From Clostridia bacterium (GTDB lineage Bacteria; Bacillota_A; Clostridia; Christensenellales; Aristaeellaceae), in assembly GCA_017938645.1 (NCBI GenBank), contig JAGBBE010000093.1, forward strand, positions 48,914-112,913: a DNA stretch of 64,000 nucleotides, given 5' to 3'. Every line of letters starts with the position of its first letter. The first letter of the stretch is position 1. The notes under the pieces were generated by a model, which worked only from the letters and a program-made list of their open reading frames with translations, had not been told where the DNA came from and ran no database searches. This document shows positions 1 to 64,000 of the stretch, in pieces. Both the position numbers and the translations under genes were made by a program.

Positions 1-154
1 TTGTCATTTTTCCCTGTGAATTTATTCGTTTTTGAGGCCGCATGGCCCTTTTGAAACGGGGGGGCTTAGGTAGGCTAAGGGTTGGTTATAATAGCGCTCG
101 CAAGTGCTTGATTCTCTTAGCTTTCAGGATTCCAAAAGGGCCACGTTGGAGGGG

Positions 155-547
155 TCAAGCTTCCTCCGCCGATTGTCTGCGCCTTCGTTCTGCCTCCGCG
201 CGTCTGTGCTTGCGCATGGATTCGCCGCATGATGTGCAATACTTTTGACGCGGGCTTGCCTTGTTGAACGGCTTACCGCATGACTCACAAAGTTTGACCG
301 CATCGGGCGGAGGGGGTGCGGCTTTCTCCTGCTGTGGTTTGATGCTGGCTTCCAATTCCTTATCCATCGGAAGCACGCCATTCTAGAACCATTTGCATGC
401 TATGGGACGTGGGTCTTTCTCCGGCCATAGGGTATTGATAACGTGGCAGGGGCGGTCTTGTGGTATGCACATGCCCGTGCCGTTTACCGTGGTGTAGTAG
501 CAGCATTGCTCTCTTGCCTAGTATTTGATCTTTGATACTTGATCCAT
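155..547 (-). pseudogene. Cysteine-rich VLP-domain protein with two in-frame TAG codons
   Basis: Read from an ATG at 547, with AGGAGGT eight bases upstream, one frame runs 131 codons to TGA at 155-157 and is broken only by TAG at 518-520 and 383-385. The product has the layout of the Cys_rich_VLP family of mobile elements: an N-terminal cysteine cluster (AREQCCYY, then CIPQDRPC), the block CKWF-x-NGVLPMDKELEA and a C-terminal zinc-ribbon-like pair CESCGKPF / YCTSCG followed by a basic tail. The family is common in conjugative and mobilizable elements of Firmicutes; its molecular role is not known to me. The second TAG falls inside the most conserved block, where relatives as I remember them usually carry arginine. 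The absence of frameshifts allows either recent decay or stop readthrough. An intact shorter product could start at ATG 365-367, but I see no ribosome site there. Confidence 0.72.
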
Positions 548-566
548 TGTTGGATACCTCCTGCAT

Positions 567-1007
567 GGTTGTTTCGTAATCGCCTATGCCCCCGATACAT
601 CAAGCAATCACGCTCTTATTGGGAACATTTTGCAAGAAACGTACGGCCTGATTAGAAAATTTTCTTTTTCCACCGGATGTTCTATACCTATGGTCATGTA
701 CACACTTCTTATGGTGTATATAATGGTACTTTAAGTATTATCGTTCGATCGTGCTTTCGGTTCGGCTCTCATGCGAGGAAATGTTGAGGAATGACTGGGG
801 TATAGAAATTTCTGCATATGCATAGGTTTGAAACGTAAAAGGCGGGGTATCCCATCCGGTGGGTTTACCCCTTCATCGACCTCTGCAAGCTGGATGGCAT
901 AACCGCTGCCACCGAGAGCTTTGTGAGGTGTAAAAACATTTTGCACCGCTTCAGAACCCTTGATTTTCTCGTTGCTTTCTACCGCCAAAAGAAAAGGACG
1001 GAAGCGC
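567..1007. other. Region without a convincing gene between recombinase and Cys-rich gene
   Basis: Only an 85-codon minus-strand frame (731-988) with a TTG start and no ribosome site is open. No hairpin with a U tract was noticed. Probably non-coding or decayed DNA of the mobile element. Confidence 0.4.
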
Positions 1008-1586
1008 TCATGCCTCCGCCCTCTGCTTTCTCTTTTCGCGAATCAATGTGCTTTTGCTGATGCCTGTTAGCCTCTCCACTTGGGTGTAGCTGTTGCCCTC
1101 CGCCAGCAGTTCCATTGCATGCCTCATCTGATCCGGCGTGTACTTGTTTGGTCTACCGTCCACACGAATCCCCTTGTTTCTTGCAATCTCCTTGCCTGTT
1201 TGTGTGCGCTCCACAATCATATCACGTTCAAACTCTGCAAAGGCCAGCAGCATTGTCACCATCAGTTTTCCCATGGGACTGTTGTCCGCCCTACCCATAT
1301 TGAGCACATGCACTACCACGCCGCGTTCTACCAGCTCACGCACAACTACGCTTCCTTCAACGGCGGTTCGCGCCAGCCTATCCAACTTAGTTACAATCAG
1401 CGTATCTCCTTCTGCCAGCCGTTCTTTCATTTTGTCGAAGTTCGGACGCTCCATCTTTGTGCCCGTGAAAACATCCGTGATGATTTTTTCCGCTCCTGCA
1501 TCTTTGAGCTTCTGTTCCTGATCGTCCAGACTGTTCCCGTGCTTTCCCTGTTGCCTTGTGCTGACTCTTGCATAACCGTAAATCAT
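1008..1586 (-). CDS. Small serine recombinase (resolvase/invertase family)
   Basis: A 192-residue site-specific recombinase. The N-terminal catalytic domain begins MIYGYARVSTRQQ with the nucleophile serine at residue 9. It includes the conserved TKLDRLART segment that carries active-site arginines, and ends near residue 140. A short C-terminal helix-turn-helix follows (SYTQVERLTGISKSTLIRE). Size and domain order match Tn3-type resolvases and DNA invertases, not the large serine integrases. The start is set at 1586 because GGAGGG lies seven bases upstream; the in-frame ATG five codons earlier overlaps that ribosome site. A TTGACA/TAAAAT promoter with an inverted repeat lies directly upstream. 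Likely roles are resolution of co-integrates or multimers, or inversion of a segment of the element that occupies the left end. Confidence 0.9.
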   Translation of the reverse strand: MIYGYARVSTRQQGKHGNSLDDQEQKLKDAGAEKIITDVFTGTKMERPNFDKMKERLAEGDTLIVTKLDRLARTAVEGSVVVRELVERGVVVHVLNMGRADNSPMGKLMVTMLLAFAEFERDMIVERTQTGKEIARNKGIRVDGRPNKYTPDQMRHAMELLAEGNSYTQVERLTGISKSTLIREKRKQRAEA

Positions 1587-1620
1587 CCGTATTCCCTCCA
1601 TTACTTTTGACCATTTATTA

Positions 1621-1668
1621 TGACACCGATGAACAGCTTGATTTTACTGCACTTTTATTTCGGTGTCA
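1621..1668. repeat. Inverted repeat flanking the recombinase -10 box (candidate operator/res subsite)
   Basis: TGACACCGA at 1621-1629 and its perfect reverse complement TCGGTGTCA at 1660-1668 are separated by 30 bases. One arm overlaps the -35 hexamer and the other lies just downstream of the -10 box. Resolvases commonly bind inverted half-sites at their own promoters, so autoregulation or a crossover-site role is an inference from position. Confidence 0.5.
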
Positions 1669-1669
1669 A
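1641..1669 (-). promoter_or_regulatory. Promoter of the serine recombinase
   Basis: On the minus strand a perfect -35 TTGACA (1664-1669) and a -10 TAAAAT (1641-1646) are separated by 17 bases. They lie about 55 bases upstream of the recombinase start. Confidence 0.65.
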
Positions 1670-1781
1670 TAGTTATAACTTATGATTCTTTCGGCTATAG
1701 AAAAATGCCATGCTGAAAAACAGCAAGGCGAAGGTGAAAAGCGGTGGGGCTGTGCTGAACATGGCGAAGAAGTAATCGGGG

Positions 1782-2306
1782 TTAAGGAAGAATAGAAGGC
1801 AAAGCAATAAGAAGCAACGCAATAGCGGATCCGATTATTAGCAACATTCCTGTAAGATAGATAAATTCAGCTTCATTGCGTTTGATCTCAGGAAAATAGC
1901 TTTCTGCTTCTTCCTTGGAATAGGGCTCAAATTTGGCAAAAAACATTTTATCGCCGTAGAAATAATAGGTGAGAATGCCAGGAGAGTCAACGTATTTCAT
2001 TTCATATGCAGCTTTGAAAGAAGCGTATACATAGCCAACCGTTTCTCCGAAAGGATCATTGTCTGAATGTTTCTTGATGACAAAACGTTCAAGCGAACCC
2101 AGATAATCAAAACGGAGACTTTCGTCAAGACATATGTGTCCTGACGCCCACTGGTATTCAAGCCAAACATTCTTTTTTCGTTTTCTGCATTTCGGATGGG
2201 TTCTTCTATAGGTATGAACGATCCATCGAAACAGTATGGCAATGCCAAAGCCGAAAAGGAATAAGGTTATCAGGGATCCGATCAAAAGCAAAATGATAAA
2301 CTTCAT
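1782..2306 (-). CDS. Hypothetical protein with N- and C-terminal membrane segments
   Basis: A 174-residue protein of unknown family. It has one hydrophobic segment at about residues 2-25, a basic stretch (TYRRTHPKCRKRKK), a polar domain of about 110 residues rich in aromatic residues, and a second hydrophobic segment near the C-terminus. It should therefore be membrane anchored at both ends. The start at 2306 is chosen because GGGAGG lies six bases upstream; an in-frame TTG eight codons earlier lies upstream of that site. A good promoter lies directly upstream, so it is probably transcribed alone. It sits between the recombinase and the sigma-like gene inside the mobile-element end. No function can be assigned. 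Confidence 0.6.
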   Translation of the reverse strand: MKFIILLLIGSLITLFLFGFGIAILFRWIVHTYRRTHPKCRKRKKNVWLEYQWASGHICLDESLRFDYLGSLERFVIKKHSDNDPFGETVGYVYASFKAAYEMKYVDSPGILTYYFYGDKMFFAKFEPYSKEEAESYFPEIKRNEAEFIYLTGMLLIIGSAIALLLIALPSILP

Positions 2307-2332
2307 GGGACACCTCCCTGTGTTCGACAAAT

Positions 2333-2361
2333 ATTATAGCATAAAACTTGTAAAGGGTGAA
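2333..2361 (-). promoter_or_regulatory. Promoter of the 1782-2306 membrane protein
   Basis: Minus-strand TTCACC (2356-2361), a 17-base spacer and a consensus TATAAT (2333-2338), about 27 bases before the start codon. Confidence 0.55.
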
Positions 2362-2428
2362 GGAAATTGAGTAAAGGCGGAAACGAGCGAGAAAGAAGGA
2401 CGGCAGACAAGCACCGCCCCTCCCGCTA

Positions 2429-2941
2429 TCATTCCTCATACAGCCGATGAAGTTTGCTGAGTGTCTGACTAACCCATCCTTTTGACCTGTTCAAAGCCTC
2501 CGCCGCCTCTCTAGTGTTGTATCCCTGTCGTTTAAGGTTTACCAGTTCCACACAGGCTGGCGATATTTCTTCTGCCGCCTCCATGATCTCTTTGAGTATT
2601 TCTAGCGCCTCGCGTTCATCATCCCCTGCAATGACTTGTTCCAGTTTATCCATGTCCAGCATGGTCATGATGCCGCGCTTCTCACGGTTAAGAAAAACCG
2701 CCCTTGGCATTTTCAAAGGATAATAGCGCTGTACTTCATCGCATAGCGCATGGAGAATCGTTAGTCTGCACTTATGCCAGTCCTGTGGATCATGCTTTCT
2801 GACAAACTGAAGAAACGCCATTCTTGCCGTCTGTATCAAATCTTCATCGGAAATGGTTCTCCCTGTACAGCGGCTTTTGAAGTTGTGGACGTGCTTCCAA
2901 AGTAACGGGTCATAGCGGGTGATGATTTCCTGTTCGGACAT
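2429..2941 (-). CDS. Sigma-70-like RNA polymerase factor of a mobile element
   Basis: A 170-residue protein. The N-terminal half resembles sigma region 2, with a helix entering YDPLLWKHVHNFKSR and the acidic segment ISDEDLIQTARMAFLQFVRKHD. The C-terminal half carries a region-4-type helix-turn-helix (YNTREAAEALNRSKGWVSQ). Similar short sigma-like proteins occur in integrative elements and prophages of Firmicutes, where they direct transcription of element genes. GGAGGG eight bases before the ATG supports the start. It is the last gene before the tRNA-like repeat at 3026, which fits a regulatory gene at the end of an integrated element. Target promoters cannot be told from this window. Confidence 0.75.
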   Translation of the reverse strand: MSEQEIITRYDPLLWKHVHNFKSRCTGRTISDEDLIQTARMAFLQFVRKHDPQDWHKCRLTILHALCDEVQRYYPLKMPRAVFLNREKRGIMTMLDMDKLEQVIAGDDEREALEILKEIMEAAEEISPACVELVNLKRQGYNTREAAEALNRSKGWVSQTLSKLHRLYEE

Positions 2942-3025
2942 TGTGATTCCCTCCGTGATTGTTATTCAACGTTCACAGAGGACACTGCCCACACGCTTTT
3001 CGTGTTTTTGATATGTGTTAGTTTA

Positions 3026-3092
3026 TTCGAGTCTCCTATGCTCCACCAGTAGAAAACGCTTGATTCGCAAAGGATCGAGCGTTTTTCTTTTT
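3026..3092 (+). repeat. tRNA 3'-end fragment plus terminator (candidate attachment site, copy 1)
   Basis: Bases 3026-3048 read as a T loop (TTCGAGT), the 3' half of the T stem (CTCCT), a 7-base acceptor strand (ATGCTCC), discriminator A and CCA. Nothing upstream can form the rest of a tRNA. A hairpin follows (AAAACGCTTGAT pairing with ATCGAGCGTTTT, one G-U) with a T tract. The same block recurs at 18885. A 3' tRNA fragment is the usual scar of an element integrated into a tRNA gene. U at acceptor position 70 with A73 would suit tRNA-Ala, but this is tentative. Confidence 0.65.
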
Positions 3093-3268
3093 GTCTGTTG
3101 CTATCTGCCGGATGGGCGCTGACAGTAATATTGACAGTAGCGGTCTGAATGTTTGCATGGTTTGCCCTCCGTTCTAATAAAACAAACTGTAAGCATTCAG
3201 CGAATAACAAGGCATAGTATTGGGGATAAAAGAAAAACTCGAACGCCTTATGCAGCAAGTTCGCTTCA
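3093..3268. other. Intergenic stretch with no recognised gene
   Basis: Between the tRNA-like repeat and the terminator at 3269 I see no open frame with a ribosome site. A TATTGACAGTAG string is present, without a convincing -10 partner. Confidence 0.4.
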
Positions 3269-3311
3269 TAAAAGCCGCCTGACCCCTCAAGAAAGAGACC
3301 AGGCGGCTTTT
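3269..3311 (-). terminator. Rho-independent terminator of the sugar-acid/acyl-CoA operon
   Basis: AAAAGCCGCCTG and CAGGCGGCTTTT form a 12-bp stem just downstream of the kinase stop codon at 3332, with a T-rich 3' arm on the minus strand. Confidence 0.7.
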
Positions 3312-3331
3312 GTCATTCAGTTTGTTCAGCC

Positions 3332-4762
3332 CTATTTGTCCATGAGAATCTCCACGGCTTCGCGCAGGGTGGTTTCGGTGCCCACATTGCCCGGGAAAAT
3401 CACGTAGGCTACGCCGGGAAAACGGCTTTCCTCACCGGTCTGCCATACCGGAATACCGGGACGGATCTGCCCCAGCACGCGGGCACGCTTGACGCGCAGC
3501 GCTTTGGTGCCGACATCGCTGGAGGTGATGCCGCCCTTGGCCACCACGAATGCAGGGGCGATACTCAGATTGCCCACGAGCGACTGTACCGCGTCGGAGA
3601 TTTTCACGCTGCGAATAAGTGCAGCTTCGGGAGTGTCGTCGGGTACGGTGAGCAGGGTACGTTTGGTGTAGACGACCGGGGTCTTGCCGGACTCGATCAG
3701 CTCTTCGCAGCGCTTGATGATGTCGGCGGCTTCCTTTTCCAGCGCGCCTTCCTCCAGCACCAGATCGGAATTCATCTCGATAGGCACTACCCCGTCTACT
3801 TTGATCAGCTCCATCAGCTGTGCGGTGGTCTTCTGCGTATGCGAACCAACCACGACCATGCCGCCTTTGGCGGATTCCTGCGTGACCATCTCTTCGCGGC
3901 TGAGCAGAGGACGCTCGGGCACGCCGCCCAGGGTCTGCGCAAGAGCTGCAGCGCTGCGGAAACAGAAATGACGGCCTTTGCCAAAGGCACGGTAGAGTGC
4001 GACAGCGAAGACTTTTACATCGTAGGGATCCATAGCGTTGACGATTACCTTGCCAAAACCGGAAACATTGAGCAGCTTCTGTTCGATGGCATCAAAGTCC
4101 AGCGCGCGGATCTCGTCCAGCGTGATGGAGGTCACGGTTTCGGCCTTGAATTCGCCGCCGGTTTTCTCCTCGATGTATTCCTTCAGGTCGGAATGCCGAT
4201 AACCGAAGGTCTTGTCTTTGGCAAACTCGGTCTGCGCGGCGGGTACCAGTTCGTCGCCGTAGCGCACATAATGCGTGTCGTCCATGGTGAAGCGTCCGCC
4301 TTCGCGGAAGAAGGGACAGAGCACTTCACCGTCCATCTTCACGCCGTTTTCGCCCTCCATGCCTTCGCGGATAAGCTGGGTTTCCAGCGGAAAATGTCCG
4401 CGCAGGGTGGAGTCGCTGCGGCTGATGAGGAAGCAGTCGATGCCGGTTTCACGGGAGACCTGCGCGGTGTTTTTCACGATCTCGCGATGAGCGGCGGTGG
4501 TTTCGGCGGCGGTCATGCCGCGGGAATTGGTGAGGATGAAGAACATCTTGTTCTCCTCTGCAAATCCTTTGCGCAGGCTTTCTACCGTCCAGTCGGTGTA
4601 CACGGAGATGTCGTGCACAGTCTGTACGCCGGTGGGATCGTCGTCGAGCACAACGATTTTCTGCTTGTTGAGCGCGATTTCCGCCTTCAAAAGACGGTCA
4701 ACCTCCGCTTTGTGCTCGTCAGGAAAGGGAATCAGTCTCGAGGCCTGAATCGTCTGTTCCAT
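3332..4762 (-). CDS. Four-carbon acid sugar kinase family protein (DUF1537)
   Basis: A 476-residue member of the DUF1537 kinase family, whose characterised members phosphorylate D-threonate, D-erythronate, 3-oxo-tetronate and related sugar acids. The N-terminal sugar-acid-binding domain carries the signature VVLDDDPTGVQTVHDI (DDDPTG at residues 40-45). The C-terminal nucleotide-binding domain contains VAKGGITSSDVGTKAL. Length is normal for the family. AAGGAG before the ATG supports the start. It is the last gene of a long minus-strand operon and lies 23 bases after the class II aldolase. Kinase, aldolase and isomerase together recall the Otn/Dtn-type sugar-acid pathways, in which the phosphorylated acid is cleaved or decarboxylated to a triose phosphate. 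The exact substrate is not deducible here. Confidence 0.85.
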   Translation of the reverse strand: MEQTIQASRLIPFPDEHKAEVDRLLKAEIALNKQKIVVLDDDPTGVQTVHDISVYTDWTVESLRKGFAEENKMFFILTNSRGMTAAETTAAHREIVKNTAQVSRETGIDCFLISRSDSTLRGHFPLETQLIREGMEGENGVKMDGEVLCPFFREGGRFTMDDTHYVRYGDELVPAAQTEFAKDKTFGYRHSDLKEYIEEKTGGEFKAETVTSITLDEIRALDFDAIEQKLLNVSGFGKVIVNAMDPYDVKVFAVALYRAFGKGRHFCFRSAAALAQTLGGVPERPLLSREEMVTQESAKGGMVVVGSHTQKTTAQLMELIKVDGVVPIEMNSDLVLEEGALEKEAADIIKRCEELIESGKTPVVYTKRTLLTVPDDTPEAALIRSVKISDAVQSLVGNLSIAPAFVVAKGGITSSDVGTKALRVKRARVLGQIRPGIPVWQTGEESRFPGVAYVIFPGNVGTETTLREAVEILMDK

Positions 4763-4785
4763 AGGTATCTTCTCCTTTGGATCCG

Positions 4786-5589
4786 TCAGCAGTAGAAGCG
4801 GACCATCGTTTCGGTCATGCTCTCCCGTGCGGCAAGCACGGGCTTTTCCATGCGTTTTTCCGTTTCCAGCGAGCGCCTGAGCGCATCCGCGCCCGCCATG
4901 GTGATTTCGGTGTTGACGTTGATCTTGGCCACGGCAATGTGTGCGCTTTCTCTGAGCGTTTCCATGGGAATGCCGCTGCTTCCGTGCAGCACCAGCGGGA
5001 TCTGCACACGCTCATAAATCGTCTGAAGACGTTCCTGATCGATGTGTGGTACGCCCTTGTAGAGGCCGTGTGCATTGCCCACGGATACAGCAAGGCTGTT
5101 CACGCCGGTTTCGCGGACGTAAACTTCGGCCTGAGCGGGGTCAGTGAACGCGCTCACCTCTCCGCTGCCGAATTCGTCGTTCAGCCCGCCCAGTTCGCCT
5201 TCGAGGCTTGCGCCAAACTGGTCTGCCAGATGGCGTGCCCTGAGCGTTTCCTCGATGTTCTTCTCCAGCGGAAGGTCGCTTCCGTCGTACATCACGGAGG
5301 TGAAGCCGGCTTCCAGCGCCGCCCGGATGCAGTCAAGGCTGCGGCAGTGATCCAGATGCAAGGCGACCTCATGAGGATGGGTCCGGCTCAGACACCGCGC
5401 CATGGCGGCGATCACTTCCAGCGAGGCATTGTCCAGATACCTTTCTCCAAACGCCAAAATCACAGGCTGAGCCGCCCGGAGGGATGCTTCGAGCGCCGCC
5501 TGCATGGTTTCCAGATTATAAATGTTAAACGCCGGCACATACACGCCTGTTTGACGTGCATGTGCCAGCATGGCGATGGTATTGACCAT
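4786..5589 (-). CDS. Class II (zinc) fructose-bisphosphate aldolase family protein
   Basis: A 267-residue TIM-barrel aldolase of the FbaA/KbaY/GatY group. Visible metal and catalytic residues are LHLDH (D80, H81), the EGELG glutamate (E132), GNAHG (H174) and VLHGSSG (H202). All are conserved in enzymes that use zinc to form an enediolate of dihydroxyacetone phosphate. Expected chemistry is retro-aldol cleavage of a phosphorylated sugar or sugar acid, probably the product of the kinase next to it. It is slightly shorter than most family members. It lies 15 bases after the SDR gene on the same strand, in an operon with tight spacing. The aldehyde fragment released is unknown. Confidence 0.85.
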   Translation of the reverse strand: MVNTIAMLAHARQTGVYVPAFNIYNLETMQAALEASLRAAQPVILAFGERYLDNASLEVIAAMARCLSRTHPHEVALHLDHCRSLDCIRAALEAGFTSVMYDGSDLPLEKNIEETLRARHLADQFGASLEGELGGLNDEFGSGEVSAFTDPAQAEVYVRETGVNSLAVSVGNAHGLYKGVPHIDQERLQTIYERVQIPLVLHGSSGIPMETLRESAHIAVAKINVNTEITMAGADALRRSLETEKRMEKPVLAARESMTETMVRFYC

Positions 5590-5604
5590 CGTTATTCCTC
5601 CTGA

Positions 5605-6345
5605 TTACATGTAGGAGCCGCCGGAAACGACCAGGCATTCGCCGGTGACGAAGCTGGAATCGTCGGAGCACAGGAAGGCAGCGGCAGCGGCCAGTTCTTC
5701 GGGCTCGCCCAGGCGCTCCATGGGTATGGCGGCGAGGAAGCGCTGCATGGTGGCCTCGGGCACAGCCTGCAGCATCTCGGTGTTGATGTAGCTGGGAGCG
5801 ATGCAGTTGACGGTTACGCGGTTGCGGGCCACTTCACGCGCAAGGCACTTGGTGAAGCCGATCACGCCGCCCTTGGAAGCGCCGTAGTTGGTCTGGCCGA
5901 AGTTGCCGAAAGCGGATACAGAGGCGAGGTTGACGATCTTGCCGTACTTGCGGTTGCGCATGCCGGCAACGACGGCCTGGCAGCAGTTGTACATGCTCTT
6001 GAGGTTGACCTCGATCACCAGATCCCACTGGTTTTCGGTCATCTTGTGGAACATACCGTCGCGGGTGATACCGGCGTTGTTGACCAGAATGTCGATCTTT
6101 CCGCACTTCTGTTCGATTTCTCCGAACACATTTTTGACTTCTTCAAAGGAGCCTACGTTGCAGGCATAGCCGCCGGCGCGGGCGCCGGTGGGATCGAGCT
6201 TCGCAGCTTCAGCTTTGACCTTGTCTTCGCTCAGGTCGATCAGCGCCACATACTCCGCGCCGTCGTCGTAGAGCCTCTTGGCGATGGCCGCGCCGATGCC
6301 CTGCGCAGCGCCGGTAACGATAGCAACTTTACCTTCAAAACGCAT
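5605..6345 (-). CDS. SDR-family 3-oxoacyl/acetoacetyl-CoA-type reductase
   Basis: A 246-residue classical short-chain dehydrogenase/reductase close to FabG and PhaB. It has the Rossmann motif TGAAQGIG (11-18), NNAG (89-92) and catalytic S142, Y154 and K158 (LASVSAFG, NYGASKGG). The start at 6345 is preceded by AAAGGACGG; the open frame extends further but without a better ribosome site. It lies between the aldolase and a thiolase, so a 3-hydroxyacyl-CoA dehydrogenase or acetoacetyl-CoA reductase role is attractive. Oxidation of a sugar acid is also possible, since this fold serves both. Cofactor preference is not evident. Confidence 0.85.
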   Translation of the reverse strand: MRFEGKVAIVTGAAQGIGAAIAKRLYDDGAEYVALIDLSEDKVKAEAAKLDPTGARAGGYACNVGSFEEVKNVFGEIEQKCGKIDILVNNAGITRDGMFHKMTENQWDLVIEVNLKSMYNCCQAVVAGMRNRKYGKIVNLASVSAFGNFGQTNYGASKGGVIGFTKCLAREVARNRVTVNCIAPSYINTEMLQAVPEATMQRFLAAIPMERLGEPEELAAAAAFLCSDDSSFVTGECLVVSGGSYM

Positions 6346-6407
6346 AATGATTTCCGTCCTTTCTTTTTGAGAAAAAGCCGCCGGAGAGAGCACCGGCGGC
6401 CAAAATA

Positions 6408-7598
6408 TCAGTCGAGGTTTTCGAAGATCACGCTCATGCCCTGACCGCCGCCGATGCAAAGGGAGGCCAGACCGTAGCGGACGCCGCGGCGCTTCATTTC
6501 GGAGATCAGCTTGATGGAGATGATCGCGCCGGTCGCGCCGATGGGATGACCGAGGGAGATGCCGGAGCCGTTGACGTTGGTGATGGCGGGATCGATACCG
6601 ATCTCGCGGATGCACGCAAGCGCCTGGGAGGCGAAGGCTTCGTTGAGCTCAGCCACGCCGATGTCTTCCAGCTTCATGCCGGTCTTTTTGAGCAGTTTCT
6701 CAGTGGAAGCCACGGGGCCCATGCCCATGTACTGGGGATCCACGCCGGCAGTGGCAAAATCCACCACGCGCGCGATGGGCTTGAGGCCGAGTTCTTCGGC
6801 CTTCTGACGGCTCATGATCACCAGCGCAGCGCCCGCATCGTTGACACCGGAGGCGTTGCCGGCGGTGACAACGCCGTCCGCCTTGACGAAAGGACGGAGC
6901 TTGCCGAGCTTTTCCATGGTGGTGGCGCGGGGATGCTCGTCGGTGTCAAAAACGATGGTTTCCTTGCGGGATTTGATTTCCACGGGAACGATCTCATCCT
7001 TGAACTTGCCCTCGGCAATGGCTTTTGCCGCGCGCTCCTGGCTTTCCAGAGCGTAAGCGTCCAGCTCCTCGCGGGTGAGGCCGTACTTGGCGGCGATGTT
7101 TTCAGCAGTGATGCCGATGTGCTGCTTCTCACCCGTGGTGGGCTCGCACAGGGCGGTCTGCAGGCTGTCGAGCAGGGCGGTGGAGCCCATGCCCATGCGC
7201 ATGCCCCAACGGGCGTCCTGCAGGGTGTAGGGATAGTTGGACATGCTCTCGGCGCCGCCTGCAACGACCACGTCAGCGTCGCCGTTTTCAATGAGCTGGG
7301 AGGCGGTCACAATGGCCTGCAGGCCGGAAGCGCACATGCGGTTCACAGTCTGAGCGGACGCGCTTTCACGAATGCCGGACTTGAGGCTGACCAGACGGGA
7401 GATGAAGGCGTTCAGGCCGTACTGACCCACGCAGCCGTAGACAACCTCGTCGACTTCATCGCCGGTGAGGCCAGCGCGCTTGAGCGCTTCCTTCACAGAA
7501 ACCACGCCCAGATCAACCGCGCTCAGAGACTTGAGAGAACCGCCGAAGCCGCCCACAGCAGTGCGCGCCATGGAGACGATCACAGAATCCTTAAACAT
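6408..7598 (-). CDS. Acetyl-CoA C-acetyltransferase (thiolase)
   Basis: A 396-residue thiolase of usual length. It has the acyl-accepting cysteine in [10 protein letters not shown] (C89), the NEAFA loop, the catalytic histidine in GHPIGATGA (H351) and the second cysteine in CIGGGQG (C381). It should interconvert acetoacetyl-CoA and two acetyl-CoA. It is flanked by a BKACE enzyme, which makes or uses acetoacetate and an acyl-CoA, and by a FabG/PhaB-type reductase. The three form a coherent acyl-CoA module inside a sugar-acid operon. GGAGG seven bases before the ATG supports the start. Confidence 0.92.
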
Positions 7599-7618
7599 AC
7601 TTTTTTCCTCCGGATTTC

Positions 7619-8557
7619 TTAGAACTCAACCTTATCGCCGCCCTTGAGCTGGAGCTGTTCGCGGGCGTCGTCGGGAGTTGCGATTTCATAGTCGAGGTCT
7701 TCGAGAATCTTCCTGATCTTGGCAACCTGCTGGCCGCTGCTCTGGGCCAGTTCGCCGTTGGGCTTGATGTAGAGGCCATCCTCCATGCCAACGCGCACGT
7801 TGCCGCCGTTCAATGCCATCATGGTGGCGATACGGAACATGCGGCGGCCGGGAGCCACGGTGCAGTACTGCACGTCGGGGCCGAACATCTTCTTGGCCTG
7901 GTCGATGATGAACATCATCTGTTCATTGCTGATGGGCATAGCGCCCATGATGCCGGGCACAAACTGCAGGTAGATGGGCTTCTTGACGATGCCCTTCTTG
8001 ACGAAGTAGTTGAGGTTGGCCAGCTGGCCGTAGTCGAACAGCTCATACTCGGGCAGGGTGCCGCAGGCGTTCATGGTGTTGATGCAGTACTCGATGTCCT
8101 TGAAGGTGTTCTTGAACACGTTATCCCAGGTGCGCTCGATAAACGGGCGCTCCCACTCGTACTCAAAGTTTTCCACATTCTCAGCCAGACGGGAGAAGCA
8201 GAAGTTGATGGAGCCTCCGTTGGCGGAAGCCATTTCGGGCTTGAAGCGCTCGATCACGGAGAAGCGTTCCTCGGTGGTCATGCCCTGCGCGCCGCCGGTG
8301 GTGATGCCGATGACGACGTTGGACTGCTTCTTGATGTTGGAGAGGATATACTCAAAGGTATCAAAGTCAGCCGTGGGGCTGCCGTCTTCGCGGCGGGCAT
8401 GGATATGAACGATGCCAGCGCCTGCCTTGGCGGCGTTCACGGCGTCTTCAATGATCTGATCGGGGGTCTTGGGCAGGTACTTGGACATGGTGGGAGTATG
8501 CACACCGCCGGTTACGGCTGCGCTGATAACGATTTTCCGCTGAGCTTTGGGTGCCAT
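7619..8557 (-). CDS. Beta-keto acid cleavage enzyme (BKACE, DUF849)
   Basis: A 312-residue member of the BKACE family, zinc-dependent enzymes that react a beta-keto acid with acetyl-CoA to give acetoacetate and a new acyl-CoA. The zinc histidines lie in VHIHARRE (H51, H53). The typical opening ISAAVTGGVHTP and the late block NVRVGMEDGLY, which holds the conserved glutamate, are present. The best-known member, Kce, works in lysine fermentation; other subfamilies use dehydrocarnitine, 3-oxoadipate and similar acids. Substrate-contacting residues cannot be assigned to a subfamily from sight. The gene sits between thiolase and sugar isomerase in the same operon. Confidence 0.88.
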   Translation of the reverse strand: MAPKAQRKIVISAAVTGGVHTPTMSKYLPKTPDQIIEDAVNAAKAGAGIVHIHARREDGSPTADFDTFEYILSNIKKQSNVVIGITTGGAQGMTTEERFSVIERFKPEMASANGGSINFCFSRLAENVENFEYEWERPFIERTWDNVFKNTFKDIEYCINTMNACGTLPEYELFDYGQLANLNYFVKKGIVKKPIYLQFVPGIMGAMPISNEQMMFIIDQAKKMFGPDVQYCTVAPGRRMFRIATMMALNGGNVRVGMEDGLYIKPNGELAQSSGQQVAKIRKILEDLDYEIATPDDAREQLQLKGGDKVEF

Positions 8558-8579
8558 TTCGGGTTCCTCCTTCTTACGT

Positions 8580-9353
8580 TCAGTCCATTTTGAGAATGTT
8601 CAGGGTTTCCTGCGCCGCCTGTGCATCAAAGGGAACGTCAATTTCCACGGAGATGCAGCCGTCATACCCGGCCTCGTTCTTCAGCCGGGCGATGCGTGCG
8701 CGATGGATCTCCCGTTTTTCTGTTTTCAGATAAGAGCGTGCGCGGGGCGAACCTGCATCGTCGGAAATATGCGCGTGCGCGATTTTTCCGGCGTAGCTGC
8801 CAAGCGGAATATCCGCCTCCTGCGAATGCTCCATGTTGTAGAAGTCGATCACCAGCCTGAGGTTTTCCTCGTCCGCCAGAGCCCGAAGACGTTCCGCCTC
8901 TTCAAAGCGGTTGATGAAGTTGCAGTAGCAGGGCCCCAGCGCCTCGATGCACACGGTGATGCCATAGGGCGCAAAGGCGCGGCTGGTTTCCTTCATGAAG
9001 GCTACCGCCTGTTCCCAGGCCAGATTCACGTCAAACCCCGGTGCGAGCATCCGGCTGAAGGGCGAACCCACGCCCACGGTCTGTACGCCGAGGGCATGCG
9101 CACGCTTTGCCAGATGCTGCGCATATTCACGGGCGGTTTCCAGCGAAAATTTTTCGCCGATGATGGCGACCTCCGGCGGACAGTAAGCATTGAGACCCAG
9201 ACAGGGTTTTCCTCCGGCGACTGCCGCTTTGAGTTCTTCGAACTGCGCGTCCGTCATCGCAGCCACCTGACGGCCGGCAAACTCCACGTAGTCATAGCCG
9301 CTTGCACATGCCGCCTCATAATCCTGAGGCGTGACGACGATTCCATAGCGCAT
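8580..9353 (-). CDS. Sugar phosphate isomerase/epimerase (AP-endonuclase-2 TIM barrel)
   Basis: A 257-residue protein of the xylose-isomerase-like TIM-barrel family. Candidate metal ligands lie in CIEALGP, LVIDFYNM, AHAHISD and SVEIDVPF, the usual four-strand arrangement. Relatives include hydroxypyruvate isomerase, 2-oxo-tetronate isomerase (OtnI) and ketose 3-epimerases. The start at 9353 is chosen because AGAGGTG lies about eight bases upstream, formed in part from the stop codon of the preceding gene. An isomerase or epimerase of this type beside a DUF1537 kinase and a class II aldolase is what tetronate pathways contain, which favours a keto-acid sugar substrate. Confidence 0.8.
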   Translation of the reverse strand: MRYGIVVTPQDYEAACASGYDYVEFAGRQVAAMTDAQFEELKAAVAGGKPCLGLNAYCPPEVAIIGEKFSLETAREYAQHLAKRAHALGVQTVGVGSPFSRMLAPGFDVNLAWEQAVAFMKETSRAFAPYGITVCIEALGPCYCNFINRFEEAERLRALADEENLRLVIDFYNMEHSQEADIPLGSYAGKIAHAHISDDAGSPRARSYLKTEKREIHRARIARLKNEAGYDGCISVEIDVPFDAQAAQETLNILKMD

Positions 9354-9360
9354 GTTCTTT

Positions 9361-9789
9361 TCACCTCTTGTCGATAAAGTTGATGCCGTACTCGTCAGGT
9401 CTGCGGCACAGGTCCACGCCGAGAATCTCAATCAGACAGATCTCAGCCAGATACTGCACCTCACAGCCGGGCTCGACATGTCCGCCGTAGCTGTTCTCGG
9501 GATCGCAGAATGCGGCGTGCAGATGAGGCTCGCCATCGATCACCAAACCCTGCAGCGCACACAGCTCGGTGGGTTTTTCGTAGGTGATATAGGTGTTGGT
9601 GGCGTCGGCCTCCAGCGTTTCAATGCGGTGATAGCTGGCCTTGCGAAGCGAACCGATGCAGCTGGCAACCACTGCATTTTTTACACCCAGACGCTTGCAT
9701 TCGGCGGCGATGCTGTTGAGAACATCCTCGCCCTTGAACAGGTGGATCACGATCCAGCGGCCAAACTGATTGCTTTCAAAGGTATTCAT
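9361..9789 (-). CDS. PCC/DUF296-domain protein
   Basis: A 142-residue single-domain protein of the PCC (plants and prokaryotes conserved, DUF296) family. The metal-binding pattern is visible as GEPHLHAAFCD plus GGHVEPG. Bacterial stand-alone members often sit in metabolic operons and are annotated as DNA-binding only by analogy with plant AT-hook proteins; no AT hook is present here. Its role is unknown. Its place between the ABC permease and the isomerase suggests a small enzyme or metabolite sensor of this pathway. Confidence 0.78.
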   Translation of the reverse strand: MNTFESNQFGRWIVIHLFKGEDVLNSIAAECKRLGVKNAVVASCIGSLRKASYHRIETLEADATNTYITYEKPTELCALQGLVIDGEPHLHAAFCDPENSYGGHVEPGCEVQYLAEICLIEILGVDLCRRPDEYGINFIDKR

Positions 9790-9831
9790 GCATGCTCCCC
9801 TTTCTGACGTGTGTAATTGGTGAACCTGTGA

Positions 9832-10668
9832 TTAGCCCTTGACGCTGCCTGCGGTCACACCGTCAACCAGATAGCGCTGCAGCGCGATGAACATGATCAT
9901 CAGCGGAGCCAGCGATACCACGGACATGGCGAACAGAGCGCCCCAGTAGCTGTTGCCCATGGAGTCCACGTACTGGCGCAGCGCCAGAGCAGTGGTGTAG
10001 GTACCTACATTGCTGAGGTAGATCATCTGGGAGAAGAAGTCGTTCCACGTCCAGATGAAGGAGAAGATGCAGGTGGTGATGATGGAAGGCACGCACAGCG
10101 GCATGATGATCTGCAGATAATGCTGGAAGAATCCGCAGCCGTCGATGCGGCTGGCTTCGTCCAGCTCCTTGGGCAGGCCGCGCATGTACTGCGTCATCAT
10201 GAACACGAAGAAGCCTTCCGTTGCAAAGAACTTGCAAACCGTGAGGGGCAGATAGGTGTTGATCCAGTTGAGGTGGTTATAGATGATGTACTGCGGGATC
10301 AGGCGGACATGGCCGGGCAGCATGAGAGTGCCCATCATGATCGCAAACCAGAACGAGCGCAGCGGGAAGTTCAATTTGGAGAACGCATAGGCCGTCAGAG
10401 AACAGCTGATGACGTTGCCGATGATAACGATGAATACCAGCAGGAAAGAGTTTTTCAGGAATACACCAAAGGAGTATCCGGAAATACCCTGCCAGCCATA
10501 GGCATAGCTGTCAAAGGTCCATACGCTGGGCAGCAGGGAGGAACTCTGGAAGATCTCCGTGGCTGGTTTGAAGGAGCCGGAAAGCATCCACAGCAGCGGA
10601 TAGATCATGAAAATGCCGAAAAGGATAACGGGAACATGGAAACGTGCGGCTTTCAGAAACTTTTTCAT
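9832..10668 (-). CDS. Carbohydrate ABC transporter permease (MalG type)
   Basis: A 278-residue inner-membrane permease of the CUT1 class with about six membrane segments. The EAA loop reads ELDEASRIDGCGFFQHYLQI and mediates contact with the ATPase. The typical ending YLVDGVTAGSVKG is present. The start at 10668 follows GGAG; the longer frame to 10713 lacks a ribosome site. It pairs with the MalF-type permease just upstream and with the SBP at 11683. No ATPase gene is in the operon, so a shared MsmK/UgpC-like ATPase encoded elsewhere is assumed. Confidence 0.9.
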   Translation of the reverse strand: MKKFLKAARFHVPVILFGIFMIYPLLWMLSGSFKPATEIFQSSSLLPSVWTFDSYAYGWQGISGYSFGVFLKNSFLLVFIVIIGNVISCSLTAYAFSKLNFPLRSFWFAIMMGTLMLPGHVRLIPQYIIYNHLNWINTYLPLTVCKFFATEGFFVFMMTQYMRGLPKELDEASRIDGCGFFQHYLQIIMPLCVPSIITTCIFSFIWTWNDFFSQMIYLSNVGTYTTALALRQYVDSMGNSYWGALFAMSVVSLAPLMIMFIALQRYLVDGVTAGSVKG

Positions 10669-10684
10669 ATGCCCATCTCCTTTC

Positions 10685-11566
10685 TTAATCGTAGTAAACC
10701 CACTTGTTGGCAAAGGCGAACATCAGGGCAGTGATCGCACCGATGATGGCCAGCAGCACCCACGCCATGGCGGAAGCGTAGCCCATCTGGAATTCGCGGA
10801 AGGCCTTCAAGTAGAGATAGAGCGAGTAGAACAGGGTGGAATTCAGCGGCGAACCAGTACCGCCGGAGATAATGAACGCGGAGGTAAAGGACTGGAACGC
10901 ATTGATGAACTGCATAACGATGTTGAAGAACACCATCGGAGTAAGCAAAGGAAGGGTGATCTGGAAGAACTGGCGAACCTTGCTTGCACCGTCAATGGTT
11001 GCGGCCTCGTAGTAATCCTCAGGAATCTGCTTCAGGGAGGCGAGGAAAATAACCATGGTTGCGCCAAACTGCCATACCTGCAGCGCGATCAGCGTATACA
11101 GAGCGGTAGACGGGGAAGCAATCCAGTTTTTGCCGGCAACGCCAAAAATGCCAAGCACCTGATTGACGATACCGGTTTTGTTAAAGAGGTTACGCCACAG
11201 AACGGAGACAGCCACGCTGCCGCCGAACAGAGAGGGCAGGTAGTAGGCCGCGCGGTAGAAGCGCACGCCGGGTCGATCCTTTTTGAAAATAACAGCCAGA
11301 AGCAGTGCAAAAGCCAGCTGCAGCGGCACGCCCAGAAACACGAATTTGACCGTAACTTCCAGACTCTTGATAAACTTTGCGTCCTTGGTAAAGAGTTTGA
11401 CATAGTTGCCGAAACCAACCCAAATTGGATCGGTCAGCATATCAAACGACGTAAAGGAATAGAAAAAGGACATGACCATGGGAATCAAAGTGAAACAAAA
11501 CAGACCCAGAAGCCAGGGTGTCATGAACAAGTAGCCTGCAATCGCTTCTTTGCGTTTTTGAAGCAT
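10685..11566 (-). CDS. Carbohydrate ABC transporter permease (MalF/UgpA type)
   Basis: A 293-residue permease beginning MLQKRKEAIAGYLFMTPW, with the EAA loop DYYEAATIDGASKVRQFFQI near residue 190. It forms the membrane channel with the MalG-type partner 16 bases downstream. Strong GGAGGAGG precedes the ATG. The 116-base gap separating it from the SBP gene holds a 15-bp hairpin. Confidence 0.9.
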   Translation of the reverse strand: MLQKRKEAIAGYLFMTPWLLGLFCFTLIPMVMSFFYSFTSFDMLTDPIWVGFGNYVKLFTKDAKFIKSLEVTVKFVFLGVPLQLAFALLLAVIFKKDRPGVRFYRAAYYLPSLFGGSVAVSVLWRNLFNKTGIVNQVLGIFGVAGKNWIASPSTALYTLIALQVWQFGATMVIFLASLKQIPEDYYEAATIDGASKVRQFFQITLPLLTPMVFFNIVMQFINAFQSFTSAFIISGGTGSPLNSTLFYSLYLYLKAFREFQMGYASAMAWVLLAIIGAITALMFAFANKWVYYD

Positions 11567-11616
11567 GTGAACCTCCTCCCACCCCGACCATTGGGGTACT
11601 TTTCATTGATAAGAAA

Positions 11617-11649
11617 GGAGGCCGCGGTGAATGGTTCGCCGCGGCCTCC
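11617..11649 (-). other. Stem-loop after SBP gene 11683-12972
   Basis: A 15-bp stem with one G-U pair (11617-11631 with 11635-11649) and a 3-base loop. No long U tract follows on the minus strand, so partial termination or protection of SBP mRNA is more likely than full termination. Confidence 0.6.
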
Positions 11650-11682
11650 CGTAGCATCACGGGGCAACCCGCGAAAGGAATC

Positions 11683-12972
11683 TTACTTCTTGTTTTCCTC
11701 GATGATGGCGTTGGCCTGCTCGACGAAGCTGGCAGCAGCCTCGGCGGGAGTCATGGCTTCGAAAGCCACGGCTTCACGGCAGTCGCCGAACACGGTATCG
11801 ATGGCGTTGGCGCCGGTGGGAGCGAAGTTGATGCCCTTCTCAACGAAGGTGGCAACCTCGTTCACGAAGTTGATGGCGGTAACGTTGGGAGCGTCAAGCA
11901 TGGGAGAGATGTACTCAGCCATCTTGGTGTTGCAGGGTACGCCCTGGTCCATCAGCATGTACTGAGCAGCGCCTTCCTTGTTGGCGATGAAGTCGAGCAG
12001 CTTGCCGGCGGCTTCAACCTTATCCTCGGCCACGGAAGCGGAGATGGACCACAGAGCGCCCTCGATGAAAGCGCCGGTCACGCCGTTGTCGCCCTTGGGC
12101 ATGTGGCAAACATCCAGCTCGTCGTTGGCCAGGTAGGCAACATACTGCCACAGCTGGTTGACGGGCAGGTTGAACATGGCAACCCTCTTGGTGGAGAACA
12201 GGTTCTGCTCCAGGGTAGCGGTAGCAGCTTCGGCAACGGTCTCGGCATCCGGAATGGCGTCGGCGTCGCGCAGAGCCTTCCAGTAGCCCCACCAGCCTTC
12301 AGCGTCTTCCACGGTGGAGCCCAGCTGGCCATCGGCGGTGTAGAGATCGCGGCCATTGGAGCGTACCCAGTACTGGTAAGCGGTGTAGCCGGTGACCTCG
12401 CCGATCAGGTAAGCGTCGATACCCTTTTCCAGAGCCTTGGCGCGGAATTCCTTGCACAGTTCGGCGAACTGGGACCAGGTCACAACCTCGTCGATGGGAT
12501 ACTCGAAGCCAACTTCTTCGCACAGGGTCTTGTTGATCATGAGGGTCTGCACGGTCAGGCCCATGGGGATGCCGATCAGCTTGCCGCCGACGACGCCGTT
12601 GGCCTGCACGGAAGCAGGAATGTCGGTGGTGTCGAGGATGCCCTTCTCAACCAGAGAGGTCAGATCATACAGAGCGCTGCGGCCTGCATAGTCAGCCACA
12701 TACTGGGCATGCATACCCATGACTTCGGGGGCGTCGCCGCCGGCAACCATGGTGGGCAGCTTGGACCAGTAGTCAGCCCAGGTAGCGGTCAGGCGCTCAA
12801 CCTTGATGCCGGGGTTCTCGGCTTCGAAAGCGTCCATGATCTTGTTGTACTTCTCGTGGCGGGCGGTGTCGCCCCACCACATGATGCGGATGGTGGTGTC
12901 CTCAGCCAGAGCGACGGAGCAGATGGACAGCAGCATCATGGCGGCCATCAGCAGAGACAGGAACTTCTTCAT
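11683..12972 (-). CDS. Extracellular sugar-binding protein of an ABC importer
   Basis: A 429-residue type 1 solute-binding protein. The signal peptide (MKKFLSLLMAAMMLL, then SVALAED) has a good signal-peptidase-I site after ALA. A cysteine is present, but isoleucine at -1 makes a poor lipobox. The mature part starts TTIRIMWWGDTARHEKY, typical of family 1 oligosaccharide-binding proteins. It delivers substrate to the two permeases downstream. It is first of the importer genes and lies 66 bases after the RraA gene, under the regulated promoter at 13801. GGAAGG before the ATG supports the start. Confidence 0.9.
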   Translation of the reverse strand: MKKFLSLLMAAMMLLSICSVALAEDTTIRIMWWGDTARHEKYNKIMDAFEAENPGIKVERLTATWADYWSKLPTMVAGGDAPEVMGMHAQYVADYAGRSALYDLTSLVEKGILDTTDIPASVQANGVVGGKLIGIPMGLTVQTLMINKTLCEEVGFEYPIDEVVTWSQFAELCKEFRAKALEKGIDAYLIGEVTGYTAYQYWVRSNGRDLYTADGQLGSTVEDAEGWWGYWKALRDADAIPDAETVAEAATATLEQNLFSTKRVAMFNLPVNQLWQYVAYLANDELDVCHMPKGDNGVTGAFIEGALWSISASVAEDKVEAAGKLLDFIANKEGAAQYMLMDQGVPCNTKMAEYISPMLDAPNVTAINFVNEVATFVEKGINFAPTGANAIDTVFGDCREAVAFEAMTPAEAAASFVEQANAIIEENKK

Positions 12973-13038
12973 GTTGGGACCTTCCTTTCTTTTTTAGGTA
13001 ATAGAGTTACGGGGTGTCCAAACCGTTGTCAGAAAGAA

Positions 13039-13755
13039 TTACTTCTTCTCTTCAACGGGAATGACCGTGTCGTCGAGCTCCCAGCCCAGATCCTTGTACA
13101 GCTGCTGGCGGCTGGCCTTGTCGCCGTTCATCTCCTGCCAGGCGTACTTGGCGACGTCGTAAGCCACTTTGCGCGGCACGACGATGACGCCGTCGTTGTC
13201 AGCCACGACCACGTCGCCCGGATAAATGGCAACGCCGCCGATAGCGATCGGGATGTCCTTCTCGAGGTAGCGGATACGAGCCTGATCCATGCCCTGGGAA
13301 ACATGCTTGGACCATACGGGGATCTTCTGCATGATGACTTCGTCGGTGTCGCGGATGCCGCCGCCGTTGGTCAGGAAGCCAACGCAGCCCTTCTTCAGGC
13401 AGGAGAGGGTGTTGTTGGAGCCCAGCAGGCCAACGTCCAGACCGGCGATGTCCAGACACATGAAGTCGCCTTCTTCAATGTCCTTGCCCCAGGGATCGGT
13501 GCAGACATTGCCGTAGTACCAGTGAGCCCACTTGGTGTACTCGTCGCCGGTGCAGGTAGGAGCGGGACCTTCGTAAGGCAGGTAACGGGCGGTGCGGGCG
13601 ATGCCGACCACATGGGCGGGGAACAGAGGACGAACGCTCTTGTCCACGGTGCCGTAGTGATGGTAACCCATCCAGTCCATACCGTCACGAACGTCCGTTA
13701 CGCGGCAGGGGCTGAAAAGCTCGATCAATTTTTTGTTTTCCTCTTGATAAGTCAT
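13039..13755 (-). CDS. RraA-family protein (HMG-aldolase/oxaloacetate decarboxylase-like), copy 1
   Basis: A 238-residue member of the RraA superfamily. The conserved active-site block TNGGGIRDTDEVI carries the Arg-Asp pair that binds metal and substrate in 4-hydroxy-4-methyl-2-oxoglutarate aldolases, and GDVVVADNDGVIVVP is the typical late motif. Such proteins are pyruvate aldolases or decarboxylases in many bacteria; a role in RNase E control is not expected in Firmicutes. It is the first gene of the large operon, directly behind an operator-bearing promoter. A paralogue lies at 17308 in the other unit of the same regulon; the pair share long blocks such as RVTDVRDGMDW. Confidence 0.85.
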   Translation of the reverse strand: MTYQEENKKLIELFSPCRVTDVRDGMDWMGYHHYGTVDKSVRPLFPAHVVGIARTARYLPYEGPAPTCTGDEYTKWAHWYYGNVCTDPWGKDIEEGDFMCLDIAGLDVGLLGSNNTLSCLKKGCVGFLTNGGGIRDTDEVIMQKIPVWSKHVSQGMDQARIRYLEKDIPIAIGGVAIYPGDVVVADNDGVIVVPRKVAYDVAKYAWQEMNGDKASRQQLYKDLGWELDDTVIPVEEKK

Positions 13756-13800
13756 AGCTGTTTTCTCCTTTCGCGCGTCATCGGCGCTTTTGATGATTTC

Positions 13801-13845
13801 ATTATAGCCTTGTCAACCGAAAGTTTCTACTCATTTTTTGTCTTT
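13801..13845 (-). promoter_or_regulatory. Regulated promoter P2 with AraC-type operator copy 1
   Basis: -10 TATAAT at 13801-13806. Seventeen bases upstream is the 22-base element 13824-13845 (minus strand AAAGACAAAAAATGAGTAGAA, then A). It takes the place of a -35 box, which is otherwise poor, as expected for an activator-dependent promoter. It drives the RraA-SBP-permease operon. Confidence 0.65.
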
Positions 13846-13960
13846 GATACGGCGATATCATGTTAATTTTCAATCATTTTCTGCACACCATATCAAAATT
13901 TGTTCAATTTTTATCATTTTTGATTTTGTCAATTTCTTTTATTTTATTGTATTTATAACA

Positions 13961-14002
13961 AAAACAAAAAAACAGGGGCAAAAAAATGCGCAAATTGCCC
14001 CC
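13961..14002 (-). terminator. Terminator between tandem promoters P1 and P2
   Basis: On the minus strand GGGGCAA (13995-14001) pairs with TTGCCCC (13975-13981) and is followed by TGTTTTTTTGTTTTT. It would stop transcripts from P1 after about 150 bases. Confidence 0.55.
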
Positions 14003-14125
14003 GTACACATAAGTTACTCATTTTTTGAAGTTTTACAGGTGTGACGACAGTTCGCAGACAGATGCGATATTCCGCTGGCGGCTGATGGGTGAAAAAAAAG
14101 ATATTCCCGGTTTGTTTTCACCTTC

Positions 14126-14171
14126 ATTATATCGAATCAACAATCCACATTTCTACTCATATTCTGTCTTT
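14126..14171 (-). promoter_or_regulatory. Promoter P1 with AraC-type operator copy 2
   Basis: -10 TATAAT at 14126-14131. Eighteen bases upstream is element 14150-14171, identical to copy 1 at 20 of 22 bases. No protein gene begins before the terminator at 13961. Confidence 0.6.
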
Positions 14172-14257
14172 TTGCGTTTATAATCCGGTTTTCTTCCATA
14201 TTTGACAAACAAAAAGCCGTATCCGGTTGGATACAGCTCTTTGTTTCCGGAATGGAT

Positions 14258-15127
14258 TCATTCCTTCTTTTTGGACAGCCTGAGTTTGCGGTATTCCGTG
14301 GGCGACAGCTTGCCGGTTTGCTGCTTGAAAACGCGGTTGAACGTCTGTACGCTGGAAAAGCCCACCAGCTCGGAAATCTCCGACACGCTGAAGTCCGTAA
14401 CCCACAAAAGCCGCTGCGCACGGTTGACACGAAGCACGTTGAGATATTCCACAAAGGTGATGCCGGTGTTTTTTCTGATGTACTTGGAGCAATAGGTTTC
14501 CGTAAGCCCCAGATGATCCGCCAGCATTTTCAGCGTCAGCTTTTCCGAGCAGTGCTCCTGCATATAGGCAATCGCCTGCCCCATGTAGCGGTGGCTGGAT
14601 ATCTCCGCCCTCTCGCCCATCTGCACCAGTTCAGGATGCGCCAGAAGGTACGCCGTCATCTCGCAGATTTTGCCAAAGCAGTCGAAGGCGTCGTACGTTT
14701 CCGGCTGATCGTGAATCATCCTGCGCATCAGTTCCTTGAGATAGTCATCCGTACGGGCGATGAAAACGCGGCTGTACATCTCTCCGATTGCGTTTTTCTC
14801 CTCCGGATCCAGAAACGGCAGCAGCAGCCATTCGTCCAGAAACTTGACCTTTACAATATCTGCGTCTACCTTTTTCTGCTGATACTGATGCAGCGCATAG
14901 CCGCAGACACTGAGGATTTCGCCCTCGTGCACCGTGTAGAGCTTTTTGTCGACCATGATCTCCACTTCGCCGCGCGTTACATAGGCAAGCTCGACTTCCT
15001 TGTGCACATGCTTATCCGACACATAAAACGTATCCACCGGCGAGCACTGCGGCTTGCCCAGAAAAAGGTGATACAATTCGATTGCCGACTGCGGATTCAT
15101 GCGGATTTCATTCTTGCTGATTGCCAT
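14258..15127 (-). CDS. AraC-family transcriptional regulator 1
   Basis: A 289-residue regulator. The N-terminal cupin-like sensor (about 1-110, with HKEVELAYVTRGEVEIMVD) is followed by a linker and a C-terminal pair of helix-turn-helices (LKMLADHLGLTETYCSKYI and VSEISELVGFSSVQTFNRVF). The start at 15127 follows GGGGTGA. It has its own promoter at 15185 and a related regulator two genes upstream. Operators with an identical TGAGTAG core lie before three promoters nearby, so this protein or its paralogue is the likely local activator. The inducer is probably the imported sugar acid or its catabolite. Confidence 0.9.
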   Translation of the reverse strand: MAISKNEIRMNPQSAIELYHLFLGKPQCSPVDTFYVSDKHVHKEVELAYVTRGEVEIMVDKKLYTVHEGEILSVCGYALHQYQQKKVDADIVKVKFLDEWLLLPFLDPEEKNAIGEMYSRVFIARTDDYLKELMRRMIHDQPETYDAFDCFGKICEMTAYLLAHPELVQMGERAEISSHRYMGQAIAYMQEHCSEKLTLKMLADHLGLTETYCSKYIRKNTGITFVEYLNVLRVNRAQRLLWVTDFSVSEISELVGFSSVQTFNRVFKQQTGKLSPTEYRKLRLSKKKE

Positions 15128-15184
15128 ACTGTCACCCCGCCCTCTGTTATGCATCTGTGAATAAATACGACGTTTCATATCTTT

Positions 15185-15213
15185 ATTATAAAAACGCAAA
15201 GCTTGTTTGTCAA
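15185..15213 (-). promoter_or_regulatory. Promoter of AraC regulator 1
   Basis: TTGACA (15208-15213), a 17-base spacer and TATAAT (15185-15190) on the minus strand. Both hexamers match consensus, so basal expression independent of the operator-controlled promoters is expected. Confidence 0.75.
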
Positions 15214-15219
15214 CTCGCG

Positions 15220-16368
15220 TTATCCTTTCTCAATCCTGCACAACGCCAGATGCATCAGCACGGCGCCTGCAAACGCCACAGCCGTTGTGATCATCAGAAG
15301 CGAAGGCACGCTTACGCGGTCCAGCAGCGTTCCGCTCGACACATAGGCAATCAGCGAACCCAGCGTTCCCAGCGTACCGGCGTACCACTGTCCGCGCACA
15401 GCGTCCGTTCCTTTGAGCGCCTGCGCGATGTAATACACCGACGCCACAATGTACATGGCCGATCCCAGCGCCTGCGCCGTCTGCGCCATGTATAGTCCGA
15501 CCGCGCCGGGCACAAGCCACATCAGGAGACTCCTAACCACAAAAAACACCGAGCAGAATCTCAGCCAGAAAGAGCAGCGTTTTTTGGTCAGCAGCCAGCT
15601 GAAGGCAAACATTACCGGCAGTTCCAGAAACGCCGCTACCGACATGGCTGTGCCGTGGGCGCCGACGTCGTCCTTCCACACCGCAATCTGATACATGGCG
15701 TTTCGGATACCGCCGTGGCTGATGGTCAGAAGCATTCCAGCCGTCAGAAAGAGCGCCACGCCCGGATTGCGCCGGAAGAACGCAGCTGCTCCGTCGCCTC
15801 CGCGATCCCTTTGCTCCGTCTCCACACGGAGCGTCGGGAACATATGGACTGTCACCGCCAGCCCCAGCGCAAGAATCAGCGTGAACACCGGCACGGTCTT
15901 CATGCCACAGGAAGCAATCAGCCAGCTCGCCAGCTGCGAGGTAATCGAAAACGCAACCGAACCCAGCCCCCTGGCGCGGCCGATATCGATTTTCATTCCA
16001 GCCTTGACGCCCTGCACGCCCAGCGCATTGGCAAAGGAAGGCATGACATTGATCATGGTATTGCCGGCGGCATAAAGCACAACCACCGTCCACAGCCCTA
16101 CCGGCAGCAAAAGTCCGGCCATGGTCAGGCAAAGAATCAGCGAGCACACAAGCAGCACCTGACGAACCGTCAGGCGGCGGCTGTCGTTGAGCGCGCCGAA
16201 AAATGGCTGGAGCAGGAACGACGCACCGGTGGAAAACCCAAGCATGAGGCCTATTTGCGTGTTGTTGAGCCCTGCCTCGAGCAGATAGCGGTTCAGATAG
16301 GTCTGTCCCACGCCGTAGATGCCCCACAGCAGGCACTGCAGCGACGGATAATGAAAACGATGCTTCAT
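15220..16368 (-). CDS. MFS transporter
   Basis: A 382-residue major facilitator protein with about twelve hydrophobic segments. The first part reads LLWGIYGVGQTYLNRYLLEAG and resembles the LacY/NupG-like MFS_1 group that imports sugars or nucleosides with protons. Its start codon overlaps the stop of AraC regulator 2 by four bases (ATGA), and AAGGAGA precedes it. This indicates translational coupling of regulator and carrier. Substrate is probably a compound fed to the same catabolic enzymes. Confidence 0.85.
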   Translation of the reverse strand: MKHRFHYPSLQCLLWGIYGVGQTYLNRYLLEAGLNNTQIGLMLGFSTGASFLLQPFFGALNDSRRLTVRQVLLVCSLILCLTMAGLLLPVGLWTVVVLYAAGNTMINVMPSFANALGVQGVKAGMKIDIGRARGLGSVAFSITSQLASWLIASCGMKTVPVFTLILALGLAVTVHMFPTLRVETEQRDRGGDGAAAFFRRNPGVALFLTAGMLLTISHGGIRNAMYQIAVWKDDVGAHGTAMSVAAFLELPVMFAFSWLLTKKRCSFWLRFCSVFFVVRSLLMWLVPGAVGLYMAQTAQALGSAMYIVASVYYIAQALKGTDAVRGQWYAGTLGTLGSLIAYVSSGTLLDRVSVPSLLMITTAVAFAGAVLMHLALCRIEKG

Positions 16369-17228
16369 ACGACGTCTCCTTCCTTCATTCCGACCCGGTT
16401 GGCACGGGAATTTGCGCGGTATTCCGACGGCGTGCAGCCGCAGATCTTGCGAAATACGCGGTTGAAGGTCTGGATGCTCGCAAATCCCGCCTCCTCAGCG
16501 ATCTGAATGACCGGGCGGTTGGTGTTGGTAAGCAGGTGACGCGCATCGCTGACACGCAGGGTATTGACGAACTCCGTAAACGTCACGCCCAGCATCTGAT
16601 GAAAATATTTGGAGCAGTAGCTCTCGCTCATGCCCATGTGTGCGGCCAGCCTGCCAAGCGTCATCTCCTCGCCGCAATGCAGATGGAGATATTCCAGCGT
16701 TTCCGACAGGCTGCCAAGCCCGGCGATTGCATTTTTGCAAAAGTGCGTAATCAGCTCAGGTTCCTCCAGCAGAAGCGCAGAGAGCCTCATCATCTCCGCC
16801 AGACAGCAATATGCGCACAGCGGCCTGCCCAGATCCTGTTCCAGCGCCGCAAAGATCGCAAAAAGACGTTTGTCTTCTCCCAGCACAAACGCCTGCGAAA
16901 ACAGGTTCCGCATCCGCTGCCGCTCGTCATCATCCCAGAAAGGCGCTTCCAGCCACTGCGCCGCCAGTTTTACACGCAGCGCCGTCACCTCGTTTTCCGG
17001 AGGAACGAATTCATGAATCACAAATCCGCCGATAACCAGCGTCTGGCCCATGCCTACTGTGACGCACTCGTCATCGATGAGCACCTTCAGTTCGCCTGCG
17101 CAGACATGCACCAGTTCCAGTTCTTTATGCAGGCTGCGGGCGCAGGGCATATTCCGCCTGAGCACTGCAAAGTCTATCTGAGCCGCGTTGCGCATTTCAA
17201 ACAGCGTTTCCCGTCCGGCTTCCATCAT
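16365..17228 (-). CDS. AraC-family transcriptional regulator 2
   Basis: A 287-residue paralogue of the regulator at 14258. It has an N-terminal cupin-like domain and C-terminal double helix-turn-helix (LGRLAAHMGMSESYCSKYF; VIQIAEEAGFASIQTFNRVF). GGAGGACAA sets the start at 17228. It lies in the RpiB-RraA-AraC-MFS operon, whose promoter bears the shared operator, so positive autoregulation is possible. Which of the two paralogues binds which operator cannot be decided by sight. Confidence 0.88.
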   Translation of the reverse strand: MMEAGRETLFEMRNAAQIDFAVLRRNMPCARSLHKELELVHVCAGELKVLIDDECVTVGMGQTLVIGGFVIHEFVPPENEVTALRVKLAAQWLEAPFWDDDERQRMRNLFSQAFVLGEDKRLFAIFAALEQDLGRPLCAYCCLAEMMRLSALLLEEPELITHFCKNAIAGLGSLSETLEYLHLHCGEEMTLGRLAAHMGMSESYCSKYFHQMLGVTFTEFVNTLRVSDARHLLTNTNRPVIQIAEEAGFASIQTFNRVFRKICGCTPSEYRANSRANRVGMKEGDVV

Positions 17229-17260
17229 TTGTCCTCCGCCTCCTCGCACGCATGTGCAAA

Positions 17261-17287
17261 GCCGGGGCGAATCATTGCCGCCCCGGC
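17261..17287 (-). other. Stem-loop between RraA copy 2 and AraC regulator 2
   Basis: GCCGGGGCG (17261-17269) pairs with CGCCCCGGC (17279-17287). A short TTTGC follows on the minus strand. Probably a partial terminator that lowers regulator expression. Confidence 0.5.
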
Positions 17288-17307
17288 CTTGTTTTCAAAA
17301 TGCCGAA

Positions 17308-18072
17308 TTACTTTTTGTAGCCGAAGTTTGCGTCCATCCTGGCGATGAATTCATCGGTGAGCTCGACATCCACGCTGTCGTCGAACTCCAGACCGGCGCG
17401 CAGATAAAGCCACTTGCGTTCGGGCTTGTCATGATTCATCTCCTGTGCGGCGTACTTGGCAACATCGTACACCAGATCGGAGGGAACCACGATGACGCCG
17501 TCGCCGTCGGCCACTACGAAGTCGCCGGGATTGACGCACACGCCGTCAAGATTGATCTTGCAGTTATGGTTTTCGTACTGGATGCGGGCCTGATCCATGG
17601 GCTGAATGCGCTTCTTGCTCCACACCGGAATTTTCTCAGCGATCACTTCGTCGGTATCGCGGATGCCGCCGTCGATGATGTAGCCGGAGGAACCCTTCAG
17701 CGCGATGGGAATCAGGGAGTTCATGGAACCCATGAGGCCTACGCTGAGGTTGGACTGGTCGATGCAGAACATGTCGTACTTTTCGGCCTCGTCAATCCAG
17801 GGATAGATGCACACATTCTGATAGAACCAGTTGGACCACTCGGTATACTTATCACCGATGCAGCCCTGAGGCACAGGACGGTCATAGGGAATGTAGCGGG
17901 CAGTCTTGGCAAAGCCCATGGCCTTGGTGGGCCACAGCGGACGCATGTTGGGGCCCATGGAACCATAGTGATGGTAACCGATCCAGTCCATGCCGTCGCG
18001 CACGTCGGTTACGCGCATCTTGTCGTACAGGTTCAGGATTTCTTCCTTCTGGGACAGGGTGAGCTTCTTCAT
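17308..18072 (-). CDS. RraA-family protein, copy 2
   Basis: A 254-residue RraA-superfamily protein with active-site block IDGGIRDTDEVI and late motif GDGDGVIVVP. It shares RVTDVRDGMDW-GYHHYG and other blocks with copy 1 at 13039. Likely an aldolase or decarboxylase acting on an alpha-keto or beta-keto acid. The start at 18072 is preceded by AAGGAGG at eight bases; the upstream in-frame ATG overlaps that site. Two such proteins controlled by the same operator suggests either sequential steps on related acids or a hetero-oligomer. Confidence 0.85.
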   Translation of the reverse strand: MKKLTLSQKEEILNLYDKMRVTDVRDGMDWIGYHHYGSMGPNMRPLWPTKAMGFAKTARYIPYDRPVPQGCIGDKYTEWSNWFYQNVCIYPWIDEAEKYDMFCIDQSNLSVGLMGSMNSLIPIALKGSSGYIIDGGIRDTDEVIAEKIPVWSKKRIQPMDQARIQYENHNCKINLDGVCVNPGDFVVADGDGVIVVPSDLVYDVAKYAAQEMNHDKPERKWLYLRAGLEFDDSVDVELTDEFIARMDANFGYKK

Positions 18073-18105
18073 TGCGGTTTCCTCCTTATTCATATGATGA
18101 ATCCG

Positions 18106-18555
18106 TCAGGAACGCTGAGCGTCCATCTTTTCGAGCTTGGCAACCCTGCGGCGGAACTCCTCGCTGGTAGAGAACTCAGCCTTGAGGAATGCACGGATGA
18201 TGTCCATGGCCACCATATCGCCGATGATCTGGCCGCCCATGGCAATGATCTGCACGTTGTCGTGCTCCACGCACTGGTGCGCGCTATAGATATCATGGCA
18301 CACCGCCGCACGGATACCGGGCACCTTATTGCAGGCGATAGCCGCTCCAACGCCCGTGCCGCAGAACATCAGCCCGCGGTCAGCTTCGCCGCTGAGCACC
18401 TTGGCGCATACCTTCTGAGCAATATCGGGAAAGTCGACGGGATTGGGATCATAGCTGCCCATATCGGCGATTTCATGACCCTCCGCGCGAATGCGGTCGA
18501 TCACCTTGCACTTGAGAGAAAAACCCGCATGATCGGAACCAATGACCAATTTCAT
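18106..18555 (-). CDS. rpiB: RpiB/LacAB-family sugar-phosphate isomerase
   Basis: A 149-residue protein of the RpiB/LacA/LacB family, with GSDHAGF at residues 7-13, the active-site segment MFCGTGVGAAIACNKVPGIRAA and the late MGGQIIG. It isomerises aldose and ketose phosphates such as ribose 5-phosphate, allose 6-phosphate or galactose 6-phosphate. It is the first gene of the operator-controlled RpiB-RraA-AraC-MFS operon and is preceded by AAGGAG. In this context a pathway-specific sugar-phosphate isomerase is more likely than the housekeeping enzyme. Confidence 0.85.
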   Translation of the reverse strand: MKLVIGSDHAGFSLKCKVIDRIRAEGHEIADMGSYDPNPVDFPDIAQKVCAKVLSGEADRGLMFCGTGVGAAIACNKVPGIRAAVCHDIYSAHQCVEHDNVQIIAMGGQIIGDMVAMDIIRAFLKAEFSTSEEFRRRVAKLEKMDAQRS

Positions 18556-18627
18556 ACAACAGCACTCCTTTTGGTACAGGTACTTATTTCTTTTCCTTTT
18601 TTGACGCCGCTCTTGTTTTTCGCTAAT

Positions 18628-18673
18628 AATATAGCAGTTTCTCTTCTTTGGCTGCTACTCATTATTTTTTCGA
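18628..18673 (-). promoter_or_regulatory. Regulated promoter P3 with AraC-type operator copy 3
   Basis: -10 TATATT at 18628-18633. Eighteen bases upstream lies element 18652-18673 with the same AATGAGTAG core and A tract as copies 1 and 2. Drives the rpiB operon. Confidence 0.6.
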
Positions 18674-18884
18674 TGCATATCAATTTTTGTCTGATTTTGA
18701 AGGAGGTATATATCAAAAACGCAGCGTTTCCGCCGCGTGGTATGAAGGGGCAAGGGGGTGAGAATGCGGGTTCACAGCCGGTCATTCTGAAGGCATCTTG
18801 CTCTGACGAAAAGGCAGCACGCTTTCGAGAAAGTGTCTGTTTCCATCCAATGCTCCAGGCATGTCTCTATTTCTGTTTTTTAAG

Positions 18885-18944
18885 TTCGAGTCTCCTATGC
18901 TCCACCAGCAGAAAACGCTCGAGTCACAACGACCCGGGCGTTTT
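18885..18944 (+). repeat. tRNA 3'-end fragment plus terminator (candidate attachment site, copy 2)
   Basis: Bases 18885-18907 are identical to 3026-3048 (T loop, T-stem half, acceptor strand, CCA). A matching but diverged hairpin follows (AAAACGCTCGAGTC with GACCCGGGCGTTTT). No tRNA body precedes it. It sits exactly between the metabolic block and the surface-protein gene, in the same orientation as copy 1. Confidence 0.65.
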
Positions 18945-18965
18945 TCTTTTTGCTGTTTTTTACAC

Positions 18966-18998
18966 AAAAACCACCCGGAACGCAACCGTTCCGGGCGG
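18966..18998 (-). terminator. Terminator of the lipase/LRR surface-protein gene
   Basis: On the minus strand CC-CCCGGAACG pairs with CGTTCCGGG-GG, followed by TTTTTG, about 20 bases after the stop codon. Confidence 0.75.
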
Positions 18999-19018
18999 TA
19001 CAAAACCAGAGTCCTCCT

Positions 19019-22000
19019 TTACGGAACCAGCCAGACCAGTCCCTTGTGCTGGGCATAGTCCGCAGCGAAGCTGTTTTCGCTGCACAGGACCACAACGCCG
19101 TCGGTTTCCTCGAAGGCATCCTCCGCGATCCATTTCACCGTGTCGGGAATGGTCACAAGCGCCAGACCTTCGCACTGCGCAAAGGCACGGGAGCCGATGC
19201 TGACCATGCCCTCGGGCAGGATCACTTCCGCCGCCGCGACGCCCGCAAAAGCCTCGCTGGCCACTTCCGCTGCATGGCTGGGAAGGATCAGCTGATCAGC
19301 CGCATGGACAATCACCGTGCAGCCGGCAGCCTGCGCCTCGTCCTCGCCGATCCATACCTGCATAAGGCCGCCGCCGGGAAGCTCCGCCGGATACTCCACC
19401 GCATTTTCAGCCACGCCGCTGAGGCCGGAGAAATCGCGCCAGTGTACGTCCAGGCCGCACACGCCGCCGCAGGACAGCACGAAGGGAACGGAAATGCTTT
19501 CGCCCTGCGTGGTTTCATAGCAGGCAGCGCCAAGCGTGACGGCATGTCCGGCTGCAGGCGTGATTTCCTGCGCGACCAGCGTTTCGCCGCAGCTTTCGCA
19601 CATCCAGCCCTCCGAAAGGCCTGTCTGCGTACAGGTGGGCAGCTCAGCCTGCAACAGCACCGTTTCGGGCGTGCTGCAGCAGCACAGCGCCCAATAGCCC
19701 TTGCCAACAGCCCAGTTGTATGCATAGGAATCCTCAATGCATACAACCTTCATGGAAGACTGATTGAAGGCCGTCGGATCGATCTTTTCGACCTTTTCGC
19801 CAAGGCTGATCATGGACAGATTCGGACAGTTTTCAAAGGCGCGCAGGCCGATTTCACGCAGCGTGGACGGAAACACAACCTCAGAAAGCACGCTGCTTTG
19901 CATGTGGGCATAGTTGGCAATCGTGGTTACGCCTTCGTTGAAGACCAGCTTTTCCACAGTACCGCGGCACTGATATTCCAGCGTGTTCTGGTAGCGGGTA
20001 TTGTCATAATTGCCTGCCGTTCTGCCGGGCATCACGCCATTGCTCTGTACGGTGTATTCGATCCGCTTCACATTGCTGCAGCCATCAAACAAACTGAACC
20101 AGGACTGTTCAATGGGCATTGTAACGTCCTTCAGCCCTGTGCAGCGATTGAACGCGCCTTTGTAGATGGAGGCGACCTGATTGGGAATCACCAGTGTTTC
20201 CAGACTCGTACATCCAGCAAAGCACTCTGCACCGATCAGGGCATTGCGGAACTCAATATCCCTGATCGCACTGCATTCCATGAACACGCCGCTTCCCATG
20301 GTCGTTACGCTCGCAGGAATGGTAACCGAGGTCATGCTCTGGCACTGTGCAAACGCATAGCTGCCGAGCTCTTCCACATTCTCAGAAAGCATCGGAGAAG
20401 GCAGCGCTGTACGCGAGAATGCGCGAAGGCCAATCCGCTTCAGCGTCGAGGGCAGACGGATTTCCGTAAGCTGGCTGCTGCTGAAATCAGAGCCCGGGAA
20501 GCAGGCGAAATTGCCGATTGACGTGACGCCTTCCTCATAGATCACCTTTTTCAGGCTGCTCCGGCAGGCGTACTCCAGCGTGTACTGGTAGTGGGTATCG
20601 TCATAATAGCCCTCGGTTCTGTCCTTCATCACGCCGCTGCTCTGCGCAGTGTATGTAATCTGTTCCACACTTCTGCAGCCGGTAAAGGTGTTGAACCACG
20701 ACTGTTCAATGGGCATCGTAATGTTTTTCAGACCCGTACAGGCATCGAATGCATGGTAACCAATAAAGTCAATATTGTTGGGAATCGTCAGCGTCTCCAG
20801 GCCATCGCATCCGGCGAAGCATTCCGTCTCGATGCTGGTATTGTGAAACACGATATCCCTGAGCGCATCGCAGTCCGTGAACACGCCGCTTCCCATGGTC
20901 GTTACGCTCGCGGGAATGGCAACGGAGGTCATGCTTAGGCACTGTGCAAACGCATAGCTGCCGAGCTCTTCCACATTCTCAGGAAGCATCGGAGAAGGCA
21001 GCGCCGTGCGCGAAAATGCGCGAATGCCAATCCGCTTCAGCGTCGAGGGCAGACGGATTTCCGTAAGCCTGCCGCCGCTGAAATTGTTGCCCGGGAAGCA
21101 GGCGAAATTGCCGATTGACGTAACGCCTTCCTCATAGATCACTTTCTCCAGACTGCTCCGGCAGGCGTACTCCAGCGTGTACTGGTAGTGGGTATCGTCG
21201 TATTGACCCTCGGTTCTGTCCTTCATCACGCCGCTGCTCTGCGCGGTGTATGTGATCTGCTTTACATTGCTGCAGCCGGTAAAGGTATGGAACCACGACT
21301 GTTCAATGGGCATCGTAATGTTTTTAAGCCCCGTACAGGAATCAAATGCACGGTAACCAATATAGACAATATGATTGGGAATCGTCAGCGTTTCCAGACC
21401 ATCGCATCCAGCGAAGCATTCCGCTTCAATGCGGGTGTTGTGAAACACGATATCCTTGAGCGCATCGCAGCCCATGAACACGCCGCCTCCCATGGTCGTT
21501 ACGCTCGCAGGAATGGTAACCGAGGTCATACCGGCGCACTCCGCAAACGCATAGCCGCCAAGCTCCTCCACATTTTCAGAAAGCATCGGCGAAGGCAGCG
21601 CCGTGCGCGAGAATGCGCGAACGCCAATCTTCTTCAGCGTTGAGGGCAGGCTGATTTCCTGAAGCGTGCTGCTGCCGCTGTAACCGGGGAAAGCCGCAAA
21701 GTCGGCAATTTCCACAACGCCTTCATTGTATACGATCTTCTCCAGACTGCCGCGGCAGGCATATTCCAGCGTATACTCATATTTGTTATCGGCATACTGG
21801 TGATCGCTGCGCTCCGGCATGACGCCGTCAGACTGCGCCGTATACTCAATCGTCTTCACATTCGTGCAGCCGCCGTTAAACAGATGAACTCTGGACCATT
21901 CAATGGGCAGGGTGATATGCTCCAGTCCGAAAGTACCCGTAAACGCATTGCTGCCAATATGAACGATCGTATCCGGAATCACGAGTTCCTTCAGTTGACA

Positions 22001-23626
22001 GGCATCGGCAAAGCAGGAATCGGAGATATATTCCACCTGATTGCCGTCAAACTCGGTGATGGCGCTTCCTTCAAAGCAGCGCGCTCCCACGGTGAGGATA
22101 TCCCCGGTCAGGGCGATATCGGCCGAGCTATGAATCCGGCCCTGATAGCCGAAGTACTTCTCATTGATTCCGCAGATGTACACTGGCTCCAGGTGCGCAT
22201 CCAGAATCGACTGGAGGATGTTGCCGTCCTCTCCGGCTTCCTCCGAACCGAAGATAAGCGCACCGGCCACGGTACCGGCTTCATCCGCATACTGGATGGC
22301 GTTGAGCAGAATGGAAATGACCTCAGGAAAGTCTCCCAGCGTTTCAATGAGAACGCCGGTGGTGCCCATGATCTCGCTATACGCCTCCAGATTGCGTTCC
22401 CTGTGCTCCTCAAACTCCTCGGGCGTCATGCCCTCGGTTTCTGCCTGCAGCTGATAGACCACCTTCAGCGTCGCCTCGGCGTGCTTTTTCCCGGCTTCAA
22501 AGGCGTCCTTGACGTCGGTCATTTCATTGATAACAACTTCCGTGAAATACTTCTTTGCCAGAAAACTGCGGTGATCGGTCAGGTACTTGATGGCCACCTC
22601 TTCCATTTTCACGTCGCCGTGACCGCCCATGAGATACGCCACGGTCATGAGCATAAATTCACGCGTCGGATCCTCCAGCGATTCCGCCGTGGGCGCGATG
22701 GCCTCAAAAGCATCCTCATAATGCGTGGTCACCGACGCGCCGGTATACGCCCGGCCCACGACGGTCTGATACAGTTTTTCAGGCGCGATGATGTTATGCG
22801 TATATCCATGACGGCCATAGCCCCATTTCCTGAGCGGAATGCTGGGGACCATATCGCCTGTGATATTGAAATTATGGATGTTTGGATAGGGCTCTTTCTC
22901 GATGTTTCTGCTTACATTGGGGCAGGCATAGGTATAGCCCCACAGCTGGGTTTGCGGCACAAGATAACCCTCGTTGAGCCACGCAGAGAGAATGTTGGCC
23001 ACCGCAGCGCCGCGGCTATGGCCGGTGAGCAGAACAATGCGGTCCTCATACTCAATGGTGGACAGAACGCTGACCAGAGAATCCCACACATTGGAAGCAG
23101 CCAGATGGAATCCCAGATGATCTCCGGGATCGAAAAGATCCGCGTCATCCGAACGGCCCGCGCCGACGTTGAAGTTGCTGAACCACTCCGCATTCTGGGC
23201 GCTGCCGCGAATTCCCACGATCACCGCCGTTTTGCTGGTGCCGGGAATCTTTCTGGTGCCAATGGTATACGCCACCAGATCGTTATAGTTGATATTGCGC
23301 TCATAGAACTGGAAGTTCTCGCTGCTGAAGCCCATCTGCTCCAGCATGGAGTTGATATCATCGGTCCGGTACGCGCCGGCAGCCAGCGACACCGCCACCT
23401 TCGCCACTTCCGGATTCACGTCCGCGGTGGAATCCGCCAGAAGCATGCGGTCGCTATAAACGAACTCCTGCCAATAGGCTTCCTTATAGTCGGACTTGAC
23501 CTCCACAAACGGATACGTTTCCTCCGCCAGCACCGGCGTCTGATGCATGCAGATCAGCGCACACAGCAAAAACAGCGCCGCACAGCAGATATTTCGCCAG
23601 AAACGGCGGTTCAGGGAATATTTCAT
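19019..23626 (-). CDS. Giant secreted protein: class 3 lipase-like domain plus BspA-type leucine-rich repeats
   Basis: A 1535-residue exported protein. A signal segment (about 9-35, ending PVLAEE) is followed by an alpha/beta-hydrolase domain (about 60-330) with GxSxG motif TGHSRGAAV (S204) and a candidate aspartate in TGDMVPSIP. Residues about 500-1330 are BspA-like LRRs of the form AF-x-C-x-L-x-x-I-x-x-P. They are arranged in four long units at exact 597-base spacing, each including TMPIEQSWF-x-x-F and an EYxCR block. A further cysteine-containing region and two final LRRs end at KGLVWLVP. No LPxTG or membrane anchor is visible. The start follows GGGGAGG at nine bases. BspA-type repeats are known from surface adhesins; joined to a lipase-like fold, the protein may bind and hydrolyse host or dietary lipid or ester. 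It has its own promoter and terminator. Confidence 0.82.
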   Translation of the reverse strand: MKYSLNRRFWRNICCAALFLLCALICMHQTPVLAEETYPFVEVKSDYKEAYWQEFVYSDRMLLADSTADVNPEVAKVAVSLAAGAYRTDDINSMLEQMGFSSENFQFYERNINYNDLVAYTIGTRKIPGTSKTAVIVGIRGSAQNAEWFSNFNVGAGRSDDADLFDPGDHLGFHLAASNVWDSLVSVLSTIEYEDRIVLLTGHSRGAAVANILSAWLNEGYLVPQTQLWGYTYACPNVSRNIEKEPYPNIHNFNITGDMVPSIPLRKWGYGRHGYTHNIIAPEKLYQTVVGRAYTGASVTTHYEDAFEAIAPTAESLEDPTREFMLMTVAYLMGGHGDVKMEEVAIKYLTDHRSFLAKKYFTEVVINEMTDVKDAFEAGKKHAEATLKVVYQLQAETEGMTPEEFEEHRERNLEAYSEIMGTTGVLIETLGDFPEVISILLNAIQYADEAGTVAGALIFGSEEAGEDGNILQSILDAHLEPVYICGINEKYFGYQGRIHSSADIALTGDILTVGARCFEGSAITEFDGNQVEYISDSCFADACQLKELVIPDTIVHIGSNAFTGTFGLEHITLPIEWSRVHLFNGGCTNVKTIEYTAQSDGVMPERSDHQYADNKYEYTLEYACRGSLEKIVYNEGVVEIADFAAFPGYSGSSTLQEISLPSTLKKIGVRAFSRTALPSPMLSENVEELGGYAFAECAGMTSVTIPASVTTMGGGVFMGCDALKDIVFHNTRIEAECFAGCDGLETLTIPNHIVYIGYRAFDSCTGLKNITMPIEQSWFHTFTGCSNVKQITYTAQSSGVMKDRTEGQYDDTHYQYTLEYACRSSLEKVIYEEGVTSIGNFACFPGNNFSGGRLTEIRLPSTLKRIGIRAFSRTALPSPMLPENVEELGSYAFAQCLSMTSVAIPASVTTMGSGVFTDCDALRDIVFHNTSIETECFAGCDGLETLTIPNNIDFIGYHAFDACTGLKNITMPIEQSWFNTFTGCRSVEQITYTAQSSGVMKDRTEGYYDDTHYQYTLEYACRSSLKKVIYEEGVTSIGNFACFPGSDFSSSQLTEIRLPSTLKRIGLRAFSRTALPSPMLSENVEELGSYAFAQCQSMTSVTIPASVTTMGSGVFMECSAIRDIEFRNALIGAECFAGCTSLETLVIPNQVASIYKGAFNRCTGLKDVTMPIEQSWFSLFDGCSNVKRIEYTVQSNGVMPGRTAGNYDNTRYQNTLEYQCRGTVEKLVFNEGVTTIANYAHMQSSVLSEVVFPSTLREIGLRAFENCPNLSMISLGEKVEKIDPTAFNQSSMKVVCIEDSYAYNWAVGKGYWALCCCSTPETVLLQAELPTCTQTGLSEGWMCESCGETLVAQEITPAAGHAVTLGAACYETTQGESISVPFVLSCGGVCGLDVHWRDFSGLSGVAENAVEYPAELPGGGLMQVWIGEDEAQAAGCTVIVHAADQLILPSHAAEVASEAFAGVAAAEVILPEGMVSIGSRAFAQCEGLALVTIPDTVKWIAEDAFEETDGVVVLCSENSFAADYAQHKGLVWLVP
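19895..22010 (-). repeat. Four tandem 597-base units within the surface-protein gene
   Basis: The string ACTGTTCAATGGGCAT or a close variant recurs near 20104, 20701, 21298 and 21895, each 597 bases (199 codons) apart. The middle copies are the most alike, with long identical runs. This indicates internal duplication and makes the locus prone to copy-number change. Confidence 0.8.
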
Positions 23627-23674
23627 CAGGATCATCCTCCCCGGATCAATGTTGATCAATGAAACGGCAGGGAT

Positions 23675-23703
23675 ATTATAACAAAAAATGTGAGGGCGGC
23701 AAA
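23675..23703 (-). promoter_or_regulatory. Promoter of the surface-protein gene
   Basis: -10 TATAAT at 23675-23680 on the minus strand, with TTTGCC 17 bases upstream as a weak -35. Confidence 0.5.
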
Positions 23704-23763
23704 GGGGATATGGAGGATTGTCAGTTCATTCCCGAACGTTCAAAACACTCCCCCATTCCACCA

Positions 23764-23792
23764 TTGACAACCCACCCCAACCATTGTACTAT
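23764..23792 (+). promoter_or_regulatory. Promoter of the mutarotase-like gene
   Basis: TTGACA (23764-23769), a 17-base spacer and TACTAT (23787-23792), about 35 bases before the start codon. Confidence 0.65.
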
Positions 23793-23827
23793 CAAGATCA
23801 GAAAAGTCTTTTAGGAGGCGTCCACAA

Positions 23828-24712
23828 ATGATGAAACCCATCCTGACTGGTGATCGTTTTTATCTTAAGAGCGGCGAATTGAAGGCAGAATTGCTTACGC
23901 CCTGGAGCGAGGATTATCAGCGTACGCGTTTTGCTCATGCAGGATTCATTTCGGGCCTGTGGCTGGGCGATGTATGCTTCACGGAAGCGGAGCGTTCGCA
24001 GAGCCATCAGACCAGTACCGGCGGCGTGGGACTGTGCAGCGAGTACAAATGCCTCAAAATCGAGATGGATTCTGAAGTGGGCGAGGAATATCTGAAGGTC
24101 GGTGTAGGCGTGCTCAGGCGCACGGAAAATCCGTGGAGAATTGTGGATGAGCAGCGCCTTGCCGGACTTCCCACAACGGTCCTGGCGGATGATCATACAG
24201 CCGTGTTCGAATGCATTTCTCCCATGGTGAATGGCTATGCCTACCGTGAAAAGCGCACCGTGACGCTGCAGGGACAGGTCATCCGGCAGGAGTATGAATT
24301 GGAAAACACGGGCGATAAAACGCTGGATATTGCGGAATACTGCCATAACTTCGTCTCTCTGGGCGGTCTGGAAACGGATGAGACCCATCATCTGGAACTG
24401 TACTGTGCGAAAAAGCTTCCTTCCGAAGAGGGCAGCTGCTTTGTGACCACTGAGTCCGGAGCGGGCTGGACAAAGCCGGTGGAGGGTTCTTTCTCCGCGC
24501 CGTGCGAGGTTACGGCCATGGAACAGCCCTGTGCGTGGAAGCTGTGGAGCAGCCGCACAGCCGCATCCATTTCTGAACAGATTGATTTCACGCCGTCCAC
24601 CGTGTATCTGTGGGGCACGGAATACTGCGTGTCCGCCGAGGTCTATAAACCGCTTCAGATCCTTCCGGGACAGACGGCGCGCTGGAGCCGCGAGTGGCAT
24701 GTAACAAAGTAA
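23828..24712 (+). CDS. Aldose 1-epimerase-like (galactose mutarotase superfamily) protein
   Basis: A 294-residue protein with the beta-sandwich character of the mutarotase-like superfamily. Recognisable parts are GGVGLCSEYKCLK near residue 65, EKRTVTLQGQVIRQEYELENTG, and a late SEQIDFTPSTVYLWGTEYC. Members act on the anomeric centre of sugars or serve as lyase and hydrolase-associated domains; a catalytic histidine/glutamate pair cannot be fixed by sight. AGGAGG precedes the ATG. It stands alone on the plus strand, divergent from the surface-protein gene. Confidence 0.6.
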   Translation: MMKPILTGDRFYLKSGELKAELLTPWSEDYQRTRFAHAGFISGLWLGDVCFTEAERSQSHQTSTGGVGLCSEYKCLKIEMDSEVGEEYLKVGVGVLRRTENPWRIVDEQRLAGLPTTVLADDHTAVFECISPMVNGYAYREKRTVTLQGQVIRQEYELENTGDKTLDIAEYCHNFVSLGGLETDETHHLELYCAKKLPSEEGSCFVTTESGAGWTKPVEGSFSAPCEVTAMEQPCAWKLWSSRTAASISEQIDFTPSTVYLWGTEYCVSAEVYKPLQILPGQTARWSREWHVTK

Positions 24713-24916
24713 CGTCAAAAAAGATCAGAATATGCCGGTATGAACGAAACGAACTGGCGGGATTATCTGAAAGTCTTTTCAGATTACAGCAAAGACCGCT
24801 GACCAGCCTGCTCTCAGACCGCTTCGTCTCCAACGACTTGCGCGCGGTGAAGCTGCGGTACGCTGTATGTGCCATGCCGCTTGATTTTCCGTTGTTTCAT
24901 TCGAGGTATCCTGCTT

Positions 24917-25606
24917 ATGCGTATTTCTGTTTTGGGTGATTCGATCAGTACGTTCTCAGGATGGAATCCACCCGGATACAAAATCTTTTATGACCACAAA
25001 CAGCAGCTCAGAAATGGTCTGCGTTCAGCAGAAGACACATGGTGGAGTCAGGTCATCACTTATCTGGGCGGAGAACTGTGCGTAAACAATTCCTTTTCCG
25101 GTTCGCGTGTAAGCGGCGGAAAATTTCCGGCCGCTCATACGTCTGAGCGCATCGATGCGCTCAGCAATGAAGACGAGCCGGATCTGATTTTCATCTATCT
25201 GGGGCTGAATGATTTCGGGTATCATGTGCCTGTCCGAAAAAAAGCTTTCTGGCTGCGAAAACACAACCCTCTGTTCTTTTGTGATGCGTATGACCTGATG
25301 CTCAGAAATATCAAACGCAGATATCCTCAGGCGAGAATTCTATGTGCGTCTGTGCTTGAATCACGGGTCAGAAATGCACCTCAATGGCGGTTCGAACAGG
25401 GATTCAACGGAGGCGATCCGCTGCGGAAGTACAACGCAGTCATCCGCAAGGCCTGCAGAAAAAAGAACGTTATGTTTGTTGACCTGCAGCACAGCGGCAT
25501 GATACAGACATACGAAACGCTGGACGGGGCGCATCCGACTGCACGCGGGCATGCCGAAATAGCCCAATGCTGGATTCAGGCTTTGAGCAGAACTTTTGGA
25601 AGATGA
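24917..25606 (+). CDS. SGNH/GDSL-family hydrolase
   Basis: A 229-residue esterase-like protein. Block I is LGDSISTFSGWNPPG with the catalytic serine, block II the glycine in NNSFSGSRVSG, block III the asparagine in YLGLNDFG, and block V DGAHPTARGH with the catalytic Asp-His. No signal peptide is present, so it acts in the cytoplasm, probably deacylating a sugar ester or another small ester. GAGG ten bases before the ATG is a modest ribosome site. The 200 bases between it and the mutarotase-like gene hold no other clear feature. Confidence 0.85.
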   Translation: MRISVLGDSISTFSGWNPPGYKIFYDHKQQLRNGLRSAEDTWWSQVITYLGGELCVNNSFSGSRVSGGKFPAAHTSERIDALSNEDEPDLIFIYLGLNDFGYHVPVRKKAFWLRKHNPLFFCDAYDLMLRNIKRRYPQARILCASVLESRVRNAPQWRFEQGFNGGDPLRKYNAVIRKACRKKNVMFVDLQHSGMIQTYETLDGAHPTARGHAEIAQCWIQALSRTFGR

Positions 25607-25811
25607 CGCCCTGTTTTGCGAATCATGTGTTTTTTTCGCCGACGAGCCATTCCCGATTTTCTTTTTGTCTGATATCATTATGATGTTGGTTCCTGTATCA
25701 GGCGATGCAGTTTATCTGCTGGAACTGGTGGAGCGGGATCCGCTATGTCCGGACATCAGGCCTTGTGCTTTGATTGTCCGGCTCATTTTTTGCAATAGTC
25801 CCGCTCAATCC

Positions 25812-26144
25812 TCACCGTACAAAATCCTCACGCATCGGCGTGAATACGTCAATCAGCGTTCCGGCCTCCAGGCAAAGGGTTCCGTGCGGAATGCCGGAGG
25901 GAAAAACAATGCTGTCGCCGCCGGCAACTTCCACGCTCTCTCCATTGATGTCAAAACGAAAGCGTCCGCTGCGCACATAGGTGCTCTGCACATGAGGATG
26001 CACGTGCACGCTGCCTGTGCCGCCGGTTTCAAAAACGACCTCGACCATCATGATCTGCTCGTTATAGGCCAGCACTTTGCGGCATACGCCGCCGCCCAGT
26101 TCCTCCAGCTTGCGTTCGTTGTTGAATACAACCGTAGCGTCCAT
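25812..26144 (-). CDS. Single-domain cupin protein
   Basis: A 110-residue cupin. Motif 1 holds HVHPHVQSTYVRSGRF (metal histidines 47, 49, 51) and motif 2 ends in FPSGIPHGTL (H87). Small cupins of this type bind a divalent metal and often isomerise or sense sugars and acids. GGGAGG precedes the chosen ATG at 26144, and a promoter at 26183 supports separate transcription. It lies downstream of the terminator of the PIG-L operon. Confidence 0.8.
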   Translation of the reverse strand: MDATVVFNNERKLEELGGGVCRKVLAYNEQIMMVEVVFETGGTGSVHVHPHVQSTYVRSGRFRFDINGESVEVAGGDSIVFPSGIPHGTLCLEAGTLIDVFTPMREDFVR

Positions 26145-26182
26145 TTGGCTTCCTCCCTGATGTGTTGTGTATGGTTTTTTTG

Positions 26183-26212
26183 AATATATCATAGCTTTCT
26201 GTGAGTTGTCTA
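26183..26212 (-). promoter_or_regulatory. Promoter of the cupin gene
   Basis: TAGACA (26207-26212), an 18-base spacer and TATATT (26183-26188) on the minus strand, in AT-rich DNA. Confidence 0.4.
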
Positions 26213-26232
26213 TGAAATTGATAGGTTTGGAC

Positions 26233-26268
26233 AAAAAAGCGCCTGCCGCAGTCTCCTGCAGCAGGCGG
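26233..26268 (-). terminator. Terminator of the 26294-32679 importer operon
   Basis: On the minus strand CGCCTGCTGCAG and CTGCGGCAGGCG form a 12-bp stem with one G-U pair and a GAGA loop, followed by CTTTTTTG. Confidence 0.8.
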
Positions 26269-26293
26269 TAATTGATTCATTTCACAATGATTC

Positions 26294-26989
26294 TTACAGC
26301 ATTTCCAGCTTCACGCGCTTCTCATACTCAGGAATGGCGAAAGCGCTGGCGTAGTCGGTCTTGATCATCGCGCCGCGGGTGATGGCAAGGGCCTCGTAGT
26401 AGCGCAGATATTTGAAGTCGCGGGAGTTCTCAGCCAGCCACAGCTTCTTGATGTTTTCCTTCCACAGCGGGAACGCTTCGGTAACGTCAAAGTAGTAGTA
26501 GGGCTTGAAGCCGTCGGCGTCTTCCCAGTTCTCAGCGAACATGCTGTGGCCGATGGGAGCGGGCTTAAGGCCGTCGAGGTCGAAAGTTCCCAGAGAGGCG
26601 AAGAAATTGGCGTTGGTGGTGATTTCGCTGGCCGCGATGTGATCCTTGTGCATACTGTTGGGCCAGTGATAGAGCACGGAGTTGACCTGCTTTTCACGCA
26701 TGATGCGGGCAAGCTTGAGTTCGATTTCCTTGGAGGGGTACAGTTCGCCGTCGGGAACGTCGAATACGATGCTTTCGCCGCCCAGACCCTTGGCAAATTC
26801 GGCAGCAGAGGCCACGTTCTGCTCGCGGAATTCAGCGGGGGTCATGCCCAGCGGCGTGCCGCGCTCGCCGGCAGTCAGGTCAACGATGATGATTTTGTCG
26901 CCAGCCATGGCGTGCTTGGCAAGCAGCATGCCGCAGGTCAGCTGAGCGTCTCCGGTGTGGGCGCCGACGGCCATAATGGTTTTGCTCAT
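26294..26989 (-). CDS. PIG-L/LmbE-family protein with an altered catalytic motif
   Basis: A 231-residue PIG-L (GlcNAc deacetylase-like) protein. The N-terminal zinc motif, normally AHPDDE, reads AHTGDA: H11 and D14 keep the metal-ligand positions, but the aspartate that acts as general base is replaced by G13. The later ligand lies in HWPNSMHKDH (H117). The start at 26989 follows AAGGAGAG. It is the last gene of an ABC importer operon, 31 bases after the permease. It may deacetylate an imported amino sugar by a modified mechanism, or catalyse another hydrolysis. Confidence 0.8.
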   Translation of the reverse strand: MSKTIMAVGAHTGDAQLTCGMLLAKHAMAGDKIIIVDLTAGERGTPLGMTPAEFREQNVASAAEFAKGLGGESIVFDVPDGELYPSKEIELKLARIMREKQVNSVLYHWPNSMHKDHIAASEITTNANFFASLGTFDLDGLKPAPIGHSMFAENWEDADGFKPYYYFDVTEAFPLWKENIKKLWLAENSRDFKYLRYYEALAITRGAMIKTDYASAFAIPEYEKRVKLEML

Positions 26990-27020
26990 GTGGATACTCT
27001 CCTTTTTCATAGGTATTTTG

Positions 27021-27923
27021 TTATTCCTTGACGGAACCAATGAGTACGCCTTTGACGAAATACTTCTGCAGGAAGGGATAGACCATCACCACAGGCACAA
27101 CGCAGATCACCATGGCCGCAGGACGCAGGGTCTGGGAGGTGTAGGTGAGTTCTTTCTGGTTGATGGTACCGAATACCGTCTGTGCGGCCGATTCGGACTG
27201 GTTGATCAGCGTGATCATGACGTTGGAGAGGGTCTTGAGATCACGGTCGGTCACGAAGAAGGCCGAGTCAGTCCAGGTGTTCCAGTGCCACACGCCGGAA
27301 TACAGCGCCATGGTGGCAATCAGCGGCATGGAGATGGGAAGGATGATCTGGAAGAAGATGCGCAGATCGTTTGCGCCGTCCAGCCTTGCCGCTTCCTCCA
27401 GCGAGTCGGGAATGTCGCGGAAGAAGTTCATCATGATTACACAGTTGAAAGATGCGAACAGATTCGGGATGATGTAGACCCAGAAGGAGTTCATCAGGCC
27501 CAAAAGCTTATAGAGCATGTACTGCGGAATCAGACCGCCGCTGACGTACATCACGATCATCATGGCCGTGATGTACACGTTTTTGAACATGAGGTTGCGG
27601 TGCGAACAGGCGTAGGCGAACAGGCCCGTGAACGCCACGCAGGCCACCGTGCCGATTACGGTGCGGGCAATGGTGACCATAAAGGCCGTGGGTACGTAGT
27701 CGATGCCGAAAACGGCGCCGTAGTTGTCCAGCGTGAATTTGCGGGGCCAGAAGTAGATGCCGCCGCGCAGCGCGTCCGTTCCTTCGTTAAAGGAGAGAAC
27801 CACGGCATACCAGAACGGGTACAGCGTAACCAGGAAAACCGAGAGCATGATGATGCCGACCACCACGCTGATCACGCGGTCTTCCGCAGTGCGCCTGATG
27901 TGATATTGCTTCTTTGCGCTCAT
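27021..27923 (-). CDS. ABC transporter permease, LplC/YtcP type
   Basis: A 300-residue CUT1 permease with about six membrane segments, the EAA loop SLEEAARLDGANDLRIFFQI and the characteristic ending YFVKGVLIGSVKE. It pairs with the LplB-type permease 17 bases upstream. As in other importers of this class, the ATPase is not encoded in the operon. Confidence 0.92.
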   Translation of the reverse strand: MSAKKQYHIRRTAEDRVISVVVGIIMLSVFLVTLYPFWYAVVLSFNEGTDALRGGIYFWPRKFTLDNYGAVFGIDYVPTAFMVTIARTVIGTVACVAFTGLFAYACSHRNLMFKNVYITAMMIVMYVSGGLIPQYMLYKLLGLMNSFWVYIIPNLFASFNCVIMMNFFRDIPDSLEEAARLDGANDLRIFFQIILPISMPLIATMALYSGVWHWNTWTDSAFFVTDRDLKTLSNVMITLINQSESAAQTVFGTINQKELTYTSQTLRPAAMVICVVPVVMVYPFLQKYFVKGVLIGSVKE

Positions 27924-27940
27924 ATGTCACTCTTCCTTTC

Positions 27941-28927
27941 TTAAAAGAAGCTGGAACCCGTCAGCTTCTTGCTGGCGAAGTTGCTGCTAACCACGAGGAA
28001 GAGAGAAATCACGGACTGGAACAGGCCGATGGCGGTTGCATAGCTGAAGCGGAACTTCGTAAGGCCCATCTGATAGGTGTAGTACGGCAGCGTAACGGAA
28101 CGCGCGTAGTTGATGGAGTTGCCCATCAGGTAGGACTGGTCGAAGTTGGAGCCGCCCATGCCGCCGCTCATGAGGGAGCCGATGGACATGATCAGCACGA
28201 TCATGATGGTTCCCTTGATGTTGGGAAGCGTGATGGACCAGATGCAGCGCATGCGGGACGCGCCGTCCACCTTGGCGGATTCGTACTGGCTCTGGTCAAT
28301 GCCGCTGATGGCCGCCAGGAAGATGATGGACCACCAGCCCATTTCCTTCCAGATGTCGGTGAGCACGGCCAGGGCGTAATAGTATTCCGCGCCGGTCAGG
28401 AACTCGATCTTGGGCTTTCCGGCGGCAACCAGAAGCGAATTGATGACGCCGTTGGAGGAGTTGAAGAAGTTAAACACCAAGCCGTACACGATGACCCACG
28501 AAATGAAGTGCGGCAGGTAGGATACCGTCTGCACAATGCGCTTGCAGAAGCTGCCGCGCATCTCATTGATGGCCAGTGCAAACAGAATCGGCACCGGGAA
28601 GGAAAAGGCCAGCTTGAGCAGGCTGAGCACAATGGTATTGCGCATGACCAGCCCGAAGTTGGGGTCGCGGAAAAATGTATTGAAGTGATAGAAACCGCCC
28701 TCGGATGTGATGGGCGCGGTAAACATGCCCATGAATCCCATTTTGGGCTGGTAATCCTTGAATGCAATCTGAATGCCAAACAGGGGAAGATAATTGAAGA
28801 TGATCATGTACACAAAGCCCATGATCGCAAAAAACTGCAGATAGCGCTGCGCCCAGAAACGCCTCAGGCCGCGCTTGAACCGTACGGAACGCGGCTGTTC
28901 CGTAATGGAAGGAAGAATGTTAGCCAA
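27941..28927 (-). CDS. ABC transporter permease, LplB/YtcO type
   Basis: A 328-residue permease. The loop ISGIDQSQYESAKVDGASRM corresponds to the EAA motif and the end reads SKKLTGSSFF. I assign a TTG start at 28925-28927, because AAGGAG lies nine bases upstream and the next in-frame ATG is inside the first membrane helix. It forms the channel with the LplC-type partner. Confidence 0.9.
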   Translation of the reverse strand: MANILPSITEQPRSVRFKRGLRRFWAQRYLQFFAIMGFVYMIIFNYLPLFGIQIAFKDYQPKMGFMGMFTAPITSEGGFYHFNTFFRDPNFGLVMRNTIVLSLLKLAFSFPVPILFALAINEMRGSFCKRIVQTVSYLPHFISWVIVYGLVFNFFNSSNGVINSLLVAAGKPKIEFLTGAEYYYALAVLTDIWKEMGWWSIIFLAAISGIDQSQYESAKVDGASRMRCIWSITLPNIKGTIMIVLIMSIGSLMSGGMGGSNFDQSYLMGNSINYARSVTLPYYTYQMGLTKFRFSYATAIGLFQSVISLFLVVSSNFASKKLTGSSFF

Positions 28928-28976
28928 GCGTCTCAGCTCCTTACGCTTGAGTAATAGGACATTTTTTGAGGAAAAG

Positions 28977-29003
28977 AGGAGGACGGGCAGCGCCCGCCCT
29001 CCT
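28977..29003 (-). other. Stem-loop after SBP gene 29018-30595
   Basis: AGGAGGACGGGC pairs with GCCCGCCCTCCT (11 of 12 pairs, one A-C mismatch) around an AGC loop. Placed between the SBP and permease genes. Confidence 0.55.
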
Positions 29004-29017
29004 GAATTTGGGTTGGC

Positions 29018-30595
29018 TTACTTGGCGAAACCAGCCTTGATCGCCTGATACTGATCGTTGATGAACTTGTTGTAGTCAGCCAGACCGGCCTTTTCGCAGG
29101 CGGCGTAGAACTCTTCCATCTTGGCGGCAGCTTCTTCCTCGGAAGCAGCGGTGATGGCGCCGTTGATGGCGGGCTTGCGCAGGCTGTCGAGGGTGGAATA
29201 GATGTCGCCTTCACGGGTGCCGGCGGCAGCATTCTGCACCAGAGCCTGAGCTACGTCGTAGTGCCAGTAGGGCTTGTAGTCGGTTACGAGGTGGGCCACC
29301 TGGCCGTACTTCTCGCTGACGGCAGCGGCAGCCAGAGCCTTCTGGTTTTCCACAGCGAAGGTCGCCTGGAAGTACCATACGTTGTCACCGCGCTCCTTCC
29401 AGGAGTAGGTGTCGAACTGCATGGGATAGCCGTTGACCAGTTCGTAGTCGAGGCCTTCAACGCCCCACTGGGTCAGCTTATCGCCGTAGGGAGAGCGCAT
29501 GTACTCCATCAGGGCGATCAGACGGGCGGGATCCTCGCAGTTGCGGGTGATGTAGAAGCCGGCGAAACCAGCCTGACCATAGGTCTGGGACATCTTCACT
29601 TCGCCGTTGACGGTGAGGGGCTTGCGGATGGAGGTGTAGTAGGCGGTGTTGCCTTCCACGCCGGCCAGGGCTTCGTTCCACTGGTCAACGTCGTAGCACT
29701 GACCGGCGTAGCAGAACACGTTGCCGGCCATGATGGCAGCCTTGGTTTCTTCCTGCGTGTAAACCAGAGCTTCCTGGCTCATGAGGCCTTCGCGCAGCAG
29801 CTTGTTGGCGAACAGCACATAATCATTCAGGGGCTCCTTGTCGGAGTACACCCAGATCAGGTTGCCGTCGGCGTCCAGGGTGCCGTAGCCGTTGTTGGAG
29901 TCATAGTCCACGCCGAAGCAGTGGGCCAGGTAGGCGCCGTTGGAGTCGGGCTGCAGGTAGGGGATCATGTCGGGATACTTTTCCTTCACCTGCTTGAGCA
30001 CGGCGTAGAAATCATCGGTGGAGTTGATTTCGGGGTTGCCCAGCTCGTCGAGGATGTCCTGACGGAAGGAGATGGTGCCTTCGCCGTAGGAAACGCCCTG
30101 GGTGGGATCATCCCAGTAGTCCTGGTTGCGGACGTGGGTGTAGAGGGTGTAGAAGTGGCCGTCTTCCTTGGTGGCCATCTGGATGTCGGTGGGGTCGATG
30201 AGATCCATGAACTCGGGCGCATACTGGGCGATCAGCTCGTCCCAGGCATAGCACACGTCATAGTCTTCCATGAGGTCGATGTTGGAAGCGCCGAATACGA
30301 AGACCGCATCGGGCAGCTCGCCGGTGGCAACGTAGGTGGCCAGCTGCTGAGCATCCTGCTGCTTGGTCACTTCGAAGGCGATGCCGGTGTCAGCAGTCAC
30401 CTGCTGGGATACGTGATCCTCGCCCCATACATCCATGGGAGCCCAGGTCATGTTGTGGAACAGGGAGAAAGTGATGGGATCCTTGTTGGTCTTCCACGCC
30501 AGGTTCTCAGACTCCCAGGTGGTCTCGGCCACAGCGCCGCCGATCAGAGACAGGGCAAGCGTGAGGGCCAGCAGAGCAGACAACAGTTTTTTCAT
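29018..30595 (-). CDS. Extracellular solute-binding protein (LplA-like)
   Basis: A 525-residue binding protein of the large LplA/YtcQ class that accompanies LplB/LplC permeases. The signal peptide MKKLLSALLALTLALSL ends GGAVAE with a type I site and no cysteine, so it lacks a lipoprotein anchor. The mature part begins with an alternating hydrophobic strand (PITFSLFHNM). Start set at 30595, since AAAGGAGG lies eight bases upstream. Ligand is probably an oligosaccharide or glycoside. Confidence 0.9.
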   Translation of the reverse strand: MKKLLSALLALTLALSLIGGAVAETTWESENLAWKTNKDPITFSLFHNMTWAPMDVWGEDHVSQQVTADTGIAFEVTKQQDAQQLATYVATGELPDAVFVFGASNIDLMEDYDVCYAWDELIAQYAPEFMDLIDPTDIQMATKEDGHFYTLYTHVRNQDYWDDPTQGVSYGEGTISFRQDILDELGNPEINSTDDFYAVLKQVKEKYPDMIPYLQPDSNGAYLAHCFGVDYDSNNGYGTLDADGNLIWVYSDKEPLNDYVLFANKLLREGLMSQEALVYTQEETKAAIMAGNVFCYAGQCYDVDQWNEALAGVEGNTAYYTSIRKPLTVNGEVKMSQTYGQAGFAGFYITRNCEDPARLIALMEYMRSPYGDKLTQWGVEGLDYELVNGYPMQFDTYSWKERGDNVWYFQATFAVENQKALAAAAVSEKYGQVAHLVTDYKPYWHYDVAQALVQNAAAGTREGDIYSTLDSLRKPAINGAITAASEEEAAAKMEEFYAACEKAGLADYNKFINDQYQAIKAGFAK

Positions 30596-30664
30596 TTGGG
30601 TACCTCCTTTTTTGTTCGTACGCTTTCGCGCTATTGCAACCGCCGAAACGGTTTGAGCCAATGA

Positions 30665-31711
30665 TTACAGGGCCTTCTTCATGATGCTGAAGCGCTTCAC
30701 AACGCGCAATCCGGCGTTTTTGTAAATCTTCTGGGCGTGGTTGTCGTCGCCCGTAAACAGCGTGGAGAAGGCGGCTCCCTCGTCCACAAACTCCTGCATA
30801 AGGAGATTAAACAGAACCGACGCGATGCCGCGGCGCTCGTAGTTGGGATCGGTGCAGATGCCGGAGAACCAGCCGCGTCCGCTCATCTGCTTGTCCACGG
30901 GGCCGGTGAAGGCGACGATTTTGCCCTCATGCGTAGCCGCCAGAATCGGACGCGGGCCTGCGGGCACGATGCCGTTGGGAATGAAGCGGATATCCGTGCA
31001 GGGTACGCCGTCGCGGTGGCACTGGATTTCCGTCTTAAGCACGCTGCGCCAGTATTCGCTTTCCACGCCGTCGCACATGGTGTCGTAGTCATAGCCGAGG
31101 CTTGCGTCATAGCGTCCGGTTTCGATGCCCTGCGCCCTGAGCGCCTCCTGACGGGACTTGAGCTCGTCCCAGGGCTTGTACTCGCTGAGGTTGAGGTACA
31201 TGGCTACTTCGGTGTGCAGATCGTTGAAGCCGAGCTTTTTGAGGAACGCAAAGCCGGGGCAGTCCACGTCCACGCCGGGCGCGTTGTTATGGTCATGGCC
31301 GGGCGTGCCGGGCACGATCCAGTCAAGGTTGATGGGGTTATTGCCATTGACGGCAAAGGTGCTCTTGCCGTTTGCCTTGAACGCCTCGCCCAGCGTTTCC
31401 ACCAGCGCCCTGCCGATGCCGCGGCCGCGGTATTCCTTGCCAACGAACACACAGGTCAGGAAACCGGGGGTATTCTCGTTGGTTTCGCCGCCCAAAAACA
31501 CCTTCTTGGCAACGCCGTTGATGAATCCCGCGATCTTTCCGTCTTCCTCAGCAACGAAGGTGTACTTGGGATCATAGTTGGGATCCTGTTCGAACTTTTT
31601 GTGGAAATACGCTTCCGTCAGCGGATAATAAACGACCTCTTTGGCTTCGACAGCCTCGTTCCACACAGAGATAACGCCGGGAAGATCAGATGCCGTAAAC
31701 AGGCGGATCAT
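30665..31711 (-). CDS. Protein with two GNAT acetyltransferase domains
   Basis: A 348-residue protein made of two GNAT folds. The first carries the acetyl-CoA loop FVGKEYRGRGIGRALVE (about residues 92-108) and the second CTDPNYERRGIASVLFN (about 290-306). GAAFSTLFTGDDNHAQKIYKNAG near the end is the typical terminal strand-helix. It likely acetylates an amine or an amino sugar inside the cell. It lies between an ArsR-type regulator and an SBP gene, and a PIG-L-like protein closes the operon, so opposing N-acetyl chemistry on an imported amino sugar is an attractive inference. Confidence 0.8.
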   Translation of the reverse strand: MIRLFTASDLPGVISVWNEAVEAKEVVYYPLTEAYFHKKFEQDPNYDPKYTFVAEEDGKIAGFINGVAKKVFLGGETNENTPGFLTCVFVGKEYRGRGIGRALVETLGEAFKANGKSTFAVNGNNPINLDWIVPGTPGHDHNNAPGVDVDCPGFAFLKKLGFNDLHTEVAMYLNLSEYKPWDELKSRQEALRAQGIETGRYDASLGYDYDTMCDGVESEYWRSVLKTEIQCHRDGVPCTDIRFIPNGIVPAGPRPILAATHEGKIVAFTGPVDKQMSGRGWFSGICTDPNYERRGIASVLFNLLMQEFVDEGAAFSTLFTGDDNHAQKIYKNAGLRVVKRFSIMKKAL

Positions 31712-31725
31712 GCGGTTTCCTCCTT

Positions 31726-32679
31726 TTATTCCTGAGATTGATAGCCGATCACCAGCTGGATGGCCTGATTGTAATCGCCAAAGCCTGTGCCGAACAAATT
31801 GAGTCCGGCGGCATGATGGCTGTCGCTGGGGACATGCAGAAGCACGTTGATCCGGCTGCATTCGTTCAGCTTCAGATCGCTCAGCTTCACATTGGAAATC
31901 TTGACGTCATTAAGATAGGTTCCGTTTTTGGTGACGCGCCACTTCTGCAGTTCGCCGTACTGCGTGGACACATCCGGCCACCACGGCGGATTGAGCTTGC
32001 CTCTGCGGCCCTCCGTATCGCTGGAGCAGACGCTGCCGCCCAGGAGGCAGCCGTTGATGGTGATGCGGATTTCCGTCTGCCAGTCCGGCGTATCCACGCG
32101 CGCCTCCGTGCATGCTTCAAAGGACAGTTCCAGATACTCCGGCTCAATGGTATTGTCCAGAAGCGGTGCAAACCGGTAGCACAGGCAGCCGCTCTGCATC
32201 CACAAAACCTGCGCGTCCAATCGTTCCGGCAGATAGAAGCAGCTCGGCTTGTTATAGATGCCAATTGGCCCAAGCTGCGACGCCAGTCCGCACGGAGAGG
32301 TGATGGACTCCGCCTGGCTGTACGCGCCGATGGGCATGGACTGCATATACTGCTTGGTTCTGTGCGGCGGATCCTCGCACAGATGGAACAGGATGCTTTC
32401 CCTCACCCGGGTACACATTTTCATGGTACCGCGGATGCTGGACATCCGCTCGCACACAATCAGCTTGGCTTCTTCCAGAATGCTGATATGGGTGGATGTG
32501 GACGAGATAGGGATGTTCAGCGTTTGTGAAATCTCGTTGACGCTCATCACGTTCTTCTCGCCCAGCAGCCGGAGGATCTCCAGCCTCTTGGGCACGGACA
32601 GCGCACGGGCAATCAGACTGACGCGCTCCGGATCGGACAGATCCAGCACAAGGCGCTCGGAATCATCAGGTAAAAGCAT
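31726..32679 (-). CDS. ArsR-type winged-helix regulator with a large C-terminal domain
   Basis: A 317-residue protein. Residues 25-90 are an ArsR-like winged helix (VPKRLEILRLLGEKN, then VNEISQTLNIPISSTSTHIS). The remaining 200 residues are strand-rich, with EIRITINGCLLGG and INVLLHVPSDSHHAAGLNLFG, and resemble a jelly-roll ligand-binding domain, not a metal sensor. It is the first gene of the GNAT-SBP-permease-PIG-L operon, so it probably controls that operon in response to its substrate. GGGAGG precedes the ATG. Confidence 0.75.
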   Translation of the reverse strand: MLLPDDSERLVLDLSDPERVSLIARALSVPKRLEILRLLGEKNVMSVNEISQTLNIPISSTSTHISILEEAKLIVCERMSSIRGTMKMCTRVRESILFHLCEDPPHRTKQYMQSMPIGAYSQAESITSPCGLASQLGPIGIYNKPSCFYLPERLDAQVLWMQSGCLCYRFAPLLDNTIEPEYLELSFEACTEARVDTPDWQTEIRITINGCLLGGSVCSSDTEGRRGKLNPPWWPDVSTQYGELQKWRVTKNGTYLNDVKISNVKLSDLKLNECSRINVLLHVPSDSHHAAGLNLFGTGFGDYNQAIQLVIGYQSQE

Positions 32680-33030
32680 ATCTTTCCTCCCGTGAAAAAA
32701 TGAAGATACAATAAAGTTTTCCGGAGGTCTGCAAATAAGTCCTCCCGTTTTGGCACTTGTTCCGCTGCAAACATCCTTGTATCAAATCGGGACGACTCTA
32801 AACAGATTGTAGATTTCATCTGATGGCTTTATCGTACCTTTTTTCAAAACCAGTGTCAAACAAAACAATCTGAAATGGAAAAAATCAGCCCGAAAACGGC
32901 ATGTAATTCGAGAATGCTGATTGCTTTTTGGGGTTTACTTCAAGAAAACAGAAACAATAAATCATTCTTTCCATATCCTGCAAGGCTGGCAAACCACCCG
33001 TCCAAAACAGATATATCCCCCAGTCAAGAG
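32680..33030. other. Intergenic region upstream of the ArsR-type regulator
   Basis: About 350 AT-rich bases. It must hold the promoter and operator of the ArsR-GNAT-ABC operon, but no pair of hexamers stands out. I see no gene with a ribosome site. Confidence 0.35.
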
Positions 33031-33078
33031 AACGAAACCACGCCGTATCCTCTCCGGAAAACATGGCGTGGTTTCGTT
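33031..33078 (-). terminator. Hairpin after the GH97 gene
   Basis: A perfect 14-bp inverted repeat (AACGAAACCACGCC with GGCGTGGTTTCGTT) around a 20-base loop, just beyond the GH97 stop codon. The U tract is weak on both strands. Confidence 0.5.
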
Positions 33079-33101
33079 ATGTACGCTGCGATATGCAGTT
33101 T

Positions 33102-35609
33102 TTATTTGCTCAGTTCATCCTCGCACACCGCCACAGACACAATGTGCGACATCCGTCCATGATCACAGAACAGGCGAACACAATTTTCACCCTTGTGCAG
33201 ATGAAGCAGCAGTTCCTTATTCTCAGCCTTCGTCCATGTGGGGAATCCCCAGCCAGAGGTACTGTGGAGATAGGTGTGAATGGGCTCATCGCTGTTTGCC
33301 TGAACGGAAATATCCCGGCTTTCTCCTCCGCAGTATCGGATGCTGAGAATGTGGAGGCCATCCTTTTGGGCGCGGATATGTTCGAAGCGGATTTCCGCAC
33401 CCATGCCAAGTCCGACAGCCTCCCAGACGCCGCGAACGTTTTGCGTCCACTCTGCGTTACCTGTGAGAACTGCGTCCTCCTTGCCGTAGATTTCCCAGCG
33501 CAGCGGATTCTGATTGAGCACAACCATTCTGGAAATAGCGGCAACCGCTTCGTCTGCACGTTCGAGAGATCCTTCATTATCTCCCTCCCTCAGAAAGACA
33601 GGCAGATCGAAGGAACGCATGTCAAACCAGCTCTTTCCTTCGCCAAGCGTATGAAGCTCCTCTTTGCCTCCGCCTCTGACAGACACACGCGGCCTGCCGA
33701 CAGCGGTATAATAGATCCTCAGCGTATGCCAGCCCGTCCGTACGGCATTTAAACGGAAGTTCATCCCGCCATACAGAAGCATGCCGGTCTGGCCGTCCAC
33801 AAAGCGCATGGGTTCGCTTCCGCCGCGCGGCTCACATTCCGCTGCATGAATCACCTGAAGCTGATTGACAGCTGCCGGAGGTTCAGAAAGCGTGCGTGCA
33901 ATCGCAATCGCTGCGCCGCCGCAAGGCTTGAGCGGCAGACATAGCGTGGTGTCTGCATTCACCTTCTGACGGCGTACGCTGAGCATCTGGTCCTTTTCAT
34001 CATCCTCGTAGATTTCCGCCTCGAAGGTTCCCTCGGGCAGGAAATCAAGCTTCAGATTCATCTGCTGCTTTTCTGCGGTGATCGCGCCGATGAAGTATTC
34101 CTCGCCGCTGCGGCGCATGATCGCTGCATCCCGGCCCGGATGACCGGCAAGCACGCGCACTTCGTCGTATTTCGGTTTGGTTCTTCTCAGGAAGTTCGTG
34201 CCCGCCCAGCCTTCCAGCAGGAAAACAGAGAGCGAATAATGCGTCACGCCGGATTCAAACACCACGGGCAGGGCCAATTGATGCGCATGCGTGGTGTTGC
34301 GGTTGGCGTTCGTAAAGCCAACCGGCGTATAGTCCATGGGGCCGCACACGTTTCGGGTAAAGGGCACGGTGCAGTTGTGCACAGCGTCGGGCATATCGCT
34401 CCACTTGTAATGTTCAAGGCCCATGATGCCCTCGGTGGTCATCAGATGCGGCCATGTGCGGCCATCGCCCGCGGGCTTTGTGGCTCCGTGGAAGTTGACC
34501 ATCAGGCGCAGTTCCGCCGTGCGTTTGAGAAGCATGCGGTACGCCTTCATGGTTTCAAGGGAATCATTTTCGAAGAAGTCGATCTTGAGGCCGTCAATGC
34601 CCCACGAAGCCCACATCGGAAGCCAGCGTTCCATTTTTTCGGGCGTGTCAACGCGGTGACGGTCCGTCCACAGCCAGAGCTGCACACCCTTCTGATGGGC
34701 ATAGCGGCACAGCGTCGGCACCCAGTTTGCGTCCCATCCGCAGTCCAGCACCACCGCTTCGAAGCCCATTTCTGCAGCCGTATCCACATAATGACGGGAT
34801 TCGGTGTAGAGCTGCGCGCCGTTTTCATATTCCCACCACGCCCAGAGTGCACGCGCCGGACGAACCCATGCGCTGTCCTCCAATTGGCTGCGCTCGCAGA
34901 GATCGAAAGCAAAATGGGATTGCACCAGTTCGTTGAGGTTGTCGCACAGCGTGATATAGCGCCATGGAGAGGCAAAGGGCGTATGAATCGGGATAGGCTG
35001 TCCATTCTCCTCGGGAGCAAAGGCAATCGAAAGGCTCCTGTCCTCATCGCCGACCAGATGACAGGAACAGAATGCCGCGCTCGAGAGCAGCTCCGCTTCG
35101 CTCACCAGCGCCCAACCGTGCGCAGCCCTGAGAAGAACCGGCATGCCCAGTTTTTGCTGATGTGCATCCGTCCAGCTGCGCTTTTCGTATGGCCGCTCAT
35201 AGGTGCTGAACAGATCCTGCGCATACAGCGTCTCATAGGCCTCATCAAAACAGATGCGCGTTTTTTCCTCACATACGCATGCTGCATTTTGGCTGATTTC
35301 GTAACGGAAGGCGACGCCCTGCCTGTCTGCGCGGACTCTCAGCGCCACATCGCCATAATCAATCAGCCGCTCGCAGGCGCTGATGTGATAAGTCTCCATT
35401 TTGCCGGCAGGCAGGCTGTAGCTTTCGCTGATGGATCGAATATCATGAAGCGTCTCGTTTTCAAACGAAACCGTGCCTGCGTCCAGCACCAAACCGAAGT
35501 CGATGGTCAGGCAGTCTGCGCCGTCCCTCCATACGTTCATGCACACGGCATGATCAGACGCATGGCCTTCCACCAGGACTCTCCGGTCAGACGATTCCAG
35601 TCTCCACAT
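33102..35609 (-). CDS. Glycoside hydrolase family 97-like alpha-glycosidase with extra carbohydrate-binding domains
   Basis: An 835-residue protein. The N-terminal GH97 beta-sandwich is followed by a TIM barrel with LDCGWDANW, GLKIDFFEND (candidate nucleophile aspartate), VNFHGATKPAGDGRTWPH and MTTEGIMGLEHYKW. A third domain follows, then two strand-rich C-terminal modules (about 560-835) resembling CBM6/35 folds, e.g. GWHTLRIYYTAVGRPRVSVRG. GH97 includes inverting alpha-glucosidases and retaining alpha-galactosidases; an aspartate in the barrel points to the retaining group, though this is tentative. No signal peptide is seen after the start chosen at 35609 (GGGAGG upstream), so the enzyme would act on imported oligosaccharide. 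Last gene of the 39110-33102 ABC operon. Confidence 0.8.
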   Translation of the reverse strand: MWRLESSDRRVLVEGHASDHAVCMNVWRDGADCLTIDFGLVLDAGTVSFENETLHDIRSISESYSLPAGKMETYHISACERLIDYGDVALRVRADRQGVAFRYEISQNAACVCEEKTRICFDEAYETLYAQDLFSTYERPYEKRSWTDAHQQKLGMPVLLRAAHGWALVSEAELLSSAAFCSCHLVGDEDRSLSIAFAPEENGQPIPIHTPFASPWRYITLCDNLNELVQSHFAFDLCERSQLEDSAWVRPARALWAWWEYENGAQLYTESRHYVDTAAEMGFEAVVLDCGWDANWVPTLCRYAHQKGVQLWLWTDRHRVDTPEKMERWLPMWASWGIDGLKIDFFENDSLETMKAYRMLLKRTAELRLMVNFHGATKPAGDGRTWPHLMTTEGIMGLEHYKWSDMPDAVHNCTVPFTRNVCGPMDYTPVGFTNANRNTTHAHQLALPVVFESGVTHYSLSVFLLEGWAGTNFLRRTKPKYDEVRVLAGHPGRDAAIMRRSGEEYFIGAITAEKQQMNLKLDFLPEGTFEAEIYEDDEKDQMLSVRRQKVNADTTLCLPLKPCGGAAIAIARTLSEPPAAVNQLQVIHAAECEPRGGSEPMRFVDGQTGMLLYGGMNFRLNAVRTGWHTLRIYYTAVGRPRVSVRGGGKEELHTLGEGKSWFDMRSFDLPVFLREGDNEGSLERADEAVAAISRMVVLNQNPLRWEIYGKEDAVLTGNAEWTQNVRGVWEAVGLGMGAEIRFEHIRAQKDGLHILSIRYCGGESRDISVQANSDEPIHTYLHSTSGWGFPTWTKAENKELLLHLHKGENCVRLFCDHGRMSHIVSVAVCEDELSK

Positions 35610-35623
35610 GGGGTTTCCTCCCT

Positions 35624-36535
35624 TCATCCCTTCACGCTGCCCATGACGATGCCGGTGGTAAAGTACTTCTGCAGGAACGGATACACCGCCAGCACCGGAG
35701 CCGCCGCCAGAAAGATCTGCGCCGCCTTGCCGGTTCGGTCGGATACATTGGCCATGCTGCGCACATCGCGGAGGCTGTCCATGGTGGTCAGGTTTTTGGA
35801 GATGACCATGGTCTGCAGATAGGTCTGCAGCGGATAGCGCTCCGGCTGATTCATATAAATCAGGCCGTCAAACCAGCTGTTCCAGTGGTTGACGATGAAA
35901 AACAGCGTCACCGTGGCCAGCACAGGCGCGGAAACCGGCAGCACAATCTGACACAGCACGCGCATGTGTCCGGCTCCGTCGATGGTGGCGGCTTCCTCCA
36001 TTTCGCGCGGAAGACCGCGGAAGAAGTTCATCATCAGCAGGATGTTGAACACATTGATGGCGCAGGGAAGCACCAGCGCCCACACGGTGTCGATCACGCC
36101 GGTGTCGCGCACAACGATATAGCTGGGAATCAGTCCGCCATAAAACATCATGGGAATGATGTAATACCAGATGTAATACTTGCGCGCCTTGAACTCGCTG
36201 TTTTCCTTGGAGAGCGGATAGGCGGCCAGAATGGTCAAAGCAAGGCTCAGAGGCACGCCGATGCCCACGCGCTTTACCGACATCCACAAGGAGAGGAAAA
36301 ACGCAGGCCGCTGCGCCATGAAGCGATAGGATTCCAGCGTGAATTCCTTCGGGATCAGAAACACCCGTCCGGCTGCAACGCTTGAGGAGGTGCTGAAAGA
36401 AATCGCAAGCTGGTTCAGCAGCGGAATCAGGCAGGTTGCAGCTGACAGTGTGAGAAAAACATAATTGAACAGGGTAAATACCTTTTCGCCGCGGCTGCGG
36501 CGCTCAGCCGGAGATACAGAATGCTTTGAGCGCAT
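35624..36535 (-). CDS. ABC transporter permease, LplC type
   Basis: A 303-residue CUT1 permease with about six membrane segments, EAA loop EMEEAATIDGAGHMRVLCQI and ending YFTTGIVMGSVKG. The start at 36535 follows AGGAGG; the open frame to 36598 has no ribosome site. It overlaps neither neighbour and lies 14 bases before the GH97 gene, so the importer and hydrolase are co-expressed. Confidence 0.9.
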   Translation of the reverse strand: MRSKHSVSPAERRSRGEKVFTLFNYVFLTLSAATCLIPLLNQLAISFSTSSSVAAGRVFLIPKEFTLESYRFMAQRPAFFLSLWMSVKRVGIGVPLSLALTILAAYPLSKENSEFKARKYYIWYYIIPMMFYGGLIPSYIVVRDTGVIDTVWALVLPCAINVFNILLMMNFFRGLPREMEEAATIDGAGHMRVLCQIVLPVSAPVLATVTLFFIVNHWNSWFDGLIYMNQPERYPLQTYLQTMVISKNLTTMDSLRDVRSMANVSDRTGKAAQIFLAAAPVLAVYPFLQKYFTTGIVMGSVKG

Positions 36536-36545
36536 GGGCCGCCTC

Positions 36546-37442
36546 CTAAAACACACGATAGTCGGAATACTTGTAGGCCAGGAAATACGACACAGCAAGC
36601 ATCACAAACGAAACGAACGACTTAAACAGTCCCACCGCCGTTGCCACGCCGTACTGGATATCCACAAGGCCCAGCCTGTACACCAGCGTATCCAGAATGT
36701 CGCCTGTGCGGTAGACCTGCGGGCTGTAGAGGTTGAACACCTGATCAAAACCGGCGTTCAGGATATTGCCCATGCTCAGGATCATCATCAGCATCACCGT
36801 GGGCATGATGCCGGGAATGGTGATGTATCGCGTCTGCTGCCAGCGGGTTGCACCGTCGATCATGCCCGCCTCGTACAGCGTGGGATCGATGGAGGTCAGC
36901 GCCGCCAGATACACGATGGTGCCAAAGCCGAATTCCTTCCACGTTTCGGTAAGCACGAGCGTGAAGGGAAACACATCCGCATCGCCCAGCCAGTAGACGG
37001 GCGTGAGACCGAGCGATTTCATGACCACGCCGATGAGACCCGTGGAGGGCGAGAGCAGGTCGATGAGAATACCCGAGAGGATGACCCAGCTGAGGAAATG
37101 CGGAAAATAGATCATGGTCTGCAATATGCGCTTGTAGCGCACGCTGCGCATTTCATTGAGCAGGAGGGCATAGAAAACCGGCACGATGATTCCGGCCGCG
37201 AGCTTCATGGCCGAAATAAAGAAGGTGTTCCACAGCACCTGAAACGTGTCCGGCAGTTCCAGCACATAGCGGAAGTTCTCCCAGCCGATCCATCTGGAGC
37301 CCAGAAAGCCCTTTACCGGGTTGAACTTCTGAAACGCCATGATATTGCCCATCAGCGGCAGGTATCCGTAGATCAGAATCATCAGCATAGACGGGATCAG
37401 CATCAGATGCAATGGCAGATTGCGAAAGCTTCTCTTTTTCAT
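36546..37442 (-). CDS. ABC transporter permease, LplB type
   Basis: A 298-residue permease starting MKKRSFRNLPLHLMLIPSM, with the EAA-like loop LTSIDPTLYEAGMIDGATRW. No Shine-Dalgarno sequence lies at normal distance from the ATG. The only candidate, GAGGAGG at 37477-37483, is separated from it by a 13-bp hairpin that would bring it close when folded. Works with the LplC partner 10 bases downstream. Confidence 0.9.
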   Translation of the reverse strand: MKKRSFRNLPLHLMLIPSMLMILIYGYLPLMGNIMAFQKFNPVKGFLGSRWIGWENFRYVLELPDTFQVLWNTFFISAMKLAAGIIVPVFYALLLNEMRSVRYKRILQTMIYFPHFLSWVILSGILIDLLSPSTGLIGVVMKSLGLTPVYWLGDADVFPFTLVLTETWKEFGFGTIVYLAALTSIDPTLYEAGMIDGATRWQQTRYITIPGIMPTVMLMMILSMGNILNAGFDQVFNLYSPQVYRTGDILDTLVYRLGLVDIQYGVATAVGLFKSFVSFVMLAVSYFLAYKYSDYRVF

Positions 37443-37448
37443 ATCACA

Positions 37449-37483
37449 AAGGGCGGGAATCAGGATTCCCGCCCTTCCTCCTC
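37449..37483 (-). promoter_or_regulatory. Stem-loop between Shine-Dalgarno and start codon of permease 36546-37442
   Basis: GAGGAGG (37477-37483) is followed by a perfect inverted repeat (37449-37461 with 37464-37476) and then TGTGAT before ATG. Linear distance from SD to ATG is 34 bases. Excluding the folded stem it is 6 bases. It also lies directly after the SBP gene, as do hairpins in the other importer operons. Confidence 0.6.
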
Positions 37484-37514
37484 TTTTACTGAGAATTCGA
37501 GGATCTACCGGCTG

Positions 37515-39110
37515 TTACTGCACGGAAGCGTACCACGCATTCACTTCCTCGGTCATCTTCTCGCCGCCCAGCTTGTTCCAGTTGGCTACGAAGGTATCAA
37601 AGGCGCCGATGTCTTCGCCCATGATGATGGAGGTGAAGTCGGTGAGCTGCTGCTTCTTGAGGGTCGACAGCTTCTCGCTCATGGTCTGGGTGGCGGAGCC
37701 GTAGAACTCGTCCACCATGATGTTGCCGGCGTCGTTGTAGGTCTGAATGACGCTGAGGGAGCCGTTGGGGCCGAACATCTTCATCTGATGCCAGTTGGAG
37801 TTGCCATAATCGCCGTCGCGGCAGAGCACGCACATGTCGTAGTAGCCCTTCTCCTCGTCGTTGAGGGCGCTCACGTCGCCGTTTTCCAGCGCAGCGGTCA
37901 CCTTCACAGCCGCTTCGAAGTTCTTCATGGTGGGTTCCAGAGCGATCACGGTGTAGGCATAGGGGCCGTAGCCTTCGGGCGTGATGTTATACTTGGTGGG
38001 CTCGGCGGTTTCGCCGTAGTTCTTTTCCATCTGGAGGTTGAGAAGCTTGACGATGGCTTCAGGGTTCTTGCAATTGGCGCTCACGGCGTAGTAGCTGCTG
38101 GTGCCGAAGGGAATCTGGGCCTTGGCCAGCTCGCCGGTAGCGGTGGGGATGGCGATGGGCTGCCACTCCATGGAGGGATTGGCGACCTTGGCGTCGTTGA
38201 TCATGGCGGCATTCCAGAAGGCGCCGAAGAACATGCCGACCTTGCCGGCGCTTACGTCCTCGCTCACTTTGCCGGAATCCTTGACGCCGAATTCGGGATC
38301 AAGCAGGCCTTCCTGATACATGGACTGCAGCACGGAGAGAGCCTCTTTGGCCTCGGGCTGCACGGAGCCGTGCACCAGCTTGCCTTCCTTTTCGATCCAG
38401 ATGTTGGGATAGGCGCCGAAGCCGTTGAAGAAGCCTTCCATGCAGCTGAAGCCGCCGTCGAAGAGATCCTTGTACATGGCCAGGCCGTAGGTGTCGTCCA
38501 CGCCGTTGCCGTCGGGGTCCTGCGTGCTGAAGGCGCGGGCCACGGCGAGCATTTCATCCATGGTCTTGGGGGCTTCCAGATTCAGATTCTCCAGCCAGTC
38601 GGTGCGGATCCACAGCACATAGGCGGAAAGCAGGCCGGAGCCAATGTTGGGAATGGCGTACAGGCGGCCGCCGAAGGTGGCGGAATCAAGGGACAGGCCG
38701 CCGTCGGCGTAGATGGTCTTGCGCACGAGATCGGACATGTTTGCTTCCAGCACGTCCGTCATGTCCATGAGCTGACCGTTTTCATACATCATGCTCAGCT
38801 GAGCGGCGGAAACCTTCATCACGTCGGGCAGCTCGTTGGCGGTGATGGCCACGTTGACCTTCTGCGCATACTGCTGCTCGTTGGTCGACCAGGTAAAGTC
38901 AACCTCCACGTTCAGCGCGTCCTTGTACAGACGGGTCCATACGTTGTTTTCCAGAGAATCGCCTTCCGGGAAGGTGGGCGAGTTGGCTCCCAAGTCCTTG
39001 GAGGAGGTGATGACCACCGTGTCGGCATAGGCGCCGAGCGGATCCGCCATGGCGGGAACGCAGGATACGATCATGATCAGTGCCAGCAGGAGACTAAACC
39101 ATTGCTTCAT
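37515..39110 (-). CDS. Extracellular solute-binding protein (LplA-like)
   Basis: A 531-residue large SBP. The signal peptide MKQWFSLLLALIMIVSCVPAMA contains IVSC, an acceptable lipobox with Cys17, but also an AMA type I site. The mature part resembles other LplA proteins (TRLYKDALNVEVDFTW; DGNGVDDTYGLAMY). GGAGGTGC upstream of 39110 supports the start. It delivers a glycoside, likely an alpha-linked galactoside or glucoside given the GH97 gene, to the two permeases. Probably controlled by the YesN/YesM pair encoded just upstream. Confidence 0.9.
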   Translation of the reverse strand: MKQWFSLLLALIMIVSCVPAMADPLGAYADTVVITSSKDLGANSPTFPEGDSLENNVWTRLYKDALNVEVDFTWSTNEQQYAQKVNVAITANELPDVMKVSAAQLSMMYENGQLMDMTDVLEANMSDLVRKTIYADGGLSLDSATFGGRLYAIPNIGSGLLSAYVLWIRTDWLENLNLEAPKTMDEMLAVARAFSTQDPDGNGVDDTYGLAMYKDLFDGGFSCMEGFFNGFGAYPNIWIEKEGKLVHGSVQPEAKEALSVLQSMYQEGLLDPEFGVKDSGKVSEDVSAGKVGMFFGAFWNAAMINDAKVANPSMEWQPIAIPTATGELAKAQIPFGTSSYYAVSANCKNPEAIVKLLNLQMEKNYGETAEPTKYNITPEGYGPYAYTVIALEPTMKNFEAAVKVTAALENGDVSALNDEEKGYYDMCVLCRDGDYGNSNWHQMKMFGPNGSLSVIQTYNDAGNIMVDEFYGSATQTMSEKLSTLKKQQLTDFTSIIMGEDIGAFDTFVANWNKLGGEKMTEEVNAWYASVQ

Positions 39111-39212
39111 CTCAGAAGCACCTCCGTTTCTTATTGTGTCTCCATTGTAATTCATGCTTGTTCAGGTGGTAAATCAGACAGTTTTGACATTCACTGCGAG
39201 AATTTTACTTTT

Positions 39213-40826
39213 TTACTGTCTGCTTCGCCATTCCTGCGGGGTAATCCCGGTTGCTTTCTTGAACACGCGGATGAAATGCGTCGCCGACAGATACCCCACC
39301 TGTTCGGCGATGGCGCTGACCTTCCATTTTTCCTCCCTGAGCAGTTCCATGGCGCGCGCAAGCCGCATCTGTGTGATGACGTCGCTTAGGTTCTGACCGG
39401 ATACCTCCTTGTACCGCCTCGACAGATACGACGGATTCAGATATACCTTTTCCGAAAGCGCCACCAGCGACAGATCCTCATGCAGATGCGCGGCGATGTA
39501 TTCGTTCACATTCTGAACCAGAATGTCATCGCGCGTTCTGCGGTGGGTTTCTCGGATCTGACAGATCTTCTGCGCCAGATAGATCATACGCTTGACCACC
39601 TGCGCGGACGTGCCGGAAAAGGGGTTGCGAAGCATCAGTTCAAACAGCTTTTCATCCTCCAGCCTGTCCGCCAGATCATAGCGCTGCACCGCCTGAATGA
39701 GCGAGGTATGCAGGTTATGGAAAAACAGCAGTTCATCCCGCGACGGCTCCTCGTGAAGCGCAGAAACAAAGGCCTGCAGGCGGTGGCAGCAGTTTTCAAA
39801 CGCCTCGGTTTCGCCGCTTTGCACGGCCTGCTGCCATTCCTCGCACATTTCCGCCATGCGCGTCCTGTGCTGGTCCGGAGCGGCCGAAAAATGGCGGATC
39901 TCCCGATCAAAATAATCCAGGTACACAAACGCCATCTTTTCCTGCTTTTCCAGCACATAGCCCATGACATGGAACATCTCGTCTGTTTTGGCTCTCAGTT
40001 CCGTCCAGCTGACAAGGGTGGTATTGAGCAGAAAGGACACGGATGCGTGCAGCGTCTGCTCACAGGTTCGCTGAAGCCTCTCCGCAGCAGCACGTACGCG
40101 CATGACCGCCTGCGCGGGTTCATCGCCTGCGGCTGCCTGAATCATCCACAGCATAAAATGCGAGCGTGCACAGCAGCATTCGCAGTGAAGTCCCGGCTGC
40201 AGACAGTTGCGAACGACCATATCAACCGCCATGGGCGTTTCGGTGCTGCCGGGTTCGTCCAGCCTGCCGGCCAGCAAAAGAACCGGTCTGGTCAGATCCA
40301 GTGCGATTTCATACTGACGGAACATCGCCGACACGTGCTGGGCATTATGCACGCTTTCGTGCGTCAGCTTTTCCAGATAGTCGCGTCTGAGGTACGGCCT
40401 GCACTGGGCCATGAGCTCCTGCGCGCGGATCAGGGCTTCATTCTGCCGGGCCTCCTGCTCGATGTCGGCGATGCATTCGCCAATGGCGTCCAGAAGCACC
40501 TGATCGTTTTCGTTTTTGAGGATATAGCGTTTCGCATGGTGCCGGATGGCCTGATAGGCATAATCAAAGTCGTCATGCCCGCTCAGAAAGAGCGTGCGGC
40601 ACTGCGGAAGGATCTGATTCACCCGCTCCAGCAGTTCGATGCCGTTCATTCCTGGCAGCTGAATGTCGGTGACAAGGATATCAAATCCGGCGCGCTGCAC
40701 ATAGGCCAGCGCCTGTTTGGCAGAATAGGCCGGATACACGTCCACCTGTTCCAGCGACGTCTGCACCAGATGAACCAGAGAATCGGTGATGGTTGCCTCG
40801 TCATCCACGATCAGGATTCTGTACAT
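39213..40826 (-). CDS. AraC-type response regulator (YesN family)
   Basis: A 537-residue two-component regulator. The receiver domain (1-120) has acidic pocket VDDE and phospho-acceptor D54 in LVTDIQLPGMNG, with K in YILKNEND. A middle region of about 300 residues and a C-terminal AraC double helix-turn-helix (LVALSEKVYLNPSYLSRRY; VSAIAEQVGYLSATHFIRVF) follow. Its start overlaps the end of the sensor kinase gene by 26 bases, which couples translation. It most likely activates the SBP operon starting at 39110. Confidence 0.93.
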   Translation of the reverse strand: MYRILIVDDEATITDSLVHLVQTSLEQVDVYPAYSAKQALAYVQRAGFDILVTDIQLPGMNGIELLERVNQILPQCRTLFLSGHDDFDYAYQAIRHHAKRYILKNENDQVLLDAIGECIADIEQEARQNEALIRAQELMAQCRPYLRRDYLEKLTHESVHNAQHVSAMFRQYEIALDLTRPVLLLAGRLDEPGSTETPMAVDMVVRNCLQPGLHCECCCARSHFMLWMIQAAAGDEPAQAVMRVRAAAERLQRTCEQTLHASVSFLLNTTLVSWTELRAKTDEMFHVMGYVLEKQEKMAFVYLDYFDREIRHFSAAPDQHRTRMAEMCEEWQQAVQSGETEAFENCCHRLQAFVSALHEEPSRDELLFFHNLHTSLIQAVQRYDLADRLEDEKLFELMLRNPFSGTSAQVVKRMIYLAQKICQIRETHRRTRDDILVQNVNEYIAAHLHEDLSLVALSEKVYLNPSYLSRRYKEVSGQNLSDVITQMRLARAMELLREEKWKVSAIAEQVGYLSATHFIRVFKKATGITPQEWRSRQ

Positions 40827-42579
40827 GCCGCTCCCCCTTTCCCGGAATCATCAGTCTGACAGCCACGCCGCCGCCCTCGCGGGCTTCCACGCGAATGCCT
40901 GCCGCAGAACCGAACCTGAGCCGCATCCGGCGATGGATATTGATCAGCCCCGTTACTTCCACCCTGTCGGACGGATCGTCCATGCGCGAGCGCAGTTCAC
41001 TCAATGTTTTTTCATCCAGATCAGCGCCGTTGTTTTCCACACAGATGCAAAGCCCATCCGGCGTCTTCTCGTAGCTCAGATGCAGAATACCGCCTTCGTC
41101 CACATCCTTGAGGCCGTGGGCAAAAGCATTTTCCAGGAGCGGCTGCACAATCAGCCTCGGCACTTCCATCGTCTGCGCCTCAGCCGGCGGCTCATCCACA
41201 ATGACCCGGATTCTGCGGGCAAAGCGGATCTGCTGGATATGCGCGTAGTTTTCCGCATGGGCAATATCCTCCCTGAGCGTAACCTCCTGCCGCGCATCCC
41301 TCGTGATGTAGTGATAATAGTTGGACAAATACTCCAGAAACTCGGTTACGGTTTCATAGTCCTCATCCTTGGTCATGCGGTAGAGGGTAAAGAAGCTGTT
41401 ATAAAGGAAATGCGGATTGATCTGCGTCTGCAATTGCCTCATCTGCGCCTGCTGGGTCAGAAGTGTCTGCTTATAGTTCATTTCAATCAGGTTTTCCAGC
41501 GCATCCGCCATGCTGTTGAACGTATCATACAGGTAGGCGTATTCATCGTTCATCTTATGCTGGATACGAATGCTCAGATCACCCTTCTCCACCTTGCGAA
41601 GCGAACTGACCAGCCGCTTCATCGGACGCCGGATCAGATAATAGCTGCCCACGGAAAACGCGCCCGCAACCACCAGCATGACCAGAAAGAACACGGAAAA
41701 CAGCATCCGGTAATGCCACAATCCGCCGAAAACATCCTCCTCCGCCACGCAGGAGAAGAAGGACATGTTCAGATACTCCGAATGGCTGCCCACCGCAAGA
41801 TAATTCCTGCCCTGATGGGAAACGCGCCGGGACTGGCCCTGCACCAGCGCACTCAGCACCGCCGGATCAGACACGATCTGTCCGGAAAGTTCCGCGCTTC
41901 CTTTTTGCAGCATCCAGTCATTCTGCCCGTTATAAAGCGCAGCGGTTCCGCTTTCATAGCTGTTGAAGGACAAAAGCCGCTGCCTGAGCGTATCCATATT
42001 CAAAGAAATCAGCAGCGTATACAGCGGTTCAACATCCGGATCGGGCGAAATGGTCGGATAGGAGGCGCACAGATATAGCTTCCCATTCAGATACGTGATG
42101 CGCGATTCCGCCAGATCCACAGGCGCATACAGGATATCCTGCCAGTTTCCGCCGAGCGCCTCCACGCCCTTCTGCGCGGACACCATGCGTCCCGTGCGGA
42201 TCAGGCAGGCCTTTACATCGTCGATAAAAACAGAGCTCTCCTGCAGCACCTCCAGCCTGTGCTGCATACGAAGCAGCGACTGGGAGCGTTCAAACGGCGT
42301 CATAATGTTTTCTGCATTGATGGTATAGAACAGATCCTCGTCATTCAGACACGAAAACTGCAGCTGACGGATTCTTTCGACTTCACTTTCCAGCGTCAGC
42401 CGCGCTTCAGTCAGATAGGATTCCAGTCCCGAGGTAATCTCCCGCTCCATGGTCTGATAACCCCAGTGATAGATGCCGAAACCGAGAATATAAATCGGTA
42501 TGGTAATCAGAAAGAACAGACTGATCACCATCATAAACACCGATCTTTGTCCTAATCGCTTTTGAATGTGAGAGAACAT
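40801..42579 (-). CDS. Sensor histidine kinase (YesM family)
   Basis: A 592-residue membrane kinase. Membrane helices at about 14-37 and 291-316 frame an extracellular sensor domain of 250 residues, then a HAMP domain (317-368) and a His_kinase domain with QINPHFLYNSF (H390) and the ATP-binding QPLLENAFAHG and GLINIHRRM. YesM-type kinases sense extracellular sugars or their binding proteins. It has a good promoter and forms an operon with the response regulator. It shows no sign of truncation. Confidence 0.93.
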   Translation of the reverse strand: MFSHIQKRLGQRSVFMMVISLFFLITIPIYILGFGIYHWGYQTMEREITSGLESYLTEARLTLESEVERIRQLQFSCLNDEDLFYTINAENIMTPFERSQSLLRMQHRLEVLQESSVFIDDVKACLIRTGRMVSAQKGVEALGGNWQDILYAPVDLAESRITYLNGKLYLCASYPTISPDPDVEPLYTLLISLNMDTLRQRLLSFNSYESGTAALYNGQNDWMLQKGSAELSGQIVSDPAVLSALVQGQSRRVSHQGRNYLAVGSHSEYLNMSFFSCVAEEDVFGGLWHYRMLFSVFFLVMLVVAGAFSVGSYYLIRRPMKRLVSSLRKVEKGDLSIRIQHKMNDEYAYLYDTFNSMADALENLIEMNYKQTLLTQQAQMRQLQTQINPHFLYNSFFTLYRMTKDEDYETVTEFLEYLSNYYHYITRDARQEVTLREDIAHAENYAHIQQIRFARRIRVIVDEPPAEAQTMEVPRLIVQPLLENAFAHGLKDVDEGGILHLSYEKTPDGLCICVENNGADLDEKTLSELRSRMDDPSDRVEVTGLINIHRRMRLRFGSAAGIRVEAREGGGVAVRLMIPGKGERHVQNPDRG

Positions 42580-42614
42580 GGGATCCCTCTTCTCCGATAA
42601 CTTATCTACCTTTT

Positions 42615-42644
42615 ATCATATCGCTTTTGCGGACGGGGTGTCAA
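42615..42644 (-). promoter_or_regulatory. Promoter of the sensor kinase/response regulator operon
   Basis: TTGACA (42639-42644), an 18-base spacer and TATGAT (42615-42620) on the minus strand. Confidence 0.65.
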
Positions 42645-42687
42645 TCGACGTTTCTTGTGCTTTGTCGACATTTGTGGAGGATTGAGG

Positions 42688-42780
42688 ATGCCACTGCTTC
42701 CAGATATGCATAAATACATGGAAACCAGCGTGTTCAACCAGAGGATCCTGCCGCAGCTCCAAACCAAAACCGGGCATTGA
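42688..42780 (+). CDS. Possible 30-residue protein or gene remnant
   Basis: ATG at 42688 is preceded by GGAGG at seven bases and opens 30 codons (MPLLPDMHKYMETSVFNQRI..., ending QTKTGH), with TGA falling inside the terminator stem. No family is recognised and no promoter is clear. It may be the surviving 5' end of a lost gene or a real small protein. Divergent from the sensor kinase gene. Confidence 0.35.
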   Translation: MPLLPDMHKYMETSVFNQRILPQLQTKTGH

Positions 42781-42826
42781 CCGGATTCCTTCCATGGCGG
42801 AAGAGAACCGGCAATGCCCGGTTTTT
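42766..42826 (-). terminator. Terminator of the SIS-kinase-hydrolase operon (bidirectional)
   Basis: AAAACCGGGCATTGACCGG (42766-42784) pairs with CCGGCAATGCCCGGTTTT (42808-42825) apart from one bulged base. T/A tracts lie on both sides. Confidence 0.75.
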
Positions 42827-42843
42827 CTTTGGATAAAGAATCG

Positions 42844-43908
42844 TTACTTGCTGTGCGAATTGAAATAACTGTACATCACCGTATGCGGGTCGCGCACAGT
42901 CATGTCGCGCCCGCCGTCCTCGGCCAGGCAGTACATGAACGTCTGGATGGCGGCGGCAAACTCGAGGCAGCAGAAATCGCCGCCTGCGGGCGTGAAGGAG
43001 AGATCCCTGCCGTCGATGGCGTCGAGGCCGAAGATGTATCCGTTGTCGTGCTCGTTTTTCATGTAGCGGGCCAGTGCCAGGGCTTTTTCGGCTCCTTTGG
43101 CGCGGTCGTTCAGGATGATGATGGCATCATTGCTGTTGTAGCCGTAATTGGGGCCGTGCATGCCTTCGTCCAGCTCGTAGCCAGCGCTGGGATACTGCGG
43201 AGCCTCCCACATCTTGACCGAGGCCTCCATAGCCACGCCGTACAGGGGACCTGCGCCGGTAAAGCCGATGAAGCGGGAACGCATGATTCTGCGGCGGCTG
43301 TGATCCATCCAGCTGAGGGTGCGGTCGATGACGTCGGGAATGTTGCGGATGGCGGAAATGAACTGACGATCCAGCATTTCCGCGTCCTCAGGCGAGAGCA
43401 CGCCTCTGGCCTGACCAACGGCCATGCCCAGCATCATCAGCGTGCACACGGTCGTGCTGTAGCCGATGGTGCGGATCGGGTATTCCTCCTCGCCGCAGCC
43501 CATGCAGATGAACGCAGCGGCCTTCTGCGCCGCAGGCGTATCGGGCTTTTCGGAGAGGACGGCGTTCATAAGCCCGCCGGCCCGGCAGACTTCAAGCGCC
43601 TCCAGAAGAGCCGAGGAGGTGCCCGTCTGAGAGATAAACACATGCAGCGCATGAGGATTGCGGTAGGTGCGGACATGCAGGAATTCGTTTGGCAGCATGA
43701 CACTCACGCGCATGCCGGCATACTTTTCCATCATGTACTGGGCGGTGGAGGCTGAGGTGAAGGACGTGCCGGAACCGATGAGGCAGATTTCCCCGATGTC
43801 CGACGCCGGATAACTCTCAAGCACCTGTCTCATGGTTTCCTCGCGGGAAAGGCGGATGACTTCCAGCAGCCGGGGAACGCGGCGGATACAATCAAGCATC
43901 GTGACCAT
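42844..43908 (-). CDS. SIS-domain sugar isomerase/deglycase-like protein
   Basis: A 354-residue protein with two SIS folds: CLIGSGTSFTSASTAQYM near residue 45 and FIGFTGAGPLYGVAMEASVKM near 215, plus YELDEGMHGPNYGY with the conserved glutamate. Relatives are the isomerase domain of GlmS, AgaS and FrlB fructoselysine-6-phosphate deglycase. AGGAGG precedes the ATG at 43908. The stop of the upstream kinase gene ends one base before. A phosphorylated amino sugar or sugar-amine adduct is the likely substrate. Confidence 0.85.
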   Translation of the reverse strand: MVTMLDCIRRVPRLLEVIRLSREETMRQVLESYPASDIGEICLIGSGTSFTSASTAQYMMEKYAGMRVSVMLPNEFLHVRTYRNPHALHVFISQTGTSSALLEALEVCRAGGLMNAVLSEKPDTPAAQKAAAFICMGCGEEEYPIRTIGYSTTVCTLMMLGMAVGQARGVLSPEDAEMLDRQFISAIRNIPDVIDRTLSWMDHSRRRIMRSRFIGFTGAGPLYGVAMEASVKMWEAPQYPSAGYELDEGMHGPNYGYNSNDAIIILNDRAKGAEKALALARYMKNEHDNGYIFGLDAIDGRDLSFTPAGGDFCCLEFAAAIQTFMYCLAEDGGRDMTVRDPHTVMYSYFNSHSK

Positions 43909-43909
43909 A

Positions 43910-44866
43910 TTATTTCTCCTCCTGCAATACAAACTGCGACAGATCATATTCCGGCTGATGGAAACGGATCGCCATCAGCACGGCGCCGGCGTCAGGCTCG
44001 TAGACGGGCGCTGCAAGCACGCCGCCGCGGGCTTCGATCCTTTCACGAAGCGGCGAGAGGATGCACTCGCCCGCCTTGAACAGCCCGCCGGAGTAGGAGA
44101 CTCTGAGTCCGTCCCACGGAAGATGGAGCTTTCGCACCACGGTTTCCACGCCCAGATACAACTCCTCCGCGCCCAGACGGTAGATGGCGTCCGCAGCCGG
44201 ATCGCCCGCAGCCCACGCCCTGCCCAGCAGATACTGAAGCTGTGCCAGACTCTTGCGGCTGCTGGCGACCTCGTGATTGAGCGCCATCACAAAGGCCTCG
44301 TCCTCGGTGATGTGGAAATGCTCGCGGAAAATCTCATAGAGCGCGGTTCGGGGCATGCGTCCGTCGGCCTGCTTGGTGTAGGCCTCCACCAGCTTCTGCC
44401 CGTGCCACGAGCAGGAACCCTCATCGCATCCCGCGCCCCAGCCGCCTGCGCGCGCCGTGCGTCCGTCGCCCGCAGCGCCGTAGACCACCGAGCCTGTGCC
44501 TGCAATGATGTTCACGCCCGGCTCCATCAGCAGCGATCCGGCCCAGCCCACGTAGGTGTCCAACGCGCAGACATATCTTCCCGGGATGAAGGCTTCGGCG
44601 CAGGCGTCGGAAACCTCCTGCGCAATCTCCTCGCCCTCGCCGTAGCCGCAAAGGCCCAGGCCTAGCGCTGCGATGTCTTTTTTGTCAATCTGCGCCTTGC
44701 GGCAGATTGCAGCGATGCCGTTTTCAAGCATTCGTTTGACCCCGGCCTTGCGTCCGCTCAGCGCCGTGCAGCCCGGTTCACGATGGCGCGCCATCACGCG
44801 GCCGCTTTCATCCGTCAAAAGAAACGCCGCCTTGGTGCCGCCGGAGTCTATGCCCAGATACAGCAT
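43910..44866 (-). CDS. BadF/BadG-family sugar kinase (N-acetylglucosamine kinase-like)
   Basis: A 318-residue ASKHA-fold ATPase. Phosphate-1 motif GIDSGGTKAAFLL is at residues 5-17, ALDTYVGWAG is the phosphate-2 region, and VNIIAGTGSVVYG the adenosine-type loop. Close in form to eukaryotic-type GlcNAc kinases that bacteria use for glucosamine or MurNAc derivatives. Tight coupling to the SIS gene indicates phosphorylation followed by isomerisation or deglycation of the same sugar. Confidence 0.83.
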   Translation of the reverse strand: MLYLGIDSGGTKAAFLLTDESGRVMARHREPGCTALSGRKAGVKRMLENGIAAICRKAQIDKKDIAALGLGLCGYGEGEEIAQEVSDACAEAFIPGRYVCALDTYVGWAGSLLMEPGVNIIAGTGSVVYGAAGDGRTARAGGWGAGCDEGSCSWHGQKLVEAYTKQADGRMPRTALYEIFREHFHITEDEAFVMALNHEVASSRKSLAQLQYLLGRAWAAGDPAADAIYRLGAEELYLGVETVVRKLHLPWDGLRVSYSGGLFKAGECILSPLRERIEARGGVLAAPVYEPDAGAVLMAIRFHQPEYDLSQFVLQEEK

Positions 44867-44869
44867 GGT

Positions 44870-46348
44870 TTACGCCTCCGTTTCGTTGTCTTGTTCCAGA
44901 CAGGCGCTCAGCCAGCCTTCGTACTCATCCAGAAAATCCTCCGCGCTCTTTACCATGCGCACGCCTGCCGCATTGCCGCGGAAGCCGAAGGTGACGGCCA
45001 GCTGGCCGAAATACCGGTCGATGATATGCACATGCAGCCTCAGTTTGTTGCCATCGATCCATCCTGCCGAGGATGCGCAGCGGTAGCGGAAATCCGTGAT
45101 CTCATGCACATTGCCGCGCTGGTCGGAATACCCAAGCTGCGGAAACAGCCCGAACACGTTTTTGCCAAAGCCAAAGGGCAGCTGTTTTTCGCCCTGGGCG
45201 TTGACGTAGGTAAAGACGCCCTCATCCTCCCTTGGAAAATCCAGCCTGAAGCGCGTAATCTGCATCCGGTTGTCCTTGCAGACAAACCATTTGCCCGCGA
45301 TGCGCGCAGCCGTTTCGCAATCCGCTTCGCCCTGCACGCAGGGAAGCTTTCGTTCCGGCAGACGCAGGGGCTCCTCCTGCGCAAGCGGCTCGTCCTGAAG
45401 GCGCGACACGATGCACTCAAACAGCGCGTCAAAAATCACCGGGCTCTTTTCAGCCGAAGCCAGCTGATTATCGCCCGTGCAGACAAAAATCAGGTCCTTT
45501 TGAGGCAGGCAGACGGCAAACTGTCCGCCCATGCCGTTGAAGCTGAAGCCGTCCTGCGCCGTCATCCAGAACTGATAGCCATAGCCGAAGCGGTTATAAT
45601 GCACGCCGTTTTCCAGATTGTTATCCGTCTGCCGGCTCGTTGCCGCCTCCACATACGCTCTGCTCACCAGCTGACGGCCTTCCCACATGCCCTTTTGCAT
45701 CACAAAGCGGGCAAAGCGCATCAGATCGCGCGGCGTGCACAGAAGCGCCGAGTCGCCCCACGGCGTTCCATCCGGCGTTTCGAGGATTTCAGCGTTTTCG
45801 AAGCCGCCGATTTCATCAAGCACCTTCCTGCGCAGATACTCCAGCAGACCCATGCCGCTGAGCCTTTCCACCAGCACGCCCAGCACATAGGAACCCGTGC
45901 TGTCATAATGAAACAGCGTGCCGGAGGGCCGGTCGGGCTTCTGGGCAAAGTACCACGCCGTGCGGTCGGTCACGCCGGGCTGGAACCACTTGCCTCCGGC
46001 AAAGCAGGTGCACATCATCAGCATATCGCGGATGGTCTGCTCCTTTAGCTCCTGCGGCACCACCTCGGGCAGCTTATCCGGGAAATAACGGATGATCGGA
46101 TCGTCCAGATTCAGCTTACCCTCATCCACCAGGCAGCCGATGGCGATGGACACGAAACTCTTGGTCACCGAATACATGCGATGCGGCGTATCTGCATCAA
46201 AAGGTTCCCAATAGCGTTCAAAAAAGCACTTTCCATGCCGTGCCAAAAGCACCGAATGCATATTCAATCCGTTATCCTGAAGCCGCTTTACAAACGCCAG
46301 CAGATCGCTCTGACGCAGCCCGGCTTCCCATGCGGGAATGGTATTCAT
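44870..46348 (-). CDS. Serine hydrolase of the beta-lactamase class C family
   Basis: A 492-residue cytoplasmic protein with no signal peptide. The SxxK motif is YSVTK (S60, K63) and YDSTGSY stands where the YxN motif occurs. A C-terminal region of about 150 residues is an extra strand-rich domain. Related proteins are esterases, peptidases or transacylases. It is cotranscribed with a BadF-type kinase and a SIS protein. Hydrolysis of an ester or amide on an imported amino sugar would fit. AGAGGTG precedes the ATG. Confidence 0.8.
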   Translation of the reverse strand: MNTIPAWEAGLRQSDLLAFVKRLQDNGLNMHSVLLARHGKCFFERYWEPFDADTPHRMYSVTKSFVSIAIGCLVDEGKLNLDDPIIRYFPDKLPEVVPQELKEQTIRDMLMMCTCFAGGKWFQPGVTDRTAWYFAQKPDRPSGTLFHYDSTGSYVLGVLVERLSGMGLLEYLRRKVLDEIGGFENAEILETPDGTPWGDSALLCTPRDLMRFARFVMQKGMWEGRQLVSRAYVEAATSRQTDNNLENGVHYNRFGYGYQFWMTAQDGFSFNGMGGQFAVCLPQKDLIFVCTGDNQLASAEKSPVIFDALFECIVSRLQDEPLAQEEPLRLPERKLPCVQGEADCETAARIAGKWFVCKDNRMQITRFRLDFPREDEGVFTYVNAQGEKQLPFGFGKNVFGLFPQLGYSDQRGNVHEITDFRYRCASSAGWIDGNKLRLHVHIIDRYFGQLAVTFGFRGNAAGVRMVKSAEDFLDEYEGWLSACLEQDNETEA

Positions 46349-46420
46349 CGTATCACCTCTGATAGGTAGAATTCTGCATCAGCGGGCGGATGACCTTGCT
46401 TGACGGCTGGAATTTTTACC

Positions 46421-46466
46421 AAAAAAGAGCCTGCTGCCCGTTTTGCACAGACAGCAAGCCCTTTTT
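46421..46466 (-). terminator. Terminator after the ABC ATPase gene
   Basis: On the minus strand GGGCTTGCTGTC pairs with GGCAGCAGGCTC through several G-U pairs, followed by TTTTTT. Some readthrough into the serine hydrolase gene is possible. Confidence 0.65.
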
Positions 46467-46482
46467 CACTTTTATTGTCCCA

Positions 46483-47562
46483 TCACAGCATATGCACGCA
46501 TCCCTCGCGGAAGCTCAGATACGCCGTATCGCCCACCTGATAGACCTTGCGGCCCACGGGGCAGTAGTCGGCCAGCTTGACCAGCGTGTCGCCCACCATG
46601 ACATGATAGTTCTGGTAAGCGCCCATGAAGCAGCTGAGCACGACCTTGCAGGGCAGCGCGCCCTCGTCTGCGAGGATGCCGGCCTCGGGGCGAAGGACGA
46701 CCTTGCAGGTCTGGCCCACGGTGAATCCGGCAGGATTGGCCACAGACACGTTGTGGCCGGCGATGCTGAGGGTGCAATTGTCGCCTTCCACAGAAGCAAC
46801 AGATCCCTCGAGGAAGTTGACCTCGCCGATGAAGTCCGCCACGAACTCGCTGTTGGGGTGGTGGTAGATTTCCTCCGGCGTGCCCATCTGGGCGATGACG
46901 CCCTTGTTCATGATGATGATCTGGTCGGAAATGGCCATGGCCTCGGCCTGATCGTGGGTGACGTACACCGCCGTGATGCCCAGCGTCTGCTGAATGCGGC
47001 GGATTTCGGTGCGCATGCTGACGCGCAGCTTGGCGTCGAGGTTGCTTAGCGGCTCGTCAAACAGAAGCACGCTCGGCTCCACCACCATGGCGCGCGCAAG
47101 CGCCACGCGCTGCTGCTGACCGCCGGAAAGCTGGTTGGTCATGCGGGTTTCCATGCCGCTGAGCTCAACCAGATCAAGGATTTTTTCGATGCGCTCGTCC
47201 ATTTCCTTGCGGGGCACCTTGCGCAGCTTCAAGCCGTAGGCGATGTTGTCGTATACGTTGTAGTGCGGGAACAGCGCGTAGCTCTGGAACACCATGGCGG
47301 TGTCGCGCTTGTTGGGCGTGAGCGCGTTGATGGCCTCGTCGCCCAGGTAGATTTCGCCCTCGTCGGGGCTTTCAAAGCCGGCGATCATACGCAGCGTGGT
47401 GGTCTTGCCGCAGCCGGAGGGACCCAGCAGCGTCACAAAGCTGCCCGGCTTGATCTCCAGAGATACGTCGTTGACGGCGTAAAACTGCTTGCCGGTCTTG
47501 GGATCGTTGTAGATCTTGGAGATGTGCTCCAGGCGTACGCCTTTCTTTTCCTTGCCAGCCAT
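46483..47562 (-). CDS. ABC transporter ATP-binding protein (PotA/FbpC/AfuC type)
   Basis: A 359-residue ATPase. Walker A GPSGCGKT is at 47-54, Q-loop VFQSYALFPH, signature LSGGQ at 145-149, Walker B VLLFDEP at 165-171 and H-loop VYVTHDQ. A C-terminal TOBE-like domain follows. ATG at 47562 is preferred (GGAG ten bases upstream) over the GTG three codons earlier, which lies one base from that site. It completes a three-gene importer with the fused permease and SBP upstream; iron(III), polyamines, 2-aminoethylphosphonate or hexose phosphates are the known ligands of this class. Confidence 0.92.
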   Translation of the reverse strand: MAGKEKKGVRLEHISKIYNDPKTGKQFYAVNDVSLEIKPGSFVTLLGPSGCGKTTTLRMIAGFESPDEGEIYLGDEAINALTPNKRDTAMVFQSYALFPHYNVYDNIAYGLKLRKVPRKEMDERIEKILDLVELSGMETRMTNQLSGGQQQRVALARAMVVEPSVLLFDEPLSNLDAKLRVSMRTEIRRIQQTLGITAVYVTHDQAEAMAISDQIIIMNKGVIAQMGTPEEIYHHPNSEFVADFIGEVNFLEGSVASVEGDNCTLSIAGHNVSVANPAGFTVGQTCKVVLRPEAGILADEGALPCKVVLSCFMGAYQNYHVMVGDTLVKLADYCPVGRKVYQVGDTAYLSFREGCVHML

Positions 47563-47563
47563 C

Positions 47564-49507
47564 TCACTCACTCTCCTTCACTCGCATTTTTCGGCTGGTT
47601 CCGAAGTACTTGATGCACAGGTTCATCAGCACGATGGCTGCATACACGATGGCAATCAGAATGGTTGCGTAGGCGCAGGCCACGCCGTAAGCGCCCTTTT
47701 CAGCAAACTCGTTGATGCGGCAGGTGATGAGCAGATAGCGCGGCGTGACCAGCAGGATGATGGCGCTGATGGCGGTGATGGAGCGCACGAAGGTGGTGAC
47801 CAGACCGCTTAAGAACGAATCCTTGATCAGAGGCAGCGTAACGGAGACAAACACCTTGGCGCTGCCTGCGCCCAGATCGTACGCGGATTCCTCGATGGAC
47901 TTGTCAATCTGCCGAAGCGCCGATATGCCGCTTCGCGTGCCAACCGGCAGCGAGCGCACCACAAACACAATGACCAGTATGATGCCCGTGCCGTACACAC
48001 CCTGCAGGAAGCCCGTGCGGAACACGCCGCCGGCAAAGCCGCGAATGAAGCCCACGCCCAGAACCGTGCCGGGCACGGCCATGGCCAGCATCGACACGAA
48101 CTCGATGAAGCCCTTTCCGCGGAACTTCTTCTTGACCACCAGATAGGAGATGATCATCGAAAGCAGCGCCGTGATGGGAGAAGCGATGAGCGAGAGGACA
48201 AACGAGTCGGTAAAGGCCTTGAACCCGTCGTCGCGGAAGAGCTGTTCAAACCACTTCAGGCTCAGGCTGTAGTCGCGGCCCCAGAGCTTGAACAGAGCGC
48301 CGAAGGGGATGGCGATGTACATCATGATGACGAAGGCGGAAATCAGCGAGCAGATGGCCGTAAGCGGCACGCGCACGCTGCGGTCCTCGATGAGGGCGCG
48401 GGCGCGGCTGGCCTTGCCGGTGAGGGTGGCCGCCGTCTTGGCCTCGAGATAGTACTTCTGCACCAGGAACAACACCAGCGTGATGCACAGAAGCACCACA
48501 GCCATGGCCGCTGCGCCGGTGGTATCGTAGCTGCCGCCGGTGATGCGCAGATAGATCGTGGTTGCCAGCGTGTCGTAGCTGCCGCCGATCATCATGGGGT
48601 TGGCGAAGTCGGCCACGGATTCGATGAAGGTGACCAGAAACGCATTGCCAAGGCCGGGCAGCATCAGCGGCAGGGTCACGGTGGTAAATACCTTCCAGCG
48701 GCTGGCGCCCATGTTTCGGGCCGCCTCCTCCATGGAGGGATCGATGTTTTTAAGCAGGCCCTTGAGCATCATGTAGCACACGGGGAAGAAGGTGAGGATC
48801 TGCACGATGGCAATGCCGCTCAGGCCGTAGACGTCGCTGTCATAGATGCCAAGCAGCTTGCGCGTGATCAGTCCGCCGCGGCCGAAGAGCAGAATCATCG
48901 ACAGCGACAGCACAAACGGCGGCGATACCACCGGAAGCGTCGACACGACGTCGAACATCTTTTTGACCACGCGGGAACGGACGCTGACATAGCAGTCCAC
49001 ATACGCAAAGAGAAGACCCACAATTACCGCGCCGAAGCTGGTGATAAAGCCCAGCCTCAGGGTATTGAAAAAGGCGGTGTTGAAGGTATAATCGCTGAAG
49101 ATGCGCGGGAAGGCGTCGGCGGTCCAGTAATCCAGCTTGACCTTGACGTAGGTCTTTGCCGGATCGATCTCGTCGCCCTCCTTGAGCAGGCGGCCGTTTT
49201 TGGCATACAGGAACCCGAAGCTCTCATCGAGCTGATCCAGCCCGATCACGGCCTCGGCATTTTTGTTGCCCTGCACGAGGATGGCTCCCCCATCCTGCTC
49301 ATAGGGCGCAGGCGACTGACCCGCCAGCACGCTTTCCAGCGAAACCATCTGCGTTTCCACCACATGGACGCTGTCCATGAGCAGCATTGCCAGCGGATAG
49401 AGGATAAACAGCGCAAGCAGCACCACAAGCAGCACGATGGTTGTGACCATCACCGGGTCGCCAAAGAACTTTTTGCGTTCCAGCGCCGCGCTCTGACGTG
49501 TTTTCAT
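47564..49507 (-). CDS. Double-domain ABC permease (FbpB/AfuB/ThiP type)
   Basis: A 647-residue membrane protein formed of two fused permease units. EAA loops read SMEEAARNMGASRWKVF and SIEESAYDLGAGSAKVF. An N-terminal helix is followed by a soluble segment of about 100 residues before the first unit, an insertion not always present. Start chosen at 49507 by distance from AAAGGG; the ATG two codons earlier (49513) is possible. Ends one base before the ATPase start. Confidence 0.9.
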   Translation of the reverse strand: MKTRQSAALERKKFFGDPVMVTTIVLLVVLLALFILYPLAMLLMDSVHVVETQMVSLESVLAGQSPAPYEQDGGAILVQGNKNAEAVIGLDQLDESFGFLYAKNGRLLKEGDEIDPAKTYVKVKLDYWTADAFPRIFSDYTFNTAFFNTLRLGFITSFGAVIVGLLFAYVDCYVSVRSRVVKKMFDVVSTLPVVSPPFVLSLSMILLFGRGGLITRKLLGIYDSDVYGLSGIAIVQILTFFPVCYMMLKGLLKNIDPSMEEAARNMGASRWKVFTTVTLPLMLPGLGNAFLVTFIESVADFANPMMIGGSYDTLATTIYLRITGGSYDTTGAAAMAVVLLCITLVLFLVQKYYLEAKTAATLTGKASRARALIEDRSVRVPLTAICSLISAFVIMMYIAIPFGALFKLWGRDYSLSLKWFEQLFRDDGFKAFTDSFVLSLIASPITALLSMIISYLVVKKKFRGKGFIEFVSMLAMAVPGTVLGVGFIRGFAGGVFRTGFLQGVYGTGIILVIVFVVRSLPVGTRSGISALRQIDKSIEESAYDLGAGSAKVFVSVTLPLIKDSFLSGLVTTFVRSITAISAIILLVTPRYLLITCRINEFAEKGAYGVACAYATILIAIVYAAIVLMNLCIKYFGTSRKMRVKESE

Positions 49508-49535
49508 GGGCATTCACCCTTTCCAAAAAAGGTAA

Positions 49536-49559
49536 GGGGATGGGATTTCTCCCATCCCC
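49536..49559 (-). other. Stem-loop after SBP gene 49609-50682
   Basis: GGGGATGGGA (49536-49545) pairs perfectly with TCCCATCCCC (49550-49559). Lies between SBP and permease genes, as in the other importer operons. Confidence 0.6.
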
Positions 49560-49608
49560 CTGTAAGGTTGCTTTGATTGCCGGTGAATCAATTCACCGCA
49601 GTGCCGGA

Positions 49609-50682
49609 TTACTCGGTCTTGAAGCGGCCGTCGGCGGCAGCGCCCAGCGCCTCGAAGAAGTCCTGCACATACTGGGTGGTGTTGTTCTTGGCGTCTTCGA
49701 AGTCATAGTCGATCACGTTGTTGGGATCCAGACCGAAGGGCTCCACAGCAGCGGGCTGCTTGGCGGAGTTGATGACCAGGAACTGATAGCTCTCGGCGTC
49801 GTCAGCCAGCTCCACACACTCGGGAGACAGGGCGTATTCCACCCACAGCTTGGCGGCATTGGGATGAGCGCAGCCTTCGAAGATAGCGGTGGCGCCGATT
49901 TCGAAGCTGGTGCCTTCCTCGGGAATCACCAGAGCGATATTGTCGTAGCCGGAGAGGATCTGAGCAATGCCGTCATGCAGGAAGCCCACGCCGATGACGC
50001 ACTCGCCGATGCCGACCTTCTTGGAGGGGCCGGAGCCGGACTTGGTGTACTGCTGAACGTTCTTGTCCAGCTCGACGAAGTACTTCATAGCCTCATCGTG
50101 GCCCTTGAGCTGAACCATGGTGTTGATGATCAGCTTGGCGGTGCCGGCGGTGTTGGGGTTGGACAGCCAGACCAGGTCCTTGTATTCGGGCTTGAGCAGA
50201 TCGTCCCAGCCCTTGGGAGCTTCCACACCCAGGCGCTCGAGCTCTTCGGTGTTGACCATGAAGCCCAGAATGCCCTTGTAGATGCCGTACCAGTAGCCAT
50301 CGGCGTCGCGGTACATGGGGCCGGCCAGATCGGCGGCGTTGGCAGCTTCATAAGCAGTCAGCAGGCCGGCCTTGGCGGTCTCGTTGTAGGGGTCGGTGGT
50401 GCCGCCAAACCAGACGTCGGCAGAAGGATTGCCGGCTTCTTCGGTGATCTTGGCCTGCACTTCGCCGGTGGAGAGGCGCTGATAGTAGGTCTTGATGCCG
50501 TACAGCTCTTCAAAATGACGGGCAGCGGCAGCCAGATAGGGTTCTTCGCAGGAGCCGTACACGACCAGCTCGCCCTCTTCCTGAGCGGCAGCGATGAGAG
50601 CAGGATCGATTTCCGCAGATGCGATGCTCATGCAGCCCAGCAGCATGGCGATGGCAAGAAGCAGAGAGAACAGTTTTTTCAT
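49609..50682 (-). CDS. Solute-binding protein (FutA/AfuA/PhnS-like class)
   Basis: A 357-residue periplasmic-type binding protein. The signal peptide MKKLFSLLLAIAMLLGC includes LLGC, a possible lipobox with Cys17, but also SASA|E. The mature start ALIAAAQEEGELVVYGSCEE is typical of iron or sugar-phosphate binders. The usual paired tyrosines of ferric binders are not evident near the C-terminus. With a SIS protein and kinase downstream, a sugar-phosphate or aminophosphonate ligand is more likely than iron. AAGGAG precedes the ATG. Confidence 0.87.
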   Translation of the reverse strand: MKKLFSLLLAIAMLLGCMSIASAEIDPALIAAAQEEGELVVYGSCEEPYLAAAARHFEELYGIKTYYQRLSTGEVQAKITEEAGNPSADVWFGGTTDPYNETAKAGLLTAYEAANAADLAGPMYRDADGYWYGIYKGILGFMVNTEELERLGVEAPKGWDDLLKPEYKDLVWLSNPNTAGTAKLIINTMVQLKGHDEAMKYFVELDKNVQQYTKSGSGPSKKVGIGECVIGVGFLHDGIAQILSGYDNIALVIPEEGTSFEIGATAIFEGCAHPNAAKLWVEYALSPECVELADDAESYQFLVINSAKQPAAVEPFGLDPNNVIDYDFEDAKNNTTQYVQDFFEALGAAADGRFKTE

Positions 50683-50732
50683 GGTCTTCTTCTCCTTTTT
50701 TATTTTTGACGTCTCGCGTCATGGTTGTCCTT

Positions 50733-50762
50733 ATTATACTGCCAGAAAGAGGCATATGTCAA
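50733..50762 (-). promoter_or_regulatory. Promoter of the 50682-46483 ABC operon
   Basis: TTGACA (50757-50762), an 18-base spacer and TATAAT (50733-50738) on the minus strand. Confidence 0.75.
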
Positions 50763-50798
50763 TTGGTGAAACAAATCAAACGGGAGGTGATTCTCCTT

Positions 50799-50827
50799 TT
50801 GACTTTCCCCCCGTTCAATGGTATCAT
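50799..50827 (+). promoter_or_regulatory. Promoter of the EutS-like pseudogene
   Basis: TTGACT (50799-50804), a 17-base spacer and TATCAT (50822-50827), 35 bases before the start codon. Confidence 0.6.
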
Positions 50828-50862
50828 AAATGCACATCAATCAAACAAATGAGGGAATCTCC

Positions 50863-51079
50863 ATGAATGATCATCGCGACCAGATCCGTATTGTACAGGA
50901 AACCGTTTCCGGCAAGGAGATTACCTTTGCCCACGTCATCGGCGGCCCGTCCCCGATCATCTACCAGAAGCTGGGCCTGAATCCGTCCGCTCATCGGCAT
51001 CATCACCAAGATCCAGTCGCTGGAGGAGGCCCGCGCCAGGCAGGCCCTGGGGCTGATGGAATGGGATGTTACTAAGTAA
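50863..51079 (+). pseudogene. eutS: EutS/PduU-like microcompartment shell protein remnant
   Basis: The ATG at 50863 follows GAGGG at seven bases. The product begins MNDHRDQIRIVQETVSGKEI, then TFAHVIGGPSPIIYQKLGL, the typical N-terminus of EutS/PduU BMC shell proteins (about 111-116 residues). Near 50990 the frame shifts by one base. The following frame reads IGIITKIQSLEEARARQALG to DVTK and stop at 51079, matching the family's IGI strand and the usual C-terminal helix ending in xVTx. About 45 central residues are missing. So both a frameshift and an internal deletion are present, though promoter and ribosome site survive. No other microcompartment gene is in the window. Confidence 0.75.
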
Positions 51080-51098
51080 AATCAAAAAGGCACAGCGC

Positions 51099-51133
51099 AA
51101 AGCCGCAGGACGCAACATCCGTCCTGCGGCTTT
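51099..51133. terminator. Bidirectional terminator between the EutS remnant and capA-like gene
   Basis: AAAGCCGCAGGACG pairs with CGTCCTGCGGCTTT in a 14-bp stem, serving the plus-strand pseudogene and the minus-strand gene at 51149. Confidence 0.75.
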
Positions 51134-51148
51134 AACGTTGATTTCTCC

Positions 51149-52315
51149 TCAGTCCTCGAGCTGGCGAAGAATATAGTTCTTCACCCCATCGAGCCTGCTC
51201 TTTTTCCATTCGCCCGCTTCGGCCTTCTGCGCCAGCGGCACGATGAGGCTCAGATCCATGTGCGCGTCCTTGAAATAGCCGTCGGGTTCTTCGCTGAAGA
51301 AGTACCCGTCCCACACCTCCTGCGGCGCGTCTGTGAAGCGCTCCGGCTCCAGATAGATCATCTTGCGCCGCTCCTCCACGATGAAAGCCTTTGCCGAAAG
51401 CGGTGCAAGCAGCTCATATTCCTCCGCCGGGATGTCGGTGAACACATCCGGCAGCGGCGCAAGCTCGATGCGTTCATCACCGCGCACAATGCGGATGCCT
51501 ACGGCTTCAAAATCCATCTTCTCCTCGGTGAAGATCAGTTTGAGCAGCACACCCACGTCGGTATAGGGATGCACCCGCTGATAATTGGTATCAAAAATGA
51601 AATTGCCCAGCGAGTAAAAAATCGCCTTGCCGTTTTCAAACAGCTCATAGTTTTCCGGCACATGCGGATGATGCGCCACCACCGCGTCCGCGCCCATTTC
51701 CAGATAGCGCAGGTAGCGGTCACGGGTGTACGGGCTGGGCAGGCTGGTGAACTCCTCGCCGCCGTGGGAAACCACCACGCACCAGCGGCAGCGCGCCTTG
51801 ATCTCGGCAATACGCCCGGCGATGGCGTCCATGTCATCCCAGCGGAACACGCCCGGCTCGGTTTCCGTGGCCGGGATGCACTCGGCCATATAGGACACGC
51901 CGAACATGCCGATGCCGCCCGCCTCCTCCAGATAGACCGGCTCGGAAGCCTCCCGCACGTTCAGTCCCGCGCCGAAGGTCCGGCAGCCCATATCCGACGC
52001 AATTTTGCGTGTACTGATCACGCCCTCGCGGCCTGCATCCATCGTATGATTGTTGCCTATGCTCCAGATATCCGCGCCAATCTTCTCCAACACCTTTGCC
52101 GCCGCCGGATTCATGCTGTGAAAAAACGTTCCGCGCGATCCGTCGTCCTCCGCATCAATCAGCGCGCCCTCCACATTGGCCACGGTATGGTCCGCGCTGT
52201 GGAAAAAGTCCAGCAGAGGCCGCGACAGAAGCGCCTCGTCCTCCCAGCGCCTGTTCATATACCGGTCAAAGCCGATGTCTCCCGTAAAGATGACCGATGT
52301 CCGCTCCCTGCTCAT
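51149..52315 (-). CDS. CapA-family metallophosphatase-like protein
   Basis: A 388-residue protein of the CapA/PgsA poly-gamma-glutamate synthesis group, with a calcineurin-like fold. Visible metal motifs are FTGDIGFDRY (D13), NVEGALI, IGNNHTMDAGREG, VVSHGGEE and VAHHPHVPENYE. No signal peptide or anchor is present, so it is cytoplasmic, unlike most CapA proteins. Its function is probably phosphoester hydrolysis unrelated to capsule. AAGGAG precedes the start, and it has its own promoter. Confidence 0.85.
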   Translation of the reverse strand: MSRERTSVIFTGDIGFDRYMNRRWEDEALLSRPLLDFFHSADHTVANVEGALIDAEDDGSRGTFFHSMNPAAAKVLEKIGADIWSIGNNHTMDAGREGVISTRKIASDMGCRTFGAGLNVREASEPVYLEEAGGIGMFGVSYMAECIPATETEPGVFRWDDMDAIAGRIAEIKARCRWCVVVSHGGEEFTSLPSPYTRDRYLRYLEMGADAVVAHHPHVPENYELFENGKAIFYSLGNFIFDTNYQRVHPYTDVGVLLKLIFTEEKMDFEAVGIRIVRGDERIELAPLPDVFTDIPAEEYELLAPLSAKAFIVEERRKMIYLEPERFTDAPQEVWDGYFFSEEPDGYFKDAHMDLSLIVPLAQKAEAGEWKKSRLDGVKNYILRQLED

Positions 52316-52365
52316 ATGCGTTTCTCCTTTGTTCGGCTCTGCGCCGGTTATGGTATGCTGATGGT

Positions 52366-52394
52366 ATTATAGCACAAGCGCGGTGGAGGCTCAA
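52366..52394 (-). promoter_or_regulatory. Promoter of the CapA-like gene
   Basis: TTGAGC (52389-52394), a 17-base spacer and TATAAT (52366-52371) on the minus strand. Confidence 0.6.
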
Positions 52395-52542
52395 GGAAGG
52401 GAAATACCAGTTCATGGAAACAGTCGGCAAGGATTTTGATTGGCATCTGCCGAAAACAATATTTGTGGCATTATTTTCCGGACGAAGAAGTTAATCCATC
52501 TTTCAGAACAGCATATTACGCTGCAGAGCAGGAGGGACTTGT

Positions 52543-52860
52543 ATGGCCAAAAAGATCACAAGCAGGAAAAACATCTGGGGAGAAACTGTCCACTACGATG
52601 AATATGGCAGAAAAGTGGGCGTGAGCCGCAAGAACTTTCTGGGCGGCACCAGTCATTACGATGCGAACGGCCAGAAGGTTGGCGAGTCCAACCGCAACTT
52701 CTGGGGCGGCGAAACCCACAGCGATGTTTATGGACAGAAAACCGGTGAGTCGCATCGCAACTTGTGGGGCGGATATACGCATCAGGATGCCCACGGAAGA
52801 AAAACCGGCGAAACGAATCAGAATCTCTGGGGCGAAAAAAAGACGGAACTGGACGAGTAG
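52543..52860 (+). CDS. Small protein built of 21-residue WG-type tandem repeats
   Basis: A 105-residue protein. From residue 7 it consists of four full and one partial repeat of 21 residues with pattern S-x-[KR]-N-x-[WL]-G-x-x-x-H-x-D-x-x-G-x-K-x-G-x. The first copy is SRKNIWGETVHYDEYGRKVG. Repeats diverge at many positions, so the array is old. No signal peptide or membrane segment. Similar short beta-hairpin-like repeat proteins occur in Clostridia without known function. AGGAGGG lies seven bases before the ATG. It stops with TAG, showing TAG serves as a stop in this host. It lies 34 bases before the ThuA gene. Confidence 0.75.
   Translation: MAKKITSRKNIWGETVHYDEYGRKVGVSRKNFLGGTSHYDANGQKVGESNRNFWGGETHSDVYGQKTGESHRNLWGGYTHQDAHGRKTGETNQNLWGEKKTELDE
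52561..52857 (+). repeat. 63-base degenerate tandem repeats coding for the WG-type repeat protein
   Basis: About 4.7 copies of a 63-base unit, recognisable by AAC-x-x-x-TGGGGC and GGCCAGAAG/GGCAGAAAA blocks at matching phase. Confidence 0.7.
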
Positions 52861-52894
52861 TTTTTCAATTCGGCACATAAGGAGATGACTCCAC

Positions 52895-53563
52895 ATGAAC
52901 AAAACCCCCATTCTGGTCCTCTGCGACGACATGTGGCACCCGGCGGAAGTTGTCGAGCGCGGGCTGGCTTCGCTTCCGCAGCAAAAATATCAGTTCGACG
53001 TTGTCAAAACGGCCAAGGATATCCTCACGCCTGAGCTTCTTCATCGCTATCCCGCTGTGATCTGCTGCAAGAGCAACTGCATCAACCTGGGCAACCATGA
53101 GCCGTGGTTTGAGGAAGGCGTGACCGAGGTCATGCCGGATGAATTCAAAAACTATGTGGCGCAGGGGCACGGTTTTGTTTCGCTTCATTCGGGGCTGGTG
53201 TACGGGCCGAAGAACCGTCCGGATTTCGCCGACCTCACAGGATCTGCGTTTCTGGGGCATCCGCCGCGCTGCGAGGTGGCGTTTCATGTGACGGATGAAA
53301 CCCATCCGGTCGCGGCAGGCGTGGAGGATTTCACCGCGCGCGACGAGCACTATATGATGGACGTCTTTGCGCAGGATGCTCGCCTGTTTTTGAGCAGCCG
53401 TTCCGAAAAAGGCGGCACGCAGGCGGCGGGATATACCCGTCTGATCGGAGAGGGCCGCCTGTGCGCGCTGACGCCCGGACACACGCTGGCGGTGTGGGAG
53501 CATCCGCAGTTCCAGCGGCTGCTGCTCAACGCGCTGGCGTGGTGTATGAAGGAGGAGCCATGA
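52895..53563 (+). CDS. ThuA-like (trehalose-utilisation) glutamine-amidotransferase-fold protein
   Basis: A 222-residue ThuA-domain protein. Characteristic blocks are HGFVSLHSGLVYG, SAFLGHPPRCEVAFHVTDETHPVAAG and late LCALTPGHTLAVWEHPQFQRLL. ThuA proteins act in oxidation or keto-sugar metabolism of disaccharides in rhizobia; the reaction is not settled. Its stop overlaps the start of the SDR gene by four bases (ATGA). AAGGAGATG precedes the ATG. An SDR coupled to ThuA suggests oxidation or reduction of a sugar hydroxyl. Confidence 0.85.
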   Translation: MNKTPILVLCDDMWHPAEVVERGLASLPQQKYQFDVVKTAKDILTPELLHRYPAVICCKSNCINLGNHEPWFEEGVTEVMPDEFKNYVAQGHGFVSLHSGLVYGPKNRPDFADLTGSAFLGHPPRCEVAFHVTDETHPVAAGVEDFTARDEHYMMDVFAQDARLFLSSRSEKGGTQAAGYTRLIGEGRLCALTPGHTLAVWEHPQFQRLLLNALAWCMKEEP

Positions 53564-54234
53564 AAACTGTGCTGATCACCGGGGCCGACCGCGGCGTGGG
53601 CTACAGCCTGTGCGAGTGTTTTCTCAGGGAAAACTGGCAGGTCTTTGCCGGGCAGTATATGCCGGACTGGCCGTGGCTTGACAAACTGAAGAAGCGGCAT
53701 CCCGAGCGGCTGACGATATTGAATCTGGACGTCGGAAGCGACGAATCCGTACGCGCGGCTGCCGCCAGGATTGAGCGGCTGGATCTGCTGGTGTCCAACG
53801 CCGGCATCTTCGGAAAAGACGATGAAGCCAGCGTGCGGGCCATGTATAATGTCAATACGCTCGCCGCCATCCGGCTGGTGGAAGCGCTCCTACCCAAAAT
53901 GCAGGATGGCATGAAGCGGCTGGCGTTTGTCTCCAGCGAGGCCGGCGTTATCTCCATCGCCCATCGCGACAGCGGCTGCGGCTATACGCTTTCCAAGGCC
54001 ATGCTTAACGCCACGGTACACTGCATGTTCCGCAAGCTTCGCCTCGAGGGCTTTACCTTCCGGCTCTATCATCCGGGCTGGGTGCGCTCCTACATGAGCG
54101 GAAAGAAGAACATACAGGGCCGGCTGGAGCCGGAGGAAGCAGCAGAGGCCGCCTTCCTCCAGTTCACAGAGGAGAAAACGTCAGAGGACGTGCTGATGAT
54201 GACCGACGTGTACGGCCATCTCTGGCCGTGGTAA
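53560..54234 (+). CDS. SDR-family oxidoreductase
   Basis: A 224-residue short-chain dehydrogenase. The nucleotide-binding motif is TGADRGVGYSL (residues 7-17), VSNAG replaces NNAG, and the catalytic serine and YTLSK pair are present. Shorter than typical SDRs, with a compact C-terminus. Translationally coupled to ThuA. GGAGGAG lies just upstream within the ThuA end. Substrate likely a sugar or polyol. Confidence 0.85.
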   Translation: MKTVLITGADRGVGYSLCECFLRENWQVFAGQYMPDWPWLDKLKKRHPERLTILNLDVGSDESVRAAAARIERLDLLVSNAGIFGKDDEASVRAMYNVNTLAAIRLVEALLPKMQDGMKRLAFVSSEAGVISIAHRDSGCGYTLSKAMLNATVHCMFRKLRLEGFTFRLYHPGWVRSYMSGKKNIQGRLEPEEAAEAAFLQFTEEKTSEDVLMMTDVYGHLWPW

Positions 54235-54247
54235 GGAGGCGGAAGCG

Positions 54248-54895
54248 ATGGACAAAATCATACTGATGGTGGACACCGGACGTAACGTCTCCCTTTCCGC
54301 CGCGCAGTGGCTTACAAGAAACGGCTGCCGGGTTGTGATGCTGCAAAAGCAGCCGCGTCCTGTTCCCGGGGCCGAAACGGTGCTGCTTGACCTTTTGGAC
54401 CATGAGGCCGTGAAGGCTTTTGCGGAAACGTTCAGCCATCTGGATATTCTCGTGCTGGGCGCGCCGCCCTGTCCAGAGGACGGGCCCATCGGCACGGGGC
54501 ATGATCTGGAACAGATGCTTCAGGAGCTGGTGTACCTCGGGCGCGGCACGGAAAATCTGGTGCAGGCTTTCCTGCCCAAACTGCGCATGGGCATGAAGCG
54601 CATCGCCTGTCTGACCGAACCGGAGGGAACGCATTCGATGGGCTGCGAAAGCCAAAATCTGCTCCGTCACCAGATGCTGGCCGCCTTGAATATGCTGGGA
54701 AAGCAATGGTTTAACCTGCTTCGTCCGGAGGGCTTTACATTCCGCTGGTTTCTGGAAGGCGACGTTCCGGGGCCGTTGAATGCGGGCGAATACCTGCTCA
54801 TGCCGCTTTCCTATCATCCTGAGGAAGTGCGCATCCACAACGAGGAGGACCGGCTGGTCATCCGCGACGGCGCTCTGCGCGAGATTCCATGGTAA
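54248..54895 (+). CDS. Degenerate SDR-fold protein lacking catalytic motifs
   Basis: A 215-residue protein that follows the SDR fold. A beta-strand/loop start (IILMVDTGRNVSLSAAQWL) matches the position of TGxxxGxG without it. HLDILVLGAPP replaces the NNAG strand, and QNLLRHQMLAALNML stands where YxxxK should be. It ends EGFTFRWFLEGDVPG, like the SDR 13 bases upstream (EGFTFRLYHPGWVRS), so it is a paralogue that lost cofactor and catalytic residues. A regulatory or structural partner of the active SDR is plausible. Confidence 0.7.
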   Translation: MDKIILMVDTGRNVSLSAAQWLTRNGCRVVMLQKQPRPVPGAETVLLDLLDHEAVKAFAETFSHLDILVLGAPPCPEDGPIGTGHDLEQMLQELVYLGRGTENLVQAFLPKLRMGMKRIACLTEPEGTHSMGCESQNLLRHQMLAALNMLGKQWFNLLRPEGFTFRWFLEGDVPGPLNAGEYLLMPLSYHPEEVRIHNEEDRLVIRDGALREIPW

Positions 54896-54897
54896 TC

Positions 54898-54942
54898 AAA
54901 AAAGGTTTATGCCATTTCTTCAGAAGGCATAAACCTTTTTTT
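54898..54942. terminator. Bidirectional terminator between SDR operon and GH30 operon
   Basis: AAAAAAGGTTTATGCC pairs with GGCATAAACCTTTTTT around a 12-base loop, with A and T tracts on the two sides. Confidence 0.85.
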
Positions 54943-54946
54943 CATT

Positions 54947-56293
54947 TCAGTCCGCGTCTTCGATTACGCAGGTGCTGATGCTCTCTGCCTCCTGCACAAT
55001 GGGCCATACCCGGTCGCCCAGTCTGAGGAAGAACGATACCGGTTCGGGCGCGGCATTCATGACGACCACGCACAGCGTTCCATCCGGATTGCGTACGGCG
55101 GCGGCCTCCACAGCGGAGGAAAAGCGGCTCAGGCCGATGCGTACTGCGCCGGGCTCAATGAAGCGGCTGAAATGGCCGATGTAGTCGTAGGAGAGGTTGC
55201 GGGTGAGGACGCCCGTGTGCGTGTTGTACATCATGGGCGAGTCGCAGAAATTGCGCACGTGATTGGGGCCGCCTTCCTCGTCCAGCAGCAAATTCCAGTC
55301 CAGGAAGCTGGTCAGGCCGTGGTTCAGATCACCGAGGATCTCGTGGCCGTACATCTGGGCGTTTCGCAGCTGATTTTCCCCGGGCAGGATGCTGTATTCC
55401 ACACAGGCTTCGGAGAACACGATTTTCTTGTCCGGGAACCGGCGGGTGATCATGTCCAGCGCTTCAAAGTGATCGCCGCTGTACCAGTGCACAGCCACGC
55501 CGGAAACCATCTTTTCGATTTCGGGATTGCTGAGGGTCTCGCAGGCACGGTCGAAGGCGCGCTCCTTGTTGTGATCCCAGATCAGCAGTTCCAGATCCTC
55601 CAGCCCGTGGCGCACCAGCGCCGGATGGAGATGATGCTGGATAAAATGCCCCTCCTCCTCGCCGGTGAAGAGGCAGGAATCCCACGTCTGGGTGGCCTTT
55701 GGCTCGTTCTGACTGCTGAGCATACGCACGTCCATGCCGTCCTGCCTGCATTTCAGGATGTAGCGGCAGATGTATTCCGCCCACACGTCATGGTATTCGG
55801 GCTTCAGCTTTCCGCCGCCCACGCGGTTTCGGTTGGTCTTCATCCATGCGGGCGGGCTCCACGGGGTGAGCATCATGCGCATGGGCCTGCCCGCCGTTTC
55901 GGCGGCGCGCTGGTACAGAGGCAGCACGTATTGCTGTGCGCGGGTCATGTCAAAGGCGGAAAGCTCCGTGTCGCCATCCTGATCGCAGGAGGCGTAGGTT
56001 TCCAAAGAAAAGTCACAGCTGTCGATGGATGTGCGGCCGATGGTGTAGCGCAGGCCGTCCCCGGAGAAATAATCCCTGAGGAACGCCTCCTGCAGTTCGG
56101 GGCTCATCAGGCTGAACACATAGCCCGCCGCATCGGTGAACGCGCCGCCAAATCCATCGATGGTCTGGTATGCCATCTGCGGATAAAGGTTTATCAGATC
56201 CTTTTCGCGCTGGGTTTCCGCTGCATCAGGCGCGATGGTCTGTACGGTGAAATCCTTCCGGCCGTTCACAAAAAGGGTCGTGTAGCGTTTCAT
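54947..56293 (-). CDS. Glycoside hydrolase family 30 (glucosylceramidase-like) enzyme
   Basis: A 448-residue GH30 enzyme. The barrel starts AYQTIDGFGGAFTDAAGYVF. The acid/base glutamate is in SSQNEPKA (E197) and the nucleophile in IVFSEACVEY (E295). A small beta domain follows. The family includes beta-glucosidases, beta-1,6-glucanases and beta-xylosidases or fucosidases. No signal peptide is present, so it acts on imported oligosaccharide, in line with the GH5, SBP and permease genes upstream in the operon. Confidence 0.9.
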   Translation of the reverse strand: MKRYTTLFVNGRKDFTVQTIAPDAAETQREKDLINLYPQMAYQTIDGFGGAFTDAAGYVFSLMSPELQEAFLRDYFSGDGLRYTIGRTSIDSCDFSLETYASCDQDGDTELSAFDMTRAQQYVLPLYQRAAETAGRPMRMMLTPWSPPAWMKTNRNRVGGGKLKPEYHDVWAEYICRYILKCRQDGMDVRMLSSQNEPKATQTWDSCLFTGEEEGHFIQHHLHPALVRHGLEDLELLIWDHNKERAFDRACETLSNPEIEKMVSGVAVHWYSGDHFEALDMITRRFPDKKIVFSEACVEYSILPGENQLRNAQMYGHEILGDLNHGLTSFLDWNLLLDEEGGPNHVRNFCDSPMMYNTHTGVLTRNLSYDYIGHFSRFIEPGAVRIGLSRFSSAVEAAAVRNPDGTLCVVVMNAAPEPVSFFLRLGDRVWPIVQEAESISTCVIEDAD

Positions 56294-56312
56294 AAACCGT
56301 TTCCTTTCTGGC

Positions 56313-57305
56313 TCATTTGCGTATGGCGCAGCTCTGGCGCACGATGATCGTGCCCGGAATGCGGATGATGCGCCCGCCGCCCTGCGAAATCAGACGCAGC
56401 ACCTCGTTGGCAGCCTCCGTGCCGAGCTTTCGCATATGGGTGCGTATGGTGGTCAGATTGGGAGACACAAAACCGCAAAGCAGGATATCGTCGCAGCCGA
56501 TGACGCTCACATCCTCCGGCACCCGCACATTGTACTGCCTCAGCGCGTCCATGCAGCCCATGGCGCTTATGTCGTTGGCAGCAAAGATGGCATGCGGAAG
56601 GGCATGTCCCTCGCTGAGATAGCGGCGCATTTCGCGGTAGGCTGCCGCACGCTCCAAACGTCCGTCCAGACAGTTTTCAGGCCGCAGCGGCAGTCCGGCC
56701 TCCTTGAGCGCGTCGCAGAAGCCCGCATAGCGGCGGCGGCTGTCGTAGTTGTTGTCCAGACCGAAAACGTGCAGCAGATCGGTGTGACCCAGTCCCAGCA
56801 GATATTCGGCCGCCATCCTTCCCGCCTGATAGGATTCATACAGCACGCTGGACACCGTTTCGCCGCTTTCCTCCTGGTCCATGAAAACAATCGGCACGCC
56901 GCAGTTTTTCATGAAACGGATTTCTGCGGAGGTCAGCTTGCCAAAGAATACGATGGCGCCGTCGACGATGTGGTTCATCAGCTTCTGGATGATGGATTCC
57001 GCGCTGTCAACGATGAACACATGCAGCTCATAGCCGCTTTTCTGACAGATGTAATGGATGTTGTCGGCCATGTTGCCGTAGTAATCGCCAGTCATGGAGG
57101 TGACGAACAGGCCGATGGTGCACGTCTGGGCGCATCGGAGGCGCTTGCCGTTCAGGTTGGGGATGTAATGGAGCTTTTCCGCCACGGCCAGCACATGCTC
57201 CCGCGTCTTTGGAAGCACCACATCCGAGTTATTGAGCGCATTGGAGACCGTGGCGATGGATACGCCGGCCTCGCGCGCCACATCCTTGATGGTAATCTTC
57301 TTCAT
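56313..57305 (-). CDS. LacI-family transcriptional regulator
   Basis: A 330-residue repressor. The N-terminal helix-turn-helix (MKKITIKDVAREAGVSIATV) is followed by a hinge and a periplasmic-binding-like sugar sensor domain (GLFVTSMTGDYYG; DAIFAANDISAMG form at 240-250). It is the fifth gene of the minus-strand operon starting at 63036, whose promoter has an AAAACGTTTT palindrome, the expected LacI-type operator. Autorepression of the whole operon with relief by the imported sugar is inferred. The ribosome site (AAGGGCGG) is weak. Confidence 0.92.
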   Translation of the reverse strand: MKKITIKDVAREAGVSIATVSNALNNSDVVLPKTREHVLAVAEKLHYIPNLNGKRLRCAQTCTIGLFVTSMTGDYYGNMADNIHYICQKSGYELHVFIVDSAESIIQKLMNHIVDGAIVFFGKLTSAEIRFMKNCGVPIVFMDQEESGETVSSVLYESYQAGRMAAEYLLGLGHTDLLHVFGLDNNYDSRRRYAGFCDALKEAGLPLRPENCLDGRLERAAAYREMRRYLSEGHALPHAIFAANDISAMGCMDALRQYNVRVPEDVSVIGCDDILLCGFVSPNLTTIRTHMRKLGTEAANEVLRLISQGGGRIIRIPGTIIVRQSCAIRK

Positions 57306-57320
57306 TGGTATCCGCCCTTA

Positions 57321-58952
57321 TCATTCTTCAGCTTCGGTCGTGAGCACTCCGACGTCCACGGTTCCCTCCGCAACGGAAATGCGGATGACGCAGGCGTCTG
57401 CGTTAAACAGATGCAGTCCGGAGAGTACCTGACAATGTTCTGTGCCGCTGAGCTGGAACCTTTCCAGAAGGACGTCGTCCTGATAAATTTCCACCACCGA
57501 CGGTTCGGGACAGAAGCAGTTGATTTCCAGTTTGGACTGCACGGAAACATCATAGAGAGAATAGCAGGCAAATTCGCCCGCGCTCATTCTCAGCGCATAT
57601 TGCGACCATTCGCCCTCGAACACGAAGCGGCGCTTCTGGGCGGGGAAGCGGCGGTAAAGCTGCATGCCTGTGGCGGCGCGGTAGTTGATCACGGACTCGT
57701 GCGCCCTGGCAGGCAGATAGGAAATCCCCTTTCCGGGATATTCGTCAAAAGCGGTTCCGGCGATAACGCAGCCGGGCGTGCGGAAGATATTGGCGGCGAT
57801 ATAGCCGTTGATGGAGCAGTTTTCAATGAGCATATTGCGCAGGTATTCATTGAGAATCTTCTGCGCCTTTTCATAGCCGGGATGCGCGCCGCCGGCGGCA
57901 TAGCCGGTGATCAGCTCCCAGTCCTCCGGCTTGTTCACAGAGCACGGAGAATTGAAGCAGTTCATCTTTTTCCACGGCCAGAGGTTGATGCCAATGTCCA
58001 GGCTTGCCGAAAGCGGCATCATGGCGGAGAACCATTCCATGGTGTTCTCGCCCGTTTCGCCCAGCCACAAAGGCACGTTCCACTTTTCGCTCAATTCAAT
58101 GAAGGGTTCGAAGGCCGTGCGGTCCGGCGCGCAGCCGTAGCGGTGGAAATGGATGATCATCTTCTCATCATAGATGTGGTCGAAAATGTCCATCTCCGTG
58201 GCCCAGTGATGGCCCTCCAGCGAGATCAGGTGCTTCTGGTCATGGATGCGGATGCGCTCGATGCACTTTTCGTAGAATTCACGGAGCCTCGGCACATATT
58301 CCTCCAGCGCCGTATCGCCCTCAAAGCGCACCGGGCGGATGGGCTCGTTGAGCAGATCGTAGCCGCCCACAATCCAGCGGTCGGCATAGCGCTGGGCAAT
58401 CTTTTCCCACAGCGCGACGCCCTTGTCAAACTGATCCTGATCGCTAAACAGCCGGCAGACGTCGTCCACGCAGTCGTCGATGTTGGCGCCGGTCTGTCCG
58501 CCGGGCGCGCCATGCAGGTCGATGAAGGCGTACAGCTTATGCGTTTCGCACCAGTCGATCACACGGTCCAGCAGGCGGAAGCCCTCGTCCAGAAACTGAA
58601 TGCCCGGACCCTCCGCCACAAACAGCCTGGCATTGAGCGGAATGCGGACGCTGTTATAGCCCATTTCGGCCATCATCTGGATGTCGCTTTCGGTGATGTA
58701 GCGTTCCCGGAATGACTTCCAGAACTTCTGGGCATAGGCCTTGCCGGTCAATTCCTCGATGACGGCCTCGATGCGGCGCGGGCGGTCAAACCGGTCGCAG
58801 CCCTCGGACAGCCACATGTAGCCTTCGCACAGCAGCCAGTTGCCAAGACCCCAGCCCATCAGCAGCACGTCTTCTCCGGCGCCGTTGATGATGCGGCGGC
58901 CGTCCACATTCAGAAAACCATTGACACGGTTGCGATTGACTGCTTTTTTCAT
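57321..58952 (-). CDS. Glycoside hydrolase family 5-like protein with C-terminal beta domain
   Basis: A 543-residue protein. The TIM barrel has MGWGLGNWLL, YNSVRIPLNAR, IDLHGAPGGQ, the acid/base glutamate in DLLNEP (E203) and the nucleophile in LWLGETG (E299). A region of about 180 residues after the barrel is strand-rich and may bind substrate. Relatives are exo-glucanases and beta-glucosidases. No signal peptide after the start chosen at 58952 (AGAGGGAC upstream). It and GH30 probably degrade a beta-linked oligosaccharide brought in by the SBP and permeases of this operon. Confidence 0.85.
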   Translation of the reverse strand: MKKAVNRNRVNGFLNVDGRRIINGAGEDVLLMGWGLGNWLLCEGYMWLSEGCDRFDRPRRIEAVIEELTGKAYAQKFWKSFRERYITESDIQMMAEMGYNSVRIPLNARLFVAEGPGIQFLDEGFRLLDRVIDWCETHKLYAFIDLHGAPGGQTGANIDDCVDDVCRLFSDQDQFDKGVALWEKIAQRYADRWIVGGYDLLNEPIRPVRFEGDTALEEYVPRLREFYEKCIERIRIHDQKHLISLEGHHWATEMDIFDHIYDEKMIIHFHRYGCAPDRTAFEPFIELSEKWNVPLWLGETGENTMEWFSAMMPLSASLDIGINLWPWKKMNCFNSPCSVNKPEDWELITGYAAGGAHPGYEKAQKILNEYLRNMLIENCSINGYIAANIFRTPGCVIAGTAFDEYPGKGISYLPARAHESVINYRAATGMQLYRRFPAQKRRFVFEGEWSQYALRMSAGEFACYSLYDVSVQSKLEINCFCPEPSVVEIYQDDVLLERFQLSGTEHCQVLSGLHLFNADACVIRISVAEGTVDVGVLTTEAEE

Positions 58953-58982
58953 GCGTCTGTCCCTCTTTTCTTCCAGATGGAG

Positions 58983-59018
58983 TTTCTGCCGGAGAGGTTT
59001 GCGCCTCTCCGGCAGAAA
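58983..59018 (-). other. Stem-loop after SBP gene 59054-60571
   Basis: A perfect 15-bp stem (TTTCTGCCGGAGAGG with CCTCTCCGGCAGAAA) and a 6-base loop, between the SBP and GH5 genes. No U tract follows on the minus strand. Confidence 0.65.
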
Positions 59019-59053
59019 TGGGTTTACTTGTGGATTATACCACACTTATTTGA

Positions 59054-60571
59054 TCACTTGTAGCCGTATTCTTCGCAGTAAGCCAGCCACTGCTCGGTGA
59101 AGCCGTCGCGGCAGGCCTGCAGGCCGGCCTTCTCAACCTCAGCGCGGAAGGTGGCAACAGCAGCGTCCACGTCTTCGACCAGACCGGCCTGCAGAGGAGC
59201 CAGGTACTGACGCATCACGTTGGACACAGCGGTGCGCTCGAACTCATACTCGGAGTAATCCTCGGTGAAGCCGCCGTAGATGTTGACGTTGGGGAACTTG
59301 GACTTGGAAGCGATCTCGTTGTAGCCGTCGAACATCTTCTGCAGTTCAACGTCGGAAGCCTGGGGCAGCTTATAGTCGTTGACGCGCAGGTTCCAGGTGT
59401 TGAAAGCTTCGTAGTTGAAGTTCTCGCTCAGACGGTTGAAGATGCCGTCCACCACTTCGTAGTGGGTTCCTTCGATGCCGTACTGCACCAGCTTGTTCAT
59501 TTCCAGATCAGTCATCATGTAGTTGAGAACCATCATGGCACGCTCGGGATACTTGGAGCCGCGGACGATGGCGGTGCCGTTCTGGGTGGCATGGCCGGGA
59601 TACATTACGCCGGTCACCTCGCCGTAGGTGATGTAGGCGCTCTGCCATTCGGGATGCTCGTTGGCAAAGGTGGTGGCGGAAGAGATCTGCTTGTTGGGGT
59701 TCATGCCGGCAACCTCAGCGATGGCAAGGCCGTTGTTGTAGGCTTCGCTGTCGTTGGTGTCGGACAGAGCGGACTTGGACCAGAAGCCCATGTCGGCCCA
59801 CTTCTTCATCAGCTTGCAGTCCTCGACGAACTCGTCGGAGAACCAGTAGTCGTACACATCAGAGGGAGTCTCGTAGTTGGCGGTGATGCCGTAGGGGAAG
59901 CCGTTGGTGGTGACCCAGGGATACTTGATGTTGACGAGGTTGATGGTATCAAAGGCCAGCTGCAGGGAGCTTGCGCTCTCGCTCGCAGTGGCGCGCAGGA
60001 TGGGCTGATCGGGCTCGTTGGCCTTCACGCCGGCGAAGTAGGCTTCGATGTTCTCGATGCTGTTGGGCACAGGCAGGTCATACTTTACGCGCAGGTCCTC
60101 GCGGTACTTGATGCCGTTGGGCACGTACTCGGGCCACAGAGCGGGCACAGAGTAGAGCTCGCCTTCGATGCGGCACATGTTGAGCATGTCCTCACCGGCC
60201 AGAGCGCGCAGTTCGGGGGCATAGTTGTTCATCAGATCGTCCAGCTCCAGGAAGGCGCCGGCGCGGGCCAGCAGGCCGTAGTCCAGCCAGTTGGCGATGT
60301 AGATGAGATCGGCGCCGCCGGAGGTCAGCTGGGTGTTGTACTTGAGGGTGAAGTCGGTCCAGGTGGAGAACTGGAAGTCGACGGTGGCGTTGAACTTTTC
60401 CTTCAGGATGGCGTTGATCGCATCTTCCACGACCACTTCATCCGCGGGAGCGTCGCCCATCACGTAGAAAACCAGGTTGGCTTCTTCGCTCAGGTCGGCA
60501 GCGCTTGCGGCGGGCATGAGGCCGATCACAAGCAGCAGAGCCATCAGCAGACTGACGAGTTTCTTGTTCAT
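59054..60571 (-). CDS. Extracellular solute-binding protein (LplA-like)
   Basis: A 505-residue large SBP. The signal peptide MNKKLVSLLMALLLVIGL ends PAASAAD with a type I site and no cysteine. The mature part starts NLVFYVMGDAPADEVVV. It lies after both permeases, unlike the other importers in the window. AAGGAGG precedes the ATG. Ligand is probably a beta-glucan-derived oligosaccharide, judging from GH30 and GH5 next to it. Confidence 0.9.
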   Translation of the reverse strand: MNKKLVSLLMALLLVIGLMPAASAADLSEEANLVFYVMGDAPADEVVVEDAINAILKEKFNATVDFQFSTWTDFTLKYNTQLTSGGADLIYIANWLDYGLLARAGAFLELDDLMNNYAPELRALAGEDMLNMCRIEGELYSVPALWPEYVPNGIKYREDLRVKYDLPVPNSIENIEAYFAGVKANEPDQPILRATASESASSLQLAFDTINLVNIKYPWVTTNGFPYGITANYETPSDVYDYWFSDEFVEDCKLMKKWADMGFWSKSALSDTNDSEAYNNGLAIAEVAGMNPNKQISSATTFANEHPEWQSAYITYGEVTGVMYPGHATQNGTAIVRGSKYPERAMMVLNYMMTDLEMNKLVQYGIEGTHYEVVDGIFNRLSENFNYEAFNTWNLRVNDYKLPQASDVELQKMFDGYNEIASKSKFPNVNIYGGFTEDYSEYEFERTAVSNVMRQYLAPLQAGLVEDVDAAVATFRAEVEKAGLQACRDGFTEQWLAYCEEYGYK

Positions 60572-60634
60572 GGGAATCCTCCTTTTTATTTGATGTCTAT
60601 TTTGGAAGGCTTCTGCCTTCAGACCGGGGTTGGG

Positions 60635-61522
60635 TTATCCCTTGACCGCACCGATGGTGATGCCGCTGACAAAGTAGCGCTGCACAAAGGGATAGAACAG
60701 AAGCACCGGACCCGTGGCCACCACGGCCATGGCCAGCTTGACCGACTGCGTAGGCAGGTCTGTGGTGTCCAGGCTCACATTCTGGGCCATCTGCCTCATG
60801 GCCTGCGTGGAGTTGACCAGATCGTACAGATAGAACTGCAGCGACCACGTCTCGCTGCTGGTGGAGAACATGGAGGAGCGGTACCAGTCGTTCCAGTAGC
60901 CAAGCGCCTGGAACAGGCCAACCGTGGCCAGACCCGGGCCCAGCACCGGCAGCACGATCCGCCAGAAGATCACCCAGTGTCCGGCACCGTCGATTTTGGC
61001 AGATTCCACCACCGCATCCGGCACGGAGCCGGTGATGAACGTGCGCATGAGGATGACCAGAAACGGCGTCATCAGCGCCGGGAACCATATGGCCAGCGTA
61101 TCGCCGCGCAGTCCCAGCACATTGGCGTACATCAGATACCACGGAATCATGCCGCCGCCGAAAATGGTGGTGAAGTAGATGAGGAACGACACCTGATTGC
61201 GGTACTTGAACTCCTTGCGCGAGATCACATACGCCGTAAGCGTAATGATCAGCAGGCCGAACGCCGTACCCATGAAGGTGTAGTAGAAGTTCATCTTATA
61301 CGCTTGAATGATATCCTGCGGCGAGCGGAAGATGCTCTTGTACGCTTCCACGGTGAAGTTGCGAGGGAAGAGGCTGAAGCCGTCACGCAGAATGGTGAGG
61401 TTATCCGTGAACGAACCTGAAATGATCACGATGAACGGCAGCACGCACAGCACCGAAAGCAGCGCAAGCAGCACGCCCTTGATCACATGAAACGGTATAG
61501 CCGAACGGTCTTTGATCTTCAT
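60635..61522 (-). CDS. ABC transporter permease, LplC type
   Basis: A 295-residue CUT1 permease. The EAA-like loop VPDAVVESAKIDGAGHWVIF is near residue 190 and the end reads YFVSGITIGAVKG. AAAGGAGG sets the start at 61522. Works with the longer permease 20 bases upstream. Confidence 0.9.
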   Translation of the reverse strand: MKIKDRSAIPFHVIKGVLLALLSVLCVLPFIVIISGSFTDNLTILRDGFSLFPRNFTVEAYKSIFRSPQDIIQAYKMNFYYTFMGTAFGLLIITLTAYVISRKEFKYRNQVSFLIYFTTIFGGGMIPWYLMYANVLGLRGDTLAIWFPALMTPFLVILMRTFITGSVPDAVVESAKIDGAGHWVIFWRIVLPVLGPGLATVGLFQALGYWNDWYRSSMFSTSSETWSLQFYLYDLVNSTQAMRQMAQNVSLDTTDLPTQSVKLAMAVVATGPVLLFYPFVQRYFVSGITIGAVKG

Positions 61523-61542
61523 ATGCCTTCCTCCTTTCTGCA

Positions 61543-63036
61543 TTAGAACAGCGCGTACTCAGGATTCTTGCGCTTGATGAAGAAGTTGGTGGTTACAATC
61601 ACCACGAGGCCGAAGATGGACTGGAACAGTCCGGCTGCCGTGCCCATGCCCATGCTCAGCGGCTGGGTGGTTGTGATGCGGTATACATAGGTATCAAAGA
61701 TATCTGTGACGTTGAACAGCGTTCCGTTGTTGCCCACCAGCTGGTAGAACAGCTCGAACTGGCCTTTCATGATGCCGCCCAGCGCATACAGCAGCAGGAT
61801 GATAAACGTGGGCTTGAGCAAAGGAACCGTGATATAGAGGATCTGCTGATAGATATTTGCGCCGTCGATCTGCGCAGCCTCATAATACTCGGTGGAGATG
61901 CCGGTGATCGTTGCCAGATAGACCACCATGCCGTATCCGATGTTCTTCCACAAATAGAAGAGGGTGATCAGCCACGGCCAGTAATGCGGCGTGTTATAAA
62001 AGTCGATCCGGGCAAGCCCGAGCGAGGTGACAAAGTTATTGATCAGGCCCACCTCGTACTCAAAGAGGTTGAACACCAGCACGCGCAGAATGACGTAACT
62101 GACGAAGTAGGGCATAAAAATCATGGTCTGGGAGGTCTTGCGCAGCTTTTTGTTATCCACATGGCTGATGAGAATGGCAAACAGCACCTGCAGCACATTG
62201 CCCACCACGATGAACACAATGTTATACAGAATGGTATTCTGGGTCAGGTGCAGAATTTCCGAGCGGAAGAGGAACTCGAAGTTTTTCAGTCCCACAAAGG
62301 GGCTTGCAAACAGATGGTCGCGGAAGTTGAACTGCGTAAACGCAAAGTAGATGCCCACCATGGGCAGATAGTTATTGATCAGGAAAAACACAAAACAGGG
62401 AATCAGGAACACAAACAAAATCCAGTTACGGCGGAACTCCTCAATGAAGCCGTGCTCTCGGCAGAGGATCCGTTCCTTTTTCTCCATGCGCTTGCTGAGC
62501 AGATAGGCGCACACCGCGAGAACCAGCACCGCATAAACCGGAATGCCCGGACGGAAACCAGTCGTTCCATAATGGCTGTTGGCGAAGATCATCAGCCCGA
62601 TGGTGCCCGCCGCCGTTACAAAAGAGAAGACCATGCCCGTCTGGAAGCGCGAATATGTGCGCAGGAGCCCCTTGCCCTCCGGCACGCGGGCGCGGCGCAG
62701 ATATGCGATGATGCCTCCCAGCTGGAACCACACAGAGGCAATCGCCAGAAGCAGCAGCACGCACGACCACAGGCCCAATATGCCCTGCTTGCTCACCTGC
62801 ACAAACGACAGGAAATCAAACAGCGAATAATGATCCGTCACTTTTTCCACAACGGACTTTTTGAGCTTCATCGCATCATAGAGCGCTTCGGTATTCACCA
62901 TTTCGATCCATGAAAAAACCGGCAAAAACAAACCCAGAATCAGAACGGAACACACGATCAGCGCAAGGATCCCCTTTGCGTTTGCTTCCGCTCCGGCCCT
63001 GCCGCCAACAGCACGCCGCATCGTTACGCTTGACAT
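61543..63036 (-). CDS. ABC transporter permease, LplB type, with extra N-terminal membrane domain
   Basis: A 497-residue permease. The C-terminal 290 residues, from FVFLIPCFVFFLINNYLP, match LplB, with the EAA loop ISTEYYEAAQIDGANIYQQI. The first 200 residues form an additional domain of about four hydrophobic segments (LIVCSVLILGLFLPVF; LLLLAIASVWFQLGGIIA; MVFSFVTAAGTIGLMIF; VYAVLVLAVCAYLL) that ordinary permeases of about 300 residues lack. GGGGAGAGG precedes the ATG. First gene of the operon behind the LacI-type operator. Confidence 0.87.
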   Translation of the reverse strand: MSSVTMRRAVGGRAGAEANAKGILALIVCSVLILGLFLPVFSWIEMVNTEALYDAMKLKKSVVEKVTDHYSLFDFLSFVQVSKQGILGLWSCVLLLLAIASVWFQLGGIIAYLRRARVPEGKGLLRTYSRFQTGMVFSFVTAAGTIGLMIFANSHYGTTGFRPGIPVYAVLVLAVCAYLLSKRMEKKERILCREHGFIEEFRRNWILFVFLIPCFVFFLINNYLPMVGIYFAFTQFNFRDHLFASPFVGLKNFEFLFRSEILHLTQNTILYNIVFIVVGNVLQVLFAILISHVDNKKLRKTSQTMIFMPYFVSYVILRVLVFNLFEYEVGLINNFVTSLGLARIDFYNTPHYWPWLITLFYLWKNIGYGMVVYLATITGISTEYYEAAQIDGANIYQQILYITVPLLKPTFIILLLYALGGIMKGQFELFYQLVGNNGTLFNVTDIFDTYVYRITTTQPLSMGMGTAAGLFQSIFGLVVIVTTNFFIKRKNPEYALF

Positions 63037-63084
63037 TGCGCCTCTCCCCTTGTTCTAAATTTTAATTTACTTTTTTTATTATTT

Positions 63085-63100
63085 ATTAAAACGTTTTTAT
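63085..63100. promoter_or_regulatory. LacI-type operator
   Basis: Palindrome AAAACGTTTT (63088-63097) with near-symmetric flanks and a central CG, placed just downstream of the -10 box over the expected first transcribed bases. The gene for a LacI repressor is in the same operon. Confidence 0.55.
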
Positions 63101-63108
63101 TCGTTTCA

Positions 63109-63138
63109 AATATAGCATATCGTCGTGCGCGGTGTCAA
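63109..63138 (-). promoter_or_regulatory. Promoter of the 63036-54947 glucan-utilisation operon
   Basis: TTGACA (63133-63138), an 18-base spacer and TATATT (63109-63114) on the minus strand. Confidence 0.75.
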
Positions 63139-63231
63139 CTGTTTCTTTGAGAAAAGAAACCAGCCGGTAAAGAGGGCGCCCCGCCTCAAACATAGAAAAA
63201 GGAACAAAAAAATAATAAAACAAGGAAGTAC

Positions 63232-63813
63232 GAGAATGGCCAATGGTGACTGTACAAGCTTCAGTCATCCATGGCGGCGCGAAGCGAACGTGAGATCAGT
63301 CGGGTGCTGATGGCGTGTGGATGGGACACTGCAGAGTATTAATACTCCGGTAGTTTCCGCACGATTATTCGTTCAAAAAGCTTTGTCAGTGAAAATGAGT
63401 TCTTTGAGCCTTATGATTCTTTGAGGTTCATGTTTGAAGATCGAAGTGATGATGAATTGGTCATCTGCGAAAATATCGCTTCGTTGGGCAAACAGTTTGA
63501 AAAAGACTTCAGACGAGTTCTTCTGGCTGACGCATTGTTTATGAATGCCGATCGGCATATGAGGAATTATGGCGTCATTCGATCAGCCATCACTGGTGAA
63601 ATTCTGCGCATGGCACCGAACTTTGACAATAACCAGGCATACCTCTCTGTTCCTGGCGCTCACTATTCCAATGGCATGCTTCGCAGTTTTGAAAAGATGT
63701 ATGGTTTGACCGAACAGGAAAAGAATGACCTTGCGGCGCTGCTTGCAGAATGCGCAAAGCGGCCTTTCATGAAAGAGACTTGTGAAGCAGTCGCGGCATT
63801 TTTAAACAAATGA
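63232..63813 (+). pseudogene. Decayed HipA-like kinase gene
   Basis: One plus-strand frame reads as coding from about 63232 to TAA at 63811-63813 but contains TGA at 63247-63249 and TAA at 63340-63342. Fragments: LYKLQSSMAARSEREISRVL before the TAA, then SFRTIIRSKSF, then the HipA C-terminal kinase motifs LADALFMNADRHMRNYGV (catalytic DRHxxN) and MAPNFDNNQAYL. The N-terminal half of the kinase and any antitoxin partner are absent. HipA-type kinases are toxins or regulators; this copy cannot make a full protein. A fragment from TTG 63421 or ATG 63430 remains open for about 130 codons. Confidence 0.75.
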
Positions 63814-63827
63814 AGACACAAAAAGAA

Positions 63828-63849
63828 GGCGGCAGAATCATCTGTCGCC
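63828..63849 (+). terminator. Weak hairpin after the HipA-like pseudogene
   Basis: GGCGGCAGA pairs with TCTGTCGCC around ATCA. The T tract is poor. Confidence 0.4.
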
Positions 63850-63869
63850 TCTGGCTTTCCACATAGATG

Positions 63870-64000
63870 TTACTCATAGGGTATCATTAGTGCGCTCTTT
63901 CCCTTCAAGTATCCCATCAAACTTGACACGCTCATTTTCGGTGGTATACTCAACAGCAGATGGACATGATCTGTCATCATATGTCCTTCAATTATCTCTA
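63870..64000 (-). pseudogene. tnpA: IS200/IS605-family transposase TnpA, truncated (continues beyond window)
   Basis: Reading inwards from the window end, the minus strand encodes EIIEGHMMTDHVHLLLSIPP, then KMSVSSLMGYLKGKSALMI and PYE-stop (TAA at 63870-63872). DHVHLL is the HUH metal motif of Y1 transposases, and the GYLKGKSAL segment is typical. Intact relatives run on for about 60 more residues, including the catalytic tyrosine, so this copy is truncated at its C-terminus and inactive unless complemented. The N-terminus is outside the window. Confidence 0.8.

What the first reader, a model, noticed from the sequence alone, without database searches (positions are those of the whole stretch)
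3332..18555. Candidate undescribed pathway joining sugar-acid enzymes to a BKACE/thiolase module
One regulon holds a DUF1537 kinase, class II aldolase, OtnI-like isomerase, PCC-domain protein, RpiB isomerase and two RraA proteins together with BKACE, thiolase and a FabG/PhaB-type SDR, plus ABC and MFS importers. Known tetronate pathways end at triose phosphate and do not need BKACE or thiolase. The set suggests a substrate that yields both a phosphorylated sugar fragment and a beta-keto acid processed via acetoacetate and acetyl-CoA.
Basis: inference. Interest (0 to 1): 0.75.

Follow-up and report, generated by a model that had tools for sequence, protein, structure and literature searches.

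The report
Clostridial sugar-acid kinase plus BKACE cluster
A block of genes found in scattered Clostridia puts enzymes typical of sugar-acid breakdown in one unit with enzymes that cut beta-keto acids using coenzyme A, which looks like a breakdown pathway not yet described, although its food molecule is unknown.

Summary
The gene list is right: 3332-18555 (all minus strand) encodes a DUF1537 kinase, FBA-type aldolase, SDR, thiolase, BKACE, PF01261 isomerase, PCC protein, ABC importer genes, two RraA proteins, MFS, two AraC regulators and RpiB. The sugar-acid and acyl-CoA genes are conserved together: among 20 loci of this BKACE clade, 7 have the thiolase next to the BKACE, and all 5 of these whose contig reaches on keep BKACE-thiolase-kinase-SDR in that order; 11 and 12 of 20 keep the isomerase and PCC (0 of 60 next-nearest BKACE loci). 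So 'independent units' is not supported. A phloroglucinol module is unlikely. Best reading: an undescribed catabolic cluster for a sugar-acid-like substrate, with oxidation to a beta-keto acid, CoA-dependent cleavage and kinase-dependent disposal of the polyol fragment. Substrate unknown.

The parts
3332..4762 (-). DUF1537 (SBD_N/NBD_C) sugar-acid-type kinase; sister-lineage replacement of the kinase found in related clusters
   Evidence: Pfam 169.6/121.1 bits; D-threonate kinase model only 47.6 vs cut-off 450; tree and AU tests
4786..5589 (-). class II FBA/tagatose-bisphosphate-type aldolase
   Evidence: PF01116 255.6 bits; nearest PDB sequence 1gvf AgaY; motifs present
5605..6345 (-). SDR dehydrogenase, FabG-like, Asp37 suggests NAD
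6376..6401 (-). terminator-like hairpin between thiolase and SDR
   Evidence: pattern match only
6408..7598 (-). thiolase, BktB-like; Cys89, GHP at 350-352, Cys381 present
   Evidence: NF006552 511 vs cut-off 565, TIGR01930 subfamily 453 vs 241
7619..8557 (-). BKACE (DUF849) of a distinct clade; His51, His53, Glu172, Arg255, Glu259, Asp260 present; Arg239 and Arg242 clade-specific in the samples compared
   Evidence: PF05853 297 bits; NF053538 392 vs cut-off 430; residue tables
8580..9353 (-). PF01261 TIM-barrel isomerase/epimerase-like protein
   Evidence: nearest PDB sequences 3vnk/3vni, E 2e-7; Glu, Asp, His, Glu motifs (role as metal ligands recalled)
9361..9789 (-). PCC (DUF296) domain protein
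   Evidence: 69.9 bits; nearest PDB sequence 2dt4
9832..10713 (-). ABC permease
10685..11566 (-). ABC permease
11683..12972 (-). ABC solute-binding protein
13039..13755 (-). RraA-like protein 1; RD-x2-E present, Asn114 at 21 before the Arg
14258..15199 (-). AraC regulator (an ATG near 15127 would fit the 12/12 promoter-like match at 15213-15185)
   Evidence: start site is inference
15220..16368 (-). MFS transporter
16365..17249 (-). AraC regulator
17308..18093 (-). RraA-like protein 2; RD-x2-E present, Met124 at 21 before the Arg
18106..18555 (-). RpiB/LacAB isomerase
   Evidence: PF02502 170.5 bits; PRK05571 179 over cut-off 135

Best explanation
A conserved catabolic cluster of Clostridia for an as yet unidentified sugar-acid-like substrate. 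Imported acid (ABC or MFS) is rearranged by the PF01261 isomerase, RpiB and the RraA/PCC proteins (inferred, order unknown). The SDR oxidises a beta-hydroxy acid to a beta-keto acid (inferred by analogy with deoxyribonate dehydrogenase and TfD). The BKACE-clade enzyme cleaves it with acetyl-CoA to acetoacetate (or a substituted one) plus a polyhydroxyacyl-CoA, and thiolase works on the resulting acetoacetyl-CoA or 3-ketoacyl-CoA (family chemistry, not shown here). The DUF1537 kinase phosphorylates the polyol-acid fragment so that it can reach triose phosphates (inferred). Shown: gene content, conserved linkage, and that a DUF1537 kinase is kept even though the window's kinase comes from another lineage. 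Not shown: substrate, every reaction, order.
For: Of 7 BKACE-clade loci with the thiolase, all 5 whose contig reaches on keep BKACE-thiolase-kinase-SDR in this order and close spacing (L001, L003-L006). TIM isomerase 11, PCC 12, RraA 7, RpiB 7, thiolase 7, kinase 6 of 20 BKACE-clade loci against 0, 0, 0, 0, 1, 0 of 60 next-nearest BKACE loci. L003 holds relatives of all 16 window genes plus a second PCC. BKACE, thiolase and SDR of the window sit nearest those of L001, but its kinase does not (AU p 3.5e-4 and 9e-44), i.e. the kinase was exchanged and a DUF1537 kinase retained. In L007, L011, L012, L014, L017 and L018, which lack kinase/thiolase/SDR, a 3HCDH-fold dehydrogenase and/or a hotdog dehydratase follows the BKACE (Pfam-checked in L007, L011, L012; the rest from alignment or sequence), like TfD with TAL (PMC10470551).
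Against: No NCBIfam model reaches its cut-off for kinase, BKACE, isomerase or RraA; SDR and thiolase pass only subfamily models among the best 25 shown. PF01144 not found in 5 of 7 carrier genomes, one of them the complete Hungatella hathewayi chromosome, so acetoacetate activation is unexplained. 13 of 20 BKACE-clade loci (L007-L019) show neither kinase nor thiolase. SDR relatives are commoner in the 60 control loci (34 of 60, 25-37% identity) than in the 20 (5 of 20). Terminator-like hairpin before the SDR in the window. The 60-locus control is mostly Proteobacteria, so phylogeny is confounded with context; the control within Clostridia (27 loci) had only about 1.5 kb flanks.
Confidence: 0.45

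Rival explanations
1. A deoxyribonate-type pathway: SDR oxidises 2-deoxy-ribonate (or another 2-deoxy-aldonate), BKACE gives glyceryl-CoA (or tetronyl-CoA) plus acetoacetate, thiolase recovers acetyl-CoA, and the DUF1537 enzyme replaces glycerate kinase. TIM isomerase, RpiB and RraA serve co-imported sugars.
For: SDR + BKACE + thiolase + kinase is the published parts list for deoxyribonate (PMC6365646, passages).
Against: Isomerase, PCC, RpiB and RraA are at least as frequent beside this BKACE clade as the kinase and have no role in that route as far as I read it; no lactonase or recognised glycerate kinase in the block. The P. simiae proteins were not compared.
Confidence: 0.2
2. Two neighbouring pathways: a tetronate/sugar-acid set (kinase, aldolase, isomerases, RraA, PCC) and a BKACE/thiolase/SDR set that were merely brought together.
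For: Terminator-like hairpin between thiolase and SDR; 13 of 20 BKACE-clade loci show neither kinase nor thiolase, and the kinase lineage also occurs without DUF849 in the pieces held (0 of 7, L102-L108).
Against: The kinase lies between thiolase and SDR in 5 of 5 loci of the thiolase type whose contig reaches that far; isomerase, PCC, RraA and RpiB track the BKACE clade even without the kinase.
Confidence: 0.15
3. A phloroglucinol (triacetate) module with BKACE acting as triacetate acetoacetate-lyase.
For: Best NCBIfam hit of the BKACE is the 3,5-dioxohexanoate model (392 bits); thiolase and an SDR are present, as in phloroglucinol degradation (PMC10470551).
Against: Score below the 430 cut-off that the proteobacterial relatives L021 and L045 pass at 544-546. 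Loci that look like phloroglucinol clusters (L159, L160) carry a cyclase-like gene, a 3HCDH-fold gene and genes that read as CoA-transferase subunits (identified by eye), none of which is in the window block, and their DUF849s are 29-31% identical to the window's.
Confidence: 0.05
4. [quoted passage not shown]
For: DUF849 relatives with other chemistry exist: 5zmu by sequence match, BsfD in PMC12871164 (passages). The clade has R/K at both 239 and 242, 21 of 21 versus 0 of 60 and 0 of 27 others.
Against: Zn, base and Arg positions named for BKACEs are present; thiolase, 3HCDH or hotdog neighbours point to CoA chemistry.
Confidence: 0.15

Closest known systems
Deoxyribonate oxidation (Pseudomonas simiae; PMC6365646, passages read)
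   Same: SDR, BKACE, thiolase and a kinase for the polyol fragment
   Different: No DUF1537, TIM isomerase, PCC, RpiB, RraA or FBA in the passages I read; the window has no lactonase or recognised glycerate kinase
Phloroglucinol degradation TfD-TAL-thiolase (Clostridium scatologenes; PMC10470551, passages and sections 8-9 read)
   Same: Beta-hydroxy acid dehydrogenase next to a BKACE, thiolase co-induced, in Clostridia
   Different: The window block lacks a cyclase and CoA-transferase gene; its BKACE is 29-31% identical to the DUF849s of the look-alike clusters L159 and L160
Tetronate pathways OtnK/OtnC/OtnI, LtnD (recalled; NCBIfam models)
   Same: DUF1537 kinase and a PF01261 isomerase
   Different: Kinase 28-48 bits against cut-offs 350-450; no PF00596 decarboxylase or PdxA2 in the block; BKACE and thiolase added
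D-apionate pathways OiaK/OiaC (recalled)
   Same: DUF1537 kinase and PF01261 enzyme
   Different: OiaK model 18 bits against cut-off 700; BKACE and thiolase added

Membership tests
BKACE (beta-keto acid cleavage enzyme) | Pfam PF05853 over gathering score | tested here: met
   297.3 vs 24.8 bits
BKACE (beta-keto acid cleavage enzyme) | Zn ligands, catalytic Glu (E171 of PdKce) and Arg/Glu/Asp near beta-8 | tested here: met
   H51, H53, E172, R255, E259, D260; E171 from PMC11961710 (passages), the others recalled
BKACE (beta-keto acid cleavage enzyme) | Tyr at PdKce 173 (PMC12871164 says all BKACEs have it) | tested here: inconclusive
   Phe174 in the window and 20 of 20 clade loci, but Phe also in 27 of 27 other DUF849s of the clostridial sample, so the feature does not define the family
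3,5-dioxohexanoate:acetyl-CoA transferase (NF053538) | score over curated cut-off 430 | tested here: not met
   391.9; L002, L005 and L007 386-388
Tetronate kinases (D-threonate kinase NF047819, 3-oxo-tetronate kinase NF043035) | score over curated cut-off | tested here: not met
   47.6 of 450 and 28.1 of 350
2-oxo-tetronate isomerase OtnI (NF043033) | score over curated cut-off 325 | tested here: not met
   29.0
HMG/CHA aldolase-type RraA | D-x20-R-D-x2-E/D motif (recalled) | tested here: not met
   R-D-x2-E present, but Asn114 and Met124 in place of the Asp
Phloroglucinol degradation cluster | cyclase-family gene beside the BKACE, often CoA-transferase | tested here: not met
   no such family in the window block; look-alike genes read by eye in L159 and L160
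Deoxyribonate pathway | activity on deoxyribonate | not testable with these tools
   -

The most novel reading that the evidence does not exclude
DUF1537 kinases of this lineage and DUF849 enzymes are a recurring partnership: the window-type BKACE clade, a distant Kce-like DUF849 placed 33 bp from a GH127-DUF1537 fusion protein with alpha-L-rhamnosidase and GH42 genes (L098), and a third DUF849 in a cluster with a lyxose-isomerase-like gene, transketolase genes and a PF01261 gene (L099, kinase 3.8 kb away on the other strand). Together they would be a general, undescribed kinase-plus-CoA-cleavage strategy for rare plant-wall sugar acids in Clostridia, possibly including a pectin (RG-II) acid such as aceric acid (last point recalled chemistry and speculation).
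Probability: 0.2. Interest if true: 0.8.

Novelty: new variant of a known kind. Interest (0 to 1): 0.5.

Why it matters
If right, it adds an anaerobic sugar-acid route that uses CoA-dependent beta-keto acid cleavage together with a kinase, gives a setting in which RraA and PCC proteins could be tested as metabolic proteins, and points to cultured organisms that carry the cluster (Massiliimalia timonensis, Hungatella hathewayi) in which the substrate could be found.

Tried and rejected
Tyr-to-Phe in the BKACE as a sign of new chemistry: it looked clean (Phe in 21 of 21, Tyr in 60 of 60), but 27 of 27 other DUF849s found in a sample of 206 genomes of the class of G005 also have Phe, so it was dropped.

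DUF849-DUF1537 partnership as a general rule: it holds at L098 and L099, but 0 of 27 other DUF849 loci of that sample (about 1.5 kb flanks) had this kinase, 0 of 7 other kinase loci L102-L108 had a DUF849 in the piece held (L104 only 6.5 kb), and L158, which resembles the L099 cluster, has no kinase in 14 kb. L098 and L099 were picked after the fact.

Phosphorylated substrate for the BKACE (basic residues 239 and 242 as phosphate binders): not excluded, but the same residues occur in loci without a kinase nearby. Phloroglucinol: judged unlikely as above. TfD-like (free-acid) character of the 3HCDH proteins in L011-L018: aligned with L159 and L160 but not decided. No structure was predicted, because no coordinates would come back for a pocket analysis. 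Tests in the window's own genome were not possible.

Full report
What is there. The block 3332-18555 lies wholly on the minus strand. From 18555 down: RpiB, RraA2, AraC, MFS, AraC; a gap of about 500 bp; then RraA1, SBP, two permeases, PCC, PF01261 isomerase, BKACE, thiolase, SDR, FBA aldolase, DUF1537 kinase. I saw no ABC ATPase gene in the block. Motifs present: kinase DDDPTG and RSDSTLRG; FBA DH, EGE, HG, HG and KINVNT; SDR TGAAQGIG, Asp37, NNAG and YGASK; thiolase Cys89, GHP and Cys381; BKACE His51, His53, Glu172, Arg255, Glu259 and Asp260; isomerase Glu, Asp, His, Glu motifs. The RraA proteins keep R-D-x2-E but have Asn or Met where the recalled aldolase motif has Asp. A terminator-like hairpin sits between thiolase and SDR (6401-6376), a 12/12 promoter-like match at 15213-15185, and 10/12 matches at 14155 and 13829 upstream of RraA1 (pattern matches only; promoter-like matches in total 11 against 7.8 expected, terminator-like 29 against 17.6). 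'One regulon' is therefore an inference.

Is it a unit? Of the 20, 18 are titled as Clostridia, Firmicutes or Bacillota; L016 is titled Deltaproteobacteria and L017 only 'Bacterium'; L007 and L008 lie on one contig. The 60 are mostly Proteobacteria. Neighbour search with 16 window proteins (E 1e-8, half the query covered): TIM isomerase 11 of 20, PCC 12, RraA1 7, RpiB 7, thiolase 7, kinase 6, ABC permease 1 9, SBP 6, SDR 5, FBA 2, RraA2 1; in the 60: 0, 0, 0, 0, 1, 0, 1, 0, 34, 0, 0. Some of the 20-locus hits are weak (isomerase 29% in L009, PCC 31-32% in L008 and L009, permease 26-27% in some). SDR relatives are commoner in the 60, at 25-37% identity. The controls differ in phylum, so the Fisher values are only a guide. 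Seven of the 20 have the thiolase after the BKACE (L001-L006, L020). BKACE-thiolase-kinase-SDR is kept in this order in 5 of 5 of these whose contigs reach that far (L001, L003, L004, L005, L006), with spacings from -52 to +50 bp (first-start ORFs, so overlaps are overstated). L020 ends after the kinase and L002 after the thiolase; separate contigs of the L002 genome hold thiolase-kinase-SDR (L086) and kinase-SDR (L117). L003 holds relatives of all 16 window genes. The clade was rare in the samples: 1 of 396, 1 of 394, 3 of 150 and 2 of 200 genomes at E 1e-100 (each sample includes the centre genome).

The kinase of the window is a replacement. In the kinase tree (19 rows) the 8 kinases of the conserved clusters group together (90/90, not starred), while the window's groups with two kinases from other settings (100/99): L099 and L102, the latter beside a dehydrogenase over the cut-off of a 2-hydroxy-3-oxopropionate reductase model. 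Holding the window with the cluster kinases is rejected (AU p 3.5e-4), with L001 alone even more (9e-44); the groups were named after seeing the tree. BKACE, thiolase and SDR of the window sit nearest L001 (starred support only for thiolase). The window also has another gene order (SDR, FBA, kinase last). That a kinase of the same family was kept suggests the step is needed (inference).

Two kinds of BKACE-clade locus. Type A has thiolase and, where the contig allows, kinase and SDR. The other 13 (L007-L019) show neither kinase nor thiolase; L015 ends inside the BKACE gene and carries the type A upstream genes, L011 and L016 end within 1.4 kb after it. In six of the 13 (L007, L011, L012, L014, L017, L018) a hotdog dehydratase and/or a 3HCDH-fold dehydrogenase follows the BKACE (Pfam-checked in L007, L011, L012; from alignment or sequence in L014, L017, L018); L019 has a hotdog-like ORF by eye. 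In L008, L009, L010 and L013 I saw neither among the ORFs called after the BKACE (in L013 a longer opposite-strand ORF covers that stretch). TRAP- and TTT-type transporters in L007 and L018 were read from sequence, not searched. In phloroglucinol degradation a 3HCDH-fold enzyme makes the beta-keto acid that the BKACE cleaves (PMC10470551: outline with abstract, passages, sections 8 and 9), and in deoxyribonate degradation an SDR does (PMC6365646: passages). The most economical reading is the same here.

What is not settled. The kinase, BKACE, isomerase and RraA proteins reach no NCBIfam cut-off; RpiB does, and SDR and thiolase pass broad subfamily models. The BKACE clade has R/K at both 239 and 242 in 21 of 21, against 0 of 60 and 0 of 27 others, which may mean a more acidic substrate or another CoA grip. 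A tempting Tyr-to-Phe change proved common in clostridial DUF849s (27 of 27), which does not fit the statement in PMC12871164 (passages) that all BKACEs have the Tyr. PF01144 was found in 2 of 7 carrier genomes (of the 5 without a match, 4 are not complete assemblies and H. hathewayi is titled complete; other acetoacetate-activating families were not searched). If acetoacetate is made, its fate is open; thiolase could instead act on a 3-ketoacyl-CoA derived from the other product.

Literature. In the listings (0 papers; 30 of 33 shown), 33 and 74 I saw no paper that joins these families; only openly licensed PMC text was searched. PMC11961710 (passages) gives the PdKce catalytic Glu and substrates; PMC12133276 (passages) gave nothing on specificity. 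Tetronate and apionate pathways are recalled.

Verdict.

Noticed in passing
L098 9384-12728 (-), 8550-9350 (-): GH127 beta-L-arabinofuranosidase fused to a DUF1537 kinase in one 1114-aa ORF, 33 bp from a DUF849 gene, with GH78 and GH42 genes: a link between plant-wall sugars, this kinase lineage and DUF849.
   Followed up: partly
L099 8848-18494: Another cluster: DUF849, enoyl-CoA hydratase, PF01261, lyxose-isomerase-like, split transketolase and ABC genes, with the kinase 3.8 kb from the DUF849 on the other strand; a similar LyxIso-DUF849-TIM set in L158 has no kinase in 14 kb.
   Followed up: partly
L103, L104, L106, L107: The kinase lineage sits beside an Asp/Glu-racemase-family gene (PF01177 checked in L103; the others judged by sequence), suggesting a second unknown use.
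   Followed up: no
L131-L157: All 27 DUF849s found (besides L126) in the 206-genome sample have Phe where PMC12871164 states that all BKACEs have Tyr.
   Followed up: yes
   Followed up: partly
window 1008-1601: Serine resolvase gene close to the low end of the cluster; together with the patchy distribution it may hint at mobility.
   Followed up: no
window 19019-23659: 1546-aa repetitive protein, by eye BspA-like leucine-rich repeats with a lipase-like GHSRG motif near the N terminus.
   Followed up: no
window 27021-60571: Several glycan-use genes: GH97 33102-35627, GH30 54947-56293, GH5 57321-59045, ABC importers, SIS and BadF-type genes 42844-44866.
   Followed up: no
L012 800-2263 (-): HpaB-family gene (by eye 4-hydroxybutyryl-CoA-dehydratase-like) beside PCC in the locus of a type B BKACE; a similar gene, by eye, is cut off at the end of L017.
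   Followed up: no
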